Positions 1-58,455 of a DNA stretch of 58,455 bases are shown here, piece after piece. Origin of the DNA: Acidobacteriota bacterium (GTDB taxonomy: Bacteria > Acidobacteriota > Blastocatellia > Chloracidobacteriales > Chloracidobacteriaceae). The translations under genes were made by a program, and so were the position numbers. The DNA lies in NCBI GenBank assembly GCA_016208495.1, contig JACQXX010000047.1:1-58455 (forward strand). Reading direction: 5' to 3'. Under the pieces are notes generated by a model. The model searched no databases and was not told the DNA's origin. It saw nothing but the letters and a program-made list of their open reading frames with translations. Each line of letters begins with the position of its first letter. The stretch's first letter is position 1.

Positions 1-1
1 C

Positions 2-121
2 CCAACCAATTTTATGGTCAATCTCATCGCTGGATTGATTGCCTATACCTTTCAAGAAAAGAAGCCATCTCTCAATCTTCGTCCCGATCTGGTGGGGAAT
101 TTACCAGCGGTTGCCTTCTAA
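2..121 (+). CDS. C-terminal end of a transposase-like protein (partial)
   Basis: The open frame entering from the left edge encodes the last 39 residues of a protein and stops with TAA at 119-121. The tail (NFMVNLIAGLIAYTFQEKKP and onward) resembles the C-terminal helix of IS-type DDE transposases, but this is from memory of the family and the rest of the gene lies outside the window. The stop falls about 75 bp before the octamer array. It could also be the end of an unrelated protein. Confidence 0.35.
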   Translation, partial: PTNFMVNLIAGLIAYTFQEKKPSLNLRPDLVGNLPAVAF

Positions 122-195
122 AATTACGTCGAACTCACGTTATTTATGGGGATTTGTGGTTAGAAATGCGAATGATCTCAATTTTGCCCAAAATA

Positions 196-366
196 TCACC
201 CTGTCACCCTGTCACCTTGTCACCTTGTCACCTTGTCACCTTGTCACCTTGTCACCTTGTCACCTTGTCACCTTGTCACCTTGTCACCTTGTCACCTTGT
301 CACCTTGTCACCTTGTCACCCTGTCACCTTGTCACCCTGTCATTTGTCACCCTGTCATTCTGTCAC
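196..366. repeat. 8-bp tandem repeat array (CACCTTGT unit, about 21 copies)
   Basis: A run of about 21 head-to-tail octamers, mostly CACCTTGT with some CACCCTGT and a few degenerate units at the right edge. Because 8 is not a multiple of 3, all frames read the same 8-residue peptide repeat, so the open frames crossing it are artefacts. The right edge of the array supplies the TGA stop (355-357) of the A2M gene that follows on the minus strand. The same octamer in the opposite orientation forms a second array at 54268-54375. Confidence 0.95.
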
Positions 367-3300
367 GACAACCACATCTGCCCGCCCGCAGCCAAAAGTC
401 TCGGGGGCATACATTTCTTCGGCTTTGGGTGGTAGGGCGATAAACCTGCCCGGCGTGGTGGCAATGGCAAAATAGCGATAGGTATGGACGCCCTCCCACA
501 TCCGCGAGGCAAAAGCTTCGGCGCAATGGTCGCGCAGGTTCTGGTGTTCAAACCAGGTCCAGTCCCAAACCCGACCTTTGACTAAATCTTCTTCCTTGAT
601 CAACTGTACCGATCTGGTTGTTTTCAATTCCGGATTGAGGATTTCAAGTCCGGCAGGAAGCGGGTCAACCAGGGCGACGTGATACCGGCGTGATGGAACG
701 ACCAGCGTGACCGTGATTTTGACGCGAGCACCGGCGCGAATCTGCCATTCATTGGATCCAGAACGTTTGACATCGTCGGGGTCGTCAACGGCGTGGTATT
801 CACGTGAGACGCTAAACCCGGCTTCCACCGGCACTGGCATCACAGTGGTTGGGGCGTAGGTGAGTCCAAGCCGGTAATACATTCGGCCTGCGCCGGTTTT
901 GCTCAGCGTGACGGGTTTCGATTCGTCCGCCGTTCCAAGGTGCTTCATCGAAATGGAAAGCTGATGCTGGACGGTGGTTCGACCTTCGAAGACCTGTTCC
1001 CCGGCAAAGTCGTCGCCCAGCCAGATGCGAGCCAGAAAGTCCGGTGGCGTGGTTTCGTAGGTTGTGAAATACCGTTCCAATGCCAGCAATACAAACACGT
1101 TTTCCTGGGTGTTGAGCCAGCGGCCTTTCCGGCGATGTGCCAGCAGTCCTTGCACCAGTTTGGGAATCAGATCACTGTCCGGTTTCACCAACAGCAAGGC
1201 TTCAAGCAAAACCGCATCGGTTCGCCGATTGGAGTGCAGCAGCAGGCGTTCGTCGTCGGTGTGTGATTCGATAAAGCTGGCTGCGTGGCCGGTTTCAACC
1301 ACGCGATTGGACAGGTGTTGAATCAGGTGCTCGCATTCACCTCTGGTTTTTTCAGAGGCTGCCAGCACAGGCAACACCCAGCCGATGACTTCAAGCCGAA
1401 GCGTGGTGAGATCTCTGTTTTGAACCAGCAGGTTTGCCGATGTTGGGTTGGTGTCGTGATTGAGATGCCGCACATAGAGCGCATAGGCTTTCACTGCCAG
1501 TTTGGCATCCTCGGGGTACTTTGCTGGAAAACCCTGTTCGATTTTGCGCAGATAGCCGATAACGCTTGAGTACTGGAGATTTGAAGTCTCAATCACGCCT
1601 TTGTTTTTGGCTCGAACCAGAGCATGTGCCACATGAACACTCAAAAACGGGTCGGCTTTCTCTTTGTTTTTCCAGAATGAAAACCCGCCGCTGCTGTGCT
1701 GGCGTGAACTCAACACTTTCAAGTCTGCCTCAAGAAACCCAGACAGTTTCCAATTTGACGGGAGTTTCGACGATTCGGGGAACTGGCTCAGCACGTCTTT
1801 GAGCGCCGTCAGGCCCATGATTCGCGAAGCAATTTGTTCAGAACAATCAAACTGATATTCCGCGAGATAGAGCACTGCATCCGTCAACGCTTGAAGTTGG
1901 GTTGAAGTCGTTGTCACTTCCAGCTTGCCAAAGTTTTGGAGCACATCAGTCGGAACTGAAACCGGAATTTGAATTGGGTCATCCGCCACTTCGCCATAGG
2001 TCGCCGTGGCTTCGGTGGTTGCCGGTTCATAAATGGGCAGTTTCGATTGGGCCGCATCGCTTTCAGCTCCGGCACAGGCCGCGACATCCAGGATAGCGGG
2101 ACCGGGTTGTGTCGGGCTGGCGGGAATTCGAAGCTCCCGGCGGTCACCGGCTGGAACAACCAGATGCCGCCCAGCACCGTTGGGAAAGGACAGATGCGAT
2201 GACCGCACCGCCACGTCCACGGCCAGTAGTTCATCATTCTGATTTTGGATCACGATAGGCAGTTCAAACGCATCGCCGAAATTGAGAAAACGTGGTGGAG
2301 AAGGCCGAACCATCAACGGCAATCGGGCGGTGAGCGCCGATTCACCTTTTCCAAACAGATTGTCTCCGGCAACGGCAAACACCAGAATCCGATACCGCGT
2401 CAGGTTGTCCGGAAGCTCAATGTCAACTGTTGCCCGGCCCTGTTCGTCAGTCACAACCGACGGCACAAACGCCGCCAGCGGGGAAAAATTGGTTCGTAAT
2501 CGGATTGGGTCCTGGTCGCCCCCTGGTGACGCTGACAGAAGTTGCTGCAAGAGCCCGAATCTGCTTTCTGAGAGCGTCGCCGGGTTGAGTTCAATCGGCA
2601 TTGAAGCATAGACCGCTTCTTCCCGGAGGGGCGCCGCACCGTAGGCTGCACCGGCTGCCGCACCACCTTGCCGACGGAATAATTGATTCGGGTGGTCAGC
2701 CATTTCCAGATTACCCGAGAGTGGTGCCAGTACCAGATTGTCTCGGGTGTGATCAAAAACGGTTCCGGCCTTTCGCTTTTGATAGAACCACTCCGATGGG
2801 TCAACGTCAGGTCGCATCGAAAGCGCCAGAATGGCTTCATCCACCACAACCACCACGCACTCAGTATTTTGAACCGGTGTTCCGCTGACATCAGTCACCG
2901 CCAGCGTGATCGAAGTTTTACTTGCCGGGTAGACTTTCTCTTCTTTGGGCGTTGCGGTAACGGTGAGGCGACGAAGTTTGGCCGAAACCGAAAGTTCAAG
3001 CATACTGCTCGCGTAGGCCGGTTGCTTCGGAGCATCGGTCAGCTCGTTGGCGTTTTCATCCCGGCGGAAGGTTTCTCCGATGAGATTGACCTGAACCGTG
3101 ATATTGGGAATGTGATGGTCAGTAATCGGAATCAAAAATGTGCGGGCTGGCCTGTCGAGTGTGAATCGTTCGTAATGAATGACCCCTGACCGTTGAACGG
3201 TCAGGAGCCCTTCGGTTGGGAAGAACGGCGCTTGAAGCAGAATTTCAGCCGTTTCACCGGGGGCAAATGTTTTGCGGTTGGAAATCAATTCGAAATGTTC

Positions 3301-6300
3301 TTCGTGAAACTGAAGTGATCGTCGAGGTGATACCCCAGCTACCCAAAGGGAAATTACCGTTTGATTGGGCCGGTTTTGATCATCGCTGACGGTTGCCGTG
3401 AGTTGATACAGGCCACCCGTGGTTGGGGTTGATTTCCAGGTTACCGGGCTGGCTTCCGAAACGATTGTTTCTGATTGTGGGTCTACTTCGACCATCTCGA
3501 AACTGCGTTTCTGACGCTGCCATTCGATCCGAACCAGATCAAGCTGAATGGTTTTTCCAGCTTGCGGGGTGCCTTCCACATTGGTTGCAATCAGGTCTAT
3601 TTCAAGCGTTTCACCAGGGAAGACAAACCTTTGACGTGGGTTAAGACCGACATACAGTTCCGAGGGATGAACCAGAATGGTCGTTTTTGCCGTCTGAACC
3701 TGGCGATTGACATCAGTGACACTGGCTTCAACATTGACCACAACCGGAGCCGGTTGAGTCACTTCATCAAAATCAAACTGGATGCAGTGGTGGCCTTCGG
3801 CATCGGTTGTCCCCGTACAGGATTGGCCGATTCGAATGCCGGGAAATCGCCACCGATTATGCCCTTGATGACCAAAAGAAAACCCGTCCCAGTTTGGCGG
3901 CTCATACTTGCCATCACTGACCATACAATTCCATTGGGTTTCAGCTTTTTTGAGCGGCCCTCCGGCAAAATAACCGGCAAACACCGTTGCCAGCGCCGAA
4001 GTTCCAATCACGTGCGGGCCATCGCTGGTGGTCACTTTGAGTTCATATTCCGGACGTCGAAATTGTTGGATGTCAAAGGGATGCCGGTACGTAAGATTGT
4101 CGAGCTTTGCCGTGATTGAGCCTTTCAAGGTGAAGTGAATACTTGCCTGTCCCAGTTCGGCGTTGGTGGGAATTACAATCGAACCGTCAAACCCACCAAA
4201 TACATTGAGCCGAAGGGCACCTTTGACCAGGGAGCGTCCAGCCGCATCAGTGACCTGATAGGCCACAAGTTCCCGAAACCACTTACCCGATATCAGATCG
4301 CCACCTTTTTTCGTTTCAAGCTGCCGAATCCAGCCTTTGAATTTAAGCACTTCGCCCGGTTGATAGAGCCTTCGGTCATCAAAAACAAACCACCTGAGTT
4401 GACCTGCCAGTTTTTCGGTGAAAGATCCTGAATTACGTCTCCACCAGAATTTACTTTCGGGTAACAGGACTGAATCCGCTTCTTTGCGAACCACGAGAAA
4501 AGAGGTGCTTTGAACGGTCTTGTTCGATTCGGAAAAAAGCACCAGTCCCTGATGGTCAGTCTGACCGGAAAGCTGAGTTGGCAACAGGGTTACTTCAGCA
4601 TCTGCAATGGGTTTGCCGTCGGTCAAAGCATTGGCCCAAACCAGCAGGCCCTCTTGATCGGCCACAATGTCAGCCGCCAGACTGGTTGATTGAATCCAGA
4701 GAATTTCGGTGTCATTTCGGCTGGTTCGTTGAATTCCAATTGGATCAACCATCACGACCACATGTCCCAACCTATCAGTAAGCGCCGGGCTGAGATCAAT
4801 TCGGGTCGTTGTCACACGTCCCATATTGGACTCTGGAATCTCAATGGTTTGGTCACTGACCAGCAGGCCAGGTGGAAGCAGCGATTTTGCGTTTTTCTTC
4901 TGTTCGAAGTGAGTTGAGCGATAACTGACAAACTGTGACCAGTCTTCAGGCAGTACCCGAAACAATTGTACCCGGAGTTTGGGAATTCGATATGACGAGA
5001 GTTCAAACACCCGCTCCCCAGCCGGATCCAGAATGACCATCTCCCGGCGGTCGGTGCTCAGAAACGGACCGAAATGACCAAATTTCAGTATGACCTCACG
5101 TGGTTCGCCCAATTTTTGCCCGGATGTATCGCTCAACTCCCCAGAAAATTGAACAGTGTAGGTGGTATCTTCGGCAAACTTACCCATGAGAATCAGGTTG
5201 GTGTTGCTCACCGATAGTTTCAAATCAGATACTTCGGGGCAAACCGTAACCATCTCAGGCACAAAGGTTTCTTTGTTTAATTCATTGGAAAAGGTAAAGA
5301 ACAGCCAGTTGTCCGGTAAACATTCCTTGCGGTCCATACAGGGGTATGAAACCAGCCGCAACGGCCCCAGGGTGTGAAATGAGAAGGTCACATCTGTGGT
5401 CGTCACCAGGGGACCTTCCGCTGATGGAGTGCCGCTTTTGAGCCGGACCGTGACGTCAGCATCATTTGGCAGCGGGTTCACTGGCTGAAACAGAATCCAG
5501 CGTCCGGCTTTGGCATATTTCACCAGTTTGGAAAGCGGCTGGTTGGTTTCTCCAATCTGATCTGGAGAGGCAAGTTTGACCGGGAAGCGCTGGGTGCCGA
5601 CTTCGAGCGAAAGAGAGGGAAGTACCTTGAGTGGGTCAATTTGCTGGTCAAATTCAAGAAAGAGCAACGGCTGGAGCGGATACGTGCCTCTGGTTGGAAA
5701 TGACGCCTGCAACCTCGGAGGGAGTGTCTGGAATGTCCGTTCCTTTGATTTTGCCAGCGTATTGCCTGAACTCGACTGAATCCCCGCCGGAATCGTCACC
5801 CGAAAGAGCGTTGCCATCGGAAACCGTTCGGCTTCGGGTTCAAACATCAGGGTGTGGGTTCCGGCCCAGCGCCAGCGTCCTGGAGGCTGTGGTTCAAGAT
5901 GCACCAGCGTTTGTTGACTGGTCAGCATCTCGTGAAAACCCGCCAGCGCCACCATCGGTTCAGAAAAATGAACCGCAAGTGACTGGCAATATTCGACTTC
6001 CCCGACAGGCGAGACGCGCCGAATTTCCAGTGGTTTTTCGGGGCGGGCATCAGGGAGTTCAGGTCCTTCACCGGGCTGAAACTGTGCTTCGACCACCACG
6101 CCGGCAACGGGGAGTGGAAGTGATTTTTCAGGGAGAAACACGGCTGTCTCAGCCGAGGCAATCGGCGTTGCCGGCGGCAGCCGATTCAACAACTGTTCAG
6201 TCCGAACCGGATCCAGCAATTCAACCGGAGTCACCGAAGGGTCAACCGGCACGGCAGGCGTTGCTATTTCCCGAACCCGATATTTGAGGTCCAATGGTTG

Positions 6301-6306
6301 CGTCAT
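355..6306 (-). CDS. Alpha-2-macroglobulin family protein, copy A, lacking a signal peptide
   Basis: A 1983-residue bacterial A2M, a family that traps proteases through a bait region and a reactive thioester in the periplasm. Order: N-terminal macroglobulin/Ig-like domains from about residue 90 (HFSEPMVAL type motif), further MG domains to about 1190, a glycine/alanine-rich bait-like stretch at about 1195-1245, the A2M domain (LPDNLTRYRI) at about 1270-1360, a thioester domain with CSEQ at 1488-1491 (1834-1845), and a C-terminal bMG10-type domain from about 1805. The N-terminus MTQPLDLKYRVREI aligns with a point in copy B located after B's signal peptide; the upstream in-frame codons hit TGA with no other ATG, so export is unexplained. 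An inverted-repeat element begins 22 bp upstream. The protein may be stranded in the cytoplasm or untranslated. Confidence 0.93.
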   Translation of the reverse strand: MTQPLDLKYRVREIATPAVPVDPSVTPVELLDPVRTEQLLNRLPPATPIASAETAVFLPEKSLPLPVAGVVVEAQFQPGEGPELPDARPEKPLEIRRVSPVGEVEYCQSLAVHFSEPMVALAGFHEMLTSQQTLVHLEPQPPGRWRWAGTHTLMFEPEAERFPMATLFRVTIPAGIQSSSGNTLAKSKERTFQTLPPRLQASFPTRGTYPLQPLLFLEFDQQIDPLKVLPSLSLEVGTQRFPVKLASPDQIGETNQPLSKLVKYAKAGRWILFQPVNPLPNDADVTVRLKSGTPSAEGPLVTTTDVTFSFHTLGPLRLVSYPCMDRKECLPDNWLFFTFSNELNKETFVPEMVTVCPEVSDLKLSVSNTNLILMGKFAEDTTYTVQFSGELSDTSGQKLGEPREVILKFGHFGPFLSTDRREMVILDPAGERVFELSSYRIPKLRVQLFRVLPEDWSQFVSYRSTHFEQKKNAKSLLPPGLLVSDQTIEIPESNMGRVTTTRIDLSPALTDRLGHVVVMVDPIGIQRTSRNDTEILWIQSTSLAADIVADQEGLLVWANALTDGKPIADAEVTLLPTQLSGQTDHQGLVLFSESNKTVQSTSFLVVRKEADSVLLPESKFWWRRNSGSFTEKLAGQLRWFVFDDRRLYQPGEVLKFKGWIRQLETKKGGDLISGKWFRELVAYQVTDAAGRSLVKGALRLNVFGGFDGSIVIPTNAELGQASIHFTLKGSITAKLDNLTYRHPFDIQQFRRPEYELKVTTSDGPHVIGTSALATVFAGYFAGGPLKKAETQWNCMVSDGKYEPPNWDGFSFGHQGHNRWRFPGIRIGQSCTGTTDAEGHHCIQFDFDEVTQPAPVVVNVEASVTDVNRQVQTAKTTILVHPSELYVGLNPRQRFVFPGETLEIDLIATNVEGTPQAGKTIQLDLVRIEWQRQKRSFEMVEVDPQSETIVSEASPVTWKSTPTTGGLYQLTATVSDDQNRPNQTVISLWVAGVSPRRSLQFHEEHFELISNRKTFAPGETAEILLQAPFFPTEGLLTVQRSGVIHYERFTLDRPARTFLIPITDHHIPNITVQVNLIGETFRRDENANELTDAPKQPAYASSMLELSVSAKLRRLTVTATPKEEKVYPASKTSITLAVTDVSGTPVQNTECVVVVVDEAILALSMRPDVDPSEWFYQKRKAGTVFDHTRDNLVLAPLSGNLEMADHPNQLFRRQGGAAAGAAYGAAPLREEAVYASMPIELNPATLSESRFGLLQQLLSASPGGDQDPIRLRTNFSPLAAFVPSVVTDEQGRATVDIELPDNLTRYRILVFAVAGDNLFGKGESALTARLPLMVRPSPPRFLNFGDAFELPIVIQNQNDELLAVDVAVRSSHLSFPNGAGRHLVVPAGDRRELRIPASPTQPGPAILDVAACAGAESDAAQSKLPIYEPATTEATATYGEVADDPIQIPVSVPTDVLQNFGKLEVTTTSTQLQALTDAVLYLAEYQFDCSEQIASRIMGLTALKDVLSQFPESSKLPSNWKLSGFLEADLKVLSSRQHSSGGFSFWKNKEKADPFLSVHVAHALVRAKNKGVIETSNLQYSSVIGYLRKIEQGFPAKYPEDAKLAVKAYALYVRHLNHDTNPTSANLLVQNRDLTTLRLEVIGWVLPVLAASEKTRGECEHLIQHLSNRVVETGHAASFIESHTDDERLLLHSNRRTDAVLLEALLLVKPDSDLIPKLVQGLLAHRRKGRWLNTQENVFVLLALERYFTTYETTPPDFLARIWLGDDFAGEQVFEGRTTVQHQLSISMKHLGTADESKPVTLSKTGAGRMYYRLGLTYAPTTVMPVPVEAGFSVSREYHAVDDPDDVKRSGSNEWQIRAGARVKITVTLVVPSRRYHVALVDPLPAGLEILNPELKTTRSVQLIKEEDLVKGRVWDWTWFEHQNLRDHCAEAFASRMWEGVHTYRYFAIATTPGRFIALPPKAEEMYAPETFGCGRADVVVVTE

Positions 6307-6328
6307 AAGTTCTTGTAAGTAGTTCAGA
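6307..6328. other. Short leader of copy A
   Basis: Reading the minus strand into the ATG at 6306 gives an in-frame TGA eight codons upstream and no purine-rich ribosome binding site at the usual distance. This supports the view that the present ATG is a fortuitous start left after loss of the original 5' end. Confidence 0.5.
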
Positions 6329-6743
6329 GTTCAAGCTTTAGCTTGTAAAGATTTTATTTAATGAAGCTGCGTTGCGGAAAGTTCACGTGGGCTTGACAAG
6401 CCCCGCCCGCAGGGCGATGGATAGTAGCCGGTGGGCAGCCTGCTTTGAGGCGCACCCACCGGACCACAGGCCACAAATGGTTTGCGCCCGGATGGGCGCT
6501 GGATTAAAACCTCCAGGGATTTGGAGCTTTTACCAAAACCTTGCCGACGAACACTTCCAGCACCGATCCGGGCGCGAGCGGAAGGGGCATTGATCCGGTG
6601 GTATGCCCAAAGCGGCAAACCACCGGCTACTTTCCGACGCCCATCCGGGCGAAAACCGACCTTTCCGCAACGGAGTTTACAGAGGTTGAAAAACCAGAGT
6701 TGTTGCAGTATTGAGACTAAACCAGGCTAAAGCCTGAACTCTG
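6329..6743. repeat. Inverted-repeat element (MITE-like) with a nested 248-bp palindromic core
   Basis: Outer ends GTTCAGAGTTCAAGCTTTAG... (6329 on) and ...AGCCTGAACTCTGTAC (to about 6743) are inverted repeats of roughly 23 bp with about three mismatches. Inside lies a 248-bp core (6404-6651) whose ends, beginning CGCCCGCAGGGCGATGG on the left, pair with the right end ACGCCCATCCGGGCG. The core is related, with equal length, to 23834-24081. No transposase is encoded, so it would need to be mobilised in trans. It occupies the gene-free stretch between copy A and the zinc-ribbon array. Confidence 0.75.
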
Positions 6744-6806
6744 TACTCTTTTGCAATTATTCCTGGCAATCAATCCCAATAAATCAGTTTCATATTTTCC
6801 AAGGTT

Positions 6807-7169
6807 ATGCCCAATCTCATTGTCGTCAAGCAGTAATCTTTCCCAAAGCGATGCGAAGTTTGCCATCAGGCTGATTTCTTCAACCCAAAAAACAATCACT
6901 GCGCACGATGCCGGCAGATTGCCAGGAAATTTCAGACTTCAAGTAAAAAACCTGTTTCTCCAGATTATAGCGTTGTCGTTTGGACATGTGTGATTGGTGG
7001 GATAACAGTGCTTGGCTTGCTTTTGTATGCAGGAACCGTTCCTTTTTCTGCTGGACCATGCAACGGAGGTGGTTTGATTATGGCACTGGTCCTGTGTGTG
7101 ATCTGGTTTGTTTTATTTCTCCTGGCATTGTTCGTAGTTGTTTCAGAAACCCATAGAAATCCAAAATAA
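6807..7169 (+). pseudogene. Zinc-ribbon membrane protein, array copy 1, broken by TAA
   Basis: Read straight through, 6807-7169 gives a protein of the same design as the four following genes: a short N-terminus, a CxxC pair (RCEVCHQADFFNP), a second CxxC (CARC), then hydrophobic segments around a GPCNGGG motif, and a normal TAA at 7167-7169. Codon 10 is TAA (6834-6836) where the sister genes have GAA in the string KQE. No frameshift is needed, so this is a single-codon nonsense lesion. The first nine residues have also drifted (MPNLIVVKQ versus MPDEFVIKQ). Initiation downstream would lose nothing of the ribbon if a start existed, but no ATG lies before the first Cys pair. Confidence 0.85.
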
Positions 7170-7198
7170 TCTTTCAGTTTCCGAGTTGAGAAAGGCCA

Positions 7199-7567
7199 AT
7201 GCCTGACGAATTTGTAATCAAACAGGAAACCCTTCCGGCCAGATGCGAAGTTTGCCATCAGGCTGATTTCTTCAATCCGAAAACCAATCACTGCGCACGA
7301 TGCAGGCAGATTGCCAGGAAGCTTCAGAACCAATCCCAAACTTCAAACAAAAAAAGCGCACTTTCAATTTTTCAAGTGTTAAAGCGCGTGTTTACCATCG
7401 GCGGCGGATCATTCCTTGGGTTTGTATTGCATGTGGAAATGATTTCTCCAACTGGCGGCCCCTGCAATCCAGGGAGTGCGATATTGATCATTCCCATCTT
7501 TGGTTTCTGGTGCCTAATATTTATTCTGGGACTGATTGTTTTGCGTCCTCGAAATAGTTCGAAATAA
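7199..7567 (+). CDS. Small zinc-ribbon membrane protein, array copy 2
   Basis: 122 residues. The N-terminal third carries two CxxC knuckles (CEVC at about 16-19 and CARC at about 33-36), spaced as a zinc ribbon. The rest has two hydrophobic segments (about 63-80 and 90-113) flanking a GGPCNPG loop. The arrangement suggests a cytoplasmic zinc ribbon attached to a two-helix membrane hairpin. I do not know a named family or function. The start ATG opens the constant block shared by all copies; the gap to the preceding pseudogene is 29 bp and to the next gene 28 bp, so the array is likely one transcript. Copies keep a nearly constant N-terminal block and diverge after it. Confidence 0.8.
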   Translation: MPDEFVIKQETLPARCEVCHQADFFNPKTNHCARCRQIARKLQNQSQTSNKKSALSIFQVLKRVFTIGGGSFLGFVLHVEMISPTGGPCNPGSAILIIPIFGFWCLIFILGLIVLRPRNSSK

Positions 7568-7595
7568 CCGTCCGTTTCCACATTGAGCAAAGCCA

Positions 7596-7961
7596 ATGCC
7601 TGACGAATTTGTAATCAAACAGGAAACCTTTCCGGCCAGATGCGAAATCTGCCATCAGGCTGATTTTTTCGACCCGAAAACCAATCACTGCGCACGATGT
7701 AACCAGAACTTCCAGAGGTTTCCCCCCAGGCAGCTCGTCGAAACCAAAAAGCAATACTCCTCAAGCGCCAAAGATCTGGTATGGTTGCTCACCGTACCTG
7801 GAGCATTACTCATCGGGCTTTTGATGTTAGGAGAAGCTTATGATCAGGGAGGTCCCTGCAATGGTGGGCTGATTTTCATTCCCTTGCTTGGACTCTGGAT
7901 TCTTTCAATCCCCATTTGGATCATTGTCTATGGCGTGTGGAGAGCCTATCATCCAGAATGA
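7596..7961 (+). CDS. Small zinc-ribbon membrane protein, array copy 3
   Basis: 121 residues of the same design as its neighbours: CEIC and CARC knuckles in the first 40 residues, a hydrophilic linker (QLVETKKQYSSS), then hydrophobic segments at about 61-79 and 90-113 around a GGPCNGG loop. The first 25 residues are almost identical to copies 2, 4 and 5, while the linker and membrane part are only loosely similar. The function is not recognised. Confidence 0.8.
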   Translation: MPDEFVIKQETFPARCEICHQADFFDPKTNHCARCNQNFQRFPPRQLVETKKQYSSSAKDLVWLLTVPGALLIGLLMLGEAYDQGGPCNGGLIFIPLLGLWILSIPIWIIVYGVWRAYHPE

Positions 7962-7999
7962 GGTTCAACGAAATCCCAATTTCCAAACCAGCGTGCCTT

Positions 8000-8371
8000 A
8001 TGTCAGACGAATTTGTAATTAAACAGGAAACCCTCCCGGCCAGATGCGAAGTCTGCCATCAGGCTGATTTTTTTGAACCGGAAACCAATTACTGCGCACG
8101 ATGCGGCCACATTTCAAGGGGATTTGCGACCAAACGGCAGGCTTTAAGTTTGCAGCAAGCTAGTTCAACCAAAAGAGGGTTGATATGGCTGCTTTCGATC
8201 TTTGGCGTTGCTCTCTTTGGGATTTTCTATTATGTAGACCATCTCGCTCCATCGAAGAATCCATGCGGAGGCGGTAAATTGATTATCCTGCCGCTGTTGA
8301 TGATCTGGGGGTTTTTGTTGTTTTTTGCGCTCTTTGTGTATGTTTCGAGTAGTCCAAATAATTCAAAGTAA
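8000..8371 (+). CDS. Small zinc-ribbon membrane protein, array copy 4
   Basis: 123 residues starting at the ATG at 8000, which opens the block MSDEFVIKQETLPARC shared by the array. An in-frame ATG further upstream (7916) overlaps copy 3 and adds 28 non-conserved residues, so it is rejected as the start. CEVC and CARC knuckles are followed by a linker and two hydrophobic segments flanking a KNPCGGGK loop, a variant of the GGPCN loop of copies 1-3. Gap to copy 3 is 38 bp. Function unknown. Confidence 0.8.
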   Translation: MSDEFVIKQETLPARCEVCHQADFFEPETNYCARCGHISRGFATKRQALSLQQASSTKRGLIWLLSIFGVALFGIFYYVDHLAPSKNPCGGGKLIILPLLMIWGFLLFFALFVYVSSSPNNSK

Positions 8372-8442
8372 GTCAGGAAAAAAGTTTGGTCTATCCTGTT
8401 GAGATCAAAAGTTTTCAACCAGTTCCAGCCTGAGAATGGCAG

Positions 8443-8841
8443 ATGTCAGACGAATTTGTAATCAAACAGGAAACCCTCCCGGTCAGATGCGAGGTCTGCC
8501 ATCAGGTTGATTTCTTTGAACCGGAAACCAATTACTGCGCGCGTTGTTTTGCCGTCCTTGATCATCAGGGAGAAGGTTCCACCTTCCATCAAACACAGTT
8601 TGCTCTTTCCAGGTGGCAAGGCTATGCGGTGCTTGGTTCATTGTATGGACTGCCATTTGGCATCCTCGGACTTTTTTGGAGTTTCTCGCTTTTCACCTGG
8701 ACCTTTAATTTGGCGAGCCTTCTTTTGTTTTTCACCTGTCTGTTGATTGTATTGAGTTCGGTCTTGATTTTGATTGGGCTTGGGATTGCCTGGTTTGTCT
8801 CAACCCAAAAACTGATTTCAAAGGACAAAAAATCAGATTGA
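8443..8841 (+). CDS. Small zinc-ribbon membrane protein, array copy 5
   Basis: 132 residues, last member of the array. The ribbon (CEVC, CARC) and the constant first 38 residues match the others, but the membrane part differs: two long hydrophobic stretches (about 61-90 and 93-120) with no GPCN-like loop. It ends in a lysine/aspartate-rich tail. The stop falls at the beginning of an intergenic repeat block (8840). This is the clearest case of the constant N-terminus being joined to a different membrane module. Confidence 0.78.
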   Translation: MSDEFVIKQETLPVRCEVCHQVDFFEPETNYCARCFAVLDHQGEGSTFHQTQFALSRWQGYAVLGSLYGLPFGILGLFWSFSLFTWTFNLASLLLFFTCLLIVLSSVLILIGLGIAWFVSTQKLISKDKKSD

Positions 8842-8912
8842 CGCTCAAGTGAGTTTCCCCACTTAACCAATTTTGATTCAACTATTTACGTGAGCGTCAA
8901 CGCGTTGACACA
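8840..8912. repeat. Intergenic block P, copy 1, with palindrome
   Basis: A block of about 73 bp repeated near 19453, 24950 and 32137. It contains GAGTTTCCCCACTTAA and ends in a perfect 14-bp palindrome GTCAACGCGTTGAC (8896-8909). It leads directly into palindromic element copy 1. It sits between the converging end of the zinc-ribbon array and copy B. The palindrome could be an operator or part of a mobile element; no downstream T-run is present, so it is not a standard terminator. Confidence 0.75.
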
Positions 8913-8913
8913 A

Positions 8914-9030
8914 TTTGGAGTGCGCCGACTTGTCGGCGCTTTGGTTCCGGTGACTTGTCACCGTTGGAATGAAATCAATGAGCGACAAGTCGCTGCATAA
9001 CAAAGCGGTGACAAGTCACAGCACTCCAAA
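8914..9030. repeat. Palindromic element (MITE-like), copy 1
   Basis: Bounded by TTTGGAGTGC and GCACTCCAAA. Inside are four short stem-loops with the core ACTTGT or ACAAGT: GCGCCGACTTGTCGGCGC, GGTGACTTGTCACC, GCGACAAGTCGC and GTGACAAGTCAC. The two left cores are complementary to the two right ones, so the whole can also fold as one hairpin. The element lies against the last codons of copy B and its edge (AAAAGTTAG) supplies B's stop codon. Confidence 0.85.
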
Positions 9031-9032
9031 AG

Positions 9033-12000
9033 TTAGTACACTCCTTCTTGAACCTGTGATGCAAAAGCCTGGGCACAATTGTCGCGCAAGTTCTGATGGT
9101 CAAACCAGTTCCAGTCGCTTCCCGTGTTGTTTTTCATCGTTTGGACGGCCTGCCAGTTGAGTGTTCCCGTTGTTTTGAAGACCGGGTTGAGGATTTCAAA
9201 TCCTGCCGGAAGCGGATCTACCAGTGCGACATGGTGCCGCCGTGATGGGACAACCATCGTGACGGTGACCTGAACCCGCGCACCGGCTCGAATCTGCCAT
9301 TCGTTTGGTCCGAGACGTTGCACATCGTCCGGGTTATCTACGGCCTGATATAAACGCGAAATAGCAAAACCTGCGTCTACGGCCTGGGTTTTCAGAGCGT
9401 CCAGCCCATATTCAAGCCCAAGCCGGTAATACAATCGGCCCGGCCCGGTTTTGCTCAGGGTAATCGGTTTGGACTGGCTGACTGTTCCCAACGTGTCAAA
9501 TGGGATCGAAAGCTGATGCGGCCCGGTGGTTCGTCCTTGAAAGGAGTGCGCTCCGGCAAAGTCTTCACCCAGCCAGAGGCGGGCCACAAAGTCCGGTGTC
9601 ACTGTTTCGTGCATCGAGACGTACCGATCCAACGCCAGCAACACAAACGCGTTTTCCTGCGTGTTGGCCCAGCGACCCTGGGTTTTGTGTGCCAGCAGCC
9701 CGCGCACCAGTTTGGGAATCAGGTCACTTTCCGGTTTCACCACCAGCAGTGCTCCGAGCACAATTGCATCGGTTCGGCGATTGGAATGTAGCAGCAGGTG
9801 TTCGTCATCAGTGATGGATTCGACAAAGCCGGCTTCAGCATTCGTTTCGGTCACCCGATTGGACAGGTGTTGAATCAGGCGCTGGCATTCACCTCGGGTC
9901 TGGTCAGATGCGGCCAGGACCGGCAACACCCACCCAATTGTCTCCAGCCGGAGTGCGCTTAAATCTCTCTCCTCAATCAGTTGTTGGGCGGCCAGTGGGT
10001 TTGTGTCACCATTGAAATGACGGACATAGAGTGCATAGGCTCTGACTGCCTGCCTGGCGTCGGGTGGATAGAAATTCGGGAAGGCATGCTCGATGTTTTG
10101 CACATAGGCGGCGGCATTCCTCACGAGATTGTCTGAAAGGTTGACGAGCCCTTGTTGTTTGGCACGAATCAGCGCATGCGCGACGTGAACACTCAAAAAT
10201 GGGTCTGAGTTGCCGTCCTTTGTCCAGAAGGAAAATCCGCCGTCCGCATTCTGCCGGGAACGCAGACGGTTGAGGTCAGCCTGGAAAAAGGCTTCAAACT
10301 GTGCTGGTTGTGGAAGATTTGAAATCCCTTTGAATTGTCCCAAAACATCGTTGAGCGCCACCAACCCGATCATTCGTGAGGCAATTTGTTCTGAACAGTC
10401 AAACGGATAGTTCGCCAGATACACCGCCGCATCTGTCAAGGACTGGAGCTGGGTTGACGAAAGTGTGAGTTCGAGCTTTCCAGACTTTGGAAGTGTGCCT
10501 TCAGGCAGCGAAACCGGGAGTTGAACCGCCGAACCGGTGACTTCGCCATACACGGCGGTCGTCTCAAGCGTGGCTGAAGTATAAATTTTCAATTTCGCCT
10601 GGGCGCCGTCACTTTCATTCCCGGCGCTGGCGGCTACGTCAATGATGGCGGGTCCAATCCGAGCAGGAGCGGCTGGAATCCGCACTTCCCGCCGGTCATT
10701 GGCTGGAACAATGACCCGTCGCCCGGCACCTTCGGGAAAAGACAGGTACTGAGATCGAACCGCGACCTCAACCGCCAGCGGCTCCGCTTCCTGGTTTTGG
10801 ATCACAACCGGGAGTTGAAACTGGTCTCCGAGATTGAGAAACCTGGGGGCGGATGGCCGAACCATCAACAGCAGCCGCGTCGTGAGCACTGATTCGCCTT
10901 TTCCAAACAAATTGTCTCCAGCCGCCGCAAAAACCAGGATTCGATACCGGGTCAGGTTGTCTGGAAGCTCAATCTCGACGGTTGCCCGGCCCTGATTATT
11001 GGTCACAACCGATGGCGAAAATGCAGCCAGCGGCGAAAAATGAGTTCGTAGTCGAATTGGCGGCTGAGAATTTTTTTGCGAAGCCGTTGGCGATGTTTTT
11101 CCCCAGCGGGAATCTTCAAGTGGGTTTTCATCTATCGGGAATGCCTCGCTCAAAAGCCAGCCTCCCTCGTCACCTCCAGCCAGCGAGCCACCAGCTCCGG
11201 CAGCGCCACGACTCGGTGGACGAAAGGCCACGGCCTGGCGGGGCGCACCTGTCACTTCCTCCAACGAAGCCAACTGAAACCAGTCTCGTGACCGTCGGGT
11301 GAAGGTTCCAGCTTCGCGCTTTTGGTAGATCACCTCCAGCGGGTCAACGGGGAAGCGACGAGCAATCAGTGCCAGGATTGCTTCATCAACCACAACCACG
11401 GCGCATTCACTTTCGGCAACTGGTTTTCCGGCAGCATCAGTCACATCAATCTCAATTGAAGTTTGGCTCCCCGGAGCAACATGTTCTGCCACTGGTTTGG
11501 CCGTAACGGTTAAGCGACGCGATTGAGTCGAGACAGCAAGTTCAACTGTACCACTGGCGTAGGCTGGCTGTTTGGGTACCGAGGTCACTTCCGCCCCCGT
11601 TTCATCCCGTCGGAACACTTCACCGACCAGATTGACCTGAAGCGTGATATTTGGAATCTGGCTTTCGTCAATTGGAATCTTGAAAAGTCGGGCTGGCTGG
11701 TCGAGCGTGAAGCGTTCGTGATGGATGACCCCTGACCGCTGGATGGTGAGCAATCCTTCCGCCGGGAAAAACGGCGCTTGCAGCAAAAGTTCCGCCGTTT
11801 CGCCCGGAGCATACTCTGTGCGATTGGAAATCAGTTTAACGTCTTCTTCTTCGAACTCAGGCAAACGTCCCTGAGTTGAACCCGCAACCCACACTGAAAC
11901 AACCGTTTGATGAAGTCGGTTTTGATCATCAGCTACGGTTGCCGTGAGCTGGTATTCACCGCTCTGGATTGGTGAAAATTCCCAGGTGACCGGGGTGGCG

Positions 12001-14966
12001 GCTGAAAGAATCGTGGTGGTCTGGGGATCAACTTCCAGTTGTGTCCAGGCTCCGTCCTCAAATCGCCACTCCTGACGAACAATCTCCAGCCGAATGATCT
12101 TTCCCGCCTGTGGGGTGCCATCCAGGTCCGTCACCATACTTTCAAGGGCAAACGATTCACCAGGGAAGATAAATCCCTGCCGTTGCTTGAGCCCAACCAC
12201 GAGCGAAGCTGGATGAACCAGGATGCTGGTCGAAGCCGATTGCTGTTGCCGGTTGACATCGCTGATGGTGGCTTCGGCGGTGACCACAACTGGCCCCGGC
12301 TGGTTTATGCCATCAAAATCAATCTGAACGGTATGGCGGCCCTGGACATCGGTCGAGCCAGTACAGGTCTGATTGTTCGCCGAGGATCTCCACCAGGACG
12401 ATGATTGCTTTCCAAACCTGAACTCACCCCAGTTGGGCGGATGATACGATCCTTCCATCACTGAAAACTTCCAGCGGGTATCGGCCTTTTTAAGCGGGCC
12501 TCCGGCAAAATAGCTGGCTGAAATCGTTGCGGTGGCAGAAGTTCCAACCAGATGTGGACCTTGGGAAGCCGTGAGCTTGAGTTCGTATTCCGGACGCCGA
12601 AATTGTTGAATTTCAAAAGAGTGCTGATATTCCGGTTGTTCCACTTCTGCAAAGGTGCTTCCTCGTCGAAAGTGTATCGTCGCCCGCCCAAGGCTGGCAG
12701 AAGTCGGCAGCGTCACAGCGGCGTCAAACCCACCAAATACATTGAGTTGGGTTGTTCCATAGGCAATCATCCGCTGCTGACCGTCAAAAATCTGATAGGC
12801 CACCGTCTTTCCAGGATTGTGTCCACGGGTAATGTCTCCACCTTTTGCAGGGTCGTACCGACGAATCCAGCCTTTGAAATGGAGTTCTTCCCCAGGTTGA
12901 TAGAGTCCCCGGTCATCAAACACAAACCAGCGACTTCCTTCCTCACGGTTGCCCAACGCTGTGTAGGTGGCTCCCCATTGCCACCGGTTGCTGTGCACAG
13001 AGAGAAGCACCGTGTCGTCTCCCTGGCGAAGAATCACAAACGGATCTTCGGTTTGGCTCTGATCTTGATAAGAAATCGTGGCCAGTCCCTGGTGGTCAGT
13101 CAGGCCGGAACGTCGGGGCGGAAACAGAGTCACGGTCGCACTGGCAATGGGTTGGCCATCAATCAGAGAATTGGCCCACACGAGCAGGCCATCCTCATCG
13201 GCAATCACATCAACCGCCAGATTGGTGGCTTGAAACCAGATGATTTCAGGTTTGACGTCCGAAGTGAGTTGGACGCCGACTGGCTCAACGACCAGAACGA
13301 CGTGCCCAATGCCGTTGACCAGCCCTGGGTTGACATCTATTTCGGTGAGGGTATTTTCAGAAGCCTCCGGCTGGTGGATTGGTATGGTTCGATCAAAAAT
13401 CAGTTTGCCGGGAGGTGCGATGGTTTTTGACCCGTTAATTTCGTCCAACTGGGTGGAGCGATACCATTTGTAATCAGGCCAGTCTTCAGGTTGAACCTGA
13501 AATAACCGCGCCCTCAGTTTGGGAATTCCCTGTGAAGAAATGTCACATCTTCGCTTTCCAGCCGGGTCCAGAACCACCAAATCTGAATATGGCGAATACA
13601 AAAAAGCCTCAGGGTTGCCAAAGTTGAGTTTGATGTTGCGTGGCTTGCCCAATGTTTGCCCGAAACGATCAACCAGATTGGCCGAAAACCGAAAGGTGTA
13701 GCCCGTGTTCGCCTGAAAATCGCCGTTAAACACAACTGAACTGCCGGAAACTGAGACTTCCAGATTCGCTGGTTTTGGCGTCACGGTTGCCATATCCGGC
13801 GTGAATGCCTTCTCGTCAAGTTCATTTGAGAATTCAAAGGGTAGCCAGTTACTGGGCGGGCAGTCTGATGCTTCGTGACAGGGATGGGAAACCAGTCGCA
13901 ATCGTCCTGGAGTCTTGAAAGAAAAGGTGGCATCGCGGGTTGTTTCCAGTGGACCTTCAGCCGATGGAGCACCGCGTTTCAATCGAACCGTAATTTTTGA
14001 ATCAACTGGAAGGCTGTTGACTGGCTGAACTGCGATCCAGCGTCCTGGTGTGGCTGATTCAACTCGCTGCGAAACATCTTCATCCTGAGCCAGTTGTTCG
14101 GGTGTTACCACCTGGACGGCAAACGGTTGGTTTCCAGCTTCGAGCGACAGGGAGCGAAGCACCGCCTGAGGATCAATGCGTTGGTCGAATTCAAGCAACA
14201 CCACCGGCTGGAATGACGTGGCAGCCTGTGTCGGAAACGATGTTTTCACCTGGAGCGGCGGTGTTTGAAAGGTCCATTCGGTAGGTTGTTCCAGTTGATG
14301 ACCAGTCACCGAACGAACTCCCGCCGGAATCGTGGCTTGAAAGAGGGTGGCCATCGGAAAGCGTCCGGCTTCAGGTTCAAAGATCAGCGTCTGGGTGCCA
14401 ACCCACCGCCAGCGTCCTGGAGGCTGCGGCTCAAGTTTCACAACTGACTGGATAGTTTGCATGTCAGCCAGTCCGGATAGCGCCGCCATCGGCTGGGAAA
14501 AATGAACCGTGAGCGAGCGGGAAAATTCAACCGCCCCGCGTGGCGAAACCCGTTCGACTTCGAGCGGTCCAGTTGGAGTGGTGTCTGGCCGCTCAAGCGT
14601 TATTCCAGATGAAAATTCAGTCTTGACGACGGTGGCTGACACCGGGAGCGGCAACGCTTTTTCTGATACCAACACAGTTTCTGTTTTGGGGTCGAGTGGA
14701 GTTTCAGGCGGCAACCGGTCAAGGAGGTGTCTGGTGCGAACCGGATCAAGTTGTTCAACCGGGGGCAAACCCGGCTCAGCCTGGAGTGGCGGCGGTTGGA
14801 TTTCCCGAACTCGATATTTGAGTTCCAGTGCCTGTTCCTCCTCTTTAGAGGTTCTGGCACGGCTTGAATATTCTGAGTGAATTGGTTGGAGATGCCAGCA
14901 TAGTGCTCCACACCCAATCACGATCCAAACCCCAATTGACAGACCAAAGCGATGTATTTTTTGCAT
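9033..14966 (-). CDS. Alpha-2-macroglobulin family protein, copy B, C-terminally clipped
   Basis: About 1977 residues from the chosen Met at 14966, which gives a standard signal peptide (IGVWIVIGCGALCW core). A Met 17 codons upstream (15017) is possible, but the added residues come from a remnant of the palindromic element; neither start has a good ribosome site. Domains follow copy A: Ig-like/MG domains, a glycine-rich bait-like stretch (RGAAGAGGSLAGGDEGG), the A2M domain, CSEQ thioester at about residue 1524, and the bMG10-type domain. The protein stops at EGVY, where A, E and F continue for about 45 residues to the end of bMG10; the stop lies in the element at 8914-9030. Likely periplasmic protease trap; effect of the lost last strands is uncertain. 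Confidence 0.92.
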   Translation of the reverse strand: MQKIHRFGLSIGVWIVIGCGALCWHLQPIHSEYSSRARTSKEEEQALELKYRVREIQPPPLQAEPGLPPVEQLDPVRTRHLLDRLPPETPLDPKTETVLVSEKALPLPVSATVVKTEFSSGITLERPDTTPTGPLEVERVSPRGAVEFSRSLTVHFSQPMAALSGLADMQTIQSVVKLEPQPPGRWRWVGTQTLIFEPEAGRFPMATLFQATIPAGVRSVTGHQLEQPTEWTFQTPPLQVKTSFPTQAATSFQPVVLLEFDQRIDPQAVLRSLSLEAGNQPFAVQVVTPEQLAQDEDVSQRVESATPGRWIAVQPVNSLPVDSKITVRLKRGAPSAEGPLETTRDATFSFKTPGRLRLVSHPCHEASDCPPSNWLPFEFSNELDEKAFTPDMATVTPKPANLEVSVSGSSVVFNGDFQANTGYTFRFSANLVDRFGQTLGKPRNIKLNFGNPEAFLYSPYSDLVVLDPAGKRRCDISSQGIPKLRARLFQVQPEDWPDYKWYRSTQLDEINGSKTIAPPGKLIFDRTIPIHQPEASENTLTEIDVNPGLVNGIGHVVLVVEPVGVQLTSDVKPEIIWFQATNLAVDVIADEDGLLVWANSLIDGQPIASATVTLFPPRRSGLTDHQGLATISYQDQSQTEDPFVILRQGDDTVLLSVHSNRWQWGATYTALGNREEGSRWFVFDDRGLYQPGEELHFKGWIRRYDPAKGGDITRGHNPGKTVAYQIFDGQQRMIAYGTTQLNVFGGFDAAVTLPTSASLGRATIHFRRGSTFAEVEQPEYQHSFEIQQFRRPEYELKLTASQGPHLVGTSATATISASYFAGGPLKKADTRWKFSVMEGSYHPPNWGEFRFGKQSSSWWRSSANNQTCTGSTDVQGRHTVQIDFDGINQPGPVVVTAEATISDVNRQQQSASTSILVHPASLVVGLKQRQGFIFPGESFALESMVTDLDGTPQAGKIIRLEIVRQEWRFEDGAWTQLEVDPQTTTILSAATPVTWEFSPIQSGEYQLTATVADDQNRLHQTVVSVWVAGSTQGRLPEFEEEDVKLISNRTEYAPGETAELLLQAPFFPAEGLLTIQRSGVIHHERFTLDQPARLFKIPIDESQIPNITLQVNLVGEVFRRDETGAEVTSVPKQPAYASGTVELAVSTQSRRLTVTAKPVAEHVAPGSQTSIEIDVTDAAGKPVAESECAVVVVDEAILALIARRFPVDPLEVIYQKREAGTFTRRSRDWFQLASLEEVTGAPRQAVAFRPPSRGAAGAGGSLAGGDEGGWLLSEAFPIDENPLEDSRWGKTSPTASQKNSQPPIRLRTHFSPLAAFSPSVVTNNQGRATVEIELPDNLTRYRILVFAAAGDNLFGKGESVLTTRLLLMVRPSAPRFLNLGDQFQLPVVIQNQEAEPLAVEVAVRSQYLSFPEGAGRRVIVPANDRREVRIPAAPARIGPAIIDVAASAGNESDGAQAKLKIYTSATLETTAVYGEVTGSAVQLPVSLPEGTLPKSGKLELTLSSTQLQSLTDAAVYLANYPFDCSEQIASRMIGLVALNDVLGQFKGISNLPQPAQFEAFFQADLNRLRSRQNADGGFSFWTKDGNSDPFLSVHVAHALIRAKQQGLVNLSDNLVRNAAAYVQNIEHAFPNFYPPDARQAVRAYALYVRHFNGDTNPLAAQQLIEERDLSALRLETIGWVLPVLAASDQTRGECQRLIQHLSNRVTETNAEAGFVESITDDEHLLLHSNRRTDAIVLGALLVVKPESDLIPKLVRGLLAHKTQGRWANTQENAFVLLALDRYVSMHETVTPDFVARLWLGEDFAGAHSFQGRTTGPHQLSIPFDTLGTVSQSKPITLSKTGPGRLYYRLGLEYGLDALKTQAVDAGFAISRLYQAVDNPDDVQRLGPNEWQIRAGARVQVTVTMVVPSRRHHVALVDPLPAGFEILNPVFKTTGTLNWQAVQTMKNNTGSDWNWFDHQNLRDNCAQAFASQVQEGVY

Positions 14967-14972
14967 GAGAAA

Positions 14973-15000
14973 TTTTGGAGCGCGCCGACCTGTCAGCACT
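14973..15000. repeat. Remnant of the palindromic element
   Basis: TTTTGGAGCGCGCCGACCTG and the following TCAGCACT match the left end and first stem of the palindromic element with several changes; the rest is missing. It lies at the start of copy B, where its translation would add residues before the signal peptide. Confidence 0.6.
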
Positions 15001-15056
15001 TTTTCAATCCAACGCATCAGTCAGTACCATTCACGTGAGCCAATTGTCGTGAACGG

Positions 15057-16247
15057 TCAAAATGAATTACACGGTGCTGGTGACCCTACACCGCGACTGT
15101 ATCCATAACTCCGGGCCACTCGCTCAGTTGAAATTTCAATCAAGTTTGATAGAGAGGACCATTTGGAACGTTGGGATTGATCCTCTAACTGGACAATTGT
15201 TCTCTGAGAAAGAATCAGGCTATCACTCCCTTTTTGAAATACAAAAAACTGAGTTTCATCATTGCGGCTACGGGATTGAAAAGAAACCTGCCCTTTCGAA
15301 TCTGTTTTTTGGCAAATTGCTCTTGGGAAAAATGTTACTTGAGTAGCTGCCAGAGGTTTTCCATCGAGAAGAGAGTGAACCTCAGCTACAAATTGTGATC
15401 GTTCAAATGTGAGTTCTCCTGCCAGGTGGGTTGCCTGGACCCAAACGGCCTGTTTCAATTCCGTGGGTTCTGTGAGGATAGTTCCAGCCGGTTGTATCAG
15501 TATGACCCGGTGTCCAAATCCAGTTGCAAACGCGCGGTCAAGCTGAATCAGCGTTTGCTTTAAATCATTGACCTGTCCACCGTGGGTCTTTACCTGCTGA
15601 GTTTCAAGTAACCTGCCTGGCGGAGATGGAAGATCAGGGATAGATTCGTTCCAGATGCTGGACGTAAACCGTTCAAAAGAAGGCCAGTCAGACGGGGTGA
15701 CCTCAAATATTTGGACCTGGACTGCTTCCAGGCCGCAGGAATAGATTGGGAGTTGCGCTTTCTGAGTTGGGTTGAGCGTTGCAAGCCCATAAAATGGGAG
15801 ATAAAGGTAGGGTTCATTTTGACCGACCTGGAACGTTACTGTCGCCGGTTGTTCCAGAAACTGGCCATATACATCGCATAACTCTGGCGAGATGGTTACC
15901 TGATAGGAGGTTTGTTCGGGAACACCACAACAAATCATAATTTCATGATTGGTCGGGCGAATTGTAATTCCTTCAACTGGTGGGGAAATTGTAACCATAT
16001 CTGGTCTAAATGATTTTTGATCAATGTTATTTGAGAACTGAAGTATCCACCAATCCATGGGGTCGCAAGACGTTCCTTCGTTACAGTTCCAATAAACCAG
16101 CCGCATCGGGCACGCCTTGGAAGTGGCAGGTGATTGCGCCTGGACAGCATTCGACATTGTTGGCGGTGGCATCCATAATCCAGATGTTGGTTGAGATAGA
16201 AGCAAAATCCCAATCCAGGTCACGTACTTTACCCATTTTTGAAACAT
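15057..16247 (-). CDS. A2M-family short-form protein, copy C, truncated
   Basis: 396 residues from the Met at 16247 (upstream AAAGGACAG is a usable ribosome site). A frame extends to 16319, but those 24 codons are palindromic-element sequence. A signal peptide (YVTWIGILLLSQPTSG) is followed directly by the MG region that in A starts near residue 310 (compare SFRPDMVTISPP with TFVPEMVTVCPE in A), and the similarity runs to about residue 350. The last ~40 residues match nothing in the sisters. It lacks the bait, A2M and thioester domains. It shares its shortened N-terminus with copy D, suggesting a common short-form ancestor later cut at the 3' end. Probably non-functional as a protease trap. 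Confidence 0.75.
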   Translation of the reverse strand: MFQKWVKYVTWIGILLLSQPTSGLWMPPPTMSNAVQAQSPATSKACPMRLVYWNCNEGTSCDPMDWWILQFSNNIDQKSFRPDMVTISPPVEGITIRPTNHEIMICCGVPEQTSYQVTISPELCDVYGQFLEQPATVTFQVGQNEPYLYLPFYGLATLNPTQKAQLPIYSCGLEAVQVQIFEVTPSDWPSFERFTSSIWNESIPDLPSPPGRLLETQQVKTHGGQVNDLKQTLIQLDRAFATGFGHRVILIQPAGTILTEPTELKQAVWVQATHLAGELTFERSQFVAEVHSLLDGKPLAATQVTFFPRAICQKTDSKGQVSFQSRSRNDETQFFVFQKGSDSLILSQRTIVQLEDQSQRSKWSSLSNLIEISTERVARSYGYSRGVGSPAPCNSF

Positions 16248-16264
16248 ACCCTGTCCTTTCAAAA

Positions 16265-16392
16265 TTTGGAGTGCGCCGACTTGTCGGCGCTTTCCCATAC
16301 CACGACGTGTCGTGGTCAAATCTGTGCATGGTCAAAAGTTCCAGCGACAAGTCGCTGAGTAACAAAGCTGCAACAAGTTGCAGCACTCCAAA
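16265..16392. repeat. Palindromic element, copy 2
   Basis: Same ends (TTTGGAGTGC / GCACTCCAAA) as copy 1. Stems: GCGCCGACTTGTCGGCGC, CCACGACGTGTCGTGG, GCGACAAGTCGC, and TGCAACAAGTTGCA. Two stems differ from copy 1 on both arms and still pair. It separates copies C and D and ends eight bases before D's stop codon. Confidence 0.85.
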
Positions 16393-16399
16393 GAAATAT

Positions 16400-19300
16400 T
16401 TAGAAGCTTGTCTCTCCAATCCCAAACTGATCATTTCCAGCGGCGGCAATCACAATGATGCGGTAGCGAGTCACGTTTTCTGGCAAGGTCAGCGAAATTC
16501 GGGATTGACCACGTTTGTTTGTGGTGACTGTCGGAAAAAAGGCTACCAGTGGCGAGTCAAACTCCAGGTACTCAGCCGGGAGTGACCAGGATGAAGCTTC
16601 ACTGGCAATAAATGGCCCTGGCCAGTCCAAAATCAGATCAAGTTCGGATGGCGGTTCACGGTAAGGGATAAAGGGTGGAGGAAAACAATTCCAGTCTTCT
16701 GAATCTTTTGGACGACGCTGCATTTTGTTCCAGAGCGTCCGCTTCCAGTTCTGATAGGGAGCACACTTCGCATTGTTTCCCGGTGGCAATGAGCCTGGTT
16801 GATCAAACGGGAAAAGATTCACCGTCTGTCGTGAATGGAAGAAATAGGAATTTGAACCCCAGAGCTGGAACAGATGCTCCAGCGGGTGAGAAATCGGAAA
16901 ATCCGGGGTGGTTCCACGGGAAGCATCCATCACCAGGAACGCACATTCGGCCTGATTCACTGGACGACCTTGTGCATCACGGATTTCCACATCCACAACG
17001 GCTGATTTTTCAGAGATCACATGGTTGTTCTGATGGGTCACTGTCACCGAAAGCTTTTGGTGAACTGGTTCAACATCCAGCGTGAGCCGTGTGGTGGCAA
17101 AGACCGGACGCGGTGGGAGTTTCGGCTCCGGCTGGCTCTGATGTCGTGATGTCGTGCCGACCAGATCCAGCACAATGTTCAGCGTCGGAACATTGGCTCG
17201 GGTGACCGGAATTGTAACGACTCCTGACCGTGAGTTCAGGAAAATACGACGGGACTCCAAAACCCTGCCGTTTGAAACTGTCAACCGTCCTTCTGCCGGA
17301 GCAAATGGGGCTTCAATTTTGATTTCCGCAATGTCTCCGGGGCGAAAAGCAGGTTTGTTTGGGATGGCTGTGATGCGTTCCGGTTCCAGGTACTTCATAA
17401 ATCGGTTTTGAGCTGTACATTCACCCAGTTGAAGAAAAACAATCTCACTTCTGTTGATTCGGCCCTGATCGTCCCAAACCTGGGCGATCACACGATAAAG
17501 CCCATTTTCAGGGGCTGGCACCTTCCAGAGAACCGGATGGTCGGCTGAGAACAGGGTTTCCTGATGGACCAGTTTCTCTGACGCTGACGCCCGAACTGCA
17601 AAAATGGTATCCAGTCGAAACACGTTCAGCTCAATTTTTTGATTTGGCTGTGCGACACCATCCAGGTCAGTCACAATAAGTTCAACCGGGTAGTCTTGCC
17701 CTCGTTCTGCAAAATTCCAGGTGCTGCGTAGTCCGACATACCGGGTTGACGGATGAACCAGGAACTGGGCTTGTCCAGCGTGGGTACTTCCAAACTGGTA
17801 TCCTTGCCAGTTGGAAGGTGAAAATGGCTGACTTTGAGCCGTAAGCTTGCGTTGGGTTCCCTGCACCTGTGATTTCGGTGGCGTATCAACAAAGACGTTA
17901 ACGGCTGGTGGAGGACTACTTTCGATCTGAAATGAATGACTGGTGTGGAGCAGGGAATCTTCTCCCTTTTTGACTTGAAGTTCGAGCGCAAAATGAACCG
18001 ACCCAGCCCCAGGGGAGCAGGCTCTCGGCAATGGAAACTGGCAATGGAAGCCGCCGAGTTTGGTCAAAGTTGTAATGCCAGATGTCAGTTCATTCCCTTT
18101 TGAGTCAATTGCCCGAAACTTCAACCGTTTGGCAAAGTGGGGAATATTTTTGAGTCGTTGGTTAGAACGGAAATCAGCACTCCGAACCCAGCCTTTGATC
18201 GTAACGGTTTCTCCTGGCTGATAACCCCGGCGATCATGAACGATGTACCAGAGCGGAATCGGGACGTTTGGGGTAGAAATTGACCAGTTTTGAGGCTCAA
18301 AATCCAGGTATTGAACTTCAATCACAAGCACGCTATCCCGACCTTTTTCAACCAGAAGCGTTCCACGGCGTGCAACTGATTTCTTTGAAAGCTGGATGCT
18401 GGTTTCTCCGTGGCTGTTGGTTTGAGAAGTAAACCCTTCTGGGAGCATGGTGACCCGAGCCTGAGAAACCGGTTTTCCAGTGGTAAGTTCATTGGCCCAA
18501 ATTCTCAATTGAGTCACTTCCCAGGTTACATCTGCTGCCAGATGGGTGACTTGTATCCATAACAAGTGAATTTTGGGTCGGTTAGAAGGCTCAGGCTCCT
18601 GAACCACTGCCAGGATATGCCCGGTTTTTTCTGGAAGTACTGCATTCAGGTCAATTCTGGTTTCAACCAGCCGATCCGGGTCAGGGTGAGGAACCAGTTG
18701 CAGCGTACTTTTCAACCATCCCGGAGGTGCAGAAGGGGTTTCGTACCTCGCCTGTTGCTCGTGTAAGGCAAGATACGCATACCAGTCTGACGGTTTTACC
18801 TGATAAAGCTGAATGGCAATGGTTGGGATGTTCACGGTAAACACCGGAAGTTCAGGGGGGCCAAAGGGATCGAGGGTGAGTAACACTTCCGTGGGAAACC
18901 AGAAACCCGCTTCTTCCGGTCTAATTATGACGTGAAATGTTTGGGCCTCACCAAGCGTCTGCCCATGGATGTCACAAATTTCAGGCGAAAGTGTGAGGGT
19001 GTATGTCGTTCGGTAGAGGAACTTCCCGTCAATTTTAATCTGGCTTTGGTTCAGCTCGATGGTTTCTCCTTCCAGATCTGGTTGAATACAAACCATTTCC
19101 GGTCGAAAACACTGTTCATCCAGCGGGTTGGAAAAGGAGATAATTTTCTTCAAGGATCCTGACCAGGCGGTTTCTTCTTCGATTCTTTCATAAGCCCTGA
19201 GGGGCGAAATCGTCTGAAATTCCAATTTTTTAGGATGGGGGGATGAGGGCAAATCTTGCCCGGACTGACTGCTGATTGAAGATGAATCTTCGGGAGGTTG

Positions 19301-19435
19301 AGGGCATCCGGGGCTCAGCCGGAACCGCAGTCCTGGCTCAGATTGAGGTTGAGTTATTTGAGCTACTCCCAACGCCGAACTGGCCAAGACAATTCCCAAC
19401 CAGCAAACCACCATCGCTAAAAGAGAGTTTTTCAT
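16400..19435 (-). CDS. A2M-family short-form protein, copy D, without thioester domain
   Basis: 1011 residues starting at MKNSLLAMVVCWLGIVLASS, a clear signal peptide; an in-frame Met two codons earlier (19441) is equally open. It begins at the same domain boundary as copy C, so it lacks the first Ig-like/MG domains of A, B and F. MG domains follow, then a bait-like region, then the A2M domain (LPENVTRYRIIVIAAAGNDQ) and the frame stops at GIGETSF*. A, B and F continue here with about 640 residues carrying the thioester and bMG10 domains. The stop lies just beyond palindromic element copy 2, so the 3' half was probably lost there. Secreted, but unlikely to bind proteases covalently. Confidence 0.85.
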   Translation of the reverse strand: MKNSLLAMVVCWLGIVLASSALGVAQITQPQSEPGLRFRLSPGCPQPPEDSSSISSQSGQDLPSSPHPKKLEFQTISPLRAYERIEEETAWSGSLKKIISFSNPLDEQCFRPEMVCIQPDLEGETIELNQSQIKIDGKFLYRTTYTLTLSPEICDIHGQTLGEAQTFHVIIRPEEAGFWFPTEVLLTLDPFGPPELPVFTVNIPTIAIQLYQVKPSDWYAYLALHEQQARYETPSAPPGWLKSTLQLVPHPDPDRLVETRIDLNAVLPEKTGHILAVVQEPEPSNRPKIHLLWIQVTHLAADVTWEVTQLRIWANELTTGKPVSQARVTMLPEGFTSQTNSHGETSIQLSKKSVARRGTLLVEKGRDSVLVIEVQYLDFEPQNWSISTPNVPIPLWYIVHDRRGYQPGETVTIKGWVRSADFRSNQRLKNIPHFAKRLKFRAIDSKGNELTSGITTLTKLGGFHCQFPLPRACSPGAGSVHFALELQVKKGEDSLLHTSHSFQIESSPPPAVNVFVDTPPKSQVQGTQRKLTAQSQPFSPSNWQGYQFGSTHAGQAQFLVHPSTRYVGLRSTWNFAERGQDYPVELIVTDLDGVAQPNQKIELNVFRLDTIFAVRASASEKLVHQETLFSADHPVLWKVPAPENGLYRVIAQVWDDQGRINRSEIVFLQLGECTAQNRFMKYLEPERITAIPNKPAFRPGDIAEIKIEAPFAPAEGRLTVSNGRVLESRRIFLNSRSGVVTIPVTRANVPTLNIVLDLVGTTSRHQSQPEPKLPPRPVFATTRLTLDVEPVHQKLSVTVTHQNNHVISEKSAVVDVEIRDAQGRPVNQAECAFLVMDASRGTTPDFPISHPLEHLFQLWGSNSYFFHSRQTVNLFPFDQPGSLPPGNNAKCAPYQNWKRTLWNKMQRRPKDSEDWNCFPPPFIPYREPPSELDLILDWPGPFIASEASSWSLPAEYLEFDSPLVAFFPTVTTNKRGQSRISLTLPENVTRYRIIVIAAAGNDQFGIGETSF

Positions 19436-19452
19436 AGGCAAAAAGAGGCCGG

Positions 19453-19525
19453 ACGCTCAAGTGAGTTTCCCCACTTAAGCCATTTCTATGCAGTTATTTA
19501 CGTGAGTGTCAACGCGTTGACACAA
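19453..19525. repeat. Intergenic block P, copy 2, with 18-bp palindrome
   Basis: Nearly the same as 8840-8912, including GAGTTTCCCCACTTAA and the perfect 18-bp palindrome GTGTCAACGCGTTGACAC at 19506-19523. It lies just upstream of copy D and leads into palindromic element copy 3. Confidence 0.8.
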
Positions 19526-19690
19526 TTTGGAGTGCGCCGACTTGTCGGCGCTTTGGTTCCGGTGACTTGTCACCGTTGGAATGAAATCAATGAGCGACAA
19601 GTCGCTGCATAACAAAGCGGTGACAAGTCACAGCACTCCAAAAGTTAGGCATAACAAAGCGGTGACAAGTCACAGCACTCCAAAAGTTAG
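19526..19690. repeat. Palindromic element, copy 3, with duplicated right end
   Basis: Almost identical to copy 1 (19526-19642). Its right end is followed by a perfect 42-bp tandem duplication: 19607-19648 is repeated at 19649-19690. The last bases give the TAA stop of A2M remnant E. Confidence 0.88.
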
Positions 19691-20726
19691 TCGTGAACCA
19701 CGACGAGGTCGGTCTGGCTTCGGCCAAAGGTCTCAGGTGAATACATTTCTTCGGCTTTCGCCGGTGGCACCAGGAATTTTCCCGGCGTGGTCGCCACGGC
19801 AAAAAAGCTGTAGGTGTAGACGCCTTCTGAAAGCGAAGCTGTGAACGCTTCGGCCCGGTTGTCGCGCAGGTTTTGATGGTCAAACCAGGAACGTTGCCAC
19901 CAGTTCAATCGGGGTGGGTCTTCGTCATCTGGAAGTCTCGGCGTGGTGGCCAGCGCCGGATTCAAAATCTCCAATCCAGCCGGGAGCGGACAACTGAGCG
20001 CAACGTGAGCGCGGCGGATGGGCGCCACCATCCTGACCGTGACTTTGACCCGCGCTCCAGCCCGGATTTGCCATTCGGTGGCGGAAATTCGTTTCACATC
20101 GGCTGGATCGTCAACCGCGCTGTACTCACGCGAAATGGTAAATCCTGCTTCCACGGGGTTGAGCATTATTTCTTTCGGTGCGTAACTCAGACCCAATCGG
20201 TAATACATCCGGCCCGTGCCGTCTTTGTTGAGCAGAATAGATTTCGTTTCGCCGGGCACACCAACCTGATTCAAAGGAATGCCAAGCTGATGCTGGTCGG
20301 CAGTTCGGCCAGCGAAGCGATGTTCTCCGGCAAAGGTGTCGCCCAGCCAGACGCGGGCCAGAAAGTCAGGGGTTTGTTGTTCAAAGGTTGAGAAATAGCG
20401 TTTGAGTGCAAGCAGGACAAAGGCGTTTTCCTGGGTGTTTGACCACCGACCGTTGATGCGATGGGCCAGCAGTCCCCGAACGAGTTTGGGAATCAGGTCG
20501 CTGTCTGGTTTGACCGAAAGTAGTGCATCGAGGATGACCGCATCGGTGCGGCGGCTGGAATGCAAGAGCACCTCAGCACCATCGGAATAAGATTCGACAA
20601 AGCTGGCGGCGCCAACGGTTTCAGTGACGCGGTTGATTAGAACCCGAAAGATCGCGTTCTGTTCCGACTTTGTAGCTGGATTTGTGGCCAGCACAGGCAA
20701 TAACCAGCCAATGGCTTCGATGGGGA
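19687..20726 (-). pseudogene. A2M copy E, C-terminal remnant
   Basis: About 345 codons that match the C-terminal part of copy F closely at both DNA and protein level (my reading of the first 200 bases suggests about 95 percent identity). It starts within IEAIGWLLPVLA, downstream of the thioester, contains the rest of the thioester domain and the bMG10-type domain, and ends normally in DLVVVHD*. Similarity to F stops abruptly at 20726; the next in-frame codon upstream is TAA. The first Met in frame is at 20700, but there is no sign of a real start. The matching N-terminal remnant is at 23153-23720. Confidence 0.88.
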
Positions 20727-20747
20727 GGAAAAAGACTTAAAAGTGGA

Positions 20748-21200
20748 TTAGCAAATTTGATCCCATTTTTTTGCAACAACAAATAGGGTCAAGTGGCGAA
20801 GATTTTCAGTCGCCACCTCAACATTGTATCCCTGACCTGCCAGTGAATTGGCCTGGGCACAAAGGATCATGTCAGCATCCAGTTTACAATCATCGGTTGT
20901 CTGCTTTCCTTGCTTTCGGGCATCAGCCCAATACTGAGCAGCCTTTTTCATCACTTTTGAATTGATGGGAAGATAGAGATGGTAACCAATAAACTCATCT
21001 AATCGCTTGATACCATTTGTTTTATTGCCTCTGATAAGTTCACGTCTTAGCTCATAGTCGCATATTTCAGGAACGACAATCGTGATTTGGTTTAGTACAA
21101 GAGATTGAACCCACTCACTCATTTTCACTCGGAGATCAGTTTGTTTTGGGTTTGTAACTTCACTCAAAATAGAGGTATCAAAAAGGACATAACGGTTCAT
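20748..21200 (-). CDS. PIN-domain ribonuclease, VapC-like toxin
   Basis: 150 residues with the PIN acid set: D8 (LFDTSILSEV), E45/E50 (VPEICDYELRRE), D108/D110 (KLDADMILCAQANSL) and a final VATENLRHL motif, which in the family often reads VATTNVxHL. PIN proteins are Mg-dependent RNases, usually toxins. The start overlaps the stop of the upstream 582-aa gene by four bases (ATGA, 21197-21200), so the two are translationally coupled, as in toxin-antitoxin pairs. Base composition is clearly more AT-rich than the flanking A2M genes, which suits horizontal arrival. The stop is only 21 bp from the A2M junction. Confidence 0.88.
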   Translation of the reverse strand: MNRYVLFDTSILSEVTNPKQTDLRVKMSEWVQSLVLNQITIVVPEICDYELRRELIRGNKTNGIKRLDEFIGYHLYLPINSKVMKKAAQYWADARKQGKQTTDDCKLDADMILCAQANSLAGQGYNVEVATENLRHLTLFVVAKKWDQIC

Positions 21201-22945
21201 GAAAACAGTTTTTCTCCTTCAGCGCGATCTCGATCTAATTCTCTTTTTAGATAATTCAGCGTTTCTTGTTGCTCGGTTCCTTCTTCAGATTCCCAGTCCT
21301 TTATTTTTGCAATCAGTTTATCGTATCCAACCTTCTTGGGCGGTATGAGTCCAGCTTCATTTTTGGCAAATGGGTCTTGTAGCGGCTCAACCAAAGTGAT
21401 GAAGCACCGTTTGAAACCTTTTTGAAGCGATTCCTCTTTGACCGCAGAGAATGAATCCCCAACTGCAACTAATTCACCTTCCTGGATGGCAACCCATTTA
21501 CCCAGGTAATCGGAACGGTTCTTTTTCAACCAGGTCCGATTAAGTATCCACTCAAGCCGTTCAATAGATTTTTTTGTAGCTAAATCAAGTTTGCTTAACT
21601 CAGTTTCAAAATTTGAAGACTTTGGCTGGGAATACAAGTGCCCAGTGTCTCTACGGACACAAAGAGATGGTTGAAGTTTCCCTCCACAATCCTGAACTTC
21701 CTTAATCGAGTAAGGCACGAGCCAAAGGTCTACATCATCTGCTTGTTGTTTCCGAGGTTTATGAATCGCAACCGGGCAATCAATCTTTTCACATAAAGAA
21801 AACATCGCGGATTCCATTGCCTCAGCCCCAGTTATTTTGCCCATCATTGGAGACAACAGAAGTTGTGCCAGTTCTTCTGGTTCTTCAGCGAGCAGTTCTG
21901 CAAAAAGTTGGTCAAGGATTGGTTTAAAATCTGTAGTATCCCGCAAATGTTGCATTCCTAACCCCAGGTTTGATCTCAAGCAAATTGGGCAACTCTTTTT
22001 CTTTGTTTTGATAGCTTTATTTAATTTTTTTAGGTTTTCAATTTGGGCAGAGAAAACGGTAGTGAGTATTCGAATATTCGATAACTTCTGGTCAAATAAC
22101 CAAATCCCGAGAGATTCAAAGGCTAAGTTCTCCGTTTTTTTCCCTTGAAATTTTGAAACATCAATCAGCAATGGCAACTGTGCCGTTGACTGAATTGTGT
22201 TCGCTTCAATAAAAACGACTTTGTTAATGATGAGCCTAAAGAGGGTATCAAGGGCCAAAATATGAGTTAAGTTAATTGACTTAGGGAGTTTGAGGGTTGT
22301 GTTTAAAGCTTTTTCAATAAAAAAGGCTTTTCGGAAAAATCGTCCTAATCTTAAAACTTTATCTCTGATTGAGTTGTGAACAGGATCAATGCTTCCTTCA
22401 AGAATGATAATCCCTTCGTTGGTTATTAACTTCAGCCCGTTTGATTGAGTAAGGAACCAAAAGAAGCGGGTAAATAAAATTCCAGCCAAGGGGGAATTTC
22501 CATTAGTAACTATCTGGAATTGAGAATTTTCCACTTTTAAGGTGGTATCAACTTCAAATACAAGGCGAGGCCACTCATTCCCAAGTAAAATATCTATTTT
22601 TTGTTTGTTGTGGGCTGATTGGACAAAAACAACCTTCACTGGAAACTTTGTTGCTGTTCCTTCAAGCTCCAAAAAACCAAAAAATTGATGGTTGCTGGCT
22701 AAGGGAACCATCTTAAGCAACTGCTCAAAGCTCAGAAAACCACTTTCTTGCTGGACCTCAGAAAATTTGATCCCTTCCAGTACCCTCAGGTTCTGAATCG
22801 AAGTGGAACGATTTCTGAAATATCCTCCAAGATTATTGGCTAAGGGGGTTTGATCTTTTTCGAATGAAGACAAATCGAAGCCCAATATTGGAGCTGACAG
22901 AACAGAATGAGTAGAAGGCGAAGCAAGCTCAGATATTACCGACAT
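21197..22945 (-). CDS. 582-aa protein with DUF5678-like and antitoxin-like C-terminus, partner of PIN protein
   Basis: Start taken at 22945 because GGAG lies seven bases upstream; the Met two codons earlier (22951) would be one base from it. Residues 1-320 have no family I recognise and contain no clear signal peptide or membrane helix. A single CPIC pair is near residue 320. Residues about 470-520 (YLGKWVAIQEGELVAVGDS) resemble DUF5678, and the tail (TLNYLKRELDRDRAEGEKLF) looks like the C-terminus of small antitoxins that precede VapC-type genes. The four-base overlap with the PIN gene supports a neutralising partner. A plausible reading is an antitoxin tail fused to a large sensor or effector region. 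Codon use is AT-rich. Confidence 0.7.
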   Translation of the reverse strand: MSVISELASPSTHSVLSAPILGFDLSSFEKDQTPLANNLGGYFRNRSTSIQNLRVLEGIKFSEVQQESGFLSFEQLLKMVPLASNHQFFGFLELEGTATKFPVKVVFVQSAHNKQKIDILLGNEWPRLVFEVDTTLKVENSQFQIVTNGNSPLAGILFTRFFWFLTQSNGLKLITNEGIIILEGSIDPVHNSIRDKVLRLGRFFRKAFFIEKALNTTLKLPKSINLTHILALDTLFRLIINKVVFIEANTIQSTAQLPLLIDVSKFQGKKTENLAFESLGIWLFDQKLSNIRILTTVFSAQIENLKKLNKAIKTKKKSCPICLRSNLGLGMQHLRDTTDFKPILDQLFAELLAEEPEELAQLLLSPMMGKITGAEAMESAMFSLCEKIDCPVAIHKPRKQQADDVDLWLVPYSIKEVQDCGGKLQPSLCVRRDTGHLYSQPKSSNFETELSKLDLATKKSIERLEWILNRTWLKKNRSDYLGKWVAIQEGELVAVGDSFSAVKEESLQKGFKRCFITLVEPLQDPFAKNEAGLIPPKKVGYDKLIAKIKDWESEEGTEQQETLNYLKRELDRDRAEGEKLFS

Positions 22946-23152
22946 AGTCATGCTCCATCAAATTTCAAAAACTAAAACAATAAAAATCCCAAAAGTGTGA
23001 ACCAGTTGAGGTGTTTAAAACAAATGCAAACCGCTGAAACTCAATTCAAAAGGCAAATGAATTGTCCCCAATTTGGAGCAAGCAAGCAAGCAAAAGAAGC
23101 CCTCACCCTCCAGAGAATCGTACCTTGATATTTGAGCAGGATCATTTTCGAC
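22946..23152. promoter_or_regulatory. Leader of the PIN cassette
   Basis: AT-rich 207 bp between the 582-aa gene and the A2M remnant, presumably the promoter of the pair. It contains a short AGCA/CAAG tandem (gcaagcaagcaagca, about 23081-23096). I could not pick a convincing -35/-10 pair. Confidence 0.35.
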
Positions 23153-23720
23153 CTTCCCAGCGCCATTTCCCTGGAGGCTGCGGAGTCAGCTTGACCGGCA
23201 CTGGCTGGTTGGAAAGTTCGGCCAGCGACGTCAGTGCCACCATTGGCTCTGAAAACGTCACACTCACGTTTGGTGCCAGTTCGACGGCGCCTTCAGGGCG
23301 AAAGCGTTCGACTGTGAACGGCACGTCAGGTCCTGATACCGTTGATTTTGATGAAGCTGGAAAGGCTGGATTCCCTGAACCTGATGGTTGAGGCGGTTTG
23401 GGCTGGTTTTTGGGAAATTGAAAAGCCGGCTGTAGCGGTTCGGAAGCGTTTGAAAGCTGCGGAAGTCGCTGTAACAAACTTTCGGTTTGTGCCGGAGTGA
23501 GTGGCGAGGGAATCAGCCGGGGTCTGGTGATAACTGAAGGCGCGGATACCTGACCTTCCCGGATTTTGATTTTCAAGCCGATTTCTTCTCCGGCCTGGGA
23601 TTGCGGGCTGGTTGATTCCGGTTGAGAAGCGAACGGCACAACTGAAGGTGAAGCAAATTCCCACGTTGCAACCGCAACCAAAAACGCAAGTATCCAGAGC
23701 TGGTTTTTCAACATCCGCAT
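23153..23720 (-). pseudogene. A2M copy E, N-terminal remnant
   Basis: About 190 codons: signal peptide (QLWILAFLVAVATW), then the proline-rich N-terminus and first Ig-like domain, closely matching copy F residues 1-190 (PSVVPFASQPESTSPQS is identical). Similarity ends at about 23153 within PPGKWRW, and the frame stops four codons later (23142). With the piece at 19687-20726 it forms one gene whose middle (about 1480 codons in F) was lost and replaced by roughly 2.4 kb carrying the PIN pair. Confidence 0.88.
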
Positions 23721-23833
23721 GAAGGATTCCTCTCAGGTGGTGGTTATTTTTGGGCTACCGACACCAGATGGTCATTTTGTGGCGAAGTACAAGCCCACAT
23801 AGAAAAGAATGAAAAAAAATCTAATACCCTTAC

Positions 23834-24081
23834 CGCCCGGAGGGCGACGGAGAGTAGCCGGTGGTCGCGCAGCTTTGGGCGCTACCACCGGACACTGTTT
23901 GCCCAAAGGTTTTGCACCCGGATGGGCGCTGGACCCAAAGCGGCGCCACCTGCTTTCTCTGTTCAAACGAGGCCCTCTTTTTCCGGCGCCCATCCGGGCG
24001 CGAAGCAGAAGCCGACCGATGACCGGAGGGTGCGCCGCAAAGCCGGCTGCCCTCCGGCTACTTTCCACCGCCCTCCGGGCG
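23834..24081. repeat. 248-bp palindromic element related to 6404-6651
   Basis: The left end CGCCCGGAGGGCGACGGAGA and following GTAGCCGG pair with the right end (CCGGCTAC then TTTCCACCGCCCTCCGGGCG) with three mismatches. An inner pair CCCGGATGGGCGCTGG / CCGGCGCCCATCCGGG is also present. The length equals that of the core at 6404-6651 and the order of motifs is the same. The remaining gene-free sequence to 24409 shows no further gene; AGGAG at about 24396 serves the next gene. Confidence 0.8.
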
Positions 24082-24409
24082 AAAACCGATTTGATTTGAT
24101 CAAAGAACCGAAATCCCATCCCCATTTATGACGACTTGTGCTAAGTGGTTGAGGTATATGCTTTCACCAGACTCGAAGCCTTCAACTCCGGGCCTGATAC
24201 ACGAACTGGAAGATGGTATCTGGTTTGTCAGGTTAATTCAGTTTTTCAGCTTTAATTACACCACTATCCAGTGTCATTTGACTGATACCGCTTTTCAGCC
24301 AAAAGTTCAGTGTATTGTCTTGAGATGAGCAGTTTGAAATCAGGTTCTGGTCTGGCCAAAAAGACCAGGATCTTGAGGCAACACAGAGTTTTTTGCCAGG
24401 AGCAAATGA

Positions 24410-24904
24410 ATGAACACAATGTGGCCTAAAATTCTTACAAACCTGGTCGGTCTGGTCGGAGCCATCGTCCAGATTGGGTGGATTGTTCACCAACTGGTCA
24501 ATTGTTACCCGTACAAAATGATGTCGTCCCCATCGGCGGGATTTTACGCATGGGTGGCTTGTGTAGGAGCTTTGGTTGTGCCCCCGATTGCAGGGCTGGC
24601 TGGCTGGTGGCTTTCCAAACGGGATATTTCGGTCATTCCGGCAATCTGGTGGCTTTTGACACCGCTCGGAATGCTGGCGGTTTTTGCCATAGCCCACTGG
24701 GTTGGCGGCGTGGATATGAACAATACCGGGAATTTTGACCATCTGACCCCAGCCGCTGTCTTTTCAGAATTTGTTCAACAGGCGTTGTGGCTGGCCGTGG
24801 ATGGCGTTGGCGCCGGTGCGGTCAGTGGAATTGGTCTCTGGATTGTTGTTCGATATGTTTGGGTGAACCCGAAGGTTTTGGACGATAAACCAAACCTGAG
24901 ATAG
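24410..24904 (+). CDS. Small integral membrane protein of unknown function
   Basis: 164 residues with about four hydrophobic helices (around 9-26, 43-67, 75-95, 125-148). ATG at 24410 is preceded by AGGAG at about nine bases. The loop MNNTGNFDHLTPAAVF is polar. No family recognised. It stands alone on the plus strand between a repeat element and a converging gene, so context gives no help. Confidence 0.7.
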   Translation: MNTMWPKILTNLVGLVGAIVQIGWIVHQLVNCYPYKMMSSPSAGFYAWVACVGALVVPPIAGLAGWWLSKRDISVIPAIWWLLTPLGMLAVFAIAHWVGGVDMNNTGNFDHLTPAAVFSEFVQQALWLAVDGVGAGAVSGIGLWIVVRYVWVNPKVLDDKPNLR

Positions 24905-24949
24905 GGTGCAGTGGAACATGAATGCGCGATTTTCAGCACATAGATGCTC

Positions 24950-25020
24950 CATGGAGTTTCCCCACTTAACCAAATTTAATTCAACTATTTACGTGAGTGT
25001 CAACGCGTTGACACTTTTGA
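24950..25020. repeat. Intergenic block P, copy 3, with 18-bp palindrome
   Basis: Contains GAGTTTCCCCACTTAACC and the 18-bp palindrome GTGTCAACGCGTTGACAC at 24997-25014, but no palindromic element follows. It lies between two converging genes. Confidence 0.75.
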
Positions 25021-25041
25021 GAGAAAGGCGCCCAGTGTGGT

Positions 25042-25947
25042 TTAGTCGTCAAGATGAAGATTTCTTAAAACATCCTGAGCAACACGAAAGCCGTCCTTTA
25101 CCAGCAGATCATGTTCAGCATAGTGAATTCCAGTGATGGTTCCGGCTTGATAAACCAGTTCTTTGAGTTGCGGAGAGACTGTGCTGGACGGCTCAATGAG
25201 CGTATTTCCATCTTCAATTTCTGTGGCCAGAAACAAGAACTCACAACTTAGCTCCTGGCTGATATTTTCCTGAATGTATCGGATTCCACAAATTGGATAT
25301 TGATTTTGAGTGATCAGATCCATTACCTGCGAATCATTCAGAACGCGAATATTCGACTTCTGACGAAGCCGCGTCACCAGGGTACTTCGTCTCAGGTTCA
25401 GTCGAGGCTGAGGGCACACAATGATGACTTCGGAAGCGAAATCAGCCACGATCAATGCCTGTTCAAGTGCCCAGTCTCCGCTTCCAACCACTACGACCTT
25501 TTTTCCGCGGCAGAAATAAGCATCTGACCAGGTACACCAACTCACTGAATATCCATGCAATCGTTCAATTGCTTCTTTCGATGGTGGGTAAGCAAATGGC
25601 GGGCAAAGATATGGACAATAAATAAGCGTTTGTGCGGTGTATTCTATTGGAGATGTGTCACTTTTGAGTAAAAAACGAGATCCCTGGTATTCAATCATCC
25701 AGCAGCTACTTGACCCTCCCCAATAGCTTATCTGGTGCTGTTGATAGAGGTGATCCATTAAATACCAAAATTCGAAGCCTTTCATCTCAGTCGAATTGAG
25801 AGGCGTGGGATCAATTGAGAGCAGTCCCGGAATTGAACGTTCTTCGGGCAACTCCGCGACTCCCACCGAAACACCTCGTTCAGCCAGCTTTTGGGCAGCG
25901 GCTATCCCGGTTAGGTTATTGCCTAAAATGATGACCTGAAGATTCAT
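25042..25947 (-). CDS. Thioredoxin-reductase-like flavoprotein with degenerate active site
   Basis: 301 residues with the layout of TrxB-type enzymes: an N-terminal FAD-type beta-alpha-beta (VIILGNNLTGIAAAQKLAERG), a middle segment SWCTWSDAYFCRGKKVVVVG that aligns with the redox CATC and start of the NADP domain, and GSGDWA (155-160). The first FAD loop is GNNLTG rather than GGGPAG, and the second redox cysteine is replaced (C138-TW-S141), so normal dithiol reduction is unlikely. It follows copy F on the same strand after 47 bp, suggesting co-transcription. It could be a divergent oxidoreductase or a non-enzymatic relic. Confidence 0.75.
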   Translation of the reverse strand: MNLQVIILGNNLTGIAAAQKLAERGVSVGVAELPEERSIPGLLSIDPTPLNSTEMKGFEFWYLMDHLYQQHQISYWGGSSSCWMIEYQGSRFLLKSDTSPIEYTAQTLIYCPYLCPPFAYPPSKEAIERLHGYSVSWCTWSDAYFCRGKKVVVVGSGDWALEQALIVADFASEVIIVCPQPRLNLRRSTLVTRLRQKSNIRVLNDSQVMDLITQNQYPICGIRYIQENISQELSCEFLFLATEIEDGNTLIEPSSTVSPQLKELVYQAGTITGIHYAEHDLLVKDGFRVAQDVLRNLHLDD

Positions 25948-25994
25948 TTTTACCCATTGCCTTTCCAGTAACTGGGGTTGTCAGAACCCATCCG

Positions 25995-28900
25995 CTATTC
26001 GTCAGTCACTTTAATAATCTCGGTCTGGCTTCGGCCAAAGGTTTCAGGTGAATACATTTCTTCAGCTTTGGCCGGTGGTACCAGGAATTTCCCTGGTGTG
26101 GTCGCCACGGCAAAAAAGCTGTAGGTGTAGACGCCTTCTGAAAGCAAAGCCGTGAACGCTTCGGCCCGGTTGTCGCGCAGGTTCTGATGGTCAAACCAGG
26201 AACGTTGCCACCAGTTCAACCGGGGTGGTTCTTCGTCATCTGGAAGCCTCGGCGTGGTGGCCAGCGCCGGATTCAAAATCTCCAATCCAGCCGGGAGCGG
26301 ACAACTGAGCGCGACGTGAGCACGGCGGGCGGGCGCCACCATCCTGACCGTGACTTTGACCCGCGCTCCAGCCCGGATTTGCCATTCAGTGGCAGAAATT
26401 CGTTTTACATCGGCTGGATTGTCAACCGCACTGTACTCACGCGAAATGGTAAATCCGGCTTCCAGTGGAGGGAGCATCACTTCTTTCGGTGCGTAGCTCA
26501 ACCCCAGCCGATAATACATCCGACCCACCCCGTTTTTGCCGAGCGTGATGGATTTCGTTTCGCCAGGTTTTCCCACCTGATTCAAAGGAATTCCAATCTG
26601 ATGCTGGTCGGCAGTTCGGCCAGCGAAGCGATGCTCTCCGGCAAACGTGTCATGCAGCCAGACCCGAGCCAGAAAGTCAGGTGTTTGTTTTTCAAAGGTT
26701 GAGAAATAGCGTTCGAGCGCGAGCAGGACAAAAGCATTTTCCTGGGTGTTTGACCAGCGACCGTTGACGCGATGGGCCAGCAGTCCCCGGACGAGTTTGG
26801 GAATCAGGTCGCTGTCAGGTTTTACCAAAAGCAGCGCGTCGAGGATGACTGCATCAGTGCGGCGGTTGGAATGCAAGAGCACGGCGGCCCCATCGGAATA
26901 GGATTCGACAAAGCTGGCGGCACCAGCAGTTTCGGTGATGCGGTTGCTCATCACGTGCAGCAGGGCGCTGAGTTCCAACTTTGTATCTGGATTTTTAGCC
27001 AGCACAGGGAGCAACCAGCCAATGGCCTCGATAGGGAGTTTGTCAGCACCAGTTTCCTTGACCAGCTCCCTGGCGGCGCCAGCATCGCTATCACCAGTCA
27101 AATGCCGAACATACAGCGCATAGGCCAGCAACGTTTGGCGTGACTCAGGGCTGTATTCTTTTGGGATGTGATCTTTGATCTTCGAAAGGTAGTCTTTGGA
27201 ACTTCCCAGCAAAAAATGAGGGACGGTATACCCTTTTTGTTTGGCTCGAATCAGGGCATGGGCCACGTGAATGCTGAGAAACGGCAGCGGTTTTTCACTC
27301 CGAGACCAGAACCCAAATCCACCATGAAGGTCGTGAACTTTTTCAAGCTGGTCGAGGTCAGCCGCGACCTGTGTTTGATATGCTTCCGGGGTTGGCCGGC
27401 CCAGTGCGCGAAGTTCGGTCAATACTTCTTGCAAGGCTGTAATGGCCAGAATTCGAGATGCAATCTGCTCAGTACAGCGATAGGGATAGTCCATCAGGTA
27501 CAACACGGCATCCGTCAGCGTCTGGAGTTGGGTTGAGGAGGTTGTCATTTCAAGCTGACTGAATTCAGGTCGAGCATCGGTGGGAATTGTCAAAGGCAAT
27601 TGAATCGTTCCTCCCTGGAGTTCCCCATAGGTTGCAACGGCTTCGGTCATCGTGGGCGGTTTCACCGGAAACGATCCGCTGGCAGCATCACTGGCCAGGT
27701 CTGAACTGGCCACGACCTGGAAAAAGACGGCGCCTGTGGTTTGTGGAATAGCTGGAAATCGAACTTCAACCCGGTCATGAGCTGGAACCAAAACCATGTG
27801 CCCGGCACCCTGGGGAAAATTCATCTGCCCGGATTGGATGGCCACTTTGATGTGCTGAGCCTGGTCGGTTTGATTGTGGATCGTCACCGGAAGTTCAAAC
27901 TCATCACCGAAGTTGAGAAATCGTGGCGCCGATGGGCGCACCATCAACGGAAGCCACGTCGTGATGGTTGATTCACCTTTGCCAAAGCATTTTTCGCCGT
28001 CAGTTGCCAGGGCAATTACTCGATACCGGGTCAGGTTGTCAGGCATGGTGACGGTGACCACCGCTTTGCCGTCGGCATCGGTCACCACTGACGGGGCAAA
28101 AACCGCCAGCGGATCAAAATTGGACCGCAATGGAATTGGTTGTGCTGACTGGTTTGGGGTGGCGATAGCATCTTGGGCCAGACCAGACTGAGGTCCCGCT
28201 TCACGATTTTTGCTTGAGGATTCTTCCGTTGTGATCCGAGCCTGACGCTTGAGCACATACGACGTGATCGGGAGAAACCGATCAGCCGCGGGCCTGACCT
28301 GTAACAGGCTGGTGATATCAGTTGTTAATTCTGATTCCGAGGCTCGCCGAATTGAATCACGAAGGGTTTGAAAATTACTTCCGAATAACTGGTCACGATG
28401 CATCACCTCGACTGGATCCTGAATTTCACCGTTGACCAGTGCCAGTATGGCTTCATCCACCACCGCAACCACACATTCACTCTCCGGAACTGGTTTCCCG
28501 GTATGGTCCCGGACTTCCAGATTGATGGTGGTCGCTGACCCCGGTGCAAGCTGGTCAACCAGTGGTTTGGCGGTGACAGAGAGGGTACGGGAGCGCGACG
28601 AGACCGGAATCTCAATCCAACCGGTGGCAGAGATTGGGCATTTGGGAAGCTGGAACAGTTCGGTGCCATCTTCATCGGCTCGAACCATTTCGCCACGCAG
28701 GTAAACCGAAACGCGAATGGCTGGAATGAAGTTGTCTTCAAGTGGAACGTGCAGCACCTGGGATAACTCATTGAGTTCGATGGAGTGATAGGTGATGATG
28801 CCGTCCCGTTCGACGGTCATCATACCCTGGGCTGGGAGAAATGGTGAATTCACCAGAACGTGGGCCGTTTCACCCGGCTGGTATTCCTTTTTGTCAGGGA

Positions 28901-31900
28901 TGAGTTCAAATTCCAGGTCGTTAACCCAGTTGGTAAAGTGTCTTTTTTCACGCGAAACCCAGACCGAAGCTTCAGTTTCAGACGGACGGCCCTGATCGTC
29001 AACCACGCGGGCTCTGATGACATATTCTCCTCCTGCCGTTGGGGTAAAGCGCCAGATGACTGGTGTTTGATCGGTTGTGATCTGGCCTGTTCCCTGGATT
29101 TCCTCAGTTTCTTGCCAGAGCCCAAAATGGTACGACCGTTGAATTCTGAAAACCTGAAACTGAACGGTTCTTGCAATTTGTGCCACGCCGTCAATCGTTG
29201 TGACGATGGTTTCAATTTCAAATGGTTCGCCTGGGGTAGAAAAAGATCGTCTTGGGTTGAGACCGACATACTGTGTGGCCGGATGGACCAGAAACTGGGT
29301 TGAATTGTAAATTTGCTGGCGGTTGACATCGGCCACGGTGGCTTCAACCTGGACCAGGGTTGGGAATGGCGGGTTGACACTCTCGAAATCAAGGTGGAGC
29401 TGATGCCTGCCCAACCCATCTGTTTTTCCCGTAAATGATTGTTCGTTTTGAAATTCCGGATAGGTTACGTCCCACCAGGGATGCCATTTTCCAAAGGTGA
29501 ATTGATCCCAGTTCGGTGGCGTGTAAGAGGTTTCCGAGGTGGCGATGGTCCACCGAACCTCGGCCTCAGATAAACCATTCCCCGAAAAATACGTTGCCTG
29601 GGCCACGAGTTCGGCTGAACTGCCAGCCATCTGAAGTGGCGCTGGCGGCTGAATCGAAACTTGAAATTCAGGCCGGCGGAATTCTTCAACCTGAAAGGAA
29701 TGCCAGTGAGTCTGGCGGCCCACGTTCGCTTGCGCCTCTGGCAAGACGATTTCAAAATAAATGCGTGCCAAACCCAGTACGGTTGATTCTGGAAGCCGGA
29801 ATTTCCCATCAAATCCGCCAAACCGGTTTGTCGTCAGATGGCCAGTCGCCACTGTATTGCCTATTAAATCTTTCACTTCAAAGCTGAGTGGTGTGGGTTG
29901 GGTGCTTATCCCGATGATATCTCCGCCAGGTTTACTTTCGATAGCTCGGATCCAGCCTTTGAAGTGGACTTCTTCCCCTGGGCGGTAGATCAAACGGTCA
30001 TCAAAAACAAACCAGTTGAGCCTTTTCTTCAGCGGCTTTCGAAACCAGCCATCTTTTTCAATCCCTGAAAAGAACCGTCCCTGTAAAAGAGCGCTGTCTG
30101 TTCCATGTCGAACTACCAGATACTCGGCAACCGTGCCAGATTCCGGGGTCGGCAAAGGAAGTTCCATCAAGGCGACTCCGGTGTGATCGGTTCGGATCCC
30201 TATTTGTGATGGGAAGAGTGTCACCAGCGCATTGCCAATCGGTTTTCCATTTTGAAGCTGGCTGGATGTGATCAAAAGGTGAGTCGGGTCTTGAAGTGCT
30301 TCGACCGCCATCTGGGTGACCTGGAGCCACTGGTAACTGCGCAGGACCTGATTGTTTTCACCCTGGGTTGAGAGTTCAACGATGGCATGACCAACCGTAC
30401 CAGTTAACGCCGGTCTGAGGTCAATGTTGACTTCATAGCGTTGGATTGGGTCGGATGGGAGGGACAGTTCTTTGTCTTCCAGAAGTTATCCTGGAAAGTT
30501 CAATGTTGCCTGATCCTGGTTCTTGCTGGGTGTGCCGTCAATCCGAGCAAAGGCCGGCCAGTCATCCGGAGTAACTTTAAAAAGTTTCACTCGAACTTTT
30601 GGATGTTTTCGAACATAGGCTCTGGCAATCGGCGGGCCGGCTGGATCAATTGTAACCAGCCTTCCTCCGGACAAATGAAAGTCAGATGGGAAATTGGTTT
30701 GTTGAATCGAAACCTGGGTTTCTCCGGCAAGTGATTGACCAAAAACATCCTTGAGTTGTGGTAGAAAAGTCACCGTGTAGGTTGGTTGTTCCAGCTTCCA
30801 TCCATCAATGAAAATCCGACAGTCTCTGACCGAAATTTCCTGGTATTTCAACGGAGGAGAAACAACGACCTGATCGGGTGAAAATGATTTTTCATCCAGC
30901 GGGTTATTCAGTTCATACCACCATCCATCCTGGTACTGAGTTTCCTGGCTATCCTGCCAGGTTTTTACAATTTTCAGTGGTGAAAACGTGTGAAATGAAA
31001 AAGACTGAGGGGCTGTGGCGTGGAGCGGACCTTCAGTTGATGTGAGGCCGGTATCAAAGATCACTGTCACCTGCGAATCACGCGGTAACGCCTGAACCGG
31101 TTTCAAGACCAGGCACGCCCCAATTTGAGCTGTATCAACCCGCGCTTTGATATCTGGATTGGCTTCGATTTCAGTTTGGGTGGCCAGTCTGACCGGAACG
31201 GTGTGTTTTCCAGCTTTGATCCGCACTTTTTCAAGCACCATGGCCGGGTTCATTCGCTGATTGAATTCGACAAACACGAGCGGGGTCAGTGGCTCGGAAT
31301 CGCTGTCTGGTGAGAAGGAAACCAGCTTCGGTGTGGGGGTTGAAAACGTCCATTCCGAGGTGGTGGGCAGTTTCTTTCCCGCCAGCGACCGGATGTGCGC
31401 CGGAATGGTGACTTTGTACTGAGTCGCCATCGGGAACCGCCCGCCGTCAGGTTCAAACACCAGCGTTTTGGTGCCGACCCAACGCCATTTCCCTGGAGGC
31501 TGCGGTGTCAGTTTGACCGGCACTGGCTGGTTGGAAAGTTCGGCCAGCGATGTCAGCGCCACCATTGGTTCTGAAAACGTCACACTCAGGTTTGGTGCCA
31601 GTTCGACCGTTCCCTGGGGGCGAAAGCGTTCGACTTTGAGCGGCACGTCAGGTCCTGATGTCGTTGATTTTGATGAAGCTGGAAAGGCTGGATTTCCTGA
31701 ACTTGAGAACTGGGGAGGTTTGAGTTGATTTTTGGGAAATTGAAAAGCCGGCTGTGGCGGTTCGGAAGCGTTTGAAATCTGCGGGAGTCGCTGCAATAAA
31801 CTTTGGGTTTGTGCCGGAGTGAGTGGCGAGGGAATCAGCCGGGGTCTGGTGATAACTGAAGGCGTGGATAGCTGGCCTTCCCGGATTTTGATTTTCAAGC

Positions 31901-32042
31901 CGATTTCTGCTTCAGTTTTGGATTGTGGGCTGGTTGATTCCGGTTGAGAAGCGAACGGTACAACCGAAGGCAAGGTACATTCGCACATCCCAGCCACAAC
32001 CACAAAACCCAAAATCCAGAGTCCGTATCGAAATACTCGCAT
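25995..32042 (-). pseudogene. Alpha-2-macroglobulin family protein, copy F, one in-frame TAA
   Basis: One frame of 2015 codons interrupted once by TAA at 30486-30488 (codon 519); no shift of frame. The residue before the stop is the G of a PPGxL motif present in A-D, and the stop occupies the variable x position (L, K, R or W in sisters), so AAA to TAA or similar is a simple cause. Signal peptide (WILGFVVVAGMCEC), Ig-like and MG domains, bait-like region, A2M domain (MPDNLTRYRV), CTEQ thioester at about codon 1523 (27465-27476) and the bMG10-type domain are all present. As sequenced it yields a 518-residue N-terminal piece; the downstream 1438-residue frame starts at an internal Met with no signal. 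A base-calling error is possible. Confidence 0.88.
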
Positions 32043-32136
32043 GTGAATTTCCTCATATTGGTTTTTTGGTAGCCCAGGGCATCTTGTGCACGTGTGGATT
32101 TTGGGTTTGAACTGCGAATCGCAACCCTGTGGGATG

Positions 32137-32252
32137 CTCGGTTGAGTTTCCCCACTTAACCCACGTTTATGCAGTTATTTACGTGGCTGTCAACGCGTTG
32201 ACACTTTTGAGAAAATCCAAAGCGGCGTCAAGTGGACCGCACTCCGAAAATT
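32137..32252. repeat. Intergenic block P, copy 4, with eroded palindromic element
   Basis: GAGTTTCCCCACTTAACC, then the 16-bp palindrome TGTCAACGCGTTGACA (32188-32203), then a short remnant ending GCACTCCGAAAA that matches the right end of the palindromic element with the middle lost. It lies upstream of copy F. Confidence 0.7.
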
Positions 32253-33235
32253 TATTTCCGCTCACATCGGTTTTTGATAATGCCCAGAATGTTGTTTTGA
32301 ATATCCCGCATAATCGCGTCGGTCCACCATCCGGCGTAGAAATTAAATCGTGTCGAAAGCCGGTGGTGGCTGCTCAGGTGCAAAATGACCTGATTGTGAC
32401 CCACCGGCTCCAGCCAGTAGGTGCCATCCAGGACATCAAAAAATGGCCCGCCAACGGTGACGTGTTCGTCCAGCGTCGTCGGAGGAATTGACGCGGTATC
32501 AGCCTTGATCGTGAACGCCAGCTTTTTTTCGCGTTCCCAGGTGGTAATGGTTTCGACAAAGAGGACTTTTCCTTCAAACGTGGCATGGCGGACGCCTCCG
32601 ATGCCTTCGTGGGAAAGCGTGGCTTCGACCGGGCGGGGAAACCCGAGCCGGTGAAACAGGCTGGGTTTGTGTTCCTGTGGTTGAATGGCCGGGACGCGCT
32701 CGATGTTGTGCCAGATGACCGCTGGCGGCGCATTGATTGTGATTTGGGTGTCTACGGTTCGCAATGTTTGCGGCAATTGGAATTGCTGCTCAATCGAACT
32801 GCACACCAGAGGCAAAACCGCACACACAATCAACAGTGGTGCTCCTTTGGTGTGTGAGTCGCCGTCCGTGTCAAAGGCTAACCCCATAAACCCGCCACCG
32901 ATGCTTGAAAAAATCAAAAATATGGGCAAGGCCATGAGAATGCAAATCGAGCCTTCCCACCCCGTCAAAAAGGCCGCCGTCAGCAGAAACAGGCCCGGCA
33001 CCCAGGGCATAAAAATCCGAAAGAGCCAGGACGTTTTTCTTTCAAGCTCAGCAAAGTAAACTACCTGGACCCCCAGTACAAAGGGCACCAGAAAAATAAA
33101 TCCAAAGGTCATCAACCCAAGAAATTTTTGAAATTCAGGTCGGCCAAATGCAAATCGAACCAGTGTTCCATAGAGTATTCCGGCCACGATTCCGCACAAA
33201 ATTGGAACGTAGGGTTTTAAACTTTGTTTTTTCAA
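32252..33235 (-). CDS. Membrane protein with C-terminal SRPBCC (START-like) domain
   Basis: 327 residues. The first ~155 have about five hydrophobic helices (VPILCGIVAGILYGTLV, LMTFGFIFLVPFVLGVQVVY, GLFLLTAAFL, ILMALPIFLIFSSIGGG, LLIVCAVLPLVC). From about residue 160 the pattern ITINAPPAVIWHNIERVPAI, later FVETITTWEREKKLAFTI and YWLEPVGHNQVILHLSSHH, fits an SRPBCC ligand-binding domain, here presumably cytoplasmic or periplasmic and tethered. The ligand is unknown. It sits upstream of copy F on the same strand, but 210 bp and a repeat separate them. Confidence 0.75.
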   Translation of the reverse strand: MKKQSLKPYVPILCGIVAGILYGTLVRFAFGRPEFQKFLGLMTFGFIFLVPFVLGVQVVYFAELERKTSWLFRIFMPWVPGLFLLTAAFLTGWEGSICILMALPIFLIFSSIGGGFMGLAFDTDGDSHTKGAPLLIVCAVLPLVCSSIEQQFQLPQTLRTVDTQITINAPPAVIWHNIERVPAIQPQEHKPSLFHRLGFPRPVEATLSHEGIGGVRHATFEGKVLFVETITTWEREKKLAFTIKADTASIPPTTLDEHVTVGGPFFDVLDGTYWLEPVGHNQVILHLSSHHRLSTRFNFYAGWWTDAIMRDIQNNILGIIKNRCERK

Positions 33236-33301
33236 GCTGAATGCCTCCGGTGAAAGATAGATCTATCCATAAAAACTCAGGATCATCCGGGACACAGTTA
33301 T

Positions 33302-33415
33302 AAGTACCTTACCGAAAATTTCCAGACATTTTAAACCACGAAACACACGAACTACACGAAAAGAATCAAACACTTACCCAATCCAATATCTCAGGAAACT
33401 TATGGCAAGGTACTT
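33302..33415. repeat. Short inverted-repeat element
   Basis: AAGTACCTTACC (33302-33313) and GGCAAGGTACTT (33404-33415) are inverted with one mismatch. Between them is AAACCACGAAACACACGAAC, a purine-rich motif frequent in intergenic DNA of environmental bacteria. Confidence 0.55.
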
Positions 33416-33442
33416 ACCAGTTTGCAATAAGGGCGTCGGCAT

Positions 33443-33735
33443 TTGGTTTTGCACCGCAAAGGGTTGCCGTTCGGATAGCCTGGGCCTACCACCGGAAACA
33501 GGTTTGGATTTCTTCTCCCCCCTCGCACGGCCCGCGCCCCAACGGGGGCGCGGGCCGTGCGAGGGAAATCTGGAGGGTAACCAAATCCGGTGGTGGCGCG
33601 TCCAAAGTGACGCTGACCACCGGCTCGCTTTACTCCATCCCTGCGGGATGAGACCCGGTATTGCCGTACCCGCCATTGTTCATTGCAACTTTGCTCCACC
33701 CCTGCGGGATGAGAACCAAAAACCTACAGGTGAAG
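33443..33735. repeat. GC-hairpin repeat element, copy 1
   Basis: Contains a perfect 20-bp stem with a 4-base loop: CCTCGCACGGCCCGCGCCCC (33521-33540) pairs with 33545-33564. Around it, ACCACCGGAAACAGG and TCCGGTGGTGGCGCG form an outer pair. The same layout recurs at 50189-50479, with changed but still paired stem bases. Motifs such as CCCTGCGGGATGAG appear twice. No gene is credible in 33236-33803. Confidence 0.8.
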
Positions 33736-33803
33736 AAGCTCTGACCCCAAGCCCGTTTTCTTCAGCCATGAGCTTGCGAATCTTCAGCCCCACGCCCTCA
33801 GCC

Positions 33804-34253
33804 CTATGTAAACAGTCCCTTGTTGCCTGATTCTTCGCGGTGGAGCGATTCGACGACAACCGCTGTTCCGTAGGCCAGCACTTCCGTCACGCCCTGCATG
33901 ATTTCGGTCGCATCATAGCGCATGCCGATGATGGCATTCGCTCCAATTTCAGAAGCGTGCAAAACCATGATGTCAAACGCTTCGGCGCGGGTCTCTTCGC
34001 ACAGCCGGGTATAGACCGTGATGTTGCCTCCGACGATGGTCTGGAGGCCGGCGGCAATCGTGCCAATGACTGATCGCGAACGAACGGTAATCCCACGCAC
34101 GACACCCAGATTGCGCACAACCCGGTAGCCTTCGAGTTCAAAGGCGGTGGTCACCATATGATGTGGTAGTGTGTATGGCGCCGAAACCTGATAGGGCGCT
34201 TTTCCGCTGATGGCTTGTTTGGCGTCTTCCAATCGTTCCAATTCGCGTTTCAT
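33804..34253 (-). CDS. YbjQ/UPF0145 family protein
   Basis: 149 residues from the Met at 34253. A frame reaches 34301, but its first 16 codons are palindromic-element sequence, so they are excluded; GGAATTC lies upstream of the chosen ATG. The family is recognised by the [20 protein letters not shown] block and by [19 protein letters not shown] with the following [12 protein letters not shown]. Members form small pentameric barrels of unclear role, often called putative heavy-metal-binding proteins without firm proof. An unusual N-terminal helix ([13 protein letters not shown]) of about 30 residues precedes the core. Confidence 0.85.
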
Positions 34254-34270
34254 GGCAGTGAATTCCTTTT

Positions 34271-34388
34271 TTGGAGTGCGCCGACTTGTCGGCGCTTTCA
34301 ATTGTGGCGACTTGTCGCCATTTGGTCAAAACAATTCTTCAGCCACAAACCGCTGGAAACCAAAGCAATGGCAAGTTATAGCACTCCA
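34271..34388. repeat. Palindromic element, copy 4
   Basis: TTTGGAGTGCGCCGACTTGT start, second stem GGCGACTTGTCGCC, and right end GCACTCCA. The right-hand stems are eroded. It fills the whole gap between the YbjQ-family gene and the phospholipase gene, whose stop codon is two bases away. Confidence 0.82.
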
Positions 34389-34390
34389 GC

Positions 34391-35719
34391 TTATAGAAAC
34401 GGGCTGAGTTGATGCGCCAGTTTATCGCCGGTTTTATGGAGCACCGTTCGTGCTCTCCATTCGTCAAGTTTGATTTCACGAGCAAATTTCAGGTCATTTT
34501 CAAAAGCCAGCACCATGGCCTGAGCGACGGTCCGGTCCAGAATTGCCCAGCTACATTCAGCATTGAAAAACAGCGACCGTGAATCCAGGTTCGACGACCC
34601 AACCACCGAAATAAAGTCATCGGCCACAATGGTTTTGGCGTGCAAGATGGCTTTCTGGTACTCAAAAATCCGGACGCCGTTTTCAAGCAGTTCGCGGAAA
34701 CAGCCATGGCCAGCGTGCCGAACCAGCGGGACATCGCTGACTCCGGGCAATAACAGTCTGACGTCTACGCCCCGGCGCGCCGTTTCGGTCAAAATATCAA
34801 TGCCAAACGGACGCGGCGCAAAATAGGCATTGGTAATCCAGAGTCGTTCCCGAGCCGCCGCCGCAATTGCCACCAGCGTGGAAATGGCCTCCATTTGTCC
34901 TCGCCCAAACCGGGTATCCATCACCAGCACTCGCGGGCCCACGGCGGTAATCTCGGGGAAAAAGGGAAGTTCGTCGAGTGGGCTGCCACCCGCCCGCCGC
35001 CAGCTTTCTTCAAACACCGCGACCATGGCCTGGGCCAGTTCGCCTTCGCTCCGGGCGTGGGTGTCGCGAAGCGTGCGAATCTTGCGCCGTTTGCGCAGGA
35101 GCGACCCATATTCATCGCCGATGTTCATGCCGCCGGTAAAGGCAATCGTTCGATCAACCACCATAATTTTGCGGTGGTCACGGATATTGAAATATTTTAA
35201 GTGGGTGAACAGTGGATGAAAGAGCCGGGCTTCGATACCACGTGCCTGCATTTTATCCCAAAACAGTTGTTTGGTGGTCCAGGAACCAATGGCATCGGCC
35301 AGGACTTTGACCTTGACCCCTCGATCAGCCGCAGCTTCAAGCAATTCCAACAAGCCTTTTCCCGTTTCATCGTCGCGCAGGATGTAGGATTGGACCAAAA
35401 TTTCGTGCGTGGCGTTCTGGATGGCTTCGATAGCTGACTGAAACGCGGCTTCCCCATGAAAAAATAACTGGACGTAGCGGGTCGAATACATCGGCCCATC
35501 ATCAATTTGCTCCAGCAGATAGGCAAATCCAGGATCTTTCAGCCCTTTGGAAAACCGCCGGGCCAGGGCAGAGATGTTTTGCGGGCGCAACTCTTTGGGC
35601 AGCCGTCGTCCAGCCGCTGGGTGGATTTTCAACCGCGCCGCATACCGCTGGATATACTGGCGGGCAAACCGTTCGAGCAATTCAAAGGGTTTTTTGGGAA
35701 GTTTTGAAGGGAACTTCAT
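34391..35719 (-). CDS. cls: Cardiolipin synthase-like phospholipase D protein
   Basis: 442 residues from MKFPSKLPKKPF at 35719 (a Met 13 codons earlier is possible). Two HKD motifs mark the PLD fold: HRKIMVVD near residue 195 within IRDHRKIMVVDRTIAFTGG, and HAKTIVAD near residue 365 within AILHAKTIVADDFISVVGSS. In cardiolipin synthases these pair to join phosphatidylglycerol units in the inner membrane. There are no N-terminal membrane helices, as in the ClsB type. The length suits a full enzyme. The start lies close to a divergent receiver-domain remnant. Confidence 0.88.
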   Translation of the reverse strand: MKFPSKLPKKPFELLERFARQYIQRYAARLKIHPAAGRRLPKELRPQNISALARRFSKGLKDPGFAYLLEQIDDGPMYSTRYVQLFFHGEAAFQSAIEAIQNATHEILVQSYILRDDETGKGLLELLEAAADRGVKVKVLADAIGSWTTKQLFWDKMQARGIEARLFHPLFTHLKYFNIRDHRKIMVVDRTIAFTGGMNIGDEYGSLLRKRRKIRTLRDTHARSEGELAQAMVAVFEESWRRAGGSPLDELPFFPEITAVGPRVLVMDTRFGRGQMEAISTLVAIAAAARERLWITNAYFAPRPFGIDILTETARRGVDVRLLLPGVSDVPLVRHAGHGCFRELLENGVRIFEYQKAILHAKTIVADDFISVVGSSNLDSRSLFFNAECSWAILDRTVAQAMVLAFENDLKFAREIKLDEWRARTVLHKTGDKLAHQLSPFL

Positions 35720-35725
35720 TGGAAT

Positions 35726-36025
35726 TTGAATGTCAGGGAGGATTTTAGATTGAAACAAATAGTTGAAGAAATTACTTTAGTCACACTATTTTTGGAAACC
35801 GCTCTAACACGACCACGAGGGTTTTGTCTTTGGGCTAAAAACCTTCAAACCCTCATCAAAGCCACCCCTGCCATCCGGCATATTCCCGTGATTGTCTTGA
35901 CAGCCCACGCCAGGTCAACTGACCGGGAGTGGGCGCTTGAAGCAAGTTGTGATGAGTATGATACCAAACCCATTGATTTAGCTCGGTTACTTGAAAAAAT
36001 TGATTTTTATCTGAAAACAAGTTAA
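35726..36025 (+). pseudogene. Response-regulator receiver domain, C-terminal remnant
   Basis: The last ~60 residues (ATPAIRHIPVIVLTAHARST, then EYDTKPIDLARLLEKIDF) are the second half of a receiver domain, including the conserved T/A strand and the KP dipeptide. The first half, with the acid pocket and phospho-acceptor, is missing: the ~38 residues before it do not look like receiver sequence and lie over the 5' end of the phospholipase gene on the other strand. The remnant ends just before the omega-RNA region, so the IscB element may have landed beside or within a kinase/regulator gene whose remainder is at 37637. Confidence 0.7.
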
Positions 36026-36362
36026 TCAGTCAACAGACTCGGTCCTCAAGGGCCGAGCTTGAGTCGTGTCCCCGCGACGCCATCCTGACGGATGGCCGGT
36101 GTGGGAAGACTGATTCAAGCTCCGGTTGACCAGATCCCCTGGCGAAATCCAGGGAAACGATAGGGAAGAATCCATAGGTACCGGCGGATGCCGCCTCAGT
36201 CCGCCGCTCTACGGTGACGTGTTAAAAGGAACGGGAGGGAATTCCGGTGCGCGTCACGTCAAACCTTCCCATATCCGGTCGAGAGGAGGACGGATTCAAC
36301 CAATGGTCACAGTTGGTTGATACGCATACCTCTCCGCAAGGAGAAGAGAGAACATTTTTCTT
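36026..36362 (+). ncRNA. Presumed omega-RNA of the IscB system
   Basis: The 337 bp just upstream of iscB have no open gene but many stems: CTCGG/CCGAG at the left end, GCCATCC-tgac-GGATGGC, CCCTGG-cgaaat-CCAGGG, GGCGGA/TCCGCC, GTGACG/CGTCAC, CAACCAA/TTGGTTG and TCTCC-gcaa-GGAGA near 36331-36344. In IscB loci the guide RNA is encoded here, with the guide at its 5' end taken from flanking DNA. The exact 5' end cannot be read by eye; the guide should lie around or before 36026. Assignment rests on position and structure, not on a covariance model. Confidence 0.75.
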
Positions 36363-37640
36363 ATGTTCGTTTGTGTCTATGTGTTGAATTGTGAGGGGAA
36401 ACCGTTGATGCCGACCTCGCCGGCCAAGGCAAGGGTATTGCTCAAAGCCGGGAAAGCGAAAGTGGTTCGGAAAACACCGTTCACGATCAAACTGCGGTTT
36501 GGTTCATCGGGATACAAGCAAGCGGTTGTCGCCGGGATGGATACCGGAAGCACCAGGGTGGGAACGGCGGCGGTGGCGAACGGGAAGGTGGTCTACCAGG
36601 CGGAAGTCACACTTCGGACGGATGTTTCACGCAAGATGGAACACCGAAAGATGTACCGCCGCACCCGCCGCAGCCGAAAAATCCGCTACCGGGCAGCCAG
36701 GTTTGACAATCGTGGTGCATCGCGCCGGAAAGGCCGGTTGCCACCTTCGATCCGGAGCAAAGTCGAGTCGCACCTGCGGGAACGCCGACAACTTGAGTCA
36801 ATCCTGCCGGTCACGCGTTGGAAAGTTGAATTGGCGGCCTTTGATATTCACAAACTGGTCAATCCGGAGGTGGTGGGAATCGAATATCAAACCGGACCGC
36901 TCAAAGACTGGTACAACACCAAAGCCTATGTGCTGCACCGTGATGGACATTGCTGCCAAAGCGGACAAAAGATCCAGCACAGCGTCAAACTCAATGTCCA
37001 TCACGTCCAGTTCAAAAGCCGCCAGGGTGGCAACCGGTCTGGGAATCTCCTGACCTTGTGTCTGACCTGCCACACAGATTTGCACGACGGAAAGTTTGAA
37101 ATCAAACCTAAGCGAAATGTCACCAAACCAGCCACTGAAGTCAGTGTGATTGCCGCCCAACTCAAGCAGTCGGATTGGGAATTTGAACCGACTTTCGGCT
37201 CCGAAACCAAATACAAGCGCGAGCAGTTCCTGAAGTTACCCAAGTCGCATCTCAATGATGCGATGGCCATTTGTTGCGAGGACGGCGAAGTGGTCGCAGT
37301 CGGGAAGGAAAATGTGTACCTCAAACGCCATGTCAACCAGGGTGACTATCAGCAAACCACTGGCCAGCACAGCCAAAAACGGATTCCAACCGGCAAGCTG
37401 TTTGGGTTGCGCAAATTCGATTTGATTCAAACCATCAAAGGAACCGGGTTTGTCACCGGCAAGCGCCGGACCGGATATTTCGCTCTGGGGGCGATTGACG
37501 GGACTCGTCTGACCAAGAGCGTCAACATCAAAACCAACTGTGTCCGGTTGACCGCACGAACCACAACCTTACTTCAAAGAAAGAGCGGCGTTTCCTCCCG
37601 GCCCAGCAAGAGCCGGGTTTCCACGCCGAAGATAGAATGA
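36363..37640 (+). CDS. iscB: IscB RNA-guided nuclease (IS200/IS605-associated)
   Basis: 425 residues, the usual IscB length. PLMP domain at 1-50 (PLMP at 14-17), RuvC-I with D60 (GMDTGSTRVG), an arginine-rich bridge helix at about 90-125, RuvC-II with E156 (KVELAAFD), HNH at about 190-243 (VHHV 212-215, N228, CLTCH), RuvC-III at 293-303 with D299 (SHLNDA), and a C-terminal target-interaction-like region (GYFALGAIDG). All catalytic acids and the HNH histidine are present. The first HNH zinc pair is altered: CCQSG instead of CxxC. IscB uses an omega-RNA to cut DNA and is the ancestor type of Cas9. No TnpA is nearby. The TGA stop overlaps the ATG of the histidine kinase gene. Confidence 0.93.
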   Translation: MFVCVYVLNCEGKPLMPTSPAKARVLLKAGKAKVVRKTPFTIKLRFGSSGYKQAVVAGMDTGSTRVGTAAVANGKVVYQAEVTLRTDVSRKMEHRKMYRRTRRSRKIRYRAARFDNRGASRRKGRLPPSIRSKVESHLRERRQLESILPVTRWKVELAAFDIHKLVNPEVVGIEYQTGPLKDWYNTKAYVLHRDGHCCQSGQKIQHSVKLNVHHVQFKSRQGGNRSGNLLTLCLTCHTDLHDGKFEIKPKRNVTKPATEVSVIAAQLKQSDWEFEPTFGSETKYKREQFLKLPKSHLNDAMAICCEDGEVVAVGKENVYLKRHVNQGDYQQTTGQHSQKRIPTGKLFGLRKFDLIQTIKGTGFVTGKRRTGYFALGAIDGTRLTKSVNIKTNCVRLTARTTTLLQRKSGVSSRPSKSRVSTPKIE

Positions 37641-40129
37641 ACGATCATCGAAAAAAGACGCCAAACTCAGTCCCGTTCCTTCCAACCCCCGATCAAATTG
37701 TATCAGGGCAATCTTCATTGGCCGCTTTTTTCACAACTATGCGCGATGAACTCCGAACCCCGCTCAGCTCAATTATCAGGTATGCCGAAATCCTGATTCG
37801 AGATGCCGAACACTTTGGCGAAACGGCATTCTTCCCCAACCTCCAAAAGATTTTGGAGGCTGGGCGAGCCCTGCTGACCGGGGTTGATACCATGCGCGAT
37901 CTGTCAATTTTTGATGATCCTGCCCATCATTTTGATCTGGAACCGATTGCCCGGACCATTCGGCAGGATTTGCGGCCCCTGTTGAACGCGATTCTGGGCG
38001 ATACCGAACTTCTTCTGGAGGATGCCGAGAGTCGTAGTGTCAAAGCCTTGATACCGGATTTGCAAAAAATACAGGCGGCAGCCCAGGAGCTCCTGTTGTT
38101 GATCAACAGCATCATCAATTTGTCGCAAATTGCCGAAGATGAGCCGGTCTTAACGGATTTGGGCGGGACGACTCCATTTTTTGACGTTCCTGATTCGGAA
38201 CCAACCCGGATTCCAGGCACCATCCTGGTGGCGGATGACAATCTGTTGAACCGGTCACTGCTGTCACGGTTTCTCAAAAATCAGGGGTACCGGGTGTTGA
38301 CGGCTGAACATGGTCGAATGGCGGTTGAATTGCTCAATCAACAACCCGTTGATCTGTTGCTGCTGGACCTCAACATGCCGGAAATGGATGGGTTTGAAGT
38401 CCTGCACTATATTCGGCAACTGGAGCGGTTCCAAACTCTTCCTGTGATTGTGGTTTCCGCGTTGAGTGACATTGATTTAATCGCCCGGAGCATCCAGCTT
38501 GGGGCTGAGGATTACCTTCCCATTCCGCTCAATCGGGTGTTGCTGCGGGCGCGAATCAATGCCAGTTTAGAGAAAAAGCGGCTACGGGATCGAGTGGTCA
38601 AACATATGCAGGAACTGGCCGAAACCGTGGACCAGTTGAAACATTCGCAATTACAAGCCATGGAAGCCAACCGGGCGAAAAGCACGTTTCTGGCCAATAT
38701 GAGCCACGAATTGCGGACTCCGCTCAATGCCGTAATTGGCTTTTCCCAAATGATGGCTCGGGATTTGACGCTTACGTCACAACACCGAGAAACTGCGGGC
38801 ATTATTATGCGCAGCGGGGAACATCTGTTGAGTTTGATCAATGACGTGCTTTCAATTTCCAAAATTGAAGCTGGAAAACTGACGCTCAAAAATACCACCT
38901 TTGACCTTCCGGCTCTGGTGTGGGGAATTTCTGAAATGTTTCAGTTTCGGGCGCAATCAAAAGGCGTTGGGCTCGATGTGCGGCTGGATCCAAAACTGCC
39001 GCATTATGTCTGTGGTGATGAGGGAAAACTGCGGCAGGTGTTGATCAATTTAATGGGGAATGCCTTTAAATTTACCGAATTCGGACGGGTTGTGATTCGG
39101 GTTAAACCTTTGGACGAAGAACTATGCCATTTCGAAGTTGAGGATTCGGGGTGTGGGATTGCCGAAATTGACCTGGAGCAGTTGTTTGAACCTTTCGTGC
39201 AGCTCAACTCTCCAGGCCGGAAAAGCCAGGAAGGAACTGGCCTTGGACTGACCATTTCGCGAAATTATGTGCGCCTGATGGGGGGAGATTTGACGGTGCG
39301 CAGTGCCCTTGATACGGGGACTAGCTTTAGTTTCTGGCTGCCCTTGCCGAGTCTTCCAAGCGGCGAATACACCGTTCCCATCTCACATTCCGTAATCGGC
39401 CTGGAAGAAGGGCAACCCCACTATCGGATTCTGGTGGTCGAAGACCAGGACGACAATCGAGCCCTGCTGTGCCGGTTGCTCAAATCCGCCGGGTTTGAGG
39501 TCTATGAGGCGATTGACGGCAAACGAGCGATTGAAGGCTGGGCCCGGCATCGTCCCCACCTGATTATGATGGACTTGCATATGGCGGTGCTGGATGGGTA
39601 TGAAGCCATGCGCATCATCCGGGCGATTGAGAGCGGTGCCGGCAGGGACGTTTTACCCACCAGTGTGGACGTGACTTTCCCGGATGATCTGAATCGAGCC
39701 AAAATTATTGCGGTCTCCGCTGATGCCTTTGGGGCTGACCGGTCGCGGATTCGTGAGTTTGGCGGCGACGATTTTATTCCCAAACCGTTTCACGTCGAAA
39801 TGATCTTTGAAAAATTGCGCGAGCACCTTGGAGTTCGGTTTGTCCAGATGAACCGAACAACCGGACAATTAGTTCCTCCCGCTGGATTTTCAAATCAGAT
39901 CCTGACGCCAGACCGCTTTCAACCCTTTTTAAAAGAGTGGCTTGTGAAAATGCACCATTCGGTTCAGTCGGGTGATGTGGATGAAGCCGCACGGTTGATT
40001 GAGGATATTGCCCCGATTGATGAAGAACTGGCCGGTGAATTACGCAAATCACTGCGCAGTTATGACTTTGATGAGCTCATTGATGCCCTTTGCACCGCGA
40101 TTGAACAGCATGACCAACATTTTCAATGA
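37637..40129 (+). CDS. Hybrid histidine kinase with two receiver domains
   Basis: 830 residues, cytoplasmic, no membrane segment. Order: two HisKA-like helical segments at about 30-90 and 105-165, in which the His site reads D37 (RDELRTP) and Q110 (RQDLRP); receiver 1 at 195-310 with D200/D201 and phospho-acceptor D244; a coiled linker; a true HisKA with H357 (MSHELRTPLNAVIGF); an HATPase_c domain (N box NLMGNAFKF, GTGLGL); receiver 2 with D646 (MMDLHMAVLDG); and a helical C-terminus of about 70 residues. The ATG shares ATGA with the iscB stop, so expression may be coupled to iscB. The signal sensed is unknown. Confidence 0.9.
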   Translation: MNDHRKKTPNSVPFLPTPDQIVSGQSSLAAFFTTMRDELRTPLSSIIRYAEILIRDAEHFGETAFFPNLQKILEAGRALLTGVDTMRDLSIFDDPAHHFDLEPIARTIRQDLRPLLNAILGDTELLLEDAESRSVKALIPDLQKIQAAAQELLLLINSIINLSQIAEDEPVLTDLGGTTPFFDVPDSEPTRIPGTILVADDNLLNRSLLSRFLKNQGYRVLTAEHGRMAVELLNQQPVDLLLLDLNMPEMDGFEVLHYIRQLERFQTLPVIVVSALSDIDLIARSIQLGAEDYLPIPLNRVLLRARINASLEKKRLRDRVVKHMQELAETVDQLKHSQLQAMEANRAKSTFLANMSHELRTPLNAVIGFSQMMARDLTLTSQHRETAGIIMRSGEHLLSLINDVLSISKIEAGKLTLKNTTFDLPALVWGISEMFQFRAQSKGVGLDVRLDPKLPHYVCGDEGKLRQVLINLMGNAFKFTEFGRVVIRVKPLDEELCHFEVEDSGCGIAEIDLEQLFEPFVQLNSPGRKSQEGTGLGLTISRNYVRLMGGDLTVRSALDTGTSFSFWLPLPSLPSGEYTVPISHSVIGLEEGQPHYRILVVEDQDDNRALLCRLLKSAGFEVYEAIDGKRAIEGWARHRPHLIMMDLHMAVLDGYEAMRIIRAIESGAGRDVLPTSVDVTFPDDLNRAKIIAVSADAFGADRSRIREFGGDDFIPKPFHVEMIFEKLREHLGVRFVQMNRTTGQLVPPAGFSNQILTPDRFQPFLKEWLVKMHHSVQSGDVDEAARLIEDIAPIDEELAGELRKSLRSYDFDELIDALCTAIEQHDQHFQ

Positions 40130-40310
40130 GCGAAAGTTTGGCTTTCAATCATTTCGACTTGATTTTTCCCGGTCACTTTTGTCAAATAGGCGCGCTTCAA
40201 AAATAACCCATTCGATAGTCAACCTTGCAACGAGCAATTCCTGTACAAAGCTTCTTGCTTTGGCAACCATTGTTTCTATCAAATTGTTTCAAGTTTAAGG
40301 AGAGAACTGC

Positions 40311-40850
40311 ATGAATCGGAGAGAGTTTTCAATGATTTTGGGTGCCGCCGTGGCCGGAATGTTAACTGGATGTAGCGCGGAAGCGCCACCCGCCGCGCCA
40401 GCCACACCTCCCGCCAAACCCGCAACCCCGGCGCCAGCCACACCAGCCACCACCCCGACTGATACTGCCGCCAAACATAGCTGCAAAGGAAAGAATGAAT
40501 GCAAAGGTCAGGGTGGTTGCAAGACCGGAGACGCCGGCTGCAAGGGCAAAAATTCCTGCAAAGGCAAAGGTGGATGCGCCACCGATGCTGCGGCTCCGGC
40601 TGGAGACACCGCCGGTAAACATAGCTGCAAAGGAAAGAATGAATGCAAAGGTCAAGGCGGCTGCAAGACCGGAGACGCCGGATGCAAGGGCAAGAATTCC
40701 TGCAAAGGCAAAGGCGGATGCGCCACCGATGCCGCGGCTCCGGCTGACAAGAAAGACGCCAAAGCGGCTGCCCCTGAGAAAGCCGACGCAAAGGGCAGCA
40801 AAGATAAAAATAGTTGTGGCGGAAAAGATGGCTGCGGCTCCAAGCAGTAA
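40311..40850 (+). CDS. Cysteine-rich repeat lipoprotein, Tat-like signal
   Basis: 179 residues; AAGGAG precedes the ATG. N-terminus NRREFSMILGAAVAGMLTGC has a twin-arginine-like RRxF motif and a lipobox with Cys21, so it is probably folded, exported and lipid-anchored. A proline/alanine linker (about 24-50) leads to two almost identical units of about 45 residues, each with six cysteines in CKGKN / CKGQGGC / CKGKGGC motifs, then a charged tail with CGGKDGC. The regular Cys-Lys-Gly spacing suggests metal binding; similar low-complexity Cys-rich proteins exist in many bacteria but I know no proven function. The repeats are also near-identical in DNA, indicating a recent tandem duplication. Confidence 0.8.
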   Translation: MNRREFSMILGAAVAGMLTGCSAEAPPAAPATPPAKPATPAPATPATTPTDTAAKHSCKGKNECKGQGGCKTGDAGCKGKNSCKGKGGCATDAAAPAGDTAGKHSCKGKNECKGQGGCKTGDAGCKGKNSCKGKGGCATDAAAPADKKDAKAAAPEKADAKGSKDKNSCGGKDGCGSKQ

Positions 40851-40874
40851 TTTTTTTCTCCAACAAACCTAATG

Positions 40875-40948
40875 AACTGCGGAACATCTGAGCCCACGTT
40901 TCAGTGAACTTCACTTTCTGAATCGTGACCACCTGTTCCGCAGTTTTT
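40875..40948 (+). terminator. Hairpin terminator with long loop
   Basis: AACTGCGGAACA (40875-40886) pairs perfectly with TGTTCCGCAGTT (40934-40945), followed by a run of five T (the last two stem bases included). It follows the lipoprotein gene by 25 bp. The loop of 47 bases is unusually long, so strength is uncertain. Confidence 0.6.
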
Positions 40949-41085
40949 CATTCAATGACCACTTTTATTTAAATTGTTGTTGAAACCAATTTTGATTTTG
41001 TTAACAGACTGGAACTATTTTTGGCCTATCAGTCGCTGACCATCTTCAACTGTGTCCATTTCCAAAAGGAATTATTTCACACGCT

Positions 41086-42096
41086 ATGACAATACAGGTT
41101 TATCATCTTGAGCGGCTCAATAATCCTTCCCGAAAAAATGCCTTTAGCTTTCATTTCCTGGCTAAGCTCGGAACCGTATCTTCTTCTGATTTAGAAGATT
41201 GCCGGTTAGTGCTGCGTCATTTTATTGAACATTCCCTGAATGAGCATCCACTGGTTGGAAAACCATTGATTGTTGGCCTGGCTGAATCAGGAATCTTGCT
41301 TTCGGCGTTGCTCCATCAAGAAGCGCATCAGTTGGGGATTGCTGGCGGGTGGATTTGCTCCACGCGCCGCCCGGCGTCAGGCATCCGGTTTATTGAACGC
41401 CATTCACACCAACCAGCCCATATTTTGCCCGTTCCGGCCAATCCGGTGGATGAACTCTGGCTGATTGAAGATGAGATCACCACCGGGCAAACCATTTTTC
41501 AGGTCATTCGGCACCTTTCATCGCTGACTTCGGTCAAAATGGTCCGCATTTTCACCCTCGTTGATGCCCGTAGCGATGAGCAGCGAACTGTTTTCTCTGA
41601 ATTACTTGAGCAGGACGGCATCCGGCATTCGGTCCATTCACTGTTGGAGTTTCACGGTTTTCCAACGATGGAATGTTTTGACCGAAAATTTGTTGAAGAA
41701 TCAACCCTGGCTCCAAGCTTTCAATCCGAAGACGCCATTCATCACTGGATGTTGCCTGAAACCCGCCCGGCCTTGTCTGTCCAGACGGCTGCCACACTGG
41801 ACGCTTTTGATGGGATTGAAGGGTCATTACTGGTCATTGGGGAAGCGATGGATATGGCGGTGCGAACTATGATTCGCAACCCGCAACTGTCCATTCGCCA
41901 CGTCACGTTGAGCCCCTGGAAAATTGATCACCAAAATGTATTTGACCGGATCCACATCAATGGCAAGTACTATGTCTATAACCTGGATGAATTTCAGGGG
42001 CCAGTGCATATCTTGAGTGACCCGTTTGATCATGAATCGGCGCTCTCGCTTCAGGAAACGATGTCCCACCACGGGTATCGGGCTGAAGTCCTGTGA
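41086..42096 (+). CDS. Phosphoribosyltransferase with TRSP domain (Ter-associated)
   Basis: 336 residues. The N-terminal half has a type I PRTase fold: PLIVGLAESGILLSALLHQE near 60-80 and the PRPP-binding acid loop LWLIEDEITTGQT near 125-140. The C-terminal half has the SLLVIGEAMDMAVRTM region typical of the TRSP extension. This pairing belongs to the biosynthetic module described with tellurite-resistance (Ter) stress systems, thought to make a nucleoside-like compound. The next gene starts within its stop (GTGA, 42093-42096). No TerD-type gene is in the window. Confidence 0.8.
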   Translation: MTIQVYHLERLNNPSRKNAFSFHFLAKLGTVSSSDLEDCRLVLRHFIEHSLNEHPLVGKPLIVGLAESGILLSALLHQEAHQLGIAGGWICSTRRPASGIRFIERHSHQPAHILPVPANPVDELWLIEDEITTGQTIFQVIRHLSSLTSVKMVRIFTLVDARSDEQRTVFSELLEQDGIRHSVHSLLEFHGFPTMECFDRKFVEESTLAPSFQSEDAIHHWMLPETRPALSVQTAATLDAFDGIEGSLLVIGEAMDMAVRTMIRNPQLSIRHVTLSPWKIDHQNVFDRIHINGKYYVYNLDEFQGPVHILSDPFDHESALSLQETMSHHGYRAEVL

Positions 42097-43169
42097 GGCA
42101 GATCGCAAGTCGTCAGCACTATCTGCCTGAGCAGATGGTGGTTGTGAAACCCCTGAACGCTGAACCCCTGAACCCAATGGCTTTTGACGCTCTCAGCCGC
42201 GCTGGACGGCCAAATTACTGGAATCAACCGCTGTGCGCCGACCTGCACCGCGAAGTTGATCCATTTTCTGAGTTGCAGTTGTTTCGCCCATTAACGAAAG
42301 CCTACGATGGGCAAACCACGTTTTGGGAAATCCCATCACCGGAGCCGGATTTGCCGGATTCATTTTGGAATGGGCTTGGATCAAGGTTGACGGATTGGCG
42401 GTTGCCGGAAGCCGGTGCCCGCTTAGCCGCCAGTCTTTTGCAGTGGGAGCCAAACCCGGAAAAAATGGTACTGGTGGCCATTCTGCGCGCCGGAGTTCCG
42501 ATTGCCGACTGGTTGACCCGGTTGCTACCTGGGGCTATCGCGGTTCAGGCTTCACTTTTTTCCGGTCTTGGACTTGACCAGATTGCCCTGACTCAGATCA
42601 AACACCAGTTTCCTGACCGCCGAATCGTTTTTGTAGACGGCTGGACGGGTCGCGGAGGCGTGGCCCGTGAACTGGCCCGCTGGAATGCGGGGCCACTGGC
42701 GGTGCTTTTGGATCCCTGGGGGTGGGCAGATTTCAGTGGCGCGGCGGAAGATACGTTCTCACCATCGGCCTGTTTTACCGGGCCGTCAACGCTTGGTTTT
42801 TCGCGAACATTCTTTGTCGGCCCAGATCAATTGTTTGGGGCCTATGCGTTTCCGCAAGCCTACATTCGAAAACACCTTATTGATCAATGGCGGGCTTTTT
42901 GCCCAATCCAACCAGACCGACCGTTTGTCCAACCTGAGCGTTTTTTTCAATCCACGGAATTGCGCATCCATAGTAATGAAGTCTGCCGGGCACTCATCAA
43001 CGCCAGCCCCGAGGTGTTGATGTTTCGAGTGTCAAAAGCCGATTCACGTGAACAATTCAGCCTGTTGCTCGAACTGGCCGACCAGCGCCGGGTGCCGGTT
43101 CGTTTTGACTGCCATCACCTGGCCGACTTGAAAACCAATGTTGCCTGTACGTTGAGGAAAGACCCGTGA
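42093..43169 (+). CDS. StiP/PRTase_1-family protein
   Basis: 358 residues from a GTG at 42093 overlapping the previous stop. A later ATG at 42180 is an alternative start. Key blocks are VAILRAGVPIADWLTRLL near 130, IALTQIKHQFP near 170 and the PRPP-type loop RIVFVDGWTGRGGVARELAR near 180. These match the family annotated as cysteine protease StiP or PRTase_1 in Ter-associated clusters. The proposed cysteine protease N-terminal motif (SGxYxxxDVxFLLK type) is only weakly reflected in FSELQLFRPLTKAY. It ends GTGA, overlapping the next start. Confidence 0.75.
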   Translation: MRQIASRQHYLPEQMVVVKPLNAEPLNPMAFDALSRAGRPNYWNQPLCADLHREVDPFSELQLFRPLTKAYDGQTTFWEIPSPEPDLPDSFWNGLGSRLTDWRLPEAGARLAASLLQWEPNPEKMVLVAILRAGVPIADWLTRLLPGAIAVQASLFSGLGLDQIALTQIKHQFPDRRIVFVDGWTGRGGVARELARWNAGPLAVLLDPWGWADFSGAAEDTFSPSACFTGPSTLGFSRTFFVGPDQLFGAYAFPQAYIRKHLIDQWRAFCPIQPDRPFVQPERFFQSTELRIHSNEVCRALINASPEVLMFRVSKADSREQFSLLLELADQRRVPVRFDCHHLADLKTNVACTLRKDP

Positions 43170-43885
43170 ACCACAATCGAAAAGTGGTGGCCGTTGATCT
43201 GGATGGCACCTTGCTGCATTTACAACCCGAACAAATTGAAGTTCCCGGCGCGACGGTCAGTAGCTTCCTCAGCGCTGCGGCACTGGAACGCTTACAGGAA
43301 TTAAGCCGGCTTTCTGATCTGGTGATTGCGACCGCCAGGAACTCATACAGCGTTACAAAGCTTGTTTCACAGTTGCCAGATGTCAAAATTGCCGGGTTTG
43401 TAATGGAAAACGGTTTGGTTGCGCGACCACACCTGGAACGACACCCTGATCATTTCCCCCCCTGGGAAGATATCGCCCAGCATCTTTCACACTGGCGGCG
43501 GCTCATTGGCTATGAAGCCTGCCTCGGGTTGGTTCCTCCTAAAACGGAACCGAATGCCTTCGAAATCTTGTCTGAACTCGTGGCCAGTTCCAGTGAACCT
43601 GGGATTATTTATCGTGACCGGCACAAGCTGTTTGTGTATCCCTATGTACCAAACAAGCATCAGGGGCTGGAAAAATTAGGTTTTTCTCCCTGGATGGCGC
43701 TTGGGAACGACACCAATGACCTGGAGTTGATGCAAGCCAGTTCCAGGTTGGGAACCCTGGTTGATGCCACTGGTGATATTCAATCAATTGTTCATTCAAA
43801 AAATGGTTTTTGTTCGCGGCAACCAGGTCATGACGGCACAGTTGAATTGCTCGAATGGGCGTTATCGGTAGTCAGTAGTCAGTAA
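43166..43885 (+). CDS. HAD-superfamily hydrolase of the Ter-type operon
   Basis: 239 residues from a GTG start overlapping the StiP-like gene by four bases. Motif I is VVAVDLDGTLL (D12, D14 region), motif II is the T of VIATARNS, and motif IV is MALGNDTNDLELMQ. The layout fits the IIB cap subclass (sucrose-phosphatase-like). In Ter-type clusters such a HAD enzyme is the usual third member after the two PRTase proteins, probably removing a phosphate from their product. The last residues VVSSQ and the TAA stop are encoded by the terminal repeat of the element at 43868-44159. Confidence 0.82.
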   Translation: MNHNRKVVAVDLDGTLLHLQPEQIEVPGATVSSFLSAAALERLQELSRLSDLVIATARNSYSVTKLVSQLPDVKIAGFVMENGLVARPHLERHPDHFPPWEDIAQHLSHWRRLIGYEACLGLVPPKTEPNAFEILSELVASSSEPGIIYRDRHKLFVYPYVPNKHQGLEKLGFSPWMALGNDTNDLELMQASSRLGTLVDATGDIQSIVHSKNGFCSRQPGHDGTVELLEWALSVVSSQ

Positions 43886-44159
43886 TGCCAGTTAAGAGTT
43901 GAAGCCGTTTTGGTTCTCAGCCTACGAAGTGGGCGTCGGCTCGTAGCCCAGGGCGAGTCTTCGAGCCCTGGGAATCCGGCCCTCCCCCATCTTTTCCTCC
44001 GCCCGACCATCTGCCGCCTACGGCGGCGGATGGTCGGGCGGGGTGATGAGGCGACTTTTCCCAGGGTTGCACCCTGGGCTACAAGCCTGCCACCCGCTTC
44101 GCAGGTTCAAATCCGCTCATTTTTTCAACTCTTCACTGGCATTACTGACTACTGACTAC
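43868..44159. repeat. 292-bp element with 36-bp terminal inverted repeats
   Basis: Left end GTAGTCAGTAGTCAGTAATG and the next 16 bases (43868-43903) pair with 44124-44159 with a single mismatch. Each end starts with a heptamer repeat AGTAGTC. Inside are hairpins CCCAGGG-type (about 43950-43972 with 44058-44082) and a strong GC stem at 43999-44042 (CCGCCCGACCATCTGCCGCC with one mismatch). It fills the gap between two converging genes and could also end transcription in both directions. Confidence 0.85.
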
Positions 44160-44167
44160 AAACTGGT

Positions 44168-46198
44168 TTAAGAAGACTCTTTCCCACGATTGGGGCGGCG
44201 AATGTTCAATTTTTGCATTCGGCTGCGTAGCGTGTTGGGGTTGATGTCCAGGATTTTGGCCGCGCCCGAAGCACCTTCAATAACCCAGTTGGTTGATTCC
44301 AGAACCTTTTGAATATAGTCGCGCTCCATATCATCGAGTGAAACAAATGACGGCGGAACGACTTTGGGAGTGAGTGGGAGTGATTTTTCGACAACCTGGG
44401 TTTGAGTCGCCGCAGGGAATAATTGTGCAATTTCATCAACCAGTTCGAGCACCGGGCCTTGGGAGAGAATTACCGCTCGCTCCACCACATTTTCAAGTTC
44501 TCGCACATTTCCTGGCCAGTGGTAGGCGGTGAGCTGACTCATGGCCGTGTGGCTGATTTGAGTGATGCGTTTTCCAAGCCGGGCCATATGTTTGCTGACA
44601 AAATACCGAACCAGCAGCGAAATGTCCTGTTTGCGTTCGCGAAGTGGTGGCAACAGAATTGGAAACACATTGAGGCGATAATAGAGGTCAGCCCGGAAAC
44701 GGCCTTCGTCAACCGCTTTTTTCAGATCGCGGTTGGTGGCGGTGATGACTCGCACGTCCACTTTGATGGTTTTGGTGCCGCCAACCCGCTCAAATTCCTG
44801 TTCCTGGAGCACCCGCAAGAGTTTCGCCTGAACCTCAAGTGAAATCTCCCCGATTTCATCCAGGAAAATCGTGCCGCCGTTGGCCAGCTCAAAGCGTCCA
44901 ACTCGGGTGGAAATGGCCCCGGTGAAGGCGCCTTTTTCGTGCCCGAAAAACTCGCTTTCGATGAGCCCGTGAGACAGGGCGGCGCAATTAACTTTGATCA
45001 AGGGACGTTTTTTCCGGGGGCTTCGGTTATGAATGGCACGGGCAATCAGCTCTTTTCCGGTCCCGGTTTCCCCGTTGATCAGCACGGTGGAATCGGTTTC
45101 GGCCACCTGCGAAATTTTCTGAAACACGCGCTCCATCACGCCTGAGGCACCAACGATTTCTTCGAAGTTATATTCGGTTTTGAGTTCTTCGCGGAGGTAC
45201 AGGTTTTCCATCCGCAGGGTTTTGAGTTCGGCTTCAGCGCGTTTTCGTTCGTCAATATCCCGCAAAATAATAGTAAACAGGCGATTTCGGCTGATTTTGG
45301 CAGTTGAAACCGTGGCTTCGAGGGCAAATTCGTCCTCATCAGTTCGGCGGGCGGTCAATCCTTCCGGCAGCCAGATTGACGGAGGTGTTTGTTCTCCATT
45401 CAGAATCCGGCAAATATAGTCATCAACCAGGGTGAACAATTGCCGTGAAAATAAAGGTTCAATCGGTTTTCCGATGGCATTAGTCGCTGGAATGCCAAAA
45501 ACTTTTTCAGCCGCTTCGTTAAACAGGGTAATCTCACGGTTTTCATCAATGGTGATGATGGCATCCATGGCTGAAGCCAGGATCCGCGACAGCCGTTCTT
45601 CGCTCTGAATTCGAATTTGATCGGCGCGGTTCCGTTCAAGTTCTGCCGTGGCGCGCGAGGCAAAAAGGCGAAAGATAGACATCAGGCGCGATTCTTTCGG
45701 CATTGGTTTATCATCGAAAACGGCGAGGTGGCCTAGAATTTCACCTTTTGAATCAATAAGCGGGACCCCAAGGTAGCTTTCAACTCCCAAATGAACCAGT
45801 TCAATATCGAGTGGAAATAAACGTTGAACCTGGGCTGGATAGTGGCACACCCGTCCACCCAGCACATCTTCACAGGGGGTGTTTTCAAGCGGGAATTCAA
45901 AATTCTGCCAAAACTCCTGATTCCCATAAAATGCCAGCGTTCGGACGCGGGTGTTGACTTCAGCAAACTCTGCCACAAAGGCATAGCGGACATTTAAAAT
46001 CCGGGCTAAGTGTTGGACCAGGGCGCGAAAAAAATCATCGCCAACCACAGTTGCCGTTCCTTCCACCAACGCCCGAAGGATTGAGTCTTCAGGCTGAAGG
46101 AATGAGACTTGCTCAGGAGCGGACTCAGAATCGGAAGTGGTTTGAACACCAGCGGGTAATGTAAAAAGGGGATTTGAATGCTGCTCCTGATTGGTCAT
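44168..46198 (-). CDS. Sigma-54-dependent transcriptional activator (GAF-PAS-AAA-Fis)
   Basis: 676 residues; GGAGG lies seven bases before the ATG. A GAF domain spans about 40-205, a PAS domain about 205-320 ([20 protein letters not shown]), then a short coil, the AAA+ domain from about 345 with Walker A GETGTGKE near 368, GAFTGA near 421 for sigma-54 contact, Walker [10 protein letters not shown] near 440, and a Fis-type helix-turn-helix at about 630-670 ([20 protein letters not shown]). The layout is that of FhlA/NorR-like activators that open sigma-54 promoters. It is divergent from a membrane histidine kinase, which may act on the same pathway, though it has no receiver domain. Confidence 0.92.
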
Positions 46199-46572
46199 GC
46201 GTTCCTCCAGAGGATTGAGTCAAGGGTGCTCGATTCATTCCAGGCAACCAGCGGTGGCTAAACCCAGGTGAGAAACTCAACCAATCTCAGCAACCGGAAG
46301 TTCTCAACTGGAATCAGCCGCAACTTGTTGATTTTGACGAAGTTCAAGAAGATAATCGGAGCAGCTCAAAATCTGAAAGATCCCTTTTGACCTGATCCTC
46401 AATCCACTTCACAAATCAAATTGCCTCGATTTTGTGATTCGACCTGCCTGATTCGTCATTTGCCTTTTGGGAATTGTTCGGAAAATTGCTGTTGAAATCC
46501 AGCGGTTATGGGTTTCATTCGACTTTTTCCCTGGATTTTCAGGTGGACCAACTCGTGCGCGGAGACTACGCC
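46199..46572. promoter_or_regulatory. Divergent promoter region
   Basis: The 374 bp between the sigma-54 activator and the histidine kinase must hold both promoters. I found no convincing -24/-12 (GG-N10-GC) element or strong -35/-10 pair, and no repeat element. Confidence 0.4.
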
Positions 46573-48069
46573 ATGGCTGAAACCCAAAAATCAACTCATG
46601 CTCAATTAATCGCACAGAGCATCTCGCAATTTGGAATTGAGCTTGATTCATTTCAGGCCGAGCAACGAAAGCTGCAGCGAACCTATTTTTTGAATGTCAT
46701 TTACATTCCGTCAATGCGGATTCTGGGATATGTGCTGGTTGCGGGAGTGGTCTTTTTACACAATCGGTTTTTGCTTCCAGGAATGGGGGATCAACCGGCT
46801 CTATGGTTTACCGGCATTTCAATTCTGCACGGTTTGGTTTCCTGGATCATCCTGTTTTTGTTTTTCAGTCGGTCAAAACTCATTCATTTAGGAGATTTGT
46901 TCCTCTGGCTGGATTTTGTCATCTTCGGACTCAGTATTTACTGTTCAGGCGGTGATAAAAGCTGGTTGTTTATGATTATGATGATTCGCGCCGGGGATCA
47001 AAATGTCACAACCTTGAAACGGGCAACAATTTTTGCCGGTGGAGGGTTATTGGGGTACCTGGCGTTGATGGGGTACCTGGAACTGGTTGAGCATCGTGAT
47101 GTGAACTGGCCCGGAGAGTTTACCAAAGCCCTGTTTATGGTTGCGGCGAGTTTTAATTCCGTGATGATTGCCCGAATGTCAGAGCGGTTGCGAGCCAGTG
47201 TCACGGGGGCCATCCGCATGGCACGCGGGTTTATCCAGGAAATGCGACACCAAACCGAAGAACTGGAACAGGCACGGGCCAGTCTGGAAAAGCTGTATCT
47301 GCGCGAACAGGAAGTCACACGGACCTTGACCGAGCTCAATCAAATGAAGACCAATTTTCTAATTGTGACTTCGCACGAAATGCGAACACCCCTGACCGTC
47401 ATCAAAGGGTACAACGAAGCCTTGCTGAATCAATTCTTTGGCTCGCTCTCCGATGCTCAGAAAAAATCGCTTGAAGCCTGCCAGCACGTGGTTGACCGAC
47501 TGACGATGACACTCGAAGACATCCTGGAAATGCTGAAAATCAATGAGGGCCACATTGCTTTAAAATTGCGAACCTTCGAACTCATCGAACTGGTTCATCA
47601 GGTGAGCCAGGATTTCGTCCCGTTTCTGGAAAAACGCCATCAGCATCTTTCCTTTGAAACCATTGACCGGGTTGAATTTCAAGCTGATCAAGAAAAAATT
47701 CATTTGGTCCTGCTCAACTTGCTCCAAAATGCGATCAAGTTCACTCCAGATGGCGGTGAAATTACGGTTGTGGTCCAGTTGGAGTCGCCAAACGTCCGCA
47801 TCATTATCCGTGACAACGGAATCGGGATTGAATCCACTGAAATTGAGAAGATTTTTGAGAAGTTTTATATCAATGACGACCCGTCTTATCACACGTCAGG
47901 AAAATTTCAGTTTATGGCACGCGGGACGGGGCTGGGGTTATCAATTGCCAAAAGCTATGTCGAGGCCCACAACGGAAAAATCTGGGCTGAAAGCCAGGGC
48001 AGAGGCCACGGCAGTAGTTTTCACGTTATCCTGCCGCTCAAACAAGAAAAGTCAGTACCACCGGCGTGA
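46573..48069 (+). CDS. Membrane sensor histidine kinase
   Basis: 498 residues from MAETQKSTHAQL at 46573, preceded by GGAG; a Met 33 codons upstream gives a poorly conserved-looking extension. About five membrane helices lie in the first 190 residues (for example ILGYVLVAGVVFLHNRFLL, ISILHGLVSWIILFLFF, TIFAGGGLLGYLALMGYL), followed by a coiled coil, HisKA with H268 (TSHEMRTPLTVIKGY) and HATPase_c (N box LNLLQNAIKF, GIGIES, GTGLGLSIAKSYVEAH). It phosphorylates an unknown response regulator. The last codons (SVPPA) lie in the left arm of a strong hairpin shared with the converging gene. Confidence 0.88.
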   Translation: MAETQKSTHAQLIAQSISQFGIELDSFQAEQRKLQRTYFLNVIYIPSMRILGYVLVAGVVFLHNRFLLPGMGDQPALWFTGISILHGLVSWIILFLFFSRSKLIHLGDLFLWLDFVIFGLSIYCSGGDKSWLFMIMMIRAGDQNVTTLKRATIFAGGGLLGYLALMGYLELVEHRDVNWPGEFTKALFMVAASFNSVMIARMSERLRASVTGAIRMARGFIQEMRHQTEELEQARASLEKLYLREQEVTRTLTELNQMKTNFLIVTSHEMRTPLTVIKGYNEALLNQFFGSLSDAQKKSLEACQHVVDRLTMTLEDILEMLKINEGHIALKLRTFELIELVHQVSQDFVPFLEKRHQHLSFETIDRVEFQADQEKIHLVLLNLLQNAIKFTPDGGEITVVVQLESPNVRIIIRDNGIGIESTEIEKIFEKFYINDDPSYHTSGKFQFMARGTGLGLSIAKSYVEAHNGKIWAESQGRGHGSSFHVILPLKQEKSVPPA

Positions 48070-48120
48070 CCGGGTGGCAGAAAAGAACCCGGCCCACCCG
48101 GTCACGCCGGTGGTACTGAC
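48051..48120. terminator. 27-bp perfect hairpin between converging genes
   Basis: 48051-48077 (GTCAGTACCACCGGCGTGAC then CGGGTGG) pairs without a mismatch with 48094-48120, leaving a 16-base loop. It starts inside the kinase gene's last codons and ends two bases before the M28 gene's stop. It has no T-run, so it may stop transcripts by structure or be a repeat element. Confidence 0.65.
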
Positions 48121-48121
48121 T

Positions 48122-49534
48122 TCACTTCACGCCGCCGCGATAGGGTTTGGGATAACTGGCGACGCTGATATTTCCATCCTTATCAACCGCCTGGAGGCCA
48201 AACAAATAATCATCTTTCGAAATCCCTTTGACCGTGAAGCGGGTGACATTGCCGACTTCAATTGTGTGCTGCCAAAACGGAGCCGTGGTTTCCCGATACA
48301 CAATCCGGTACCCGGCGATGTCTGGCTCGGGACTGGCTTGCCAGCGAAGCGTTGAATCATTTTCAAGTTGAACGGTTTCGAGTTCGACATTCTGTGGAGC
48401 TGCTGGTGCCAGGGAAAGGCTCGCCAGTGAAGCGGCATTGATCCGCGCCACCTGGGCAACATATTCAAAATCAACGAATTCCGGCAAATCTCCGAATTGG
48501 ACGCCTTTTTCGACTCGGATATCCTGGTGCTGGTGATCATAATTTTCGCTGGGTTCAGTAAAGCGAACGGCTGGAAACCCGCGATCCAGAAAGGGAAGAT
48601 GGTCGCCGCCGCGAAGGTAGCGGTCGCGGCGGTAAATCACTTTCACCGACATTCCCGTGACATACCGTTCCCCGATTTCTTTAATGGAGCGGGCCAGTTG
48701 CCGGGTTGGCGTGTCGTTTTCGCCACCGGTTTGAACCAGCGTTCGCATGTCGGGTGAGGCTTCCTGGAGCGATGGCAGGGAAATGCCTTCGGCAAAAAGA
48801 CGAACCGTTTTACGGTCAATCTGGCCAGTGGAACTTTTTGAACTGCCGATGATGTCATTGGTAAACATCCCGGCGATGTTTTTCTTTTCCTGTTTGGCGA
48901 CTTCGGCCCAATGGGCGGCGCCATAGAGCCCCTGTTCTTCGGCGGCCACGGTCATAAACACCAGCGTGGCATCAAATGTATACTGTGACATCACCCGGGC
49001 CATCTCCATCACGGCGGCGGTACCGGACGCATCATCATTGGCGCCTGGGGCCGCGCTGGTGGCATCCATTGGGTTTGAGGCCCGTGAATCATAATGTCCG
49101 CTCACGACATAAATTCGATCTTTGGATTCGGGTTGAGTTCCAGGTAAGGTCGCGACCACGTTCACAATTTTGGCATCAACTGGCAGCCGAACCCCGGCAG
49201 GCTGGACAAACTCATCAAAGGCCACCTGCAATCGCCCACCAGACGCCTGGCGATAGCGTTCAAATTCAGACTTGATCCAGCGCCGGGCTGCCCCAATTCC
49301 ACGGTCATTGCTTTCGGTATCGGAAAGCGTATGCCGGGTGTGAAAACTCACCAGTTTTCGGATCGTGGCTTCGATGTTTTTGGCTGAAATCTCCCGGACA
49401 ATGCGCTGAATCGCAGGGTTGGGTTTCGCAGTGGCTGCCGGTTTGGATTTTTGAGGAGTATTCGGAATTGTAGCCAGAACGGACCAGGAATTCATTCCAA
49501 GTACAAGCCATAAGATAATGAAGTTTCGGGGCAT
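48122..49534 (-). CDS. Secreted M28-family zinc aminopeptidase
   Basis: 470 residues from the Met at 49534 (GGAG upstream; a longer frame to 49630 lacks a signal at its start). Signal peptide FIILWLVLGMNSWSVLA. The M28 metal set is visible: VVSGHYDSR near 145, GANDDASGTA near 170, AAEEQGLYG near 200, and the final His in ENYDHQHQDIR near 360. A fibronectin-III-like segment follows at about 385-465 (LRWQASPEPDIAGYRIVYRE). It probably trims peptides outside the cytoplasm. A DUF1990 gene lies 49 bp upstream on the same strand. Confidence 0.9.
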   Translation of the reverse strand: MPRNFIILWLVLGMNSWSVLATIPNTPQKSKPAATAKPNPAIQRIVREISAKNIEATIRKLVSFHTRHTLSDTESNDRGIGAARRWIKSEFERYRQASGGRLQVAFDEFVQPAGVRLPVDAKIVNVVATLPGTQPESKDRIYVVSGHYDSRASNPMDATSAAPGANDDASGTAAVMEMARVMSQYTFDATLVFMTVAAEEQGLYGAAHWAEVAKQEKKNIAGMFTNDIIGSSKSSTGQIDRKTVRLFAEGISLPSLQEASPDMRTLVQTGGENDTPTRQLARSIKEIGERYVTGMSVKVIYRRDRYLRGGDHLPFLDRGFPAVRFTEPSENYDHQHQDIRVEKGVQFGDLPEFVDFEYVAQVARINAASLASLSLAPAAPQNVELETVQLENDSTLRWQASPEPDIAGYRIVYRETTAPFWQHTIEVGNVTRFTVKGISKDDYLFGLQAVDKDGNISVASYPKPYRGGVK

Positions 49535-49583
49535 GGTGAGGTTCTCCAGGTGGCAAAGAAACCAGCTTGCCAGCACGTGCAAG

Positions 49584-50162
49584 CTACAGTGTGACAAATT
49601 CAGCCATGGCTCTTTGTGAATCCTGAGCAAATCGGCGTTGAAATTTTCGAGTCACGGGATACCCAACCCGGGCAAGAAAATGGTTGGGTTTCGAAAAGGC
49701 AAACAAATCATACCAGACACTGCCGTCGTGTTTGCTCCATTCGACCAGAAATCGTTCTTCACCGCACTCGCCGTGAGCCGGGAGCGTGCCGTACGCAAAT
49801 CCGTATCGCTCAAACTCGTCGGTTGAATCATCCAGGGTATATACAATCCGGGCCGGGTTGACTGACCAAAACCCAAGGTGGTGCACCACGACCCCAACGA
49901 CTTCCGCCTCCTGGATTGGAGTGTTCGGCCAGCAGAGTTCAACCCAGCCGAGCCGAAACATTTCCCACCGTTGAATGGCAAGTTTGGCCCGCTGGAAGGC
50001 TTCGTACCCGGCGCCAATTTGAACCCGATTATGATCAACCGTAAATCCAGCCGGGGCAACTGTTTGAGTTGCACCGATTGCTTCATAAGTGAAGGGTTTT
50101 TCACGCTGTTCATCAATCAGTTTTTTGATTTGATCAGAGGTAGGTCTGGTCAGGTAGAACAT
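49584..50162 (-). CDS. DUF1990 family protein
   Basis: 192 residues from MFYLTRPTSDQI at 50162; a frame reaching 50234 runs into the terminal repeat of the neighbouring element and is rejected. The family is recognised from the GFTVDHNRVQIGAGYEAFQR block, the RWEMFRLGWVEL strand and the GEERFLVEW motif. Function in bacteria is unknown; related domains occur in plant and actinobacterial proteins. It is likely co-transcribed with the M28 peptidase. Confidence 0.85.
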   Translation of the reverse strand: MFYLTRPTSDQIKKLIDEQREKPFTYEAIGATQTVAPAGFTVDHNRVQIGAGYEAFQRAKLAIQRWEMFRLGWVELCWPNTPIQEAEVVGVVVHHLGFWSVNPARIVYTLDDSTDEFERYGFAYGTLPAHGECGEERFLVEWSKHDGSVWYDLFAFSKPNHFLARVGYPVTRKFQRRFAQDSQRAMAEFVTL

Positions 50163-50188
50163 AGTTCCAATCCGGGTTCCGGGTTCCT

Positions 50189-50479
50189 TTTCACGTGTAG
50201 GTTTTTTGTTTGGGCTCGACTGGATCGAGCCCATTGGTTCTCATCCTGAAAGGATGGAGCAAGTTTAGCCGGTTGGTTGCTCGGCTGCAGGGAGCTACCA
50301 CCGGAAACAGGTGTTTTCCTCGTTCTCCCCCGCCCGGCCCGCGCCCCGTTGGGGCGCGGGCCGGGCGGGAAACATTGAGGGTGATCAAGATCCGGTGGTG
50401 GCGCGTTCAAAGCCACGCTGACCACCGGCTCACCTTGGGCCATCCCTGCGGGATGAAATCAAAAAACCTACACGTGAAA
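50189..50479. repeat. GC-hairpin repeat element, copy 2, with 20-bp terminal inverted repeats
   Basis: TTTCACGTGTAGGTTTTTTG (50189-50208) is perfectly inverted at 50460-50479. The core holds a 19-bp perfect stem with a 3-base loop (50329-50347 with 50351-50369) and outer arms ACCACCGGAAACAGG / TCCGGTGGTGGCGCG shared with 33443-33735. Just outside both ends are GGGTTCC heptamers. Confidence 0.85.
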
Positions 50480-50506
50480 GTTCCAGGTTCCGGGTTCCGG
50501 AAAAGA

Positions 50507-52399
50507 CTAGAGGACAAAAAGGACGGAAAAGGCGAAAGAACAGTGCTGGCTCTGTGAAGTATGTTTTTTTCGAAAACCCCGAACCTGCTGGAGCACGCCT
50601 TCAAGTTTGACATTGACGGTTTTCTTATCCTGGAGTTTTAAATCAATTTGGAATTGTGTCGGAGATGCGCCGTCCCCAAGACCCTGGGTGTACTCGCCAA
50701 TGAGGGTAACTTTGCCCGAGGCTACTTCAAAGCGATAGCTTTCTCCATCCCGAATCGCGGTATAGGACTGTTCTTTCCCGCCGGTGACCTCATCCTGGAC
50801 GCGAACCCGAATGCCCTTGCGGTTAAATTTCACGGTGAGAAGGGAATCCCGAAGCCGAAAATCAGCAACTTTTTCCGAATTGCCAATTTGTTTGAGTTCA
50901 ACCGGGTATTGCCCGCCTTTCCAGGTCGCGGTGACTTCGACGGGTTTGGTCGCTTTGAGCGGGTAATGTTTAATTTTTAAGGTTTCCCCGGAAAAGGTCG
51001 AAACGAATTCGGAATTTCCATCAACTTTCATTTCGACATTGGCGCGGTCTGAGCGCAGCGTAAGATCGCAATATTCTTCCCATTCCAAATCGGCGTAGTT
51101 GATCTTTTCCGGCACCAGTTCGATCAATTGCTCTTGTGTTCGATCATCAGCCGTGGCGATGACACGAACCAGCCCAGGTTGCAGGTTTGAAAAGCGGACT
51201 ACCCGGTTTTCGGTCTGGCCATTACCGATTTCCTCACCAGCTTTATTGATGATTTTCACAAAGGCTTCACGGTCGGTGTTGACTTCGAGATTCACATTGA
51301 GCCAGGCCACATTGATGGTTTTGACCGCATTGCTGATTTCGACGGGGAGGGGGCGTTCGGTAAACGGCAAAAATGAACCGTCAGGTTTGCGCCAGCGGGC
51401 ATCAAGGGTTAATCGCCCTCCCACCGGCAACTGGTTGAGCACCACCCGATCCCCCATATTCAACTTGTATGAAGCAAGCAGCGCCTGCCCGGAGGTCATT
51501 AACGTGGCCTCAACATTATCCCGATCTGAGGTGATGACCAGTGTTCCATAATCCGGCCAGCGAACTTCCGAGGTGGCCGAAGGGCGGGTATCCAGCTCCC
51601 AGACAACCGGGACGGGCGGCAGTTCCTGGTTGATTCGAGCCACAACCACCTGGTGCCCGGCGGGCAATCCCCGGATTACCATACACTTTCGGGTTTCATT
51701 ATATTCGCCCTTCATCGGCTGGCCATTAACCAGAAATGAAAGGCGTGGATAGATTTTTTCCACCCCCAGGATGCGAACTTCACTGTCGTTCCAGCCGACT
51801 TCAACCGTTGATGGAATATCCGATTTTAATTCGACCACTTTCACCAAATCCGGCAACGATGGGAATTTGGCTTTGATCTTGATCAGCCCTGGTGTCAAGT
51901 AGCCATACTCGATCTTTTTCTTGTCATCGGTGCTGATGGGATACCCTTTGTCGCCACTGATGGCTTTGCTCAATTCATCCTGTTCGAGTTCGATTTCAAC
52001 CCCAGGCCGGTCGGTAACCACCGTCAGTTGCGCATCGGCCCACCCATAATACACGGTGGAGGTGTCATCCTGGTCAATCCGAATGGTTTTGACGTCGCGC
52101 AATTCGCCGGGGAGTTCGGCCCGAACATTAACCTGAGTGCCAACTTTAAACAAATCAGAGGTTTGCCAGCGAAAACTCTTTTCCTGCAATTCACGCGGTT
52201 TGCCGTCAATTTCAACCAGAAAATCCTTCCGGTCGGCAACGACATCCAGGCTTTTAAATATGACATTCTTGCGAATGACAACTGTTTTGGTGACTGTTTT
52301 GATTTCCTTGGAAACAGGGGCGGGAATTGGATTTTGAGCCAGACACGGGAGCGACCACAGCCACACCACGCACCCCATAACCAACCACAATGATCTCAT
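50507..52399 (-). CDS. Secreted protein with PEGA-like repeats
   Basis: 630 residues with a signal peptide (WLVMGCVVWLWSLPCLAQ). At least five beta-rich repeats share a (T/S/A)DR motif: LDVVADRKDF, LTVVTDRPGVEIEL, LVITSDRDNVEATL, LEVNTDREAFVKII and LTLRSDRANVEMKV. This resembles PEGA-type surface repeats, though the PEGA tetrapeptide itself is not kept. Each repeat is followed by a segment ending in a charged strand. Its start overlaps the stop of the upstream Ser/Thr kinase gene by four bases, so the kinase may control it or its assembly. Substrate or ligand unknown. Confidence 0.8.
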   Translation of the reverse strand: MRSLWLVMGCVVWLWSLPCLAQNPIPAPVSKEIKTVTKTVVIRKNVIFKSLDVVADRKDFLVEIDGKPRELQEKSFRWQTSDLFKVGTQVNVRAELPGELRDVKTIRIDQDDTSTVYYGWADAQLTVVTDRPGVEIELEQDELSKAISGDKGYPISTDDKKKIEYGYLTPGLIKIKAKFPSLPDLVKVVELKSDIPSTVEVGWNDSEVRILGVEKIYPRLSFLVNGQPMKGEYNETRKCMVIRGLPAGHQVVVARINQELPPVPVVWELDTRPSATSEVRWPDYGTLVITSDRDNVEATLMTSGQALLASYKLNMGDRVVLNQLPVGGRLTLDARWRKPDGSFLPFTERPLPVEISNAVKTINVAWLNVNLEVNTDREAFVKIINKAGEEIGNGQTENRVVRFSNLQPGLVRVIATADDRTQEQLIELVPEKINYADLEWEEYCDLTLRSDRANVEMKVDGNSEFVSTFSGETLKIKHYPLKATKPVEVTATWKGGQYPVELKQIGNSEKVADFRLRDSLLTVKFNRKGIRVRVQDEVTGGKEQSYTAIRDGESYRFEVASGKVTLIGEYTQGLGDGASPTQFQIDLKLQDKKTVNVKLEGVLQQVRGFRKKHTSQSQHCSFAFSVLFVL

Positions 52400-54165
52400 C
52401 GCTGTTCAGAACCTTTCTGCCCAGGTGGTGGAGGGTCGGCGGCACAGCGAAACCCAATGTAGCCTTCCTGTCGAGTCGGAGGGGCATACATGAGCGTCGT
52501 CTCGTTTTGCCAGTTTCCACCAATAATCAATTTTTGATCGGATGAAGCTTGATCAGAATAACTCGTGCTAGTCCACTCTGAAACATTACAAGAAAGGCCG
52601 ATGATTCCAAAGGGATTCGAGGCGGAACAACGGTGGTCAACGTGCAGCGGACCGCTTTGGCCCAGCGTATCGTTGGTTTTTACCCCGAGGGATGCGGATT
52701 CCAGCTCTTCACTCGTGGGTAACCGTCGCCCACGGGCCTGAGCAAAGGCCATGGCATCAAACCAGGTCACATTCGTCACCGGATAGCGCTGCCAGTTATC
52801 GTTTGGGTTGGTAGCCTGCCAGGTCAGGAGGAGTTGTTTATGCAACTCCCAGCGGATGCGACGGTCTTCATATCCATCCTGCCGTCTGGCGGCGTCACTG
52901 CCGAGAAAGGCGTCATAGTCGCCATTGGTGACTTCATAGCGATCCAGAAAAAATGCAGCTTTGCCGTTTCCCGGAGTGAGGTAGATCATTCCCACCGGTG
53001 CCGTCGGAGTTGTTGGGCCTGAGATGGGCGGCGGAGTCAAAAATTGTGATGAAAACACTTTCCAGCCAATCCAGGCACCTCCAACCAGCAGCGCCCCGGA
53101 AACGGCCAGGGTCGCGACCATTTTCGACCGGGAGGCCGGATCAAACATCTTCCACGTTGAAGCAGCGGTTGAAATAGGATGACCGTGGGGGTGTCGTCTC
53201 AGTCGTGAAAACAACGCCGATGATAAAATCCGGCCCGGAAATGACCCGCGATCCGGCATCACAGGCACTTGAAGCGCGGGACCCGCAAACTCAGATCGAA
53301 TCAACTCAATCTGGTTCACCATTTCCGCCGCGGATTGAAACCGATCATAGACGGAGCGATGAAATGCCCGATCAAAAAAAGCGCGAAAGGGGCTCAATTC
53401 TTCAGGAAGCCAAACCTCGGCTTTAAAAAAGGCTGCTTCCAGTTCCGAAACCGTCAATTTGGCGGATCGAACCGAAAACGGAACGGTTCCGGTGAGCAAT
53501 TCATACCCGATGACCGCTACGGCCCATAGATCGGAAAGAATCGAAGGTTGGGTTTGGGAAAGCGACTCTGGCGACATATAGGCCGGAGTTCCCCCAGTTT
53601 GGCGGATAATCCCGACCAGTTCGGCCAGACCATAATCCGTGATTTTGACTTCGGCTGCTTCGGCATCCCGACTGGTCAGGAGCACATTTTCCGGTTTTAA
53701 ATCGAGGTGCATGACCCCTTCGGAATGAATTTGATCAAGCCCTTCCAGGATTTGAAGCCATAACCGAAGGGCGGTTTCAATCGGTTTGGAGGTTAAAATT
53801 TGTTCCCGTAGCGTTCCTCCGCCGACAAATTCAAAGACCAGTCCGACCCGAAACGTATCGGTAATGCCGTTATCGCTGATTTCACTTTCCTTAATTTTTA
53901 AGACGCGTTCGATCTGGCACAAATGGCGACGAGACATCCCGCGCCGGTCAATCCCAACCGTGGCGGCGTGATTGGCTTCTTTAAACACCAGCTTTTGGTT
54001 AGCCCGTTGATCAGCGATTTTAAGGGCAAAGACGGTGTTTCCACATTTGACTTTATAGACGTTGCCAAACGCGCCGCTGCCGAGCCACTCGCTGATGATG
54101 TAGGCATCACCAACCGTTCGACCGATCATTCGCCTGGTTTCCGAAGTTCGCGACGTGGACGCCAT
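52396..54165 (-). CDS. Ser/Thr protein kinase with extracellular FGE-sulfatase-like domain
   Basis: 589 residues from MASTSRTSE at 54165 (GGAAG eight bases upstream; an earlier in-frame Met at 54210 is possible). Kinase domain about 15-275: glycine loop GSGAFGNVYKV, ALKIAD lysine, catalytic loop HLDLKPEN, DYG in place of DFG, and APE-like SPES. A membrane helix (LAVSGALLVGGAWIGWKVF) is near 360. The outer part, about 400-580, has formylglycine-enzyme fold motifs (YEVTNGDYDAF, YPVTNVTWFDAMAFAQARG, RRLPTSEE, GFRCA) without the catalytic cysteine pair, so it is probably a sensor. The stop overlaps the PEGA-like gene (ATGA). Confidence 0.9.
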   Translation of the reverse strand: MASTSRTSETRRMIGRTVGDAYIISEWLGSGAFGNVYKVKCGNTVFALKIADQRANQKLVFKEANHAATVGIDRRGMSRRHLCQIERVLKIKESEISDNGITDTFRVGLVFEFVGGGTLREQILTSKPIETALRLWLQILEGLDQIHSEGVMHLDLKPENVLLTSRDAEAAEVKITDYGLAELVGIIRQTGGTPAYMSPESLSQTQPSILSDLWAVAVIGYELLTGTVPFSVRSAKLTVSELEAAFFKAEVWLPEELSPFRAFFDRAFHRSVYDRFQSAAEMVNQIELIRSEFAGPALQVPVMPDRGSFPGRILSSALFSRLRRHPHGHPISTAASTWKMFDPASRSKMVATLAVSGALLVGGAWIGWKVFSSQFLTPPPISGPTTPTAPVGMIYLTPGNGKAAFFLDRYEVTNGDYDAFLGSDAARRQDGYEDRRIRWELHKQLLLTWQATNPNDNWQRYPVTNVTWFDAMAFAQARGRRLPTSEELESASLGVKTNDTLGQSGPLHVDHRCSASNPFGIIGLSCNVSEWTSTSYSDQASSDQKLIIGGNWQNETTLMYAPPTRQEGYIGFRCAADPPPPGQKGSEQR

Positions 54166-54267
54166 CAAGATTGCTTCCGATTGAGAGTTGATTGGGGGTA
54201 CTGGAAGCAAAAGGGTAGAGGGTTGGTGGGCAATGAATCAAGGGCAATCCGGGTTCCGCGCTTCCAG

Positions 54268-54375
54268 ATGACAGGGTGACAGGGTGACAGGGAGACAGGG
54301 AGACAGGGAGACAGGGTGACAGGGTGACAGGGAGACAGGGTGACAGGGTGACAAGGTGACAGGATGACAGAATGA
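54268..54375. repeat. 8-bp tandem repeat array (GGTGACAG unit)
   Basis: About 13 octamers, GGTGACAG mixed with GGAGACAG, the reverse complement of the array at 196-366. Both arrays end in the same degenerate edge (GACAGAATGA). It lies upstream of the kinase gene. The rest of 54376-54600 shows no gene. Confidence 0.92.
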
Positions 54376-54599
54376 TAACAAACTCATTCTCAATTCTTCA
54401 TTCTTCATTCTCCGGCTATTTCCCAAAAAAAAAACGGGCAGATCCAAAACAACATCCCGATCATCGCTTCCCAGTCGCTGTTTTTTCACTGCCCCTTGCA
54501 TCCCGCAAGATGTACACATTTGAATGGATTGAAGATCCAATCAATAGAGGAGAAACAGAAGAACAATCAAAATCAATCGAGTTTGGATACAAGCAGATT

Positions 54600-54706
54600 C
54601 ATACCAATTTGCAATGAAATTCTGGTATTAGTAAGCAGTCAAGTAATTCAATCAAATAAACTTAGCGAACTACTGACTACTGACTGCTGACTAACAAACT
54701 GGTATC
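54600..54706. repeat. Intergenic repeat with ACTGACT heptamers
   Basis: Starts ATACCAATTTGCAATGA, includes AAGTAATTCAATCAAATA and ends with ACTGACT heptamers. The same unit recurs at 56625-56725 in the same orientation and at 56413-56500 inverted. Confidence 0.8.
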
Positions 54707-54707
54707 A

Positions 54708-55430
54708 CTACTTGCTTGCCGTCTCCGAGCCGTTGAGGGCTTTTGAGACCACCATGTTTTCAATTACCCGTACATCAACCCGGCGGTTTTGCTGCAGGGC
54801 TTCGCGGGTATAGTCGCCTTCGTTAATTTCTCCCGCCCCGACCTGCTGGATGCGCCACAGTTCAATGTTGTGAACATTAAACAGATAGCGTTTGACTTCG
54901 TCGGCTCGACGGTTGGTGAGCTGGTTGTTATGGTTGATGGATCCGCGTTTGTCGGCAAATCCAGCGATTTCAATCCGAACGCCTTTCTTTTGTTTGGCTA
55001 AGGACGCAATAGCATCCAGTTCGGCTTTTGATTCAGGTGATAGATTATATTGATTGGTTTTAAAATAGACGGATGCGGTTCTAAGGAGTTGAAAATCATC
55101 CAGGTTCGTTCTGACCTGGTTCAAATCTGCAGCAACTTGCGTTGATTTGGTAATCGCCTGACTGGCTTTTTGGTCAGCCTGATTGGCCAGTTGGGTGGTT
55201 TTTTCAACTTTGACGTCAACAGTTGTGATTCGGTCTGAAAGTCGTTTATCGAGTTCGGCAATTTCAGTGGTTGTGCGACGGACAGACTCTTCAAGTTCAG
55301 CCGTTCGGCCTTCGAGCGGGGTCACTCGTTCGTCAATTGTCTTACGGACAAATTTCTTGGTGGCACATCCCTGTCCAAAAACCGCTGCTAAAACGGCTAT
55401 TCCGACAATAGCTACTATTCGGTGCGTCAT
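54708..55430 (-). CDS. OmpA-family peptidoglycan-associated lipoprotein
   Basis: 240 residues. Signal IVGIAVLAAVFGQGC with a lipobox (Cys22), so lipid-anchored in the outer membrane. Residues about 35-110 form a coiled coil with regular heptads. The OmpA C-terminal domain is at about 115-225: SVYFKTNQYNLSPES start, then IEIAGFADKRGSINHNNQLT and NRRADEVKRYL, the peptidoglycan-binding core. It resembles Pal-type proteins with a Pal-unlike coiled coil stalk. No Tol genes are adjacent. Confidence 0.9.
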   Translation of the reverse strand: MTHRIVAIVGIAVLAAVFGQGCATKKFVRKTIDERVTPLEGRTAELEESVRRTTTEIAELDKRLSDRITTVDVKVEKTTQLANQADQKASQAITKSTQVAADLNQVRTNLDDFQLLRTASVYFKTNQYNLSPESKAELDAIASLAKQKKGVRIEIAGFADKRGSINHNNQLTNRRADEVKRYLFNVHNIELWRIQQVGAGEINEGDYTREALQQNRRVDVRVIENMVVSKALNGSETASK

Positions 55431-56115
55431 AGCCTAAGGCTCCTTTCAGTTGTGGATTGGTCAGTACAGATCGCATCGGGTTTGCCATTGAGCCGAATCG
55501 AGTACCACGTGCCAGTTGTCGGCTGACCAGTGCCGAAATGACCACGGGTCAACCGACGCCTGACAGGACTGGCGCACTCAACTCCATCAAAGACCAATTC
55601 ACAATGCGCTGTACGATAGGAGAGATGCTTGTTCTATGAAGCTGGAAAAAGGCCGATTACAGATACCTGAAGATTTTTCTGGAAAAAATTTAATTTTTTG
55701 GAAACCTCATTTCCAGGCCGCCGACCTGAGATGAAAAACCGTCCGCCAGGACCGATTGACTGTGGCAATTTGGTTTCTCGGGCAGAACTGACACGGCCAT
55801 ACCTGAGCTATTGATCAACCTGCTTGCCGATTGTCATGGAAATCGAGCCGGAATTCCTTTATTCGCAAAAAAAATCATTTTGTAATTTGTTGTATTACAA
55901 CCGGTTATAATTATTTTAGGTTTGGGGCGGCCTCTGGTTTTTTTCTTTGAATCAAATCAGGCAGTTTGTGGTCCCAGGCTTGCACCTATTGGAATCGAAG
56001 GCTGAATCATAGCGAGCACACTTGATTCAGCCTGGTTGTTAATCAGTCACAAACCTTTGAATTCATTGAAGGTTTCTCAGTTTTGAATTTGGTTGTGTAA
56101 GGAGTTTTTTTGACT
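55431..56115. promoter_or_regulatory. Long divergent intergenic region
   Basis: No credible gene in 685 bp between the OmpA-type gene and the small secreted protein. A perfect inverted repeat TTGTAAT-N7-ATTACAA lies at 55880-55900 with TATAAT immediately downstream at 55906-55911, which could be an operator overlapping a promoter for the plus-strand gene 200 bp further on. The -35 box is not clear. AAGGAG at 56099-56104 is the ribosome site of that gene. Confidence 0.45.
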
Positions 56116-56316
56116 ATGAAAAGTAAAGTGGTCCTTGGACTTGTTTTGGCGTCAGTTCTGGGAATGGGTGGGGCAACACTGGCTGCAACCCCAAATCAAT
56201 CGAAAACAGCCACTTCGAAAGCGGTCACTGGCGGAAAAGCTGGAGTTGTGAAAAAGCACCACACGCACCATCACAAGAAACAGATTAAAAATGCCACTTC
56301 GAAGGACAAACGGTAG
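56116..56316 (+). CDS. Small secreted His/Lys-rich protein
   Basis: 66 residues. Signal peptide SKVVLGLVLASVLGMGGATLAA followed by a short basic mature part with a HHTHHHKK cluster. AAGGAG is 11 bases upstream of the ATG; a TTG two codons earlier is also possible. A strong terminator follows 54 bp after the stop, which supports a real monocistronic gene. The His cluster may bind metal; no family recognised. Confidence 0.75.
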   Translation: MKSKVVLGLVLASVLGMGGATLAATPNQSKTATSKAVTGGKAGVVKKHHTHHHKKQIKNATSKDKR

Positions 56317-56370
56317 GTAATTCCTCTTTGAATGCGTACGTGTACTTCCTCTTCCTGTGCGAGCAATTCC

Positions 56371-56408
56371 GGTGGGCAAGACTCCTGTCACTTGCCCACC
56401 ATTTTTTT
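56371..56408 (+). terminator. Rho-independent terminator
   Basis: GGTGGGCAAG (56371-56380) and CTTGCCCACC (56391-56400) form a perfect 10-bp stem with a 10-base loop, followed by ATTTTTTT. It ends the small secreted protein transcript. Confidence 0.93.
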
Positions 56409-56412
56409 GTTA

Positions 56413-56725
56413 TACCAGTTTGTAGTCAGTAGTCAGTAGTCAGTAGTCAGTAGTTTACTAATCCTAGTTCTTTGAATTACTTATACCATTTTGCAATGAT
56501 CCCATCGTATTAGCAAAAGGCTAAATTATTGATAAAACTGTATTTCCCTCAGCCCTTAGCCCGATACCCTCAGCCCAAAATGGTATTAACCATTCGCTAA
56601 CACAAGCAATTTATTCCAAAATAGTATTCTACCAATTTGCTATGAACCTCTCGTATGAGGAAACGGTCAAGTAATTCAATCAAGTAGAGTTAGTGAACTA
56701 CTGACTACTGACTACTGACTGCTAT
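56413..56725. repeat. Element with heptamer terminal inverted repeats
   Basis: Left end ACCAGTTTGTAGTCAGTAGT with further AGTAGTC heptamers and TTTACTAA; right end, inverted, TTAGTGAAC then ACTGACT heptamers to about 56722. The ends match each other over about 35 bp. The inside has no gene. The right end encodes the last residues (AVSSQ) and TAG stop of the BtuF-like gene. Confidence 0.75.
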
Positions 56726-57562
56726 AAGATCTTTATCAACTGGCTCTTGCGGGAGGAGTTCACGGGGGACCGTGATTCCAACAGAATGGGCCAGAATCAG
56801 GTGCAGTTGCCGGAGCCCTTCGGTCAACGCCGCCGGGCCCGGTTGCAGGATGTAGGCCGATTTTATTTCATAGATGTGTTTTTCACGCACGGCACTGATT
56901 GAGTCCCATCCGGTGCGATTTCGAATCCAGTTTTTCTTGAGCGACCGACCACACCAGGACCCGATAATCACCTGGGGATCAAGCGGGATAACCGTTTCCG
57001 GCGACAATATTCGGTCTTTGCCGGCTTTGCATTCCCGCAGGTGTGGAAAAATCGGGTCGCCTCCAGCAATCTCGATCAATTCCTCGACCCATCGAATGCC
57101 GGAAATCAACGGTTCGTACCATTCTTCAAACAACACTCGTGGCCGGTAGGGAAATCTGGTCGCAGATTGGCGGATGGCTTCCAGTTCCGCCTGATAGGTT
57201 TGAATGAGGGCCGAGGCTTTTTCAGTGCATCCGACGATTCTGCCAACCGTCAGAATCATTTCCAAAATCTCTGGGACACTCCGCTGATTAAAAGTAAATA
57301 CGGTCACGCCCCGCTGGATCAATTCCCGGACAATATCGGCCTGCAAATCTGAAAAGGCAAACACCAGATCTGGGTTCAACGCCAGGATTTTGTCGAATTT
57401 CGCGTGGATATAGGCTGACACTTTGGGTTTTTTTCGGGCTTCGGGCGGGCGGACGGTGTAGCCGGAAATGCCCACGATTCGATCTTGTTGGCCAAGTAAA
57501 TACAGGGTTTCCGTGGTTTCTTCGGTCAGACAGATAATTCGGCGCGGGAAAGATTCAATCAT
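56705..57562 (-). CDS. BtuF-like cobalamin/iron-complex binding protein without signal peptide
   Basis: 285 residues of the BtuF/FepB-type binding fold: PRRIICLTEETTETLYLLGQ start, VGISGYTVRPPEA, PDLVFAFSDLQADIVRELIQ, and a C-terminal SISAVREKHIYEIKSAYILQ. The start at 57562 leaves no signal peptide, and no upstream in-frame Met supplies one; such cytoplasmic-looking members are commonly annotated as cobalamin-binding proteins. No permease or ATPase gene is adjacent and I see no cobalamin riboswitch upstream. The C-terminus runs into a repeat. Confidence 0.8.
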   Translation of the reverse strand: MIESFPRRIICLTEETTETLYLLGQQDRIVGISGYTVRPPEARKKPKVSAYIHAKFDKILALNPDLVFAFSDLQADIVRELIQRGVTVFTFNQRSVPEILEMILTVGRIVGCTEKASALIQTYQAELEAIRQSATRFPYRPRVLFEEWYEPLISGIRWVEELIEIAGGDPIFPHLRECKAGKDRILSPETVIPLDPQVIIGSWCGRSLKKNWIRNRTGWDSISAVREKHIYEIKSAYILQPGPAALTEGLRQLHLILAHSVGITVPRELLPQEPVDKDLIAVSSQ

Positions 57563-57717
57563 AGTATAGGGTTTCGGGTTCCGGGTTTCGGGTTCCGGGT
57601 TTTCAAATCTCAGGTATCAGATAGCCCGCACACTATAGTTCGCTGACCAAAATTCGTCCATGCCTGCGTTGTGGTGTTCAGTAAAGTTGAAATCACAGGC
57701 AGGAGGATGGTGAGAAA
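57563..57717. repeat. Intergenic region with GGGTTTCGGGTTCC repeats
   Basis: Two and a half copies of the 14-mer GGGTTTCGGGTTCC at about 57568-57600; GGGTTCC also flanks the element at 50189-50479. The remainder should hold the divergent promoters. AGGAGG lies before the next start. Confidence 0.6.
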
Positions 57718-58455
57718 ATGGTTGAGAATCACAGGATGGGTTTGCTTTCGCGTGGTGGAGTGGGAATCAGTTTGGGGCTGCTTTTGGTGTTGAGTTGGGT
57801 GGTGGTTTCAAATCCGACGCTGGGTGCCACGTCAAATTCACTCAAAAAAGAAGTGATATATCTGGTTGGTGCCGATGAATCAGCCACCAAAGCCGCGGCT
57901 GGCCGGGTGGGAGGCACGGCAGTGAGTTCACTGACCAAAGCCTTTGCCGCCGCCGTGGCCGATTTGTCAGCCGGGAGCAACGTCACCATCAAATTAGCCG
58001 CTGGAGACTACAACGGGGATTTTGGCTCGGGGGCCTATGCCCTGGGTGTGATCAATGCGCCAACCGCGACACTCAAACTGGAAGGCGGGTTTAAACCGGA
58101 TTTTTCGAGCCGGTCGCCGTTTCGATTGCCTTCGATGATTGTGGCGACTCCGCAACGAAGCGCCCCGCTGCTGAAATTTGCCGCAAATTCAAAACTGGGC
58201 GCTTTTATCGTGGATGGCGTCAGTTGGGATTCACAGGCATCCAATTCCTATGACGCGAAGACCAATAGCCTGCTGTATGGCAAATCCTGCACCTTTCCAT
58301 TTGTGCAGTTTTACTATTTCTCGTGTTTTACCAATTTAAGCAGCAGGTTTCTTCTGTAACTTATTGAAAATACAGCGGAGTGGGTTTTTTCGATAGTTTC
58401 TCAAAACCACGCCTTTGAGGGCAACTTCCGAAAAAAGAATGATCGAGGCATCCAG
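57718..58455 (+). CDS. Secreted beta-helix-like protein, interrupted by TAA and cut by the window edge
   Basis: The first 213 codons encode a signal peptide (VGISLGLLLVLSWVVVS) and a region like the N-terminus of parallel beta-helix surface proteins (AAAVADLSAGSNVTIKLAAGDY, GVINAPTATLKLEGGF, LGAFIVDGVSWDS). A TAA stands at 58357-58359. The same frame then stays open for 32 codons to the window end (LIENTAEWVFSIVSQNHAFE). Whether the second part belongs to the same protein cannot be decided here; the residues just before the stop (SCFTNLSSRFLL) look unlike a beta-helix rung, so local damage is possible. Confidence 0.6.

Follow-up and report, generated by a model that had tools for sequence, protein, structure and literature searches.

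An amplified array of six A2M-derived genes that probably combines late lesions with reduced architectures

Contig C47, the whole of which is the window analysed here (58,455 nucleotides), carries six A2M-derived genes (copies A to F), all on the minus strand and transcribed in the order F, E, C, D, B, A (Table 1). The genome comprises 8,375,582 bases in 177 contigs and is 99% complete. The array is probably the outcome of a lineage-specific amplification in which E is dead, A, B and F carry late lesions, and C and D are reduced architectures, C perhaps acting as a decoy or partner and D as a stalk or partner. The original prediction was of six A2M copies, each with a different lesion, and all of the lesions that it listed were present on re-examination.

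Table 1. Features of the A2M array on contig C47.
Feature	Position	Strand	Description
Copy A	355..6306	-	A2M of 1983 aa with a CSEQ thioester; signal peptide absent by eye; RDHC at the RDxR position
Dispersed repeat block	6370..6700		Adjoins A upstream, at the expected place of leader and signal peptide
Small CxxC-pair ORF family	6782..8841	+	Four frames are open; a fifth copy is older and partial
197-bp spacer	8840..9036		Contains the 60-bp motif and a palindromic element; lies where the 3' end of B is shortened
Copy B	9033..15017	-	A2M, 1994-aa open frame, CSEQ, RDxR changed to RDNC, EEMY lost
Copy D	15057..16247	-	396 aa, signal peptide by eye, MG0-NIE-MG1 plus 43-residue unmatched tail
Palindromic dispersed element	16265..16392		Between C stop and D start
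Copy C	16400..19435	-	1011 aa; by eye has a signal peptide; extends from MG0 to the MG domain that holds the bait; MG7/CUB/TED/RBD arm absent
60-bp motif	19463..19522	-	16-bp palindrome, fixed spacing, 27 bp ahead of C ATG
Palindromic element and 42-bp tandem duplication	19526..19684		3' of E stop
Copy E, C-terminal remnant	19687..20727	-	Ends in bMG10
Module replacing E middle	20748..22951	-	PIN/VapC-like 150-aa gene and 584-aa gene
Copy E, N-terminal remnant	23142..23720	-	192 aa, signal peptide by eye
Copy F	25995..32042	-	2015-codon A2M, CTEQ, in-frame TAA at 30488-30486

Amplification, descent and selection

A six-frame search with PF00207 found 11 matches in this genome, four of them on C47; 57 relatives hold 89 matches in total, with a maximum of six and a median of one, and 13 of them hold none. 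PF00207 does not match copies D and E, which brings the A2M-derived genes of the genome to at least 13. Contig C43 carries two further full-length copies, C43a (2040 codons) and C43b (2031 codons), both as open frames. In a tree of 26 rows, these two copies and A to F form one clade (SH-aLRT 100), which adjoins two copies from a genome of the same family (G002). The end branches of the tree are 0.47 for C43a, 0.54 for A, 0.54 for B, 1.43 for C43b, 1.83 for D and 3.08 for C. The predicted tandem amplification of the family is thus borne out by a genome-specific clade of eight and by a count of PF00207 matches that at most reaches six in any of the 57 relatives. The clade of eight, together with the short branch of C43a, implies that one gene multiplied in this lineage and that a founder-like copy survives elsewhere; C43a, the slowest copy, is the nearest to the ancestral form. 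According to the proposed mechanism, the founder would have been a single thioester A2M gene, and its duplicates would have evolved fast under purifying selection, in the manner of an expanded set of periplasmic protease traps.

Two further groupings were considered and not adopted. A single assembled array comprising the C47 genes and the C43 copies was not supported by the contig ends, which gave no join by eye. A clade of C and D, with an SH-aLRT of 96 in the full tree, is a meeting of long branches that loses its support when the shared region alone is used (AU p 0.395); the grouping is neither shown nor rejected.

Several observations concern relatives of these genes and the rest of the window. 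One A2M copy of G002 (L079 5860-7166) is interrupted within its bait linker by roughly 1.3 kb of sequence resembling, by eye, a two-frame transposase. All five loci in named genomes that match F (25995-30311) are in Chloroflexota/Anaerolineae MAGs, with 34-45% identity, in a scan whose strict patterns may omit near relatives; the C43 copies, 40-45% identical to F, are about as close to it. The window also contains an IscB RNA-guided nuclease gene at 36363-37640 (NCBIfam NF040563, 319.8 bits), about 20 copies of TCACCTTG at 196-357, where A stops close to the end of the contig, and TGACAGGG repeats at 54269-54370.

A codon model of 1870 codons gave w of 0.28 for A, 0.21 for B, 0.27 for F, 0.19 for C43a and 0.27 for C43b, values that are rough on the deep branches because dS there is near saturation; the third-position identity between full-length copies is 0.36-0.45. 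For the pair of E and F, w is 0.28 over 538 codons. Judged by the survival of frames against stops, the neutral share of a branch is at most 2.3% for A, 1.6% for B, 1.7% for F (with its one stop), 2.0% for C and 4.6% for D, the limits for C and D being computed with the dS of the F branch because their own branch dS is saturated. Purifying selection has therefore acted on copies A, B and F through almost their entire history, and their lesions are late; the three copies are freshly broken or nearly so. The selection recorded in C and D may all predate their shortening. Two other lines of evidence were discarded. The slower evolution of F than of E after their split (0.14 versus 0.44) is not relied upon, as holding the two rates equal costs only 0.8 log units, and the frame-keeping indels relative to C43a (21 in A, 22 in B, 15 in F and 23 in C) include some that fall on the C43a branch; moreover, indels counted on a protein alignment merely restate that the frames are open.

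Extent of copies C and D

The thioester half was predicted to be missing from C and D, and both do stop ahead of the thioester domain and have no CxEQ. Both also lack about 300 N-terminal residues, the extra stretch in which the full-length copies hold one or more Big_5-type domains. The PF00207 match of C covers positions 4-47 of 92 with a score of 18.3, below the cut-off of 21 bits, and the sole Pfam hit of D is weak (E 0.0099). Most of one internal domain of C is lost, the domain having collapsed. The model of C predicted by AlphaFold from ten sequences has a mean pLDDT of 64.6 with many stretches of 75-90; it is disordered at 876-961, the place of the bait, and its last strand occupies residues 1003-1010 of 1011. 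Superposed with VIA-align, residues 76-1011 of this predicted model pair with residues 56-1007 of Salmonella A2M (4u48; Z 22.8, rmsd 12.7 over 686 residues); a separate alignment row pairs C, as far as residue 1011, with ECAM as far as residue 1015. According to the accessible text of PMC4498604, the bait region domain of ECAM includes residues 923-942 and 947-963, and its TED arm is made up of TED, CUB, CTMG and MG9 in a ten-MG numbering; the names MG0, NIE and MG1-MG7 used here follow PDB titles and the available part of PMC12939704. The solved 639-residue fragment of YfhM begins to match copy B with its own residue 12 at B 1389, and the similarity of C to B ends at B 1376. From the ends of the alignments of C and the start of this fragment, C stops approximately where the TED arm starts.

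The predicted model of D (mean pLDDT 71.4) is folded from about residue 50 to 350 and has a disordered tail at 354-396. Residues 38-349 superpose on the MG0-NIE-MG1 domains of ECAM, residues 57-367 (4zjg; Z 17.4, rmsd 11.4 over 279), and residues 140-350 superpose on NIE-MG1 (4zjh; Z 17.7, rmsd 2.9 over 192). The alignments open at ECAM 57-64 or SaA2M 53-56, so that C and D begin about where the first domain of ECAM does. With moderate confidence, then, C and D are taken to be reduced architectures cut at domain borders.

A second A2M without the arm was found on contig C112 (L009:1582-5568, minus strand, 1329 aa). It belongs to another A2M subfamily and is about 30% identical to its two full-length neighbours. 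Its PF00207 match covers positions 1-47 of 92 (1-50 in the six-frame search), ending at the same position as that of C, a border placed by Pfam only. When the C112 proteins were used to query 1.58 kb of the 3' flank of this copy with tblastn, no trace of a C-terminal half was recovered. The only other short matches among 100 to PF00207 are 1-66 in G029, at a contig edge, and 46-79 in G056, in a frame of 62 codons. The C112 copy also carries a CarboxypepD_reg domain at 1128-1206. The domain-border ends of C and D and the termination of the C112 copy at the PF00207 position of C are more readily explained by a reduced architecture than by random damage, though they are not proof of it.

If C is a reduced architecture, it would be a body from MG0 to MG6 that holds the bait, with one domain collapsed and without the MG7-CUB-TED-RBD arm. 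Such a protein would be exported and cleavable in its bait and would form no bond to the protease, and so could be a bait decoy or a scaffold or partner for the thioester copies: with bait and body and no arm, C can at most be cut, bind loosely, or act as partner of another copy. We consider C most likely to serve as a secreted decoy or assembly partner, and when C is taken alone this use and a mere relic are about evenly balanced. Copy D would be an MG0-NIE-MG1 stalk, conceivably one close to the membrane, or a partner.

An alternative that we regard as doubtful, though it deserves weight, is that all six copies are wreckage, that the C43 genes carry the ancestral function, and that the array decays piecemeal with C and D further along than the others. 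Every copy on C47 has some lesion, the repeats and the PIN module lie within the array, two full-length paralogues exist, and the longest branches are those of C and D. C is also the least conserved copy: over its span, 361 columns are invariant in five relatives, of which C keeps 50%, A, B, F and C43b 60-66%, and C43a 79%, so that C keeps the fewest; over the span of D, which has 123 such columns, D keeps 50%, F 49% and C 49%. A search of 396 genomes of the phylum, none of the same genus, found no orthologue of C, the sole outside protein past E 1e-60 being in a frame of 2015 codons. Wreckage is difficult to reconcile, however, with w of 0.21-0.28 in A, B and F, with the presence of zero stops in the 1011 codons of C and the 396 codons of D despite about 30% identity to their paralogues, with the coincidence of the ends of C and D with domain borders, and with a C112 copy that ends at the PF00207 position of C. 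The original prediction had offered decay or diversification of the family; general decay is not supported, in view of purifying selection on A, B and F and the cutting of C and D at domain borders, and diversification is retained.

Lesions of A, B, E and F and the repeats beside them

The thioester motif is CSEQ in A, B, C43a and C43b and CTEQ in F, so the prediction that thioesters persist holds for A, B and F, in which A2M_BRD, A2M and bMG10 are matched in order (Pfam; in F, in the downstream frame). By eye, B, C, D, E and F have recognizable signal peptides and A has none. In the accessible text of PMC4498604, the RDDR and EXMY motifs of the last domain contact the thioester domain before cleavage. 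The corresponding lock motifs are RDNR and EEMY in F, RDHC and EEMY in A, RDDR and EEMY in C43a, and KSDR and EEMY in C43b; B has RDNC and has lost EEMY with its tail, and so its thioester should be poorly protected. No pbpC neighbour was found among the 17 window proteins scanned with Pfam.

The late lesions of A, B and F would be, respectively, the loss of leader and signal peptide, the loss of the last 43 or so residues together with the EEMY lock, and one nonsense codon. As predicted, A shows no signal peptide by eye: the frame starts at the conserved LKYRVRE block, and upstream of it there is no A2M leader in the frame of A, with stops and a dispersed repeat instead. Within this repeat, 6404-6503 is an 80% inverted match to 23982-24081. 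B stops after EGVY, about 43 residues short (approximately 45 had been predicted), its bMG10 match reaching only position 103 of 131, and the 197-bp spacer takes the place of the tail. That spacer is 96% identical to the spacer between E and C (19452-19648), and the copied spacer at the end of B probably accounts for the lost tail. The start of B is likely at 14966, and translation of B, C and D probably begins at ATGs inside their open frames. The single TAA predicted in F was found, with 1438 open codons downstream that begin with ATG. The two pieces of E match residues 1-192 and 1669-2014 of F; the middle, correctly predicted to be lost, has been exchanged for 2.4 kb with two other genes. 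The smaller, PIN/VapC-like gene (150 aa) has weak matches and is overlapped by the 584-aa gene, which contains a weak DUF5678 stretch; a homologue of the 584-aa protein, 28% identical, is encoded on contig C109. The middle of E would thus have been swapped for a PIN-type module, and E is almost surely dead.

The palindromic element is about 110-130 bp long, with edges TTTGGAGTGC and GCACTCCAAA and hairpins of GACTTGTC type, and its sites in the window are 8914-9030, 16265-16392, 19526-19684 and 34270-34388. Its 24-base core has 33 hits in the genome with three or fewer mismatches, compared with 0 in the control. At B, C and E, 3-8 bp separate the element from the stop; among 20 other loci outside the window, chosen from the stronger matches, scored against any frames of at least 100 codons and with no shuffled control, it lies 14 bp or less from a stop codon in eight, in one of which it overlaps the end of the frame. 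As a position next to a stop is, on this count, a usual one for the element, it was rejected as the cause of the truncation of C.

The 60-bp motif has six exact copies in the genome, all at the two A2M loci, and none in the 57 relatives; those in the window, besides the copy ahead of C, are at 8851-8910, 24954-25013 and 32144-32203. It precedes C by 27 bp, C43b by 2 bp and F by about 100 bp, and on C43 it also stands 2 bp before a small CxxC-pair gene; two copies head no such gene. Weaker copies occur on C43, C39 and C65. An A2M promoter was rejected as anything beyond a possibility, with two of the six exact copies heading neither an A2M nor a related gene and with weaker copies on C39 and C65. 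The CxxC-pair family itself appears zinc-ribbon-like by eye and has a membrane stretch and a conserved N-terminus followed by divergent sequence; on C43, members of this family also come after the A2M pair, and one of them is headed by the 60-bp motif.

Small repeats had been proposed as the main agents of damage. Of the six lesions, this suits those of A (the upstream block) and B (the 197-bp spacer); E was hit by a gene module and F by one codon.

Errors of assembly or consensus in this repeat-rich region are an improbable source of some lesions, chiefly the TAA of F and conceivably also the ends of A and B. The genome is a draft of 177 contigs, repeats lie where A and B have their damaged ends, and F is otherwise open with w of 0.27, the window and C43 paralogues having Lys, Leu, Trp or Arg at or beside the TAA codon; the repeats that make up the end sequence of A and B are, however, also found elsewhere in the genome. 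Still less credible is the reconstruction of one trap from parts, either with F read as two proteins or with C or D assembling in trans with another copy: the long frame of F downstream of its TAA and the fact that, its collapsed domain and missing N-terminal stretch aside, C is without nothing but the arm found in other copies are set against the lack of a signal peptide, as judged by eye, in that downstream frame of F, the location of the other PF00207 matches of the genome in frames of about 1500-2050 codons, and the occurrence of a single arm-only piece among seven bMG10 matches in the genome, namely the C-terminal remnant of E, which has no CSEQ.

Comparison with known bacterial A2Ms

Only when domain borders and dN/dS are measured can late damage be told from modular shortening. 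The amplified array would show that bacteria can diversify their protease traps by gene amplification, and two A2Ms of different subfamilies in one genome that end at the start of the trapping arm would show that the bait-bearing body can be useful alone. We tentatively suggest that in this lineage A2M domains have been turned into separate secreted proteins, namely bodies with bait and no arm (C and, independently, the C112 copy) and a stalk alone (D), as a third kind besides Types I and II. If this is true, decoys, sensors or assembly partners exist beside fast-diversifying thioester traps with which they partly share the 60-bp upstream motif. The bacterial A2Ms compared, as described in the accessible literature, are long traps with or without a thioester, and a record-level literature search, with most subscription journals outside its range, met no bacterial A2Ms that lack the TED or stand in tandem.

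In the available part of PMC5764988, a Type I A2M is cut in its bait and then forms a thioester bond to the protease, and Type II MagD traps without a thioester. With the Type I proteins of E. coli (YfhM/ECAM) and Salmonella (SaA2M), copies A, B and F share the MG body, the bait, the CxEQ motif and the last domain (CTMG/RBD, bMG10), and the predicted models of C and D superpose on domains of these proteins. The present family differs from Type I in the length of its full-length copies (about 2000 aa, including the extra N-terminal residues), in the grouping of eight paralogues in one clade, in the absence (by eye) of a signal peptide from A, and in the absence of the thioester arm from C and D. 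Like the Type II protein MagD of P. aeruginosa, C keeps a bait and has no CxEQ; as the same part of PMC5764988 describes it, MagD is full-size at 165 kDa and is encoded in the six-gene mag operon, whereas C lacks MG7, CUB, TED and RBD and has A2M copies as neighbours. D spans the same three domains as the crystallographic construct of ECAM MG0-NIE-MG1 (PDB 4zjg), to about the same end; unlike that construct, it is a separate natural open frame with a signal peptide of its own (by eye) and an unmatched tail.
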